Assembly: GCA_035530055.1 (NCBI GenBank)
Contig: DATKVN010000028.1
Coordinates: forward strand, 1-32,848
Origin: a bacterium
GTDB lineage: Bacteria; UBA6262; WVXT01
Length of the DNA stretch: 32,848 nt
Reading direction: 5' to 3'
Part shown: one piece after another, positions 1 through 32,848 of the stretch
How positions within the stretch are numbered: the first letter of the stretch is position 1
Layout: each line of letters starts with the position of its first letter
Program-made: the position numbers and the translations under genes
The notes under the pieces: generated by a model
Database searches by the model: none
The model's input: the letters and a program-made list of their open reading frames with translations, nothing else
What the model was told of the DNA's origin: nothing

Positions 1-548
1 AGGGCGAGTATACGTATAATACTACAATTCGTTTTAACTGGACTCAGAATAATCCTGACCCTGAAACAGCAATCTATAATTATAGGTTACAGGTGAGGTC
101 TGAAGATGGGACAATATTTGATGGCAGTGTGGGTGACGTTAAGAGTTATAACGTTTCAGGATGTGGATATAATTTGACGTATGAGGCTCGAGTGATGTCA
201 CAGAGTGGTGGTGGCTGGAGCGCCTCCTGGTCGGGCTGGAGCGATGGGATAATGGTTGTCCGCCTACTCGATATATCTAACAACTTGATTCATCCCAGGA
301 AAGCAGACAAGACAGCGACTATCAAGTATTTTATAATAAATCCAGCCAAAGTTAATCTAAAAATCTATAACCTGATGGGCGAGCTGGTGATGAGTTTAGT
401 GGATAATGAGAATAAAGGTCAGGAGATGCATACGGAACTCTGGTCGGGAAAGAATGAAAAGGGCTCAACCGTAGCCAGCGGAATCTACTTAGTACATATA
501 GAGGTAGGAGGAGAGAACGCAACAGAGAAAATATGTGTGGTGAAATAA
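1..548 (+). CDS. C-terminal part of a secreted protein with FN3-like and FlgD/T9SS-like terminal domain (partial)
   Basis: The frame is open from the left edge (first full codon at position 3), so the gene begins outside the window; a GTG at 93 is internal, not a credible start. The first ~80 visible residues are rich in Trp, Tyr, Ser and Gly and look like a fibronectin-III-type beta sandwich (FNWTQNNPD, then a W-S-x-W-S repeat). The last ~75 residues match the FlgD Ig-like / type IX-style C-terminal module: KIYNLMGELV, then a Trp-centred WSGKNEKG, then VASGIYLVHIE and a basic end. In established families this module ends large extracellular proteins and acts as an anchor or secretion signal. 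Function of the whole protein cannot be inferred. A prepilin-like gene starts 10 bases downstream, so the two may share a transcript. Confidence 0.75.
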   Translation, partial: GEYTYNTTIRFNWTQNNPDPETAIYNYRLQVRSEDGTIFDGSVGDVKSYNVSGCGYNLTYEARVMSQSGGGWSASWSGWSDGIMVVRLLDISNNLIHPRKADKTATIKYFIINPAKVNLKIYNLMGELVMSLVDNENKGQEMHTELWSGKNEKGSTVASGIYLVHIEVGGENATEKICVVK

Positions 549-558
549 GGAGGGTAAA

Positions 559-1071
559 ATGGAAAAACAGAAAGGATTCACTCTTATAGAGTTGATGATA
601 GTTGTTGCTTTGCTCGGTATTTTAGGATACGGGATAATGAAGTTCTTCACCAATACGTACAGAACCTGGTGGCAGACCAGTCAGCAGATTGATGCACAAC
701 AGAAGGCGCGTGTGGCTATGGACGAGATGACCAGGTTTATCAGGCAGGCAAGGCCTGTTACGGAAATAGTGGTTGGTAACTGGGGAAGTGAAGAGCCCAA
801 TACAATGATAATATTCACCCATATCGATGGCAGGCAGATTTGTTACTCTCAAGTTGGTGACAGTCTGAGACGGGAAGTTGATGATGGAGTTACTATTGTT
901 GGTACTGACTTAATACCGGAAGACCTTGTCTCAGTCTATTTTGTGCTCGATTCCACGACCAGTCCAACTCAAGTGGATATCTCAACATTGACTGTGCGGA
1001 CTCCGGGAACCGGCGGCGAGCAGGGTAGCCTAACCTTCCCCAGAAAGAGAGTGTTTTTGCGCAATCGTTAA
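559..1071 (+). CDS. Prepilin-type N-terminal cleavage/methylation domain protein (minor pseudopilin-like)
   Basis: A 170-residue protein that starts with a textbook class III signal: MEKQKG followed by FTLIELMIVVALLGILGYG. Cleavage by a prepilin peptidase would fall between Gly6 and Phe7, and Glu11 is the conserved Glu5 of the mature pilin. The hydrophobic helix (7-28) is followed by a soluble region with W-W-Q-T-S-Q-Q and A-R-x-A-M-D-E-M-T-R-F-I-R-Q-A, the pattern of PilW/GspJ-like minor pilins. The remainder is beta-rich. A strong AAGGAGGG site (547-554) sets the ATG. It is likely an inner-membrane-assembled component of a type IV pilus or type II secretion pseudopilus, but no assembly ATPase or secretin is in view, so which system it serves is unknown. 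Confidence 0.85.
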   Translation: MEKQKGFTLIELMIVVALLGILGYGIMKFFTNTYRTWWQTSQQIDAQQKARVAMDEMTRFIRQARPVTEIVVGNWGSEEPNTMIIFTHIDGRQICYSQVGDSLRREVDDGVTIVGTDLIPEDLVSVYFVLDSTTSPTQVDISTLTVRTPGTGGEQGSLTFPRKRVFLRNR

Positions 1072-1073
1072 TT

Positions 1074-1245
1074 CCCCTCACCTTATTCCTCTTGCGTGGG
1101 GTGGCTATCCGATAAATATGAAATTCTTGGTAGCCGCAACCTTTAGGTTGCGTCTCCGACGAGAAAATTTCGCAGGCTAAAGCCTGCGGCTACCTGAAAT
1201 GGAGTTATTGAGCAGTTTCCTTGAGGAGAGAGTTGGGGTGAGGGG
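1074..1245. repeat. Inverted repeat CCCCTCACC ... GGTGAGGGG enclosing a second element
   Basis: CCCCTCACC (1074-1082) and GGTGAGGGG (1237-1245) are exact inverted copies flanking most of the gap between the prepilin gene and tmk. The interior carries the GGTAGCC element of 1129-1194. The outer arms resemble the CTCTCCC/GGGAGAG palindrome at 28983-28999. The layout looks like one palindromic element that has received another, but a chance pairing of short C-rich and G-rich tracts is possible. Confidence 0.5.
1129..1194. repeat. GGTAGCC-type composite palindrome (complete, cloverleaf-like)
   Basis: Outer arms GGTAGCC (1129-1135) and GGCTACC (1188-1194) are exact inverted copies. Inside are hairpin GCAACC / loop TTTA / GGTTGC (1136-1151), a small TCTC / CGAC / GAGA hairpin (1153-1164), and hairpin GCAGGC / loop TAAA / GCCTGC (1172-1187). 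The left half and the reverse complement of the right half differ only at four stem positions, which form two compensating base pairs. The two main loops, TTTA and TAAA, are complementary. This is the clearest complete copy of this sub-family. Confidence 0.85.
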
Positions 1246-1260
1246 GTAAAAGAAAGATTT

Positions 1261-1899
1261 ATGAACAAGAGAAAGAAAAAAGGGCTTTTCATTACGCTGG
1301 AAGGACCCGATGGCTCGGGAAAGTCCACACAGTCTCTATTGCTTGCTCGCTATTTAAAGAGGAAAGGCTATAAGGTGGTGCGCACCAGGGAGCCGGGTGG
1401 GACGTCCATTGCTGAGGCTCTGCGCAGGATAATTTTGAATCCCAAAAATAGAATTTCCAAAGTTACAGAAGTCCTTCTTTATGAGGCTGGCAGGGCTCAG
1501 CATACGTCAGAACTTATTCTTCCCGCACTCCAAAAGGGTAAGATAGTGATTTGTGAACGTTATACCGACGCTACTCTTGCCTATCAAGGGTACGGACGAA
1601 AGCTGGATATTCGAATGGTTAAGGAGTTGAATCGGATTGCCTCATCTGGTTTGAAGCCCGATTTAACTATTCTTCTTGACCTCGATGTGAGAGAGGGGTT
1701 GGACAGAGCCCGAAAAGTCTCTCGGGGAAGGATGGACAGGATGGAGCAGGAGTCTATAAGGTTTCATGAGAGAGTGAGAAAAGGATATCTGGAGATTGCT
1801 TCCCGAGAGCCTGGTCGGGTTAAATTAATTAAAGTGAAGGAAACGCCGCAGAAGACACATTTAAAGGTTGTAAAAGTTATTGAAAAATTGGTAAAATAA
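1261..1899 (+). CDS. tmk: Thymidylate kinase (dTMP kinase)
   Basis: Phosphorylates dTMP to dTDP with ATP, the step that commits thymidylate to DNA synthesis. The 212-residue length is normal for the family. Visible motifs are the P-loop GPDGSGKST (15-23), the thymidylate-site REPGGT segment near 43-48, the DR(Y/H)-type motif as ERYTDATLAYQGYGR, and a LID segment with SRGRMDRME. The usual Asp of the DRY motif is Glu here, a substitution I believe occurs in other members. The ATG has only a weak purine-rich upstream site. The stop codon lies directly before the ATG of the extended holB frame. tmk beside holB, a PSP1 gene and metG is a familiar bacterial neighbourhood, which supports the call. 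Confidence 0.95.
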   Translation: MNKRKKKGLFITLEGPDGSGKSTQSLLLARYLKRKGYKVVRTREPGGTSIAEALRRIILNPKNRISKVTEVLLYEAGRAQHTSELILPALQKGKIVICERYTDATLAYQGYGRKLDIRMVKELNRIASSGLKPDLTILLDLDVREGLDRARKVSRGRMDRMEQESIRFHERVRKGYLEIASREPGRVKLIKVKETPQKTHLKVVKVIEKLVK

Positions 1900-1901
1900 A
1901 T

Positions 1902-1944
1902 GGAGGGCGACCATGGAAGGTCGCCCCTACGTGACCCGAAAGGG
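1902..1944. repeat. GGGCGACC hairpin element between tmk and holB
   Basis: GGGCGACC (1905-1912) and GGTCGCCC (1919-1926) pair around a six-base loop, followed by CCTAC (1926-1930), the CTAC end seen in other elements. A smaller CCC / GAAA / GGG hairpin follows at 1935-1944. The same GGGCGACC core recurs at 5427 and, in changed form, at 13238. The element lies wholly inside the 114-base open extension upstream of the likely holB start. Confidence 0.75.
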
Positions 1945-2013
1945 AGGTGGGGGCGTTTTACACTCCATAGAAGTGGGAATCGAGAAACCAGTCGAAGGTT
2001 AGAAAGTTTTAAG

Positions 2014-2952
2014 ATGAAGTTTTCTGAAATTGTTGGCCAGGAAGTGGCTGTTAATATATTGAAAAAGGCGATAGAGAACAACAGGTCTCATCACGCCTAC
2101 CTATTTATGGGCCCTGACGGTGTTGGTAAACGGACGACTGCCATTGCCTTTGCTAAAGGCTTGAATTGCCGCTCCTCTTCCTCAGATGGCTGCGACCTGT
2201 GCGATTCCTGTAGAAAGATTGAAAATGGAACACATCCAGATGTGGAGTTAATTGGCCCCCGTGAGGGTGGGCTGACAATTTCCATTGACCAGATTAGAAA
2301 GCTTCAGAGAAGGGTCGCCTATAAGCCACTGGAGGGAAAATGGAAAGTATATATTATAGACGATGCTGCCAGTGCTACCGAAGAGGCTGCCAATTGTCTA
2401 TTGAAGACTTTAGAGGAGCCACCTCCACAAGTAATTCTCATCCTCATCACTGAGAACATTTACCGTCTTCTCTCCACTGTTCGCTCTCGCTGCCAACTGA
2501 TACTATTCAGGCAAATTCCCCGCACTCTAATAGAAAAGATACTGACAGACCAATACGAAGTGGCGCCTGAAGAGGCACGCCCTTTGGCCAGGTTTTCTTC
2601 AGGGAGTATTGGTCGAGCGCTTTACTGTCTGGAGAAAGAGACTCCTGAGTTTGGGGAACGGTTGAGGGAGATTTTTGAAACGGGAGGTTCTCTAATTGGA
2701 GGTTACGGTAGTCTATTTCAATTTTCGGCTGAAATTCCCCGAGATAGAGAATCTACACTGGAGTTATTGAATTTTTTATTAGGGGATTTGGGCAGGAAAT
2801 TTGTGGAAAACCCATCTATACTAAAACAGAAAAAGATAGAAATCGTTATGGAAACACTCGATTTAATTAAGAGGAATGTCAATGTGAATTTAGCAATAGA
2901 TGGAATGCTGTTGAAATTGACGCAGGCTGAAGCCTGCGGCTACCAAGACTGA
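2014..2952 (+). CDS. holB: DNA polymerase III delta-prime subunit
   Basis: Clamp-loader AAA+ subunit of the replicative polymerase. The frame is open from an ATG at 1900, but the first 38 codons are translated palindromic repeat; I choose the ATG at 2014, where MKFSEIVGQE begins the usual family N-terminus (312 residues). Motifs: P-loop GPDGVGKRT (33-41), a four-Cys zinc module (Cys52, 60, 63, 66), Walker B IIDDA (114-118), the LLKTLEEPP segment (129-137) and SRC (158-160). DnaX (tau/gamma) shares these features, but the short length and the tmk neighbour favour delta-prime. The Shine-Dalgarno match is weak. The last codons (LTQAEACGYQD) run through a GCAGGC/GCCTGC repeat half-unit, so the true C-terminal tail is repeat-derived. 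Confidence 0.88.
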   Translation: MKFSEIVGQEVAVNILKKAIENNRSHHAYLFMGPDGVGKRTTAIAFAKGLNCRSSSSDGCDLCDSCRKIENGTHPDVELIGPREGGLTISIDQIRKLQRRVAYKPLEGKWKVYIIDDAASATEEAANCLLKTLEEPPPQVILILITENIYRLLSTVRSRCQLILFRQIPRTLIEKILTDQYEVAPEEARPLARFSSGSIGRALYCLEKETPEFGERLREIFETGGSLIGGYGSLFQFSAEIPRDRESTLELLNFLLGDLGRKFVENPSILKQKKIEIVMETLDLIKRNVNVNLAIDGMLLKLTQAEACGYQD

Positions 2953-3016
2953 TATGATCTGGTAGTCGCAACCTTTAGGTTGCGTTTTATACACCCCATA
3001 AATCGGGGCGGCTACC
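2921..3016. repeat. GGTAGCC-type half-units overlapping the holB 3' end
   Basis: A right half-unit GCAGGC / TGAA / GCCTGC with GGCTACC (2922-2944) lies inside the last codons of holB. A left half-unit follows: GGTAG (2961-2965) with GCAACC / TTTA / GGTTGC (2968-2983). Then a CCCC (2994-2997) / GGGG (3005-3008) hairpin and a closing GGCTACC (3010-3016). The order right-then-left is opposite to the complete element at 1129-1194, so these are two elements end to end, the first truncated. Confidence 0.8.
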
Positions 3017-3049
3017 GGGTTATATGCCATTTTTTAAAAGGAGAAGAAT

Positions 3050-3880
3050 ATGCCCATTGTTGTGGGAGTTCAGATAAGAAGAACAAAGGATATTTTCGAT
3101 TTCCTGCCAGAGGGAATAGACCTGGCTATAGGTGATAAGTGTTTGGTGGAGACAGAGAATGGGATGGAAGCGGGAGAAGTTGTCTCGCCGGAGAGAATGA
3201 TTGAACACAGTAAGAAGAAGCTTTATCGGGTAATAAAAAAGATGGACTCTGGTGATTGTGAAGTGGTAAAGAGAAATGTTAGTAAGGAAAAAGAAGCATT
3301 TCAAAAGGTAATGCAGAAAGTAGAAGAACACGAATTAAAGATGAAATTGACCTGCGTGGATTATACTTTTGATTGCAACAAATTGTTTGTCTATTATACT
3401 GCAGAAGGAAGAGTGGATTTCCGTGAACTCATTAAAGACCTGGGGTACCTGTTGAAAACTCGCATACAGATGGTTCAGATTGGGGTGCGGGACGAGGCTA
3501 AGATGCTGGGTGGATTTGGACCATGCGGACTTCCCATCTGCTGTGGCTCATTTTTGAAAAATTTTAGGCCTGTTTCCATTGATATGGCTAAAGAGCAGGA
3601 CTTATCCTTGAACCCGGCAAAGATTTCCGGAGTTTGTGGTCGATTGATGTGTTGTCTGGCATATGAGAACGATTTTTATCGTGAAGAGAGAAAGAACTTC
3701 CCTAAAATAAATTCCAAAGTGGCTACTGAGGATGGAATAGGAGTGGTTAAAGAAGTCAATATTTTACGGGGAGAAGTCACTGTTGAATATGGGGATGGAA
3801 TATCGAAGAAGTTGCCTCGAAAGGAAGTATCCCCGGCAGGATTTTTTGAGAAGTTCAAATTTAAAAAATCAGAAAGTTAA
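3050..3880 (+). CDS. PSP1 domain protein, RicT/YaaT family
   Basis: A 276-residue member of the PSP1 family. The family signature is complete: GPCGLPICC (157-165), then a segment reading M-A-K-E-Q-x-L-S-L-N-P-x-K-I-S-G, then VCGRLMCCLAYE (195-206), giving Cys159, 164, 165, 196, 201 and 202. In Bacillus subtilis the homologue RicT forms a complex with RicA and RicF that carries iron-sulfur clusters and affects RNase Y-dependent RNA maturation; that is established for Firmicutes only. No ricA or ricF partner is visible here, so the role in this bacterium is unknown. AAAGGAGAA (3037-3045) fixes the ATG. It sits 8 bases upstream of metG, so the two are probably co-transcribed, as they are near each other in many genomes. 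Confidence 0.9.
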   Translation: MPIVVGVQIRRTKDIFDFLPEGIDLAIGDKCLVETENGMEAGEVVSPERMIEHSKKKLYRVIKKMDSGDCEVVKRNVSKEKEAFQKVMQKVEEHELKMKLTCVDYTFDCNKLFVYYTAEGRVDFRELIKDLGYLLKTRIQMVQIGVRDEAKMLGGFGPCGLPICCGSFLKNFRPVSIDMAKEQDLSLNPAKISGVCGRLMCCLAYENDFYREERKNFPKINSKVATEDGIGVVKEVNILRGEVTVEYGDGISKKLPRKEVSPAGFFEKFKFKKSES

Positions 3881-3888
3881 AAATTTCT

Positions 3889-5418
3889 ATGGCTAAGAAA
3901 TTCTATATCACCACTCCCATATTTTATGTGAATGACCTACTGCATATCGGACACGCCTACTGCACCATAGCTTGTGATGTGGTGGCCCGCTTCAAGCGCT
4001 GGCTGGGGGATGAAGTTCTGTTTCTTACTGGTACTGATGAACATGGACAGAAGATAGCCCAGGCAGCCAGTTTGAAAGGTAAGACGCCTTTAGAATGGGC
4101 AGATTATATCGTTTCCGAGGACAAAAAACTCTGGGAGAAGCTGAACATTTCTCACGATGATTTTATCAGAACAACAGAAGAGCGACACGAAAGGACAGTG
4201 CAGGAAATTTTTACAAAACTTTACCGGAAAGGGGATATCTATAAAGGAGAGTATGAGGGATGGTATTGTACTTCCTGTGAGACTTTCTATCTGGAGTCAC
4301 AGCTTGAGCAAGGTAAGTGCCCTGAATGTGGGAAAGTGACAGAGAAACTGAAAGAAGAGAGTTACTTCTTTAAACTATCTAAATATCAGAAGAGACTTCT
4401 CAATTATTTTGATGAGAATCCTGAGTTCATGCAGCCTCCCTTCCGCAAAGCGGAAATGGTAAATTTTGTTAAGGGAGGACTGAGGGATTTGAGCGTGAGC
4501 CGCACGGCTGTGAAGTGGGGAATACCAGTTCCTTTTGATGAAAAACATACTGTTTATGTCTGGCTTGATGCTCTGATAAATTACCTCACTGCCTGTGGAT
4601 ATTTAGAGGATAAAGTAAAGTTTGAAAAGTTCTGGCCTGCTGATGTTCATCTGGTGGGTAAGGAGATTTTCAAGTTCCACACCATCATCTGGCCGGCAAT
4701 ATTGATGGCTCTGGAGATACCTCTTCCCAAAAAGGTTTTTGGGCATGGCTGGTGGACTGTGGAGGGAAAGAAGATGTCCAAATCTCGAGGGAATGTGGTT
4801 GATCCGGTTGAAGTTTCTGAGGAGTTTGGGGTGGACGCATTCCGTTACTTCCTGATGAGAGAGGTGCCCTTTGGTCAGGATGGCGATTTTTCCAAAAAAG
4901 CACTTATCAGACGCTATAATGCTGATTTGGCGAATAATTTAGGTAACCTTCTGAGTCGTAGCCTGACAATGGTGGAAAAGTATGTTGAGGGCAGGGTGCC
5001 TGAACCGGGTGGAGAGGAGAAAGAGGATAAAGAGTTAATTCAAAAAGCGAAGGGACTTTTTGAAAGAGTCATCAAATATTACGATAAGCTGGAATTGAAC
5101 AGTGTCCTGGGAGCTATTTGGGAAGTTATCGATTATGCTAATAGATACATTGAAAGGACAGCTCCCTGGAAGTTGGAAAAGACTGATAGAAAGAGACTGG
5201 AAACTGTGTTATATAATCTTTTAGAGACTTTGAGAGTAGTCACTTTCTATATTCTTCCTTTTATGCCCCAGACAGCGGAAAGAATCTGGGAGCGATTGGG
5301 GATGGAAGAGAAAATCTATAATCAGAAAATTGAAGAAGCACAGTGGGGAAGGCTCAAGTCAGGGACAAAGATTAAAGCAGGCAAGCCTTTATTTCCCAGG
5401 ATATATAATGGAGTGTAA
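3889..5418 (+). CDS. metG: Methionyl-tRNA synthetase, short form
   Basis: Class I synthetase charging tRNA-Met. Visible motifs: FYVNDLLHIGH with HIGH at 19-22, TGTDEHG (48-53 region), a single zinc knuckle with Cys127/130 and Cys144/147, and KMSKS at 295-299 followed by RGN. The anticodon-binding helical domain fills ~340-500. At 509 residues the protein ends there, without the C-terminal EMAP/Trbp111-like tRNA-binding dimerisation domain found in longer MetG; this is a recognised short architecture. The start is 8 bases after the PSP1 gene stop with only a weak AGAAAG-type site, suggesting translational coupling. A palindromic element begins within five bases of the stop. Confidence 0.96.
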   Translation: MAKKFYITTPIFYVNDLLHIGHAYCTIACDVVARFKRWLGDEVLFLTGTDEHGQKIAQAASLKGKTPLEWADYIVSEDKKLWEKLNISHDDFIRTTEERHERTVQEIFTKLYRKGDIYKGEYEGWYCTSCETFYLESQLEQGKCPECGKVTEKLKEESYFFKLSKYQKRLLNYFDENPEFMQPPFRKAEMVNFVKGGLRDLSVSRTAVKWGIPVPFDEKHTVYVWLDALINYLTACGYLEDKVKFEKFWPADVHLVGKEIFKFHTIIWPAILMALEIPLPKKVFGHGWWTVEGKKMSKSRGNVVDPVEVSEEFGVDAFRYFLMREVPFGQDGDFSKKALIRRYNADLANNLGNLLSRSLTMVEKYVEGRVPEPGGEEKEDKELIQKAKGLFERVIKYYDKLELNSVLGAIWEVIDYANRYIERTAPWKLEKTDRKRLETVLYNLLETLRVVTFYILPFMPQTAERIWERLGMEEKIYNQKIEEAQWGRLKSGTKIKAGKPLFPRIYNGV

Positions 5419-5423
5419 TCGCG

Positions 5424-5473
5424 TAGGGGCGACCTTTATGGTCGCCCGACTACCAGTCAAACTTTCGTTTGAC
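5424..5473. repeat. Double hairpin element downstream of metG
   Basis: GTAG (5423-5426 region) leads into GGGCGACC (5427-5434) pairing with GGTCGCCC (5440-5447), then CTAC (5449-5452 region), then GTCAAAC (5456-5462) / TTTC / GTTTGAC (5467-5473). The first hairpin shares its stem with the element at 1905 but has a different loop; the TTTC loop of the second is also the loop of the hairpins at 9619 and 25494. No T-run follows, so it is a poor intrinsic terminator. Confidence 0.75.
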
Positions 5474-5513
5474 ACTCCTATGGGGGAAAAGATAAAGGTG
5501 AGGGAGAGTGTCA

Positions 5514-6647
5514 ATGATTGGGGTAATCTCTGATGACTTGACTGGGTGTGGCGATGTGGGATTACATTTTGCAGATTATGGTTTGAGAACAATTGTCCAT
5601 ACTTCTAACTCAGAGCGCCTCTGCAAAAATCTGAAGCCTGATGTTGACTGGGACGTTCTTGTGGTGAATACTGAAAGCAGGTTAGATGAACCGCAAACAG
5701 CCTACGAGAAGGTTAAAGGTGTCTTGAGATTTTTCAGGAAATTAAACATAGAACGGATTTATAAAAAAATAGATTCTACGTTACGGGGAAATGTCGGTGC
5801 GGAGATTGACGCGCTTTTCGATGAGTTGAACATAGAAAAACTTCCTTTTTGTGCTGCTTTTCCCAAAACAGGAAGGACTACAATAGAAGGTTACCACTAT
5901 GTCTGGGGAAAACTGGTTACCAAAACGGAGTTTGCTCGTGACCCCAGGAATCCAGTTAATGAAGCTCACATACCCACTTTGCTGGAAGAAACATCGAAAC
6001 ATTCTGAAAGGATTAAAGTATATAATGCAAAGACTCAAAGAGATTTAAAAAATATCGCCAGAGAAATCCCGGATTACACGACTGTATGTGGAGCAAGCGC
6101 TCTGGCCGGGGAGTTGGTCAAATTCTGGGGGAAGGCGGGATCAAGCAGGGATGTTAAACCTAAGACAGTAACTGGTGGTTCAAAACCTGTGTTGATTATT
6201 TCCGGGAGTGGACAATCGGTTACCTACGAACAGATTGGAGAGTTGAAGAGAAAGAAAAGTTTATTGGCTGTGCCTATAGATTTCGAGCGAAATCGAGTGG
6301 AAATACCGGATGCGAAAAATGCTAAACACATATTAATCTATCCTCAAAAGAGTAACCACAAACTCGATGCAGAGAAGATTATTAGAACGATTGTCTATTT
6401 GACCACAGGACTTTGCAAAGGGGGATTCTTTCGTAATCTAATTCTTATTGGTGGAGATACTGCTTTCAATATCTGTCGAGCATTAAAGATAGAGACCTTT
6501 CAAATTATTTCGGCTGTATCACCGGGGATTGCTTTCTGTCGGACTTTAGATGGGAAGTACAACTTCATTCTGAAGCCGGGAGGGTTTGGGGACAAGGAAA
6601 CATTGATTAGATGTGTGCAATTTTTTGGCCATAGTAGGTCTTCGTAG
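5514..6647 (+). CDS. Four-carbon acid sugar kinase family protein (DUF1537/OtnK-like)
   Basis: Family members phosphorylate four-carbon acid sugars such as erythronate or threonate derivatives. The N-terminal SDDLTGCGD (6-14) matches the family's (A/S)DDLTGAxD motif, followed by a segment with KKIDSTLRGNVGAE that is also conserved. The C-terminal nucleotide-binding half has GGDTA (313-317) and VSPGIAF, then LKPGGFGDKETL near the end. At 377 residues it is slightly shorter than usual. I prefer ATG 5514, 7 bases after GGGAG (5502-5506), over the GTG at 5508. No dehydrogenase, aldolase or isomerase of a tetronate pathway is adjacent, so the substrate is unknown. Its closeness to the repeat downstream of metG leaves operon membership unclear. 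Confidence 0.85.
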   Translation: MIGVISDDLTGCGDVGLHFADYGLRTIVHTSNSERLCKNLKPDVDWDVLVVNTESRLDEPQTAYEKVKGVLRFFRKLNIERIYKKIDSTLRGNVGAEIDALFDELNIEKLPFCAAFPKTGRTTIEGYHYVWGKLVTKTEFARDPRNPVNEAHIPTLLEETSKHSERIKVYNAKTQRDLKNIAREIPDYTTVCGASALAGELVKFWGKAGSSRDVKPKTVTGGSKPVLIISGSGQSVTYEQIGELKRKKSLLAVPIDFERNRVEIPDAKNAKHILIYPQKSNHKLDAEKIIRTIVYLTTGLCKGGFFRNLILIGGDTAFNICRALKIETFQIISAVSPGIAFCRTLDGKYNFILKPGGFGDKETLIRCVQFFGHSRSS

Positions 6648-6747
6648 TTATTTGGCTTACTCCTGGCAGAGGCCATCTCACAACTTTCCGGATAGGTATT
6701 CCCTCCAGCATTTTCAGCCACCCTTTTCCCTTGGACGAGAGAGGGAG

Positions 6748-6770
6748 AAAAAGTAGCCTGTCCCCTTTTT
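6748..6770. repeat. Degenerate copy of the GGTGCCTGTCACC palindrome
   Basis: An A5 run, a GC-rich centre and a T5 run match the palindrome at 29007-29026 at about 20 of 23 positions when aligned by eye. The pairing is damaged here. It lies in the 215-base gap 6648-6862; the rest of that gap before the promoter at 6797 shows nothing I recognise. Confidence 0.45.
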
Positions 6771-6796
6771 CGCAGGAATTTCCCTCTTTCTTGTAC

Positions 6797-6826
6797 TTTA
6801 CAATTTAAAATAATATTTAGTATAAT
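6797..6826 (+). promoter_or_regulatory. Sigma-70-like promoter for the GH57-like lipoprotein gene
   Basis: TTTACA (6797-6802) and a perfect TATAAT (6821-6826) are separated by 18 bases in an AT-rich tract, 37 bases upstream of the ATG at 6863. The gap upstream is the largest in this half of the window, which supports an independent transcript starting here. Sequence match only. Confidence 0.6.
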
Positions 6827-6862
6827 AAAAGACTGTCTATTACAAAAGGCGAATTTTAAAAA

Positions 6863-9514
6863 ATGAGAAAAATTTTAAGTCTACTTCCGATATACTTCCT
6901 ATTGATTCTTCTTCTTTTCCTTTTGGGCTGTGCGGGGGTGCCGCCAGCGGAAAGAGAAGTGAGGAGAGTTCCTCTGAAGCCTCCCGAAGTTCCCAGGCAG
7001 CTCCTCTGCCTCGCTCTTATCTGGGATGGGGAGATACCACGCGCGGGTGAGGCTAATTCCCAAACGATAATGAATCTTTTAGCCTTGTTAGAACGTTATC
7101 CCCAGACAGAAATGACTTTCAATTTATCTCCGGAAATGGTTGAGAATATGAGTTTGGGAGCGGTGGATATTTGTAGACGACTGCAAGACTCGGGTCGGAT
7201 TGCAGTGGCAATGGTGCCTCCCGGCCGTCCCGTTCTTCCGCTTCTTTATGACACGGATTTAGTAAGTGTGTCGATGCCAGAGGCTTCATTACCTGCCAAG
7301 AAATACGAACATCCTGAAGATGTTAGAGCCGGAATAATGAAGGGAGTAAGCTTTTATCGGAAATATTTTGGCAAGTTTCCTCGCGGGATCTGGCTTCCCG
7401 AAGGCGCGGTAGCTCAGGAAGTATTGGAGATTGTTGGTGATTGTCGATTGGAATGGATGGCTTCTGGCGAGGAAGTGCTGGAAAGTTCGTTGAATATTGA
7501 ATTCTCCAGGAATGACCAGGGCCGGCTCCTGAATCCTGAGTTTCTGTATCGGCCTTATATTGTGTCTGGGGAGAAAAGAAAAGTAACGATGATTTTCCGC
7601 GACAGGATGTTCAGCGATAGAATCAATCTTGTCTATCCATTAATGAGTGGAGAGGAAGCGGTGGGGGATTTTATGGAACGTCTCTATTCCATTCAACAGA
7701 AATGGAAAGAGAAATCCCCTCCTCTGGTGACCATAATTATAGATAATGACGAGAGCGTATATTTTTTAAGTCAGCTTTTTAATCAACTTGAGAAAGACCC
7801 CTTAATAAAGACTGTTACCGTACAAGAGTATCTGGAAGACTATCCTGCGGTAGCGAGCATAAAAAAACTATGGCCAGGTTCTCTGGTCAATGCAAATTTT
7901 GATAGCTGGATTGGCGAAGAAGAAGAAAATATCGCCTGGGAATTTTTGGCTGAAGCAAGGGCAGATTTGGAAGGTTATAAAAATAGTGGTAGAGCGATAA
8001 TTGAGAAGCTGGATGAAGCGTTTGCAACAATTTTAAAAGCCTCCGATAGTAAATGGTTCTGGTGGTACGGTGAAGACCAGAATTCCGGTAGGGATGAGAT
8101 TTTTGACCAGGAATACAGGAGCTTGTTGATTAAAGTCTATCAGACTATTGGTAGCGAACCGCCGGGGAGACTGTTCCAGCCAATTGTTGCTCAGAAGGAG
8201 TTCATCCCTGAGAGGGAAATTGTAGACTTAGTTACTCCCCAGATTGATGGTATAATCGATGAAGGAGAATGGGATAATGCCGGCTACTATCGGGCTGAGG
8301 GGTGCGAGATATTCGATAAAATCTACTACGGATACGATAGATTTAATCTCTATCTCCGGGTGGATACGAAAGATTTGCTCGCTGAAAGAAAGGGGACGGA
8401 ATTCTTCATTGGATTCTATATAGGGACACCCGGGGCGGGTAAGTATAATCTGTCTACTCGCTACGTAGAACCTAGTGCAGGGAGAACATTGGGATTTGGA
8501 CTATCTAACGAAGTAGCAATTTGGTTTAACCAATTTACTCTGGATTATGAGGCTGGGAGAGGAAGGGCAGTCCTTTCCAGTGCCACAGGGAAAGATACCT
8601 GGCAACCTATCACTGATATCTATTCTATGGCAGTGGGAGCCTATTCATTAGAAATTGGGATACCCCTTAAATACCTTAACGTTTCAGTTGGAGAAGCATT
8701 GGGAATGATTGCTGTGGCAGTAGAGGATGGCGTGGAATTAGAGAGTATGCCACCTTTTGGACCTATTAGTATAATTCTTCCCGAGCTGTTTCATAAGGGG
8801 GCAATTATTTCAAGAATTATCGACCCTGTTGGTGATGATTACGGACCGGGCACCTATACTTATCCTGCCGATGCGGTGTTTAAGCCCGGCTCATTCGATA
8901 TTCGTGAGTTTTCCGTAAGTGAAGGGCTGGATTATGTGATTTTTAAGGTTAAATTGGGGATAATTGAAAATCCCTGGAATTCTCCTTCTGGTCTCAGTTT
9001 ACAGATTATTGATGTTTACATTGACTTGAATAACAGGGCAGGAGCTGGCTCTATGCAACTTCTTCCCGGAAGGAATGCTTACGCCAGGGCTGAGGATGCC
9101 TGGGAATATGCAATCTCTGTGGATGGCTGGCAACAGATTATGTATAAGATAGATTCGGCTGGCAAGCCGGTTAAATTGACAGACCTGGAAGTGAGGGTCA
9201 ATTCCACCATAGGAGAGGTTACCATTTATGTTCCCCGAAAGTTAATCCGTGGAGATCCTCGGAATTGGGGATATTTGCCAATGGTCTTGGCTTACGACGG
9301 AGAGGCTGCACCACGAAATTGGAAGGTGAGAGAGGTTAAGCAAACAAACGATGAGTTCTCCTTTGGGGGTGCCTACTTGTCCTTAAATAATAACACAAGA
9401 AGTAGTCCAAATATTATCGACCTCGTTCTGCCTCGGGGAGAAAATCAGAAAAATTTACTGGGTGTTTACAGGAAAGATAAAGCAGTGGAAATCCCTGCAA
9501 TAAGAGTAAGATAA
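6863..9514 (+). CDS. Lipoprotein with GH57-like domain and glucodextranase-type C-terminal module
   Basis: 883 residues. A signal peptide (1-22) ends in a lipobox LLGC, so Cys23 is probably lipidated. Residues ~47-440 resemble the GH57 amylopullulanase catalytic region: NLSPEM near 87, GIWLPE with Glu180 at the nucleophile position, MIFRDRMFSD (243-252) at the proton-donor region, and WFWWYGEDQ (398-406) with FDQEYRSLL. However, the first conserved GH57 motif (HQP) is replaced by IWDGEIP (53-59) and the usual LDGENxWE is IIDNDES (292-298). Residues ~455-640 start with IDGIIDEGEWDNA, like CBM9/DOMON folds; ~640-870 match the glucodextranase C-terminal module (DPVGDDYGPGTY). Likely an envelope-anchored alpha-glucan-active or glucan-binding protein, possibly with altered catalysis. 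It has its own promoter and stands alone. Confidence 0.8.
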   Translation: MRKILSLLPIYFLLILLLFLLGCAGVPPAEREVRRVPLKPPEVPRQLLCLALIWDGEIPRAGEANSQTIMNLLALLERYPQTEMTFNLSPEMVENMSLGAVDICRRLQDSGRIAVAMVPPGRPVLPLLYDTDLVSVSMPEASLPAKKYEHPEDVRAGIMKGVSFYRKYFGKFPRGIWLPEGAVAQEVLEIVGDCRLEWMASGEEVLESSLNIEFSRNDQGRLLNPEFLYRPYIVSGEKRKVTMIFRDRMFSDRINLVYPLMSGEEAVGDFMERLYSIQQKWKEKSPPLVTIIIDNDESVYFLSQLFNQLEKDPLIKTVTVQEYLEDYPAVASIKKLWPGSLVNANFDSWIGEEEENIAWEFLAEARADLEGYKNSGRAIIEKLDEAFATILKASDSKWFWWYGEDQNSGRDEIFDQEYRSLLIKVYQTIGSEPPGRLFQPIVAQKEFIPEREIVDLVTPQIDGIIDEGEWDNAGYYRAEGCEIFDKIYYGYDRFNLYLRVDTKDLLAERKGTEFFIGFYIGTPGAGKYNLSTRYVEPSAGRTLGFGLSNEVAIWFNQFTLDYEAGRGRAVLSSATGKDTWQPITDIYSMAVGAYSLEIGIPLKYLNVSVGEALGMIAVAVEDGVELESMPPFGPISIILPELFHKGAIISRIIDPVGDDYGPGTYTYPADAVFKPGSFDIREFSVSEGLDYVIFKVKLGIIENPWNSPSGLSLQIIDVYIDLNNRAGAGSMQLLPGRNAYARAEDAWEYAISVDGWQQIMYKIDSAGKPVKLTDLEVRVNSTIGEVTIYVPRKLIRGDPRNWGYLPMVLAYDGEAAPRNWKVREVKQTNDEFSFGGAYLSLNNNTRSSPNIIDLVLPRGENQKNLLGVYRKDKAVEIPAIRVR

Positions 9515-9522
9515 TGCAGATT

Positions 9523-9544
9523 GTAGGCACGGTTTTAACCGTGC
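9523..9544. repeat. GTAG-GCACGGTT hairpin
   Basis: GTAG (9523-9526) followed by GCACGGTT / TT / AACCGTGC (9527-9544). The identical hairpin with the same GTAG lead recurs at 22698-22719, 13 kb away, in front of the first foldase gene. Here it sits 12 bases after the GH57-like gene stop, without a T-run. Confidence 0.8.
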
Positions 9545-9554
9545 AAAATTGGCT

Positions 9555-9639
9555 GGAGTCCTCCCGAAAGGGAGGGATGATAGACGGAATCTCCGACTAA
9601 TCGGAAGAGTCCAGTCAACCTTGCTTTCGCAAGGACTCC
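9555..9639. repeat. GGAGTCC-type composite palindrome with three inner hairpins
   Basis: Outer arms GGAGTCC (9555-9561) and GGACTCC (9633-9639). Inner hairpins: CCTCCC / GAAA / GGGAGG (9560-9575), CCGA / CTAA / TCGG (9593-9604), and CCTTGC / TTTC / GCAAGG (9619-9634). The left and right loops GAAA and TTTC are complementary. The right half is identical to the right half of the element at 25463; the left stem differs from that one by compensating changes (CCTCCC against CCGCCC). Confidence 0.85.
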
Positions 9640-9681
9640 ACATTATTATCTTTTAAATATGAGTAAAGGAGGGTGAGGAAA

Positions 9682-11223
9682 ATGAGAAAGGCTAAAATTT
9701 GGATTTTGATGTTGGCGCTGGTTTTGTTTCTTTCGTTATTTTTGGGATTTACCTGTAAAGGAAAAATGGGTGGAGAAGAGATACTGCTAACCAAGAAGGA
9801 GACGTCTTCTGAAGAAGCTGTATCTGTCCCTAATGGAGTGATGGAGCTTCAAGAAGCTTTTGCCAATGTGGCTGAGGCGGTAAAGCCTGCGGTGGTAAAT
9901 ATCTCTGCCGTGCAGATTCTGAAGACAGAGGTTCCTTATTATCAATTCTACTTTGGCGACCCTTTTGAAGATTTTTTTGATGAGTTTTTTGGGAAGCCCA
10001 GAGAGAAGATGCCGGAGCCTGAGAAAAAGGAATTCAAGCGACGGCTGGAAGGAACTGGTTCGGGGGTAATTATCGACCCCCGGGGCTATATATTGACAAA
10101 TTACCACGTAATTGCCGGAGCAGAGGAGATTAAGGTCACATTATCTAATGGCGAGGAGAAAAAATACGATGGTAAGGTAGTCGGTAAAGACCCTAGAACT
10201 GACTTGGCTGTAATTGAAATAAAAGCGAAGGAGAAATTTCCTGTAGCTAAACTCGGTGATTCGGATAAGATAAGGATTGGAGATTGGGCGATAGCCATTG
10301 GCTCTCCGTTTGGATTAAAGCAGACCTTAACCGTGGGCGTGGTTAGCGCGAAGAGGCAGTCGCTGTATGTTGAAGGTAAAGAGTATAGAGATATGATTCA
10401 GACTGATGCTTCCATTAACCGGGGCAATAGTGGTGGTCCACTGGTTAATATTAAAGGAGAGGTTATCGGGATAAACACAGCAATCTATGCTCCCACGGGA
10501 GTTTTTGCAGGCGTAGGATTTGCTATTCCCATTAATAACGCAAAAGAGATTCTCGATGAGTTAATCGAAAAGGGAAAGGTTGTGCGTGGATGGTTGGGAA
10601 TAGAGATAAGAGAAGTGGACGAAGTTATAGCCAAACAATTTAGCCTTCCCAACACAAAAGGGGTTCTGGTAAATAGAGTAATAGAAAACTCTGCTGCAGA
10701 GAAAGGGGGAATGAACAGGGGTGATGTGATTATAAGAATTGAAGACCATAAAGTTGAAAGCGTGAGGGACCTCCAGGAAGTAGTGTCCAGAACAAAACCG
10801 GGAAAGAAGGTAAAAGTAATGGTAATTAGAGAAAAAAAGGAAATCGCACTCACCATAAAATTGGAAGAAATGCCAGAGACGACTGAGGAGGCAAAAGTAA
10901 AGGAAGAAAAAAAAGAAATAGGGGAAGGAGAAGTTGAAGAGTGGTTGGGTATGAAGGTAGAAACATTAACCCCTGCTTTGGCCAAAAACTACGGTATCGA
11001 AGATGGAAAAGGAATAATAATTGTGGAAATTGAGATTGGGAGCAAGGCTGAAGAGATGGGTCTGGTGGAAGGTGACTTGATAAGGAGTATAAACCGGCAA
11101 TCCATAGTAGATTGTAAAGAGTTTAAGAAAGTGGTTAAGAAAGTAGACCTTTCACAGGGAGTAATTTTTGACATTGTCCGTCGGGGTCGTCCCGTATACA
11201 TAACCTATATGGAGCAAAAGTGA
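9682..11223 (+). CDS. DegP/HtrA-family periplasmic serine protease with two PDZ domains
   Basis: Trypsin-like envelope quality-control protease. Residues 1-24 form a hydrophobic signal segment (the LGFTC stretch is not a good lipobox). The catalytic triad is visible: TNYHVI with His142, RTDLAVI with Asp174, and GNSGGPL with Ser250. PDZ1 spans ~304-393; an acidic/basic linker (about 394-420) is rich in Glu and Lys; PDZ2 spans ~421-508. The 513-residue length is normal for DegP-type proteins. I choose the ATG at 9682, about 9 bases after AAAGGAGG, over the in-frame GTG at 9673, which overlaps that site. A weak TTGCTT(17)TATTAT promoter-like pair straddles the end of the upstream repeat (9621-9649). 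The stop overlaps the next gene's GTG start by four bases. Confidence 0.93.
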   Translation: MRKAKIWILMLALVLFLSLFLGFTCKGKMGGEEILLTKKETSSEEAVSVPNGVMELQEAFANVAEAVKPAVVNISAVQILKTEVPYYQFYFGDPFEDFFDEFFGKPREKMPEPEKKEFKRRLEGTGSGVIIDPRGYILTNYHVIAGAEEIKVTLSNGEEKKYDGKVVGKDPRTDLAVIEIKAKEKFPVAKLGDSDKIRIGDWAIAIGSPFGLKQTLTVGVVSAKRQSLYVEGKEYRDMIQTDASINRGNSGGPLVNIKGEVIGINTAIYAPTGVFAGVGFAIPINNAKEILDELIEKGKVVRGWLGIEIREVDEVIAKQFSLPNTKGVLVNRVIENSAAEKGGMNRGDVIIRIEDHKVESVRDLQEVVSRTKPGKKVKVMVIREKKEIALTIKLEEMPETTEEAKVKEEKKEIGEGEVEEWLGMKVETLTPALAKNYGIEDGKGIIIVEIEIGSKAEEMGLVEGDLIRSINRQSIVDCKEFKKVVKKVDLSQGVIFDIVRRGRPVYITYMEQK

Positions 11224-13205
11224 GAAAGCGTAGCTCGTCTGTTGACAGAGCTGAGACTGATAGGCAATCGAATCTTTCTTTAATATTAACAGGTTATTCA
11301 GAAAAAATTATCCTGGGAGTATTCATATTTTTTGTACTCTTCTCTACCTTGGCAATCGATGTTAAACTTACTCGCTATAAGCTCTTTGTGATGCAACTAT
11401 CCGTTATCCTGCTTCTGGTTTTCTGGATAGTGAGGATGATGCTTGAGGGCCGGCTCGTTCTCAAAAGTAACCTCCTTAATTTACCCATCCTCTTCTATGG
11501 CCTTGCCATTTCTCTCTATTACATACTTTCCCGAGATAAGTTGGTAGCGAGGAATGAATTCCAGAGAATGCTAATTTGTGTGTTCGTTTTCTTTGTCGTT
11601 GCCAACAACATTCGTGATAGAAGAAACTTGAATTATATACTTTCTGCCTGGCTTTTGGGAAGTATCTTTGTCTCGCTGAATGGAATTAGCTCCTTCTGGG
11701 CAGTTAAGAGTCCTGCAAATGTTTTGACTTCACTCTTTTCCTGGCTGGCTGGAATTTTCTCAAGTATCGATAAGTGGCTTCACCTTCCACTGAGGGAATT
11801 CTTTGGTATCGCTCATTATGGACCTAACCAGCGTCCTTTTGCCACTTTTGGCAATCCCAATTTCTTTGCAGGCTACATAATAGTTTGTTTACCAATATTT
11901 TTCTCTATGTTTTTAACTGAAAGGAAGATATGGAAACTACTATTTGGTCTTAGTACTTTGCTTTTGCTTCTCAATTTATACTTTACAGCTACACGGGGGG
12001 CATGGGGTGGCTTCATAATTTCCTTTCTGATTTTTGTAACACTTTACAGCAAACAGGTTGGAGGGGAGCGGTGGCAGAAGTTCTGGAAGGGAAAGTTAAA
12101 ATTTATTATTCCTTTGTTTTTGATTTTTCTTCTACATTTTGGATTAATGTCCACCAGTCAAAAATATAAGAAGACGATTGAAGCAGGAACTGACAAAGTT
12201 CACCAGATACTCACCCGGCGCACTGAGCGTTTACTGATCTGGAGAGATACATTGGTAATGGGGCTCAATAACCCTGTGGGAGTAGGGATTGGAGCATTTC
12301 ACATATATTTTCCCCGCTATGCCTCAGAGGAACTTCTGAAAATTCTGCCGCAGGATAGGTTTATTGTCAATTATGCTCACAACGAGTTTTTGGAAATCTG
12401 GTCGGAAACAGGTCTTATTGGAATTGGCATCTTTATCTGGACAATTTTTGCCTTCTTTGCTCAAGGGAGGCTACTGTTGAAGGAAGATTCGAGTCTTAAG
12501 TCCCAGAAAATTTTAACTCTGGGGTGGCTTGCCTCAAGCGCTGGAATTCTTGCACATAGCTTTGTTTCGGTTAATATGCGGTTCATTGTAACTGCAGTCT
12601 ATTTCTATTTTGTGCTTGGCCTCTTGGCTTCCCAGTGTAAGAGAGAGATAATGGTGCCCATAGATTGGCCAAGAGCTTTAAAGCTAACTATAATTGGGCT
12701 TGTCTTCTGTATGGGAATACTCTCTATAAAGGGAATAGTTAAACCTTTTCGTGCCCACAAGTTATTGACAGAAGAGGTCAGTTTCTTTGAGCAGAAAGAA
12801 GTTGACCCCCAGAAGACAATTGTAGCACTTGAGGAAACTGTTAAAACCGATCCCTATAATGCTTTGGCTTATTACAGGCTGGGATGGGTTTACGCAAAGG
12901 AGAAGAATTGGATACAAGCTGTCAAGAATTTTGAGATAGCCTGTAGATTGAACCCTGAACTTCCAGGAGCAAGGAATAATTTGGGAAATATCTACTTTAC
13001 TTTAGGAAATAAACAGAAGGCGATTGAGAATTATCAGAAGGCGATTGCCATCAATCCCGGTATGATTGATGCCCATTTCAATTTAGGATATTGTTATTAT
13101 ACTGTAGGAAAACTTAAAGAAGCTGCTGATGAATTCAAAAAGGTTCTGGAGCTTGACCCCGATAATTATAAAGCCACGATAATGATTGAGAAGATGGTGC
13201 AATAA
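11220..13205 (+). CDS. O-antigen ligase/polymerase-like membrane protein with C-terminal TPR repeats
   Basis: 661 residues. Roughly ten to twelve hydrophobic membrane segments cover ~27-500. The Wzy_C/WaaL-type loop is recognisable: a TATRGAWGG segment near 258-266, RLLIWRDTL near 337-345, and the YAHNEFLEIWSETGLIG block (385-401) that carries the family's conserved His. After the last membrane segment comes a soluble tail with three tetratricopeptide repeats (~540-650: A-Y-Y-R-L-G-W-V-Y-A, A-R-N-N-L-G-N-I-Y, A-H-F-N-L-G-Y-C-Y). Fusions of this kind transfer or polymerise glycans at the inner membrane's periplasmic face; the glycan here is unknown, and no sugar-transferase cluster is nearby. 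GTG start 11220 overlaps the protease stop, with GGAG at 11211-11214. Confidence 0.85.
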   Translation: MRKRSSSVDRAETDRQSNLSLILTGYSEKIILGVFIFFVLFSTLAIDVKLTRYKLFVMQLSVILLLVFWIVRMMLEGRLVLKSNLLNLPILFYGLAISLYYILSRDKLVARNEFQRMLICVFVFFVVANNIRDRRNLNYILSAWLLGSIFVSLNGISSFWAVKSPANVLTSLFSWLAGIFSSIDKWLHLPLREFFGIAHYGPNQRPFATFGNPNFFAGYIIVCLPIFFSMFLTERKIWKLLFGLSTLLLLLNLYFTATRGAWGGFIISFLIFVTLYSKQVGGERWQKFWKGKLKFIIPLFLIFLLHFGLMSTSQKYKKTIEAGTDKVHQILTRRTERLLIWRDTLVMGLNNPVGVGIGAFHIYFPRYASEELLKILPQDRFIVNYAHNEFLEIWSETGLIGIGIFIWTIFAFFAQGRLLLKEDSSLKSQKILTLGWLASSAGILAHSFVSVNMRFIVTAVYFYFVLGLLASQCKREIMVPIDWPRALKLTIIGLVFCMGILSIKGIVKPFRAHKLLTEEVSFFEQKEVDPQKTIVALEETVKTDPYNALAYYRLGWVYAKEKNWIQAVKNFEIACRLNPELPGARNNLGNIYFTLGNKQKAIENYQKAIAINPGMIDAHFNLGYCYYTVGKLKEAADEFKKVLELDPDNYKATIMIEKMVQ

Positions 13206-13207
13206 AT

Positions 13208-13322
13208 GTAGCTGCAGAGCGAAGCTCTGCATTGTAGGGGCGACACTCCGTGGTCGCCCAAAGGAAGGGACGGCACAGAGTCCGTCCCCTACAGACAGGC
13301 AAAGCTTGCGCTTTGCTGCTAC
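13208..13322. repeat. GTAGC ... GCTAC composite element with four hairpins
   Basis: GTAGC (13208-13212) and GCTAC (13318-13322) are inverted ends. Inside, in order: GCAGAGC / GAA / GCTCTGC (13214-13230); GGGCGAC pairing with GTCGCCC (13238-13259) after a GTAGG lead; GGGACGG / CACAGAGT / CCGTCCC (13267-13288) followed by CTAC; and GCAAAGC / TTGC / GCTTTGC (13299-13316). The first and last stems differ by one compensating pair (GCAGAGC against GCAAAGC). Much of the element is read as open frame upstream of the helicase start. Confidence 0.85.
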
Positions 13323-13369
13323 AAATCTTGCTGATGCGAGTGGTTACGAAAAAAAGGAGTTCTGGTTTT

Positions 13370-15553
13370 ATGGAGAAGAGAACGAAAGGCTATAATTTAC
13401 TGAATGACCTCAATCCTCCACAGAGAGAAGCGGTGGAACATATTCAAGGTCCCCTTCTCATTTTAGCCGGAGCGGGCTCGGGGAAGACCAGAGTAATTAC
13501 TTATCGCATAGCCTATCTAATTGAGAGGGGTATCTCTCCCTGGAATATCCTGGCGGTTACTTTTACTAACAAAGCAGCAGGAGAGATGCGGGAAAGGGTG
13601 GACCGCTTGGTGGGAAGTAAGGGGAGGAGCGTCTGGATTTCTACTTTCCATTCATTTGGGGCACGGCTTCTACGTGAAGAAATTGATAAGATTGGTGGGA
13701 GTAGACACTTCATCATCTACGATGAGGTGGACCAGTTGAACTTAATCAAAGAGTGTATGAAAGAATTAGATATTGATGAGAAAAGATTTAAGATAACAGT
13801 AACTCAAGCACTCATAAATAGGGCTAAGGATAATCTGGTCGATGCCGATTCATTTACTATTTATGCTCAAGCTTCTGATGACTACTACCGTAGAGTTGTA
13901 GCTGATATTTATCAACTTTACCAGAGGAAGCTTAAAGGGAGTTCTGCTTTAGATTTCGCTGACCTTTTGATGGAGGTGGTTAGACTTTTTAAAGAGAAAA
14001 AAGAGATATTGGAGAAATACCAGGAGCGGTTCCAATATATTATGGTTGACGAGTATCAAGATACCAATCACGCTCAGTATCTATTGACTAAACTTTTAGC
14101 TTCAGAACATAAGAATATATGCGTTGTTGGTGACGATGACCAATCTATCTATTCATTTAGGGGGGCAGACCTGCGCAATATCTTGCATTTCGAAAAAGAC
14201 TATGAAGATGTTAAAGTTATAAAATTGGAGCAGAATTATCGTTCTACAAAGAATATTCTCAATATGGCCTGGAAAGTGGTCAAGAATAACAGATATCGGA
14301 AGGAGAAGAAACTGTGGACAAATCGGGAAGAGGGAATGCCTGTGGAGTATGCCCAAGTGGATAACGAAATCGATGAGGCTAATCTGGTGGCAGAAGAAAT
14401 GATTAGATTGATGGAAGAAGAGCACATTCTTAGAGACTTTGCAGTATTCTATCGGACGAATGCACAGTCGAGGGTTCTGGAAGATGCTTTCAGGAAAGCT
14501 AAAATAAATTATACCATTGTGGGAGGCATGAGATTCTATGAGCGAAAGGAGATAAAAGACATTTTGGCTTACTTAAGGATTATAATCAATCCCCTGGATT
14601 CTCTTAGTCTGAAAAGGATACTTAATGTCCCCCGTCGTGGCATAGGCAAGAGAACTTTGAACTATTTAGAACAATATGCTCATAGATACCAGAAATCGCT
14701 CTTTGAAACTCTCACGAAAGTTCGCGAGATTAAGACAGTTTCTGTGCGTATCTCTTCTCGTCTTGAAGATTTCATAAACCTGATTGGGGAGTTACGAGAG
14801 AAGAGTAGAAACTTAACGGCGAAAGAGTTAACGCGCTTGGTAATAGAGACGACAGGTTACTTAAATGAACTTGCCAGTGAAGATACTGTTGAGGCCGAGA
14901 GCAGAATTGGGAATGTAAAAGAATTGGTCTCTGCAGTGGGAGAATTTGAAGAGCAGTCAGAAAATAAGACTATAGAGGTTTTTCTGGAGCAGGTGTCTTT
15001 AATTGCTGATATAGATACCTGGGATGAGGAAAATGATAGGGTGACTCTGATGACTTTCCATTTAGCTAAAGGTCTGGAATTTCCTGTGGTCTTCGTTACC
15101 GGTTTGGAAGAGGGGCTCTTTCCTTATGCCGATGCCCTTTATGACCAGGCAGAGATGGAAGAGGAGAGGAGACTATGTTATGTGGGAATGACCAGAGCCA
15201 AGGAGAGGCTTTATCTGACTTCAGCAAGCCAGAGGCGACTTTATGGACAGTGGAGGTGGAATGAGCCTTCTCGTTTTGTGGTAGAAGCTGGCCTCATAAA
15301 AGAGGAGGCAGGTCTCTTAGAGGGAGAAATTTCTCCTGATGAGGCTAAAGGCAAAAATATTTGTTCCTCTCTGTTCAGCCAGGCTCAAGCTGATGAGTGG
15401 CAGGTTGGTGCTCGAGTGAGGCATGAGGAGTTCGGTATGGGCAAAATATTGGAACGGAGTGGTTCTGGTGATGATATAAAGATTATTGTTCTTTTCGGAA
15501 ATGGTCAGTGGAGAAAATTTTTAGTAAAATATGCACCGATAGAGAAAATATAA
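13370..15553 (+). CDS. pcrA: UvrD/PcrA-type superfamily 1A DNA helicase
   Basis: ATP-dependent 3'-to-5' helicase of nucleotide excision and mismatch repair. The frame stays open to 13250, but that extension is translated repeat. ATG 13370 follows AAAAAGGAG (13351-13359) and gives the usual NLLNDLNPPQREAV start (727 residues). Motifs: Q-motif Gln18, Walker A AGAGSGKT (33-40), FTNKAAGEM (Ia), VDEYQD with Asp227-Glu228 (II), GDDDQSIYSFRGA (III), LEQNYRST (IV), TFHLAKGLEFPVVF (V; Leu where Ser is common) and YVGMTRAKERL (VI). The last ~50 residues (VGARVRHEEFGMGKI) match the C-terminal Tudor-like domain of PcrA/UvrD that contacts RNA polymerase. The gene ends 17 bases before gatC. Confidence 0.94.
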   Translation: MEKRTKGYNLLNDLNPPQREAVEHIQGPLLILAGAGSGKTRVITYRIAYLIERGISPWNILAVTFTNKAAGEMRERVDRLVGSKGRSVWISTFHSFGARLLREEIDKIGGSRHFIIYDEVDQLNLIKECMKELDIDEKRFKITVTQALINRAKDNLVDADSFTIYAQASDDYYRRVVADIYQLYQRKLKGSSALDFADLLMEVVRLFKEKKEILEKYQERFQYIMVDEYQDTNHAQYLLTKLLASEHKNICVVGDDDQSIYSFRGADLRNILHFEKDYEDVKVIKLEQNYRSTKNILNMAWKVVKNNRYRKEKKLWTNREEGMPVEYAQVDNEIDEANLVAEEMIRLMEEEHILRDFAVFYRTNAQSRVLEDAFRKAKINYTIVGGMRFYERKEIKDILAYLRIIINPLDSLSLKRILNVPRRGIGKRTLNYLEQYAHRYQKSLFETLTKVREIKTVSVRISSRLEDFINLIGELREKSRNLTAKELTRLVIETTGYLNELASEDTVEAESRIGNVKELVSAVGEFEEQSENKTIEVFLEQVSLIADIDTWDEENDRVTLMTFHLAKGLEFPVVFVTGLEEGLFPYADALYDQAEMEEERRLCYVGMTRAKERLYLTSASQRRLYGQWRWNEPSRFVVEAGLIKEEAGLLEGEISPDEAKGKNICSSLFSQAQADEWQVGARVRHEEFGMGKILERSGSGDDIKIIVLFGNGQWRKFLVKYAPIEKI

Positions 15554-15570
15554 AAGAGAAGAGAGGGGAA

Positions 15571-15855
15571 ATGATTACTAAAAAGGAAGTTGAATATGTT
15601 GCCAGGTTAGCGAGATTAAAGCTGACCGAAGACGAGAAAGAAAAGTATACAAAGCAACTGGCAGATATTTTGAAATATATTAATAAACTTAATGAGCTCG
15701 ATACAGAAAAAGTAGAACCTACTTCCCATGTGCTGCGTTTATCGAATGTTTTCCGCGAGGACAAGGTAAGACCGTCTTTGAAGCAGGAAGAGATTTTAGC
15801 CAATGCTCCGGAAGTGGAATCTAGTCACTTTAAAGTAAAAAAAATAATAGAATAA
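15571..15855 (+). CDS. gatC: Asp-tRNA(Asn)/Glu-tRNA(Gln) amidotransferase subunit C
   Basis: 94-residue small subunit of GatCAB, which amidates mischarged Glu-tRNA-Gln and Asp-tRNA-Asn. It reads MITKKEVEYVARLARLKLT at the start, then the R-x-D-K-V-R-P-S-L motif and a C-terminal APEVESSHFKVKKIIE, all typical of GatC. The frame is open 63 bases further upstream into the helicase gene, but ATG 15571, with GAGGGG a few bases before it, gives the family's usual start and length. It is followed by a palindromic element and then by a cyclophilin-like gene before gatA. Confidence 0.93.
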   Translation: MITKKEVEYVARLARLKLTEDEKEKYTKQLADILKYINKLNELDTEKVEPTSHVLRLSNVFREDKVRPSLKQEEILANAPEVESSHFKVKKIIE

Positions 15856-15884
15856 AATTAAAAGATAGTTTGTTCATCGTTTAG

Positions 15885-15960
15885 GTAGTGTAGGGCTTTA
15901 TGCCCGTAATGGTTTTGGTCTTGCCCACGTGAAAATTACGCCCATAAAGGGCTACACTAC
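15885..15960. repeat. GTAGTGTA-type composite palindrome (complete)
   Basis: Left half-unit (15885-15909): arm GTAGTGTA, hairpin GGGC / TTTAT / GCCC, then GTAA. Right half-unit (15936-15960) is inverted: TTAC, hairpin GCCC / ATAAA / GGGC, TACACTAC. Read in the same direction, the two halves have identical arms and loops but GGGC/GCCC in one and GCCC/GGGC in the other, two swapped base pairs. A 26-base spacer separates them. It fills most of the gap between gatC and the next gene. Confidence 0.88.
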
Positions 15961-15975
15961 AATTAAGGGGAAAGA

Positions 15976-16350
15976 ATGGCAAAGAAAATCAATATAAAGA
16001 CAGAAAAAGTTACTATGGAAGCAGAACTCTTGGAGACAAAAACGGCAAAGGCTATCTGGGATTCTCTTCCTATTGAGGCAAAGGTTAATACCTGGGGAGA
16101 GGAAATATATTTTGCTATTCCAGTGAACATGGGTCCGGAAGAAGCTGTGGATGTTGTCCAGGAAGGAGACCTGGGTTACTGGCCTCAAGGAAATGGTTTC
16201 TGTATTTTCTTTGGAAAGACTCCTGTTTCTACAAAGTCTGAAATAAGGCCAGCTAGCCCGGTGAATATTATTGGTAAACTTCTGGGAAATCCAAAGGATT
16301 GGAAAAAAGTAAAAGATGGCGAGAAGATAACCCTTGACAGGAGAACTTAA
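15976..16350 (+). CDS. Cyclophilin-like fold protein (TM1367-like)
   Basis: 124 residues, no signal peptide. The sequence ([19 protein letters not shown], then [33 protein letters not shown] and the region around NIIGKLL) matches the cyclophilin-like family typified by Thermotoga TM1367, a small beta barrel. Family members lack a demonstrated general peptidyl-prolyl isomerase role, and the function is unknown. ATG follows AAGGGGAAAG. Its stop overlaps the gatA start (TAATG), implying translational coupling, so it is a genuine member of the gat operon even though such a gene is not a standard part of GatCAB. Confidence 0.85.
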
Positions 16351-17810
16351 TGGAAATATATGAACTGACTGCGCACGAATTATCGGAGAAGATGGAGAAA
16401 AAAGAGATTTCTTCTGAGGAGATTGTAAGGTCCATTTATAATAGAATTAATCAGGTAGAGGATAAACTTCATAGTTTCGTTACCTTAACTGAGAAAGAGG
16501 CTTTACTCCAGGCAAGAAACATTGATGAGAAGATGAGAAAAGGTGAATTTCCAGGTCTCTTGGCAGGCATTCCTGTTGCCATCAAGGACAATATGTGTAT
16601 CAAGAACGTGAGAACGACTTGCTCTTCCCACATACTGGGAAATTTCATCTCCCCTTATGAGGCTACAGTGGTTAAGAAATTGAGAGATGAAGGAGCAGTG
16701 TTTATAGGCAAAACAAATATGGACGAATTTGCCATGGGTTCCTCAACCGAGAATTCCTATTTTGGAATAACTCGTAACCCCTGGGATAGAGACTATATTC
16801 CCGGCGGATCTTCCGGTGGCTCGGCCACAGCAGTAGCTTCCGATGAAACAATTCTGGCAATAGGTTCTGATACAGGAGGTTCTATTCGTCAGCCAGCAGC
16901 CTGTTGCGGGGTAGTGGGATTAAAACCTACTTACGGCAGGGTTTCCCGTTATGGCTTGGTTGCCTTTGCCTCTTCACTGGACCAGATAGGTCCCTTTGGC
17001 AAAGATGTGGAAGATGCGGCACTTCTGATGAATGTTCTTTCTGGCTATGATGAAAACGATTCCACTTCAGTTAATCTGGATGTACCCGATTTCACCAAAT
17101 CCTTAATAGAAAATGTTAAAGGTATTAAGATAGGAGTTCCCAAAGAATATTTCGTTGAGGGCTTGGATGGGGAAGTGGAAAGGGCAGTGAAAGAGGCGAT
17201 AGAGCTTCTGAAAAGTCTGGGAGCAAAAATTTTCGAGATATCTCTTCCCCATACCGAGTATGGAGTGGCGGTCTACTATCTGATTGCTCCCTCTGAGGCC
17301 AGCGCCAACCTGGCCAGGTATGATGGAGTCAGGTATGGTTACCGCTCTCCAGAAACAGAGGACTTATTGGAAGAGTATGAGAAGACGAGGGGTGAAGGAT
17401 TTGGTGCAGAAGTTAAGAGGAGGATAATGCTGGGTACTTACGCTTTATCTAGTGGCTACTATGATGCCTACTATTTGAAAGCCCAGAAGGTGCGTACTCT
17501 GATTAAAAAAGATTTCGATGAGGCTTTCGAGAAAGTAGATGCCATTGTGACGCCAACAGCTCCCACTCCAGCATTTAAGATTGGTGAGAAGGTTGATGAC
17601 CCCTTGCAGATGTATTTATCAGATATATTTACCATTTCTGCAAACTTGGCTGGTATTCCCGGAATTTCTCAGCCTTGTGGATTTAGCAAGAAAGGACTTC
17701 CTATTGGGCTACAACTTTTGGCGAAGCCTTTTGATGAGGAGGTCCTGCTTCGCATAGCCTATACATATGAAAAGAATACAGAGTGGCACAAGAGAAAACC
17801 AAAACTGTAA
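16350..17810 (+). CDS. gatA: Asp-tRNA(Asn)/Glu-tRNA(Gln) amidotransferase subunit A
   Basis: 486-residue amidase subunit that releases ammonia from glutamine for GatB. The amidase signature is intact: Lys79 in PVAIKDN, the GGSSGGS loop (152-158) with Ser154, and the nucleophile Ser178 in [10 protein letters not shown]. These positions coincide with the Lys-Ser-cisSer triad numbering reported for Staphylococcus GatA. The [21 protein letters not shown] region is also typical. The start codon overlaps the stop of the cyclophilin-like gene. A perfect AAAAAGGTGAC palindrome lies between the stop and gatB. Confidence 0.96.
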
Positions 17811-17812
17811 GG

Positions 17813-17835
17813 AAAAAGGTGACTGTCACCTTTTT
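17813..17835. repeat. A5-GGTGAC / GTCACC-T5 palindrome between gatA and gatB
   Basis: AAAAAGGTGAC and GTCACCTTTTT (11 bases each) are exact inverted copies around a single T. With its T5 tail it could act as an intrinsic terminator or attenuator in either direction, but the one-base centre means a real hairpin would open one or two pairs. It overlaps the beginning of the gatB Shine-Dalgarno region (TGGAGTGG at 17835). Related copies: 29007-29026 and a decayed one at 6748. Confidence 0.7.
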
Positions 17836-17846
17836 GGAGTGGATGA

Positions 17847-19289
17847 ATGGTAAAGTATGAAACTATAATTGGCTTGGAAGTCCATGTCCATCTGAAGACA
17901 GAGTCTAAGTTGTTTTGTGGGTGCTCAACTGAATTTGGTGCAGCGCCAAACACTCATGCCTGTCCTGTCTGCACGGGGATGCCGGGGATACTACCTGTGG
18001 TTAATAAGAAGGCGGTGGAATATACAATTAAGAGTGCTTTGGCATTAAACTGCGAAGTTGCTTCACGCTCAATATTTGCGCGCAAAAACTATTTTTATCC
18101 TGATTTGCCTAAGAACTACCAGATTTCCCAATACGAGGAGCCTCTGGCTCAAAATGGCTATCTTGAAATTGGTACTGGTAGTGAAAGGAAGAGAGTGGGT
18201 ATAACCAGAATTAATTTAGAAGAGGATGCGGGAAAACTTCTCCACTATATTGGTTCCCGGGAAATTGACGGGAGTCTCGTCGATTTCAATCGCTGTGGGG
18301 TTCCCCTTCTGGAGGTAGTTTCCTCTCCTGATATCACTAGCCCCGAAGAAGCTTATACTTACCTTACTACTTTGAAGAATATTCTCAGGTATCTGGAAGT
18401 ATCAGATTGCGATATGGAGAAGGGTTCGCTCCGCTGCGATGCGAATGTTTCTGTGCGCTTGGCGGGGAAGAAAGAACTGGGAGTGAAAGCAGAAGTTAAG
18501 AATATGAATTCCTTCAGAGCTATCCAGAAAGCCCTGGAATACGAAGTTAAAAGACAGATTAAGGCATTGGAGAGTGAAGAGAGGATTATTCAGGAGACAA
18601 GACTGTGGGATGAGAAAAAGGAAAGAACATATCCTATGAGGAGTAAAGAGGAGGCTCATGACTATCGTTATTTTCCTGAACCAGACTTGGTGCCTTTAAT
18701 AGTGGAGAAAGAATGGATAGAGAATATCAGAAAGACTATTTCCGAACTTCCCGATAGACGCCGGGAACGGTTTATAAAAGAATATAAGCTTTCAGAATAC
18801 AATGCAGGGGTGCTTACTGCTGAGAAACCACTGGCTAACTATTTTGAAAAAGTAGTTAAACTGTATAATAATCCGAAGGTGGTTACCAATTGGGTAATGG
18901 GTGAGCTTCTGGGAAGATTGAATGCAGTGAATAAAGAGGTGGAGGAATCCCCGATCTCTCCTGGGCAGTTGGCAGAACTTTTGAAATTAATGGAGAAAGG
19001 AACAATTTCTGGGAAGATTGCCAAAACAGTATTTGAGGAGATGTTTAATAGTGGAAAGAATCCTCAAGTAATTGTGAAAGAGAAGAAATTAGTACAGATT
19101 ACCGATGAGAAAGAGATTGGCAAGATAGTGGAAGAGGTATTAAAGGAAAATCCAGATGCTGTAGAAGAGTATGGAAAAGGTAAAGAGAAGGCTATAGGAC
19201 ATTTGGTTGGTCAGGTAATGAGAAAGACCCAGGGCAAAGCCAATCCCCAGTTGGTCAACAAAATATTGAAAGAGAAATTAAGAGGGTAA
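17847..19289 (+). CDS. gatB: Asp-tRNA(Asn)/Glu-tRNA(Gln) amidotransferase subunit B
   Basis: 480-residue kinase/amidotransferase subunit that binds the mischarged tRNA. Visible: [10 protein letters not shown] start, zinc cysteines Cys24, 26, 39 and 42 ([19 protein letters not shown]), [39 protein letters not shown], and C-terminal helical GatB/YqeY domain (about 330-480) ending with [16 protein letters not shown]. Start set by TGGAGTGG 5 bases before ATG 17847. With gatA and gatC it makes a complete GatCAB, which suggests this bacterium uses indirect amidation for Gln-tRNA and/or Asn-tRNA. Confidence 0.96.
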
Positions 19290-19291
19290 AT

Positions 19292-19347
19292 GTAGAGGTT
19301 TGATTTATCAAATCCGCAGAAAGGGGCTCAATAAATTGAGCCCCTAC
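19292..19347. repeat. GTAG ... CTAC element downstream of gatB
   Basis: GTAG (19292-19295) and CTAC (19344-19347) bracket two hairpins: TTTGA / TTTA / TCAAA (19299-19312) and GGGGCTCAAT / AA / ATTGAGCCCC (19323-19344). The TTTA loop is shared with the GGTAGCC elements. The second is the longest perfect stem in the window. No T-run follows; the next ~80 bases (19348-19429) show nothing I recognise. Confidence 0.8.
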
Positions 19348-19429
19348 ATATCATTAGAATTAGAAGAAGAGGTTAAGACTCAATCCTCCTCCATAAGATA
19401 ATCCGCCAATCTCCATTAGTCGCTTCTTG

Positions 19430-19482
19430 GTAGTGTAGGGCTTTATGCCCGTAAAAATTACGTCCATGAAGGGCTACACTAC
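19430..19482. repeat. GTAGTGTA-type composite palindrome upstream of mfd
   Basis: Left half 19430-19454 (GTAGTGTA, GGGC / TTTAT / GCCC, GTAA) is identical to the left halves at 15885 and 30885. The right half (19458-19482) is a variant with loop ATGAA in place of ATAAA and one stem mismatch. Only three bases separate the halves. An open frame begins inside the element at 19445 and continues into mfd. Confidence 0.85.
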
Positions 19483-19489
19483 CTATAGA

Positions 19490-19511
19490 ATATTGACTCT
19501 GACCCCTTTTT
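19490..19511. repeat. TTGACTCTGACCCC-T5 motif upstream of mfd
   Basis: A short sequence ending in CCCCTTTTT, directly after the composite palindrome and 14 bases before the mfd ATG. From memory, its reverse complement (A5-GGGGTCAGAGTCAA) is a sequence seen in many unrelated bacterial genomes next to REP-type repeats or IS200/Y1-like transposase genes. I cannot check that here, and no such gene is in the window. Confidence 0.4.
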
Positions 19512-19525
19512 CACGGAATAGACTT

Positions 19526-22500
19526 ATGAAGGATGAATTACTTCAATTTTGGGAAAAGGATAGAAGCTTAAAAAAAATTTCTGAAAAGATAGTTAACAAA
19601 GAGAGAAAGATAAAAGTCTCCGGGCTTTGGGGTGGTTCCAAAGCTTTTTTTATTTTGGGTCTAAAGGAGAGAATTTCTCAAGCCCTATTAGTAATTGCGG
19701 AAAGAGAGGATGACTTAGAAAGGTTAAGGGAAGACCTTAAAGCTTTTCGAGGAGAGAGTAGCCTTTTTTCTCAAGAGAATAGAGAAGATTCGCTTGTTTC
19801 TCTTTATCATCTCTCGCTGGAGAAGAATCCCCTTCTGGTAACAACTCTGGATAGTATAAAGAAGAAAATTATTTCTCCCTCCCAATTTTCCCTCCTTACC
19901 TTAACTCTGTCCCAAGGTGGAAAGATTGAATATCAGAAGATAACCGAAAAACTAACTGATGCTGGTTATGAAAGGATTGATATTGTGGAGGGAGTGGGAG
20001 AGTTCCGCCTGCGGGGCGAGATTTTGGATGTGTGGTCTCCTAATTTCGACCGTCCTCTCAGGGTGGTATTCTTTGAGGACCATATTGAGGAGATGCGCTG
20101 GTTCGATCCCCTGACGCAGAGGTCGATAAGCACTGTAGGGGAGGCTAAGGTGATTCCGGCAAAATTATCGGATGAGAAAAGTTCTCATACTATTTTTGAT
20201 TATTTCCCGGAGGAGGGAGTGGTGTTAAAGGATAGTGTAGAGTTGTCATCGTCCGCTGGGAGGCGGCTTGTGGAGGTTTACTTGTCTATCTTGCCTCAAA
20301 GGAGTGCGCTTAATTTTTCCACGAAGTCACCACCATCGTTCTATGGTAAAATTGGGTTCTTCTGCCAGGGACTTGCAGATTGGCGTAAGGAAAGATGGGA
20401 AACTTATGTCTTCTGTAACAATGAGGGAGAAAAGTCGAGGTTGGAAGAGCTGTTGCGAGAACAGGGAGAAGAAATATTTCCCCACTTCAGGATAGGAAAT
20501 CTGAATTCCGGGTTTATTTTTCCTGCCTTGAAACTTGTAGTGATTTCTGAAAAGGAAATCTTTGGTCGCTACAAGATAAGGCATCGTTACCCCAAACTCA
20601 AGTATCCCGTAAGAAGACTCAGTGATTTGATTGAACTCAATACTGGCGACTATGTGGTGCATGAGAGGTATGGCATTGGAAAATATTTAGGGCTTAAGCA
20701 GATAGAGATAGAAAGCAGGTTCACAGATTATATCGCAATCGAGTATGCTAAGGGTGATAAATTGTATGTGCCCATTGAGGATTTTAATCTGGTGGAGAAA
20801 TATGTTGGCACTGAAGGTTACAAGCCAAAATTATATTCTCTGGATAGCACTGCCTGGCGTCAGGTAACGGCTAAAGTGAAAAAGTCTGTTCAGCGGATTG
20901 CCCGGGAGCTTCTGGAGATATATGCTGCCCGCCAGAAATTACCGGGACATGCTTTCCCTCGGGATAGCCATTACGAAAAAGAGTTTGCTGATGCTTTCAT
21001 TTATGAGACGACCCTGGATCAGGAAAGAGCAATCGAAGAAGTTAAGCAGGATATGACAAGCCGAAAACCGATGGACAGGATTGTCTGCGGGGATGTTGGT
21101 TACGGTAAGACAGAGGTAGCTATGAGGGCCGGCCTTAAGGCTGTATTTGACAGTAAGCAGGTAGCAGTGCTTGCTCCCACAACAATTTTGGTTGAACAAC
21201 ACTACCACACTTTTTCTGAGAGATTCGCTGACTATCCTGTAGTGATTGAGATGCTCTCCAGATTCAAAAGCAAAAAGGAACAGAAAGAAATTGTTGAAAA
21301 ATTAAAGCAGGGTTTAGTAGATATCGTTATTGGCACTCACAGGCTTCTCCAGAAGGATATTCAGTTTTTTGATTTGGGGTTAGTGGTGATTGATGAAGAG
21401 CAGAGGTTCGGTGTCCGTCACAAGGAGAAGTTGAAACAACTTCGAAAGACGGTGGATATATTGACCTTGACTGCTACACCTATTCCCAGAACTCTCTCTA
21501 TGGCTCTGGGGGGAGTCCGGGATATGTCAGTTATAGATACCCCGCCACAAGGACGTATCCCTATTGAAACCTATTTAGGAGAATACAATGAGGAAATTGT
21601 GGAAGTGGCTATAAGGAATGAAATTGGACGGGGAGGTCAGGTCTTTTATGTGCATAATCGGGTGGAAACAATCGAGACAGTTGCCAGCTATCTAAAAAAG
21701 ATGATGCCTGATGTGAGGATGGGAGTTGTCCATGGCAGGATGACAGCTTCAGAACTGGAAGAGGTAATGGTTAAATTTATAAATAAAGAGTATGACCTTC
21801 TAGTGGCCACCACTATAATCGAGGCAGGACTGGATATTCCCAATGTCAATACTATGATAATTACCAATGGGCAGGAGTTGGGTCTGGCACAACTTTATCA
21901 GTTGCGAGGAAGGATTGGCAGAGATAAATATAAAGCTTACTGCTACATTTTCTATCCACGCCGATTGCCACTCAGTGACATTGCTGAAAAGAGGCTGCAA
22001 ACTATTGCCCAGTGCACTGAGTTGGGTTCGGGCTTTAAGATTGCACTCAGGGATCTCGAACTTCGCGGAGCGGGTAATATTATCGGGCCAGAACAGCACG
22101 GACATATCCTGGAAGTGGGATTCGATTTCTATTGTAAACTCTTGGAAGAGGCAGTTAACAGTGAGAAAGGCATCAAGATAGAACGGGAGCGACCTGTGGA
22201 AATAGATTTACAGGCAGATGCTTACATTCCTACGGACTATATTCCCGATCCAGCTCAGAGAATTAATATCTACAGGAAATTTGCCTCCTGCAGTGACTCT
22301 CAGAGTTTGGAGAAAATAAGGGAGGAGCTGGAAGACCGTTACGGTGATATTCCCCGGTCCTGTTTGACCCTGTTTGAATTGGTAGAGCTTCGCCAACTGG
22401 CTAAAAGATTGGGAATTGAGAAGATTGGTGAAAGAGATGGCGAGGTGGAAGTTGAATTCAGTCCACAAACTCAGGTACCACCGGATAAATTTATAGAGTT

Positions 22501-22669
22501 AGCTAAGGGCTTGAGAGAGAAAATTAAGTTTAAGCAGACGGAAAAATTTAAAATTTCAATTAGTCCCTGGGATTACGTTTCCAAGGTCAAAGGAGATTTA
22601 AAAGAGAAATTTGAAGGCGAACGGTTAAAAGTGAGGAAGTTGAAGGGTTTATTGCAAAAATTGATATAA
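19526..22669 (+). CDS. mfd: Transcription-repair coupling factor
   Basis: Releases stalled RNA polymerase and recruits UvrA. The upstream in-frame codons 19445-19525 are translated repeat, so I choose ATG 19526 (MKDELLQFWEK, 1047 residues), although its ribosome-binding site is weak. Order: UvrB-like N-terminal module (to ~330), the RNA-polymerase-interacting CarD-like domain beginning TGDYVVHERYGIGKY (~370-440), then the RecG-like motor with GDVGYGKT (522-529, Lys528), DEEQRFG (Asp623-Glu624), TATPIPRTL, ATTIIEAGLDIPN and QLRGRIGRD, and a C-terminal TRCF domain beginning near the ADAYIPTDYIPD segment. All helicase motifs are intact. A promoter-like sequence for the next operon overlaps the 3' end. 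Confidence 0.95.
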   Translation: MKDELLQFWEKDRSLKKISEKIVNKERKIKVSGLWGGSKAFFILGLKERISQALLVIAEREDDLERLREDLKAFRGESSLFSQENREDSLVSLYHLSLEKNPLLVTTLDSIKKKIISPSQFSLLTLTLSQGGKIEYQKITEKLTDAGYERIDIVEGVGEFRLRGEILDVWSPNFDRPLRVVFFEDHIEEMRWFDPLTQRSISTVGEAKVIPAKLSDEKSSHTIFDYFPEEGVVLKDSVELSSSAGRRLVEVYLSILPQRSALNFSTKSPPSFYGKIGFFCQGLADWRKERWETYVFCNNEGEKSRLEELLREQGEEIFPHFRIGNLNSGFIFPALKLVVISEKEIFGRYKIRHRYPKLKYPVRRLSDLIELNTGDYVVHERYGIGKYLGLKQIEIESRFTDYIAIEYAKGDKLYVPIEDFNLVEKYVGTEGYKPKLYSLDSTAWRQVTAKVKKSVQRIARELLEIYAARQKLPGHAFPRDSHYEKEFADAFIYETTLDQERAIEEVKQDMTSRKPMDRIVCGDVGYGKTEVAMRAGLKAVFDSKQVAVLAPTTILVEQHYHTFSERFADYPVVIEMLSRFKSKKEQKEIVEKLKQGLVDIVIGTHRLLQKDIQFFDLGLVVIDEEQRFGVRHKEKLKQLRKTVDILTLTATPIPRTLSMALGGVRDMSVIDTPPQGRIPIETYLGEYNEEIVEVAIRNEIGRGGQVFYVHNRVETIETVASYLKKMMPDVRMGVVHGRMTASELEEVMVKFINKEYDLLVATTIIEAGLDIPNVNTMIITNGQELGLAQLYQLRGRIGRDKYKAYCYIFYPRRLPLSDIAEKRLQTIAQCTELGSGFKIALRDLELRGAGNIIGPEQHGHILEVGFDFYCKLLEEAVNSEKGIKIERERPVEIDLQADAYIPTDYIPDPAQRINIYRKFASCSDSQSLEKIREELEDRYGDIPRSCLTLFELVELRQLAKRLGIEKIGERDGEVEVEFSPQTQVPPDKFIELAKGLREKIKFKQTEKFKISISPWDYVSKVKGDLKEKFEGERLKVRKLKGLLQKLI

Positions 22670-22680
22670 TCTGATATAAT
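22652..22680 (+). promoter_or_regulatory. Sigma-70-like promoter for the foldase/mla operon
   Basis: TTGCAA (22652-22657), 17 bases, then a perfect TATAAT (22675-22680); a second TATAAT lies at 22665-22670. It overlaps the mfd stop. Transcription would begin near 22687-22690, placing the GCACGGTT hairpin (22702-22719) and the AAAGGAG site in a short leader. Sequence match only. Confidence 0.6.
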
Positions 22681-22697
22681 TAATTACTTAGCACTTT

Positions 22698-22719
22698 GTA
22701 GGCACGGTTTTAACCGTGC
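22698..22719. repeat. GTAG-GCACGGTT hairpin in the leader of the foldase operon
   Basis: GTAG, then GCACGGTT / TT / AACCGTGC (22702-22719), identical to 9523-9544. The AAAGGAG ribosome-binding site begins two bases after the hairpin (22721-22727), so a folded hairpin would abut the site where the 30S subunit loads. Confidence 0.8.
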
Positions 22720-22732
22720 AAAAGGAGATGTG

Positions 22733-23638
22733 ATGAAAAGAAAAATTTTATTTTTGCTACTGGGTATTCTGGTTATTGGATTGGGCGCACTTATTTTTTT
22801 TAAAACTAAGGATAATGGGAATACCCTGGTCCAGATTAAGGGAAGAAAGATTACACTTGAGGAGTTTCAAGTAAGAATTACCGAGATTCCCACTTATTAT
22901 CAAGGATTCTTAGCTACGCATAACGGCAAAATAGAGCTTCTCAATGGTATGATTGCTGAGGCTGTGCTTATTCAAAAGGCAAAAGAAGAGGGGTTACATA
23001 GGAAGGAAGAGATCAGGAGGATGTTGAAGAATGTAGAAGATCGCATCCTCCTGGAGGCGATAGTTCAGGAGTTACAGAAAGACCGCATTGCCGTCTCAGA
23101 CGAAGAAGTTAAAGAGTATTTGGAGAAAAATGAGGAGAAATTTGCAAGTCCCGAACAGATGAGAGTAAGCCACATTTTGGTAAAGAGAAAATCAGAGGCG
23201 AAGAAGATTTTAAATGAACTGAAAGAAGGCGCTAATTTCGAAAAGTTAACTCGAAAGTATTCAATCGATTCAATTACAGCTCCCCGGGGAGGTGATTTAG
23301 GCTATATTTCTCGGGGAGAAATGATTCCTGCGTTCGAAGAGGCTGTATTTGCTCTGGAAAACAGGAATGATATCAGCCCAATTATAGAGACTCCATTCGG
23401 ATACCATCTGGTTAAGTTAACAGGCAGAAAGAAAATGAGAGAGAGGACTCCGGAGGAAATAGATTCTGAGATAAGGACGATAATCCAAAACGAGAAACTC
23501 GACAAACTAATGGAGAAGTATAGGAAGGAATCAATGGTTTCAGTTAATTATGACCTTTTAGACAAAGTTTCAGTAGGAATTCAATTAGAAAGTAAAGGAG
23601 AGACCAAAAATGAAGAAGAAAAATCGCAGAAGCCCTGA
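22733..23638 (+). CDS. Membrane-anchored parvulin-type peptidyl-prolyl isomerase (PrsA/PpiD-like)
   Basis: 301 residues. An N-terminal hydrophobic segment (4-23) anchors or exports it; no lipobox is seen. A SurA_N-like helical region (~30-135) is followed by a parvulin domain (~139-232) with MRVSHILV (143-150), APRGGDLGYISRG (183-195) and PFGYHLVKL (221-229). The tail is charged. Likely an extracytoplasmic folding helper. I prefer ATG 22733, 5 bases after GGAG (22724-22727), over GTG 22730. Its last 29 bases overlap the next foldase gene in another frame, so the two are translationally linked and plausibly arose by duplication. Confidence 0.88.
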   Translation: MKRKILFLLLGILVIGLGALIFFKTKDNGNTLVQIKGRKITLEEFQVRITEIPTYYQGFLATHNGKIELLNGMIAEAVLIQKAKEEGLHRKEEIRRMLKNVEDRILLEAIVQELQKDRIAVSDEEVKEYLEKNEEKFASPEQMRVSHILVKRKSEAKKILNELKEGANFEKLTRKYSIDSITAPRGGDLGYISRGEMIPAFEEAVFALENRNDISPIIETPFGYHLVKLTGRKKMRERTPEEIDSEIRTIIQNEKLDKLMEKYRKESMVSVNYDLLDKVSVGIQLESKGETKNEEEKSQKP

Positions 23639-24629
23639 AGGAAAAATGGTAAGGAAAGAAATCATTAGCATCATCACCGTTTCTCTATTCACCATCCTTT
23701 GTCTTTTCATAGCCAGTTCCCTTGGGGCAAAAGTAGTTAACAAGACTGTAGCTACAGTTGATGGTGAAGTCATACTTATGAGCGAATACGAAAGAAGAGT
23801 CAAACCCGTGATAGAAGAGTATGAGAAGTTTCTAACGGGTCCAGATAAGGAAATAAAAATTAAAGAGCTTAAAGAGAAAATTCTCGAGCAGATGATCGAT
23901 GAGAAGATTTTGATTAGCGAGGCTAAGAGGAAGAAAGTAAAAGTGAACAACAAGGAGATTCAGGATGGAATAGGAGAGATTAGGAAGAGATTTGGCACAG
24001 AAGAGGAATATAATCAAGAACTTGCCAGCCAGGGATTAGCGGAAGAAGAATTTAGGGGACAGGTGAAGAACCAACTAATGGTAATGAAATTGATTGATCA
24101 GGAAGTTAAAGCAAAGGTTGTTCCATCCACAGATAGTGAAATTGAAGACTTTTATAAACAGAATGAATCGGAAATGGTGGAACCCGAGCAGATGCGCGTG
24201 CGCCACATATTGATTAAAGTTGATGAAAATACTGATAAGAAGGAAGCTCTAAAGAAAATTGGAGAGATTTTAAAAGAGGTTAAGAAAGGGAAGACCAGCT
24301 TTGCGGAATTGGCGAAAAAGTATTCGGAAGGCCCGTCTGCTCCCCGGGGTGGTGATCTTGGGTTCTTCACAAGGGGTCAGATGGTGCGAGAATTTGAGGA
24401 GGCAGCTTTTGCTCTTAAGGTAGGGGAAATTAGCAATGTGGTGGAAACAGAATATGGTTACCATATTATTCAATGTATAGAGAAGAAAGCCTCAGAAAAG
24501 AAAAGTTTAGAAGAAATTCGAGACTACCTGCGGAACTTTATTTTTCAGAAGAAAATGGAAGAACGTTATGAAAAATGGTTGAGGACATTGAGGGATAAGG
24601 TAAGTATTACCAGGAGTGATATTGATTAA
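23610..24629 (+). CDS. SurA-like periplasmic peptidyl-prolyl isomerase
   Basis: 339 residues with a signal sequence (about 16-40, ending SSLGA). A SurA_N-type chaperone region begins NKTVATVDGEVILMSEYERR (44-63) and runs to ~170. One parvulin domain follows (~190-290): MRVRHILIKV, APRGGDLGFFTRGQM and EYGYHIIQC. A helical tail completes it. SurA of Escherichia coli has two parvulin domains; this one has a single copy, like many non-proteobacterial members. AAAGGAG (23594-23600), 9 bases before the ATG, lies inside the preceding gene. Established role of the family: escorting outer-membrane beta-barrel proteins, which fits the adjacent mla genes. Confidence 0.88.
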   Translation: MKKKNRRSPEGKMVRKEIISIITVSLFTILCLFIASSLGAKVVNKTVATVDGEVILMSEYERRVKPVIEEYEKFLTGPDKEIKIKELKEKILEQMIDEKILISEAKRKKVKVNNKEIQDGIGEIRKRFGTEEEYNQELASQGLAEEEFRGQVKNQLMVMKLIDQEVKAKVVPSTDSEIEDFYKQNESEMVEPEQMRVRHILIKVDENTDKKEALKKIGEILKEVKKGKTSFAELAKKYSEGPSAPRGGDLGFFTRGQMVREFEEAAFALKVGEISNVVETEYGYHIIQCIEKKASEKKSLEEIRDYLRNFIFQKKMEERYEKWLRTLRDKVSITRSDID

Positions 24630-24655
24630 GGTTAGGTGAGAAAGCGGAGAGTAGA

Positions 24656-25447
24656 TTGTTGAGATACGTAGGTAAGGGAATTTTAGATGCAACCAGTGGC
24701 TTGGGTCGGATAACAGGATTATTCCGCCAGATAATCTACTGGACTGGTCGTCGCCCGCTGAGGAGTAAGGACATTGTAAGTCAGATGATGGAGATTGGAG
24801 TAAGGTCGTTTCCAGTAATTGGACTTACTGCTCTGTTTACGGGTATGGTTTTAGCTTTACAGACTGGCTATGCTTTCAGCAATTTTTTTGGTGAGCCTGT
24901 GTATGTGGGAATGGCTGTTGGATTTTCTATGGTTAAGGAATTGGGTCCAGTTATGTGCTCTGTGGTTTTAGCTGGTAGAGTTGGTGCAGCGATAGCGGCT
25001 GAGATTGGGACAATGAAGGTTACAGAGCAGATAGATGCTCTGTATACTCTGGGCACAAATCCTGTAAAGTATTTAGCAGTCCCCAAGTTTTTGGCCTGTC
25101 TGATTATAGTTCCCATCCTTACCCTGTTAGCAGATATTATTGGTGTTTTAGGCGGACTCTTGGTTAGCGTCTATTCGTTTAATATTCCAGCAGCCGTTTA
25201 TCGAGATGAGATTCTGAATTTTATGCGGATTGATGATGTGTACCATGGTCTAATAAAATCTCTCTTTTTTGCCGTAATAATTATTATGGTCTGTTGTTAT
25301 AAGGGATTCACCTGCGAAGGTGGAGCGCAAGGTGTGGGGAGAGCAACTACTTCGGCGGTAGTAACTTCTTTGGTCTTGATTTTAATTTCAGACTACTTCT
25401 TGACGGCCTTTCTGGTCTCCATTGGAATTGGTGCCACCCATTTTTAA
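24656..25447 (+). CDS. mlaE: MlaE-family ABC transporter permease
   Basis: 263-residue permease of the retrograde/anterograde phospholipid (Mla) or related MCE transporter at the inner membrane. Five or so hydrophobic segments; the MlaE signature is clear: MVKELGPVM (92-100), the LAGRVGAAIAAEIGTMK stretch (105-121) and TEQIDALYTLGTNP (123-136). Start is TTG 24656, supported by GGAG (24646-24649) 6 bases upstream and by full alignment of the N-terminal amphipathic helix (GLFRQIIYW). It follows the SurA-like gene by 26 bases and precedes mlaF across a GGAGTCC element. Confidence 0.93.
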   Translation: MLRYVGKGILDATSGLGRITGLFRQIIYWTGRRPLRSKDIVSQMMEIGVRSFPVIGLTALFTGMVLALQTGYAFSNFFGEPVYVGMAVGFSMVKELGPVMCSVVLAGRVGAAIAAEIGTMKVTEQIDALYTLGTNPVKYLAVPKFLACLIIVPILTLLADIIGVLGGLLVSVYSFNIPAAVYRDEILNFMRIDDVYHGLIKSLFFAVIIIMVCCYKGFTCEGGAQGVGRATTSAVVTSLVLILISDYFLTAFLVSIGIGATHF

Positions 25448-25462
25448 AATGTAGAAAGGTCT

Positions 25463-25543
25463 GGAGTCCGCCCGAAAGGGCGGTATGTAATTTCCTTGCT
25501 TTCGCAAGGACTCCATGTTTTTGGAGTCCGCCCGAAAGGGCGG
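25463..25543. repeat. GGAGTCC-type composite palindrome plus an extra left half
   Basis: Complete element 25463-25514: arm GGAGTCC, hairpin CCGCCC / GAAA / GGGCGG (to 25483), hairpin CCTTGC / TTTC / GCAAGG (25494-25509), closing GGACTCC (25508-25514). A second left half (25523-25543) is an exact 21-base copy of the first and stops 12 bases before the mlaF ATG. The loops GAAA and TTTC are complementary. It separates mlaE from mlaF within what must be one operon, so it does not obviously end transcription. Confidence 0.88.
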
Positions 25544-25555
25544 ATGAGTTGAAAT

Positions 25556-26311
25556 ATGATAAGGATTAACAATATCCATAAGAGCTTTTTAGGGAATAGA
25601 GTTCTACGGGGAGTGAACCTGGAAATAAAAGAAGGAGAGACAATTACCATAATAGGTGGGAGTGGCTGTGGGAAGAGCGTCCTTTTAAAACATATTGTGG
25701 GGCTCATGAAGCCAGAAGTTGGTGAAATCGAAATAGATGGTCAAGAAATCACCAGGTTGGGAATGGAGGAATTGGCTGAGGTTCAAAAGAAATTCGGTAT
25801 GCTCTTTCAGGGAGCTGCTCTATTCGATTCTTTAACAGTAGGAGAAAACATATCTTTTGGTTTGCGTATGTTAACCGATTTGGATGAGAAAGAGATAAAA
25901 AGGAGAGTTTCCGAAAAGCTTCCTCTGGTCGGCATGGAAGGGATTGAACAGCTAATGCCTGCTGAACTTTCTGGAGGAATGAAGAAGAGAGTGGCGCTTG
26001 CCCGGGCAATTGCTATGAATCCCAAGTATATTCTTTACGATGAACCCTCAACTGGCCTTGACCCAATTATGGCCGATGTAATTAATAATTTAATCTTAAA
26101 TTTACAAGAGAAACTAAACATAACTTCTATTGTTGTCACTCACGATATGGTTACTGCCTACAAGGTTTCCGATCGGATTGCCATGCTTTACCAGGGCCGG
26201 ATAGAAGAGATAGGAACGCCGGAAGAAATAAAAGAGACGAAAAATCCTGTGGTGAGACAGTTTATTACTGGCTCAAGTGAGGGGCCTATAAAGATGAAGT
26301 TAAAGGAGTAG
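25556..26311 (+). CDS. mlaF: MlaF-family ABC transporter ATP-binding protein
   Basis: 251-residue ATPase that drives the MlaE permease. Motifs in order: Walker A GGSGCGKS (34-41), Q-loop in MLFQGAALFDSLTV, signature LSGGMKKRVALARA, Walker B YILYDEPSTGLDP, and the switch His in VVTHDM. The MKKRVALARA form of the signature is characteristic of the MlaF group. The ATG lacks a clear Shine-Dalgarno site and lies 12 bases after a repeated hairpin, so translation may rely on a structured leader. It ends four bases before the mlaD ATG. Confidence 0.95.
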   Translation: MIRINNIHKSFLGNRVLRGVNLEIKEGETITIIGGSGCGKSVLLKHIVGLMKPEVGEIEIDGQEITRLGMEELAEVQKKFGMLFQGAALFDSLTVGENISFGLRMLTDLDEKEIKRRVSEKLPLVGMEGIEQLMPAELSGGMKKRVALARAIAMNPKYILYDEPSTGLDPIMADVINNLILNLQEKLNITSIVVTHDMVTAYKVSDRIAMLYQGRIEEIGTPEEIKETKNPVVRQFITGSSEGPIKMKLKE

Positions 26312-26315
26312 ATTG

Positions 26316-27581
26316 ATGTTAACTCAGGAGACAAAAGTAGGGCTTTTTGTTCTGTGTGGTCTTGTAGCTTTGGTAATAGTGACTGTTCTTCTTGGCGATA
26401 TCCATTTGGGAAAGCGGTATAAAATAAAAATCATTTTCAACGATGTTAGTGGGCTTCCGGAAAAAGCCCAGGTAAGAAGAGCAGGAGTGGTCGTAGGAAA
26501 AGTTACAGATATCAGACTGGTTGGGGATAAAGCTCAAGTGGCTGCTTTCATAAAAAAGGATGTGAGAATCCATAAGGACGCACGGGCGAGGATTGTCTCT
26601 TTCGGGATTGTGGGCACGAAGTATCTGGAAATTACTTCTGGTTCAGAAGAAGAGCCACTCCTCGAGGACGGGGATACTATTATAGGTATTGACCCTGTTA
26701 GTATTGAGAGGGCTGTGGAAAAAGTCTTACTTGGCGTGGGAGGTCTGGTGGAGGAGATAAAAGGGGTTGGTAAAGAAGAGGAATTGGGCAAGTCTCTGAG
26801 AGTATTTTTGGATAATATTGGAGAGGTCACCCGGAAATTGAATAGAGCTCTGGGCACTGAAGGACAGGAGTTAGAGGAGACAATTAAGAATCTTAACCAA
26901 CTCTCAGCTAATATAAGGGAAATAACCGATAGTTTAAATCAGAAAAGTATCATCAGTTCCCTGCAAAAGCTTGACAGAAGCCTGGATGAAATCGCCGAAG
27001 TTGCAGAAAAGCTCAATAAAGGGGAAGGAGCAATGGGAAGGCTTTTGACTGATGAAAAGATGGGCGAACAAATTGAAGAAATGGTAGAAAGTCTCCAGGA
27101 GAGTTCTGAACAGGCTAAGAAGATTTTGCAGAGGACATCTGGTTTGAGAACGGCATGGGAATACCAGTTAAATTATAATGTAAATGAGGAGAAACTCAGA
27201 AGTGACTTTGGTCTTTCCTTGATTCCTGGCAAGGAAAGGTTTTACTACTTTTCAGTAAACAATATTGGAGAAAGTAACAGAGACACCGATTCGGGTGAAC
27301 AGAAAATAAATAGTATAACTGTGAAGGTAGGAAAAAATTTAGGACTGTTCTCTCTATATGGCGGGGTTATTCGCTCCAGTGGTGGTTTTGGTGGAGCTTT
27401 CTGGCCAATTAAAGACAGAATAGAAATTGATGCAGAAGTTTTCCGCTTTTCCAGAGAAAGAGCCTGGCTCAATGCCGGAACGAGGTTCAGGATAAACGAT
27501 TGGTGCTATCTTAGAATAAATGGTGAGGATATATTGAATCAGGGCACGGTCAATAGCAGTATAGGTGTTGTTTTAAAGTGA
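26316..27581 (+). CDS. mlaD: MlaD/MCE-domain protein with long C-terminal extension
   Basis: 421 residues. One membrane helix (~8-27) is followed by a single MCE domain (~36-117: FNDVSGLPEKAQVRRAGVVVG and the LEDGDTIIG end), the substrate-binding part of the transporter. A long helical/coiled-coil region (~125-270) contains heptad-like LNQLSANIREITDSLNQ and RSLDEIAEVAEKLNK. The last ~145 residues (from about 278) alternate polar and aromatic residues (YYFSVNNIGE, GLFSLYGGVIRSSGGFGGAFW, INDWCYLRINGED, SSIGVVLK) and look like a beta barrel or beta-rich sheet. ATG 26316 is 7 bases from GGAG (26305-26308); the TTG at 26313 is less likely. The usual Escherichia coli MlaD is only ~180 residues. Confidence 0.9.
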   Translation: MLTQETKVGLFVLCGLVALVIVTVLLGDIHLGKRYKIKIIFNDVSGLPEKAQVRRAGVVVGKVTDIRLVGDKAQVAAFIKKDVRIHKDARARIVSFGIVGTKYLEITSGSEEEPLLEDGDTIIGIDPVSIERAVEKVLLGVGGLVEEIKGVGKEEELGKSLRVFLDNIGEVTRKLNRALGTEGQELEETIKNLNQLSANIREITDSLNQKSIISSLQKLDRSLDEIAEVAEKLNKGEGAMGRLLTDEKMGEQIEEMVESLQESSEQAKKILQRTSGLRTAWEYQLNYNVNEEKLRSDFGLSLIPGKERFYYFSVNNIGESNRDTDSGEQKINSITVKVGKNLGLFSLYGGVIRSSGGFGGAFWPIKDRIEIDAEVFRFSRERAWLNAGTRFRINDWCYLRINGEDILNQGTVNSSIGVVLK

Positions 27582-27588
27582 GGTAACA

Positions 27589-28956
27589 TTGGCAAAAGTA
27601 AAGACGGCCTTTATTTGTCAGGAATGCGGATATCAGTCCGCCCGCTGGCTGGGCAAGTGTCCTACTTGTGGGAAGTGGAACAGTTTAGTTGAAGAGAGAT
27701 TAGATATAGATATTAGCTTGAGGGAAGAACGCACCCTTTCCACAGCAAAGCCGAGTCCAATCAGTTCTATCAAACCTCAGCCTGAGGAGAGGTTTCTCAC
27801 AGGAATATCAGAGTTCGATCATGTTTTAGGTGGAGGAGTTGTGGCTGGCTCGCTTGTCCTGTTAGCTGGTTCTCCTGGTATCGGCAAATCGACTCTGCTT
27901 TTACAGGTGGCGGGAAGTCTGGCAGTTTCCGGAAAAAAATGCTTATACATCTCTGGAGAGGAGTCTTTGGAACAGATAAAGTTGCGAGCTGACAGGTTGA
28001 GGATAGATTCTCCGGAATTGATAATATTCTCTGAGACAAATATTAAAGAGATAATTAACCAGATTAAAGAGATTAAACCGAAATTTGTAATTATCGATTC
28101 AATTCAAACGGTTTACCATGATGGTTTTAGTGGTTCACCAGGAAGTGTGGGCCAGGTTAAACAGTGCACTGATGAACTCTTTTATTTAGCCAAGTCCAAA
28201 AGGATTCCCGTATTCATTTCGGGACAGATTACTAAAGAGGGAGCAATTGCCGGCCCAAAAGTTTTAGAGCATATTGTGGATACAGTTCTTTATTTTGAAG
28301 GGTCTAAGGATCACTTATATAGGATTTTGAGGGTGGAGAAAAATCGGTATGGTACTACCTCGGAAATTAGCATCTTTGAGATGAAAAGCGATGGATTGCA
28401 ACAGGTATTAAATCCCTCACAGATTTTTCTGGAGGGACGCATTCCCACTGCGGGGACAGTTGTCGTAGCACCTTTAGAGGGAACTAGACCCCTTTTAGTT
28501 GAACTACAGGCTTTAGTCACAAGAGCAAATTTTAACCTACCCAGGCGACAAGCCAGTGGTTTAGACTACAATAGGATACTTCTCTTGGTAGCGGTACTGG
28601 AGAAAAATTTTAATCTCCATCTGGAAAATTGTGATATCTTCTTGAATATCGCCGGAGGCGTGAAAATTTACGAACCTGCCTGTGACCTGGGCGTTATAGC
28701 GGCTATCTATTCAGGAGTGAAGAATAGACCTATTGGTGAGGAGGTAATGGTTATTGGTGAAGTTGGTTTGGTAGGTGAGGTGCGGGGAGTGACTTTTGTT
28801 GAAAAAAGGGTAAGCGAGGCGGAAAAGTTAGGCTTCAAAACCTGCATACTACCCAGTAATAACCTGAAAGAATTCCACGAGAAGAGAAAAATAGATTTAA
28901 TTGGTGTGTCTACAGTTAATGAGGCTATTGAAAAACTGCATCTCGGGCGGGCTTGA
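27589..28956 (+). CDS. radA: DNA repair protein RadA (Sms)
   Basis: 455-residue branch-migration helicase of homologous recombination. N-terminal C4 zinc finger (Cys10, 13, 24, 27), RecA-like core with Walker A GSPGIGKST (94-102) and Walker B KFVIIDS (165-171), the RadA-specific motif as KNRYG (251-255; KNRFG in the type proteins), and a C-terminal Lon-protease-like domain without the catalytic Ser/Lys pair (GGVKIYEPACDLGVIAAI). Start is TTG 27589: the zinc finger requires it, and GAGGT overlapping the mlaD stop is a plausible ribosome-binding site. The tight spacing suggests it is read with the mla genes although the functions differ. Confidence 0.95.
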   Translation: MAKVKTAFICQECGYQSARWLGKCPTCGKWNSLVEERLDIDISLREERTLSTAKPSPISSIKPQPEERFLTGISEFDHVLGGGVVAGSLVLLAGSPGIGKSTLLLQVAGSLAVSGKKCLYISGEESLEQIKLRADRLRIDSPELIIFSETNIKEIINQIKEIKPKFVIIDSIQTVYHDGFSGSPGSVGQVKQCTDELFYLAKSKRIPVFISGQITKEGAIAGPKVLEHIVDTVLYFEGSKDHLYRILRVEKNRYGTTSEISIFEMKSDGLQQVLNPSQIFLEGRIPTAGTVVVAPLEGTRPLLVELQALVTRANFNLPRRQASGLDYNRILLLVAVLEKNFNLHLENCDIFLNIAGGVKIYEPACDLGVIAAIYSGVKNRPIGEEVMVIGEVGLVGEVRGVTFVEKRVSEAEKLGFKTCILPSNNLKEFHEKRKIDLIGVSTVNEAIEKLHLGRA

Positions 28957-28982
28957 GGGTCTTTTTGGCAATCCCTAACCCT

Positions 28983-28999
28983 CTCTCCCAAGGGGAGAG
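28983..28999. repeat. CTCTCCC / GGGAGAG palindrome
   Basis: CTCTCCC (28983-28989), AAG, GGGAGAG (28993-28999), preceded by CCCTAACC. It is 27 bases after the radA stop. This G/C-rich hairpin type is, to my knowledge, widespread between bacterial genes; it resembles the outer arms at 1074 and 1237. Confidence 0.65.
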
Positions 29000-29006
29000 G
29001 AGGGAA

Positions 29007-29030
29007 AAAAGGTGCCTGTCACCTTTTCTT
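29007..29030 (+). terminator. Terminator-like GGTGCCTGTCACC palindrome after radA
   Basis: AAAAGGTG and CACCTTTT (29007-29026) are inverted copies around CCTGT, followed by CTTT. The T-rich tail and position 50 bases past radA make it a plausible rho-independent terminator, but the stem is short. It is a member of the same palindrome group as 17813-17835, where an identical type lies inside an operon, so termination is not certain. Confidence 0.45.
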
Positions 29031-29033
29031 TGA

Positions 29034-29057
29034 GGTAGTCGACGGCTTTAGCCGGCG
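29034..29057. repeat. GGTAGTC half-unit with TTTA loop
   Basis: Arm GGTAGTC (29034-29040), stem ACGGC pairing with GCCGG/GCCG around loop TTTA (29047-29050), extended by CG/CG across one A-G mismatch. Same arm and loop as the left halves at 1129 and 2961, but with an unrelated stem sequence, and with no right half nearby. Confidence 0.7.
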
Positions 29058-29113
29058 TATGGAGAGTAGAATATTTAATTATAGAGAAGCAAAAGACGAG
29101 GAGGTGAAAATTA

Positions 29114-30097
29114 TTGTTTATCTGGATTGTTCGCTTATTAGTTATTATTGCTGGGCCAATCATTGGTTATTTTCAGATTTCTCCAGGGGCTAAGGGTATT
29201 CTAATCGGAACGGGTGCTGCAATTTTGATTATCCTTGTAGAGATACTTATTGAAAAAGTTGCCCTGGATACAATGGTAGCTGGTGGTATTGGAATAATCC
29301 TGGGATTAATTGCTGCCAAACTCATTGACTATTCGGTAGCATTGATGGGGAATCCATCTGTGGATACATTCTTTAAATCGTATTCTCTGTTAACAAAAGT
29401 TGTGCTTGCTTATATCGGAATGCTCCTGGCTATTAAAAAGAAAGAGGAATTAGAACTTCTGGATAAGAACATCACCCTTTCCAGTAAGCGAAAAGGTGGT
29501 GCGATGATGAAGGTCATCGACACCAGCGCCTTAATTGATGGTAGGATTATTGATATCTGCGAGACCAAATTTTTAGAAGGAACTCTGGTAATCCCCAATT
29601 TCGTTTTGAAAGAACTGCAAGAAATTTCTGATTCACCAGACTCTTCAAAGAGAAACCTGGGTAGGAGGGGACTCGACGTTTTAAAGAGACTCCAGGAGAC
29701 TAAACAGGTCACAGTAAAGATTTTTGAGAAAGATTATCCTAAAATTGAAGAAGTAGATGCAAAGATAATAAAATTGGCTGATGAATTGGATGCCAGGATT
29801 ATGACTGCCGACTTCAACTTAAACAAAGTTGCAGCGGTGCAGGGAATTGCTGTTTTGAATGTCAACGAACTGTCCAACGCAATTAAACCGCCAGTTCTGC
29901 CTGGCGAGGCAATGAAGGTCTTCGTTTTAAAAGAGGGAAAAGAGCCTAAACAGGGAGTGGCTTATCTTGATGATGGAACGATGGTGGTAATTGAAGATGG
30001 AAGGAGATATATCGGCAGAAAAGTTGACGTAATGGTAAACAGCATTTTACAAACTGCCGCCGGACGGATGATATTTGCCCGCCTTGTGGAAGAATGA
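29114..30097 (+). CDS. Membrane-anchored PIN and TRAM domain protein (YacL-like)
   Basis: 327 residues. Four hydrophobic segments (about 4-22, 28-46, 54-75, 92-107) are followed by a PIN nuclease-like domain (~131-255): VIDTSALIDGRI with Asp136 and Asp142, the LVIPNFVLKELQ segment with the second acidic site, and ARIMTADFNLNKVA with the third. A TRAM domain ends the protein (~258-327). This is the architecture of Bacillus YacL and homologues; a nucleic-acid-directed role is inferred for the family but not settled. The TTG start 29114 is backed by a very strong GGAGGTGA (29100-29107). It is 31 bases upstream of ispD, a neighbourhood common in many bacteria. Confidence 0.9.
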   Translation: MFIWIVRLLVIIAGPIIGYFQISPGAKGILIGTGAAILIILVEILIEKVALDTMVAGGIGIILGLIAAKLIDYSVALMGNPSVDTFFKSYSLLTKVVLAYIGMLLAIKKKEELELLDKNITLSSKRKGGAMMKVIDTSALIDGRIIDICETKFLEGTLVIPNFVLKELQEISDSPDSSKRNLGRRGLDVLKRLQETKQVTVKIFEKDYPKIEEVDAKIIKLADELDARIMTADFNLNKVAAVQGIAVLNVNELSNAIKPPVLPGEAMKVFVLKEGKEPKQGVAYLDDGTMVVIEDGRRYIGRKVDVMVNSILQTAAGRMIFARLVEE

Positions 30098-30127
30098 ACA
30101 GACGATTTATGAGAGGAGAGGTAACCT

Positions 30128-30820
30128 TTGAAAGTAGTAGCAATTATTGTTGCTGCTGGCAGTGGAAAAAGGATGGGACGTTCAACAAAGAAACAGTTCC
30201 TCTCTATCGGCTCTAAACCAATTCTGGCATATACTCTCGATGTATTTGACTCAATAAATAGAGTTGACAGGATAATTTTGGTTATCCCCAGAGGTTGGAA
30301 AAGGTATTGTCAGAAGGAAATTATAGAGAAGTACGGATATAAGAAAGAGATAGAGTTGACTAGTGGAGGAGCGCGGCGACAGGACTCGGTGGCTTGTGGA
30401 CTTGCTCTTGTGTCTTCGGATTATGAGATAGTAATTATTCATGATGGAGTGAGGCCGTTTGTCACCAGAAGGATGATAATTGAATCTATTGCCAAAGCAA
30501 GGAAATTTGGAGCCTGCGTTGTCGCCGTTCCTGTGAGTGATACTGTCAAAATGGCAAACAGTAGAGGCGTTATAGAAAGAACGCTTCCTCGTGAATGTCT
30601 CTGGAGAGTTCAGACTCCACAAACGTTCCGGCTCAGTTTGATTAAGAAAGCTTATGCTAAAGCCCTGAAAGACAGATTTTATGGCACTGACGATGCTCAG
30701 TTGGTGGAAAGAATGAATAAACCAGTAAAAGTTATCTCCGGTGACTACCGTAACATAAAAATTACCACTAAAGAAGACCTGATCCTTGCTGAAAGGATAT
30801 TATCAAAAAAGCCATTCTAG
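30128..30820 (+). CDS. ispD: 2-C-methyl-D-erythritol 4-phosphate cytidylyltransferase
   Basis: Third step of the non-mevalonate isoprenoid pathway: couples MEP and CTP to CDP-ME. 230 residues. Visible: IIVAAGSGKRMG (6-17) nucleotide loop, Lys22 in TKKQF, GGARRQDSVACGL, HDGVRPFV, the VPVSDTVKMA region, RVQTPQTFR, a TDDAQLVER segment and GDYRNIKITTKEDL near the end, all standard for IspD. Start is TTG 30128 with GGAGAGGT about 5 bases upstream. It is separated from ispF by a nested pair of palindromic elements. Confidence 0.95.
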   Translation: MKVVAIIVAAGSGKRMGRSTKKQFLSIGSKPILAYTLDVFDSINRVDRIILVIPRGWKRYCQKEIIEKYGYKKEIELTSGGARRQDSVACGLALVSSDYEIVIIHDGVRPFVTRRMIIESIAKARKFGACVVAVPVSDTVKMANSRGVIERTLPRECLWRVQTPQTFRLSLIKKAYAKALKDRFYGTDDAQLVERMNKPVKVISGDYRNIKITTKEDLILAERILSKKPF

Positions 30821-30827
30821 CCTTTGT

Positions 30828-31006
30828 GTAGCCGCAGAGCGAAGCTCTGCTTTGATTTAGGGGCTTGTCCCCGTCCTGTTTTTGGTAGTGTAGGGCTTTA
30901 TGCCCGTAATCTTTTTTGTAGTGTAGGGGCTTGTCCCCGTAAGTTTACGCCCATAAAGGGTACACTACGGATAGACAAAAATTACGCCCATAAAGGGCTA
31001 CACTAC
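30828..31006. repeat. Nested GTAGTGTA-type elements between ispD and ispF
   Basis: In order: a GTAGCC-led hairpin GCAGAGC / GAA / GCTCTGC (30834-30850, same as 13214-13230); GGGG / CTTGT / CCCC (30860-30872); left half L1 (30885-30909); left half L2 (30918-30942) whose stem is GGGG/CCCC with loop CTTGT; right half R1 (30945-30968, one base shorter than the standard right half); right half R2 (30982-31006). L2-R1 form an inner element inside L1-R2. A 62-codon open frame through here is repeat translation, not a gene. Confidence 0.88.
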
Positions 31007-31033
31007 CCGTAAATTTTTGGGAAGGGAATCATT

Positions 31034-31507
31034 ATGAAAGTAGGTATTGGCTACGACATCCATCGGCTGGTTACAGGGAGAAAATTAGTATTGGGGGGTG
31101 TAGAAATACCTTTTGAGAAGGGGCTGTCTGGCCACTCTGATGCAGACGTTTTAGCCCATTCCATCTGTGATGCAATTCTTGGCGCATTAGGAAAGGGCGA
31201 TATAGGCCTTCATTTTCCGGATACTGACCCAAAGTATAAAGATATCTCATCTCTGATTCTTTTGGGAAAAGTTTCTGAAATTATGACTGAAGCAAATTTT
31301 CAGGTAAATAATCTCGATTCGATAATTATAGCTCAGAGTCCCCGCCTTTCGCCCTATATTGAAGAAATGAAAAAGAATGTTAGCGGAGTTCTAAACAGTA
31401 GTCGAGAAGTAATAAATATTAAAGCCACAACCAATGAAGGATTGGGATTGATTGGTCAGGGCGAAGGAATAGCTGCTTATACTATAGTTTCACTCACAGA
31501 GCTTTAA
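31034..31507 (+). CDS. ispF: 2-C-methyl-D-erythritol 2,4-cyclodiphosphate synthase
   Basis: Fifth step of the MEP pathway; forms the cyclodiphosphate with CMP release. 157 residues, the usual length. Zinc ligands Asp8, His10 (GYDIHRL) and His42 (SGHSDADVLAH) fall at the canonical positions; the C-terminal ATTNEGLGLIGQGEGIAA motif is intact. ATG follows GAAGGGAA. It is followed by cysS with the Shine-Dalgarno of cysS overlapping its stop. IspD, IspF and CysS side by side is a known arrangement. Confidence 0.96.
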   Translation: MKVGIGYDIHRLVTGRKLVLGGVEIPFEKGLSGHSDADVLAHSICDAILGALGKGDIGLHFPDTDPKYKDISSLILLGKVSEIMTEANFQVNNLDSIIIAQSPRLSPYIEEMKKNVSGVLNSSREVINIKATTNEGLGLIGQGEGIAAYTIVSLTEL

Positions 31508-31516
31508 AGGAAGATT

Positions 31517-32848
31517 ATGTCTTTATTTGTTTATAATACTCTAACCCGGAAGAAAGAAGAATTTAAACCGCACTCCCCGGGTAAGGTCAAGATTTATGTT
31601 TGTGGAACCACACCCTACGATCATTGCCATCTCGGGCACGCCCGCTGTTATGTAGTTTTTGATGTAATCAGAAAATATTTAGAATATAAGGGTTATGAAG
31701 TGACATATGTGCAAAATTTTACAGATATTGACGATAAGATTATCAACAGAGCCAAACAGTTAGGAAGCAAGGCCGAAGACATAGCAGAGAAGTATATCAG
31801 CGAATATTTTGAAGTAATGAGAAAAATAAACATAAAGGAAGCCAATTTTTACCCCAAAACGACAGAGCATATCCCGGAGATGATCAAACTTATTGAAAAG
31901 TTAATCAAACGAGGCTATGCCTACGTCATAGATGGAGATGTCTACTTCGAAATAGCAAAGTTTGATGGTTACGGTAAACTTTCCCATCGCTCCCGGGAAG
32001 AGATGCAGGCAGGAGTCAGGATAAAAGTGGATAAACGAAAGAGGAACCCTCTCGATTTTGCTTTATGGAAAAGTGCCAAGCCCGGTGAGCCATACTGGGA
32101 AAGCCCCTGGGGAAAGGGCAGGCCGGGATGGCATATTGAGTGCAGTGCAATGAGCATGGGGCGCCTGGGAGTTCCCTTCGACATTCACGGTGGTGGGCAG
32201 GACTTGATATTTCCCCACCATGAGAATGAAATTGCTCAATCCGAGGCAGCTACAGGAAAACCTTTTGCGGGTTACTGGTTACATAACGGCTTTGTTACGG
32301 TCAATCAGGAAAAGATGTCTAAATCCCTGGGCAATTTTTTTACCTTGCAGGAGATTTATGAAAAATATTCTCCCAATGTGGTCAGGTTCTTTCTTATTTC
32401 CCAATACTATCGAAGCCACATAGATTTCTCTGACGATAAGATGGAAGAAGCCCGGAAGAGTTTAGAAAGGTTTCACAATACTTTAGAGAACATCGAATTT
32501 CTGCTAAAGGGATTGAAAGCGGGAAAGAAATCGAGTCCTCCTAAAAGAGAGGATAGTAGTATATCGGAGGCAAAAGAAAAATTCACCACAGCTATGGATG
32601 ATGATTTTAATACAGCTCGAGCTTTAGGTCATATATTCGATTTGGTAGGTAAAGCAAACAAAAAAATTTCTGAAAAGAATCCTGACCTCCCCTTTCTTCT
32701 CGGGGCAGATAGAGCCTTAAGAAGCATGGGTTCTCTTTTGGGGTTTCTGAAAGAGAAGGCTATAGAAAAGGCAGGAATGGATGAGTTCCAAATCGAAAAG
32801 CTTATTGACGAGCGCGATACTGCCCGGGAAAGAAAGGATTGGAAGAAA
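31517..32848 (+). CDS. cysS: Cysteinyl-tRNA synthetase (3' end outside window)
   Basis: Class I synthetase charging tRNA-Cys. 444 codons are open to the right edge with no stop. Motifs: zinc ligands Cys29, Cys209, His234 and Glu238, the HIGH-type HLGH (38-41), GGGQDLIFPHHENE (225-238) and KMSKS (266-270) followed by LGN. The DALR-type helical domain starts near 330. The missing end should be only a few tens of residues, given a usual length of ~460-500. AAAGGAAG (31506-31513) overlaps the ispF stop and fixes ATG 31517. Confidence 0.95.
   Translation, partial: MSLFVYNTLTRKKEEFKPHSPGKVKIYVCGTTPYDHCHLGHARCYVVFDVIRKYLEYKGYEVTYVQNFTDIDDKIINRAKQLGSKAEDIAEKYISEYFEVMRKINIKEANFYPKTTEHIPEMIKLIEKLIKRGYAYVIDGDVYFEIAKFDGYGKLSHRSREEMQAGVRIKVDKRKRNPLDFALWKSAKPGEPYWESPWGKGRPGWHIECSAMSMGRLGVPFDIHGGGQDLIFPHHENEIAQSEAATGKPFAGYWLHNGFVTVNQEKMSKSLGNFFTLQEIYEKYSPNVVRFFLISQYYRSHIDFSDDKMEEARKSLERFHNTLENIEFLLKGLKAGKKSSPPKREDSSISEAKEKFTTAMDDDFNTARALGHIFDLVGKANKKISEKNPDLPFLLGADRALRSMGSLLGFLKEKAIEKAGMDEFQIEKLIDERDTARERKDWKK

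Follow-up and report, generated by a model that had tools for sequence, protein, structure and literature searches.

REP families with GTAG or GGAG feet and a few paired stem types in an uncultured bacterium, probably mobilised by RAYT transposases

Our results indicate that the hairpins scattered through a 32,848-nucleotide stretch of bacterial DNA (contig C28 of its assembly, hereafter the window) are REP elements (repetitive extragenic palindromes), in which a 4-base foot leads into a short hairpin, and which are dispersed in intergenic DNA, mostly as inverted pairs. Repeats of this type are carried in hundreds of copies by bacteria. It is very probable that those seen here belong to REP families with a GTAG or GGAG foot, each with its master stem types, mobilised by RAYT transposases. 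The anatomy of the hairpins, their copy numbers, RAYT genes flanked by REPs, the association of REPs with RAYT clades and the turnover between close species all directly support this reading. The assembly comprises 1,678,755 bases in 106 contigs and is 96% complete, and among named genomes the best matches of its GatB reach only 62-64% identity. Three genomes of the same genus are collinear with the window, two of them (G001 and G003) being about 97% identical to it over gatA-gatB and mfd, and the third (G002) about 87%.

When the window was scanned for GTAG or GGAG followed, after 0-3 nt, by a stem of 6 bp or more, there were 19 tagged hairpins with a score of 17 or above; 30 dinucleotide shuffles gave a mean of 1.0 (maximum 5). 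Of all 256 tetranucleotide tags, GTAG had the highest hairpin count. The half-units listed in an initial annotation of the window were all recovered. Pattern searches of the genome from which the window comes, each controlled by a search with the reversed pattern, gave about 600 net REP copies in five families: F1 (GTAGNCG..TTNA..CG; 77 copies vs 2 in the control), F2 (GGAGTCC..GANA..GG; 162 vs 0), F3 (GGAGTAGC..CTTG..GC; 138 vs 0), which was missing from that list, F4 (GTAGGG..CCC; 165 vs 28, or about 137 net) and F5 (GTAGTGTA..; 94 vs 0). Besides being this numerous, the elements in the window keep to the gaps between genes or to the ends of genes.

A GTAG or GTGG foot 0-2 nt 5' of the stem, as expected of a REP, is found in F1 (GTAG in 36 of 37 copies) and F5 (13 of 13). 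F2 carries GGAG in 27 of 37 copies and GTAG in none, and F3 carries GGAG in 27 of 29. The F3 foot reads GGAGTAG and also contains an overlapping GTAG; foot counts support GGAG for F2 and are ambiguous for F3 taken alone. With 8 bp and a 2-nt loop, F1 conforms to the stem rule of Quentin et al. 2018 (fully paired basal stem of 7-20 bp, loop of 2-5 nt), from which F5 departs in having an irregular stem with a bulge. A literature search for the repeat sequences and the GGAG foot returned nothing, a nil result that carries little weight.

In the window, F1 is represented by a class A copy (GTAG-N-CGCAACCT-TT-AGGTTGCG; 1130-1152, + strand) with its class B partner (CGCAGGCT-TT-AGCCTGCG; 1171-1193, -), by a class B copy with a TC loop (TTCA) that overlaps the 3' end of a holB-like ORF at 1900-2952 (2921-2943, -), and by a further class A copy (2962-2984, +). 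An F1-like element (CGACGGCT-TT-AGCCGGCG) with one unpaired position lies at 29035-29057 (+). F2 occurs as class A (GGAGTCC-TCCC-GAAA-GGGA-GG; 9555-9575, +) and class B (TTGC/GCAA; 9619-9639, -), and again as two class A copies with GCCC/GGGC (25463-25483 and 25523-25543, both +) on either side of a class B TTGC/GCAA copy (25494-25514, -). The F4 copies are a single element (GTAG-GGGCGACC-TTCCAT-GGTCGCCC; 1905-1930, -), a 'double foot' element with GTAG on both ends (5423-5453, no strand assigned), which resembles the double-foot REPs of Quentin et al. 2018, and the partners GTAGGGGCGACACTCCGTGGTCGCCC (13234-13259, +) and GTAGGGGACGGACTCTGTGCCGTCCC (13267-13292, -). F5 appears as GTAGTGTA-GGGC-TTTAT-GCCC-GTA (15885-15908, +) with its GCCC/GGGC partner (15937-15960, -), as a GGGC/GCCC copy (19430-19453, +) with a decayed partner (GTCCATGAAGGGC; 19458-19483, -), and as a run of four near the end: GGGC/GCCC (30885-30908, +), GGGG/CCCC (30918-30941, +), a copy with a one-base deletion (GTAGTGTACCCTTTATGGGCGTA; 30946-30968, -) and GCCC/GGGC (30983-31006, -). 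Other GTAG-footed elements are GTAG-GCACGGTT-TT-AACCGTGC (9523-9544 and 22698-22719, both +), GTAGC-TGCAGAGC-GAA-GCTCTGCA (13208-13231, +), GTAGCA-GCAAAGC-GCAA-GCTTTGC (13299-13322, -), GTAGA-GGTTTGAT-TT-ATCAAATC (19292-19314, +), GTAG-GGGCTCAAT-TT-ATTGAGCCC (19324-19347, -) and GTAGCC-GCAGAGC-GAA-GCTCTGC (30828-30850, +). A GGAG-footed hairpin, GTCAAAC-GAAA-GTTTGAC, occupies 5456-5478 (-) and is also present in the tmk spacer of G003.

The stems vary in a restricted way. The search patterns left the inner stem free, so that pairing there was not imposed by the search. F1 stems are mainly GCAGGC (30) and GCAACC (29), all others occurring at most 4 times each; F2 stems include TCCC (58) and TTGC (29) among the first 100 of 162 copies listed; F3 stems include GAAA (45), AGAG (29), ACCG (9) and GAGA (8) among the first 100 of 138 copies listed; and F5 stems include GCCC (43), GGGC (24) and GGGG (17). 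In a set of 34 distinct F1 sequences, some of them from other genomes, 96.7% of cells pair and the covariation score is 0.406 vs 0.136 after shuffling, with none of 500 shuffles scoring as high, which bears out the covariation predicted in the initial annotation. Across four families (F2 and F3 among the copies listed), 15 of the 16 stem types seen at least 3 times are perfectly Watson-Crick, whereas 24 of the 29 seen once or twice contain a mismatch or wobble. That contrast suggests that resident copies decay and that only foldable versions are amplified; paired variation is therefore the mark of lineages that have been amplified, and single copies decay with no compensating change. The importance of the folded form is thus upheld, with single-stranded DNA a good candidate for it, although the stems are not freely variable as first proposed, since each family has a few fixed types genome-wide. 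This corresponds in part to what the initial annotation named as speaking against its view, a single stem per family with unpaired mutations: the rare variants are mostly unpaired, but there are several fixed types. The statement that every stem change is matched on the other side stands for most stems and fails at 29035, where GACGGC/GCCGGC has an A-G mismatch, a form with 3 copies genome-wide.

The contrast between rare and common stems separates elements that must fold to be copied from elements kept folded at each site. The latter would be expected if the hairpins worked at the RNA level, as terminators, as protection of mRNA ends or in regulation, and changed by compensatory mutation in place. 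Such roles have been proposed in the REP literature (PMC3733652), and the hairpins here do fold and sit between co-directional genes; yet the rare variants are mostly unpaired, there was no Rfam match, and the orthologous spacers of close species either have no hairpin or have unrelated families. In the position of the window's F1 pair before tmk, G003 has a different, GGAG-footed set and G002 has none; the mlaE-mlaF spacer holds another set in each genome; and the gatB-mfd pairs of the window are absent from G001, G002 and G003. A few sites do persist. The mfd-prs REP (the copy at 22698) is common to G001 and G003, with the G001 copy altered without compensation, and the 29035 copy is kept in G002 and G003, mismatch included. 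Persistent hairpins with paired substitutions were not seen at orthologous sites across species, and we consider site-by-site retention for RNA function improbable. The elements appear instead to move, because most of the corresponding gaps, when compared between species 87-97% identical, contain different REPs or lack them; transposition is suggested by this turnover together with the positions of the copies.

Inverted neighbours, defined as copies within 130 bp (F2 and F3 among the copies listed), form 127 pairs in four families, inverted dimers being a feature of BIMEs and REPINs too, and all 127 carry two different stems. The pairs are mixed in 29 of 29 cases in F1, 29 of 29 in F2 and 39 of 39 in F3 (F2 and F3 among the copies listed), vs means of 20.0, 16.4 and 26.9 when stem labels were permuted (P < 1/5000 each), and in 30 of 30 in F5 (permuted mean 20.5). 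In F3 the pairing is two-class: GAAA or GAGA stands with AGAG, ACCG or AGAC, and never within one class. Direct neighbours in F2 and F3 are mostly one type repeated. Several dimers have spacers in common, which makes it probable that the dimer is copied as a unit. When folded computationally as DNA, artificial homodimers form long hairpins with energies of -28 to -37.5 kcal/mol, vs -13 to -23 in the pairs that actually occur. The removal of long perfect hairpins was suggested by Di Nocera et al. (PMC3733652), and the computed energies fit the published idea that SbcCD-type enzymes carry it out; the heterodimer rule would also follow from simple descent from a single asymmetric dimer.

This strict pairing also bears on the suggestion, made in the initial annotation, that the stem types arise by recombination between hairpins, that is, by arm exchange within a common pool. 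A hairpin of another family lies inside some dimers, and loops in G003 contain an extra nested hairpin, as exchange could produce. Only a few paired positions separate the stem types, however, recombined forms such as ACCG/CTCT are single-copy, and the A and B classes never mix (F2 and F3 among the copies listed). Recombination is unneeded, given that amplification of fixed A/B dimers followed by decay accounts for the data, and it seems to us even less probable than an RNA function. A MITE reading was also considered and ranked low.

A Y1/RAYT-type transposase had been named as something to look for elsewhere in the genome, and eight Y1_Tnp genes are present (PF01797, above the curated cut-off), three of them REP-flanked on both sides. 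L006 sits inside an F2 array, L007 has F3 A/B dimers on both flanks, and L004 has the GTAG REP GTAGGGACAGAC..GTCTGTCC on both flanks. Own-family flanks are likewise found for L181 and L182 in G003 and for L214 in G141. L181 is flanked by GGAG REPs, the GGAGTAGCAGACT and GGAGTAGCAGGTT hairpins, and L182 by GTAGGCAC REPs, the GTAGGCACGGTT and GTAGGCACAGAT hairpins; the GTAGGCACGGTT repeat is the one found in the window at 9523 and 22698. F1 is also present, its stem types unchanged, in distant genomes (G120, 148; G069, 105; G091, 33; G070, 32) and in a named Aerophobetes contig (L082). The RAYTs with F1 flanks in G120, G070 and G141 (in G141 on both sides) fall into a single clade (100/99). The GGAG-footed RAYTs group at 78/82, with the four closest members at 100/99. 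An enzyme that reads the structure independently of the exact stem, as had been supposed, is thus likely to be a Y1/RAYT, genes of this kind being flanked by these very hairpins.

Structure-recognised sites are also known from integrons, whose attC sites fold as hairpins in single-stranded DNA, conserve certain unpaired features and vary in the stem. The likeness of our elements to attC sites lies in exactly these properties, and they could in principle be read by a tyrosine recombinase. The copies are, however, single or paired between housekeeping genes, no cassette array is seen in the window, and the same hairpins flank Y1 genes, so that an attC-type origin is the least credible of the alternatives, with next to no chance of being correct.

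According to the RAYT reading, each family would be built on a small number of master stem types, with most copies lying between genes in inverted A/B pairs. The RAYT, a Y1 HuH transposase, would recognise the unpaired foot together with the folded single-stranded hairpin, and would cleave the element or pair and insert copies of it elsewhere. If folding is required for amplification, as the stem sequences suggest, only foldable versions would be multiplied and stem types would come to differ by paired changes, while an inserted copy would then decay through ordinary unpaired mutation.

In the window's genome, a RAYT of F1 with REP flanks was not found: L008 has no REP and L003 one distant REP. 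L003, with its single upstream REP, was considered as the F1 RAYT and dropped, as the F1-flanked RAYTs belong to another clade and the long RAYT type to which L003 belongs mostly lacks REP flanks in other genomes. The long RAYTs here match the Y1 subclasses without REPs described by Quentin et al. 2018 (PMC6006769). The F1 RAYT without REP flanks, the bulged stem of F5 and the GGAG rather than GT[AG]G foot of F2 and F3 are observations that count against the RAYT/REP model.

Several studies have described REPs of this kind. The view in the initial annotation that REPs keep their stem sequence does not agree with the literature, in which paired stem changes have been reported. Nunvar et al. 2010 found that modified REPs in BIMEs retain the palindrome, 'suggesting selection for complementary mutations' (PMC2817692), Di Nocera et al. 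2013 marked complementary stem changes in the legend of their Figure 1 (PMC3733652), and compensatory changes were also noted in Pseudomonas REPINs (PMC3116915). Like the GTAG REPs and BIMEs of Di Nocera et al. (PMC3733652), the present elements have an unpaired foot, a short GC-rich stem, a tiny loop and an intergenic location, with inverted dimers, several families per genome and paired stem changes. Heterodimers are preferred in many of those families, and some consist of heterodimers only (PMC3733652); here, in a single genome, four families contain no other inverted dimers (F2 and F3 among the copies listed), two families have GGAG, and the host lineage is absent from the list of that study. 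Like RAYT/TnpA_REP 'REPtrons' (PMC2817692; PMC6006769; PMC8266576), the system has a short Y1 HuH gene with its own REP flanks, and the upper stem and loop are not read base by base: E. coli TnpA_REP binds and cleaves despite a swapped loop or upper stem (Corneloup et al. 2021, PMC8266576). REPs are subclass-specific, double-foot REPs exist and some Y1 subclasses have no REPs (Quentin et al. 2018, PMC6006769). One RAYT clade here goes with GGAG, whereas the three REPtron papers mention only GT[AG]G. As with the Y and Z REPs of E. coli and Enterobacterial GTAG-3 dimers, each dimer always joins two different REP types, but Y and Z differ mainly in loop length and the types here in stem sequence. 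As in Pseudomonas REPINs (Bertels and Rainey 2011, PMC3116915), what is copied is apparently the dimer together with its spacer; those REPINs are symmetrical, whereas the two arms here always differ.

Since REPs and paired stem changes are already known, this is a new occurrence of a known kind, possibly with a GGAG variant. Modestly new are the GGAG-footed REPs tied to one RAYT clade, a REP family common to distant lineages, and strict two-class pairing in an uncultured lineage. We would tentatively propose, at somewhat less than even chances, that the GGAG-footed REPs form a distinct group read by its own RAYT clade, which occurs both in this genus and in one or more distant genomes, and that the copied unit here is an obligatorily asymmetric pair whose two stem classes act as its left and right termini, in the manner of a minimal transposon. 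REP/RAYT biology is hereby extended to a sparsely sampled uncultured lineage. The complete record of mixed pairs (127 of 127, F2 and F3 among the copies listed) is a clean statistical example of the heterodimer preference, as yet unexplained, that Di Nocera et al. described. Taken together, several REP families and RAYTs in one small genome make RAYT-REP matching testable within one cell, and the data suggest that GTAG can give way to GGAG as the foot when the RAYT clade changes.

In some dimers of the GTAG-footed family F1, whose arms are two inverted REPs of different stem classes, an GGAGTAGCAGACTTTAGTCTGCG hairpin sits between the arms (L037, L030 and L017; spacers of 32-38 nt). The hairpin resembles the one adjoining L181, a GGAG-REP-flanked RAYT gene of the sister genome G003, and its position between the F1 arms indicates that REPs insert into other REPs. 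The loops of REPs may be insertion points, or may instead have been shortened, given that the G003 counterparts (L199 and L200) of the window REPs at 1905-1930, 13234-13259 and 13267-13292 contain an additional hairpin nested within the loop, for example CCCGATGTATCGGG.

At 2921-2952, a REP also overlaps the end of a holB-like ORF, and appears to supply its final codons. A second kind of palindrome, AAAAAGGTGMCTGTCACCTTTTT, which has no GTAG foot, is found at 17814-17835 and 29006-29027, with a weaker copy at 6748. Four matches were observed in the window, where 0.03 were expected, and the palindrome is kept at the same sites in sister genomes; it looks like a terminator or a further repeat family.

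The F1 family, with an identical stem repertoire, is common to the distant genomes G069, G070, G091 and G120, among others, but not to the same-order genomes G004 and G005, a distribution which suggests that F1 spread horizontally along with its RAYT.
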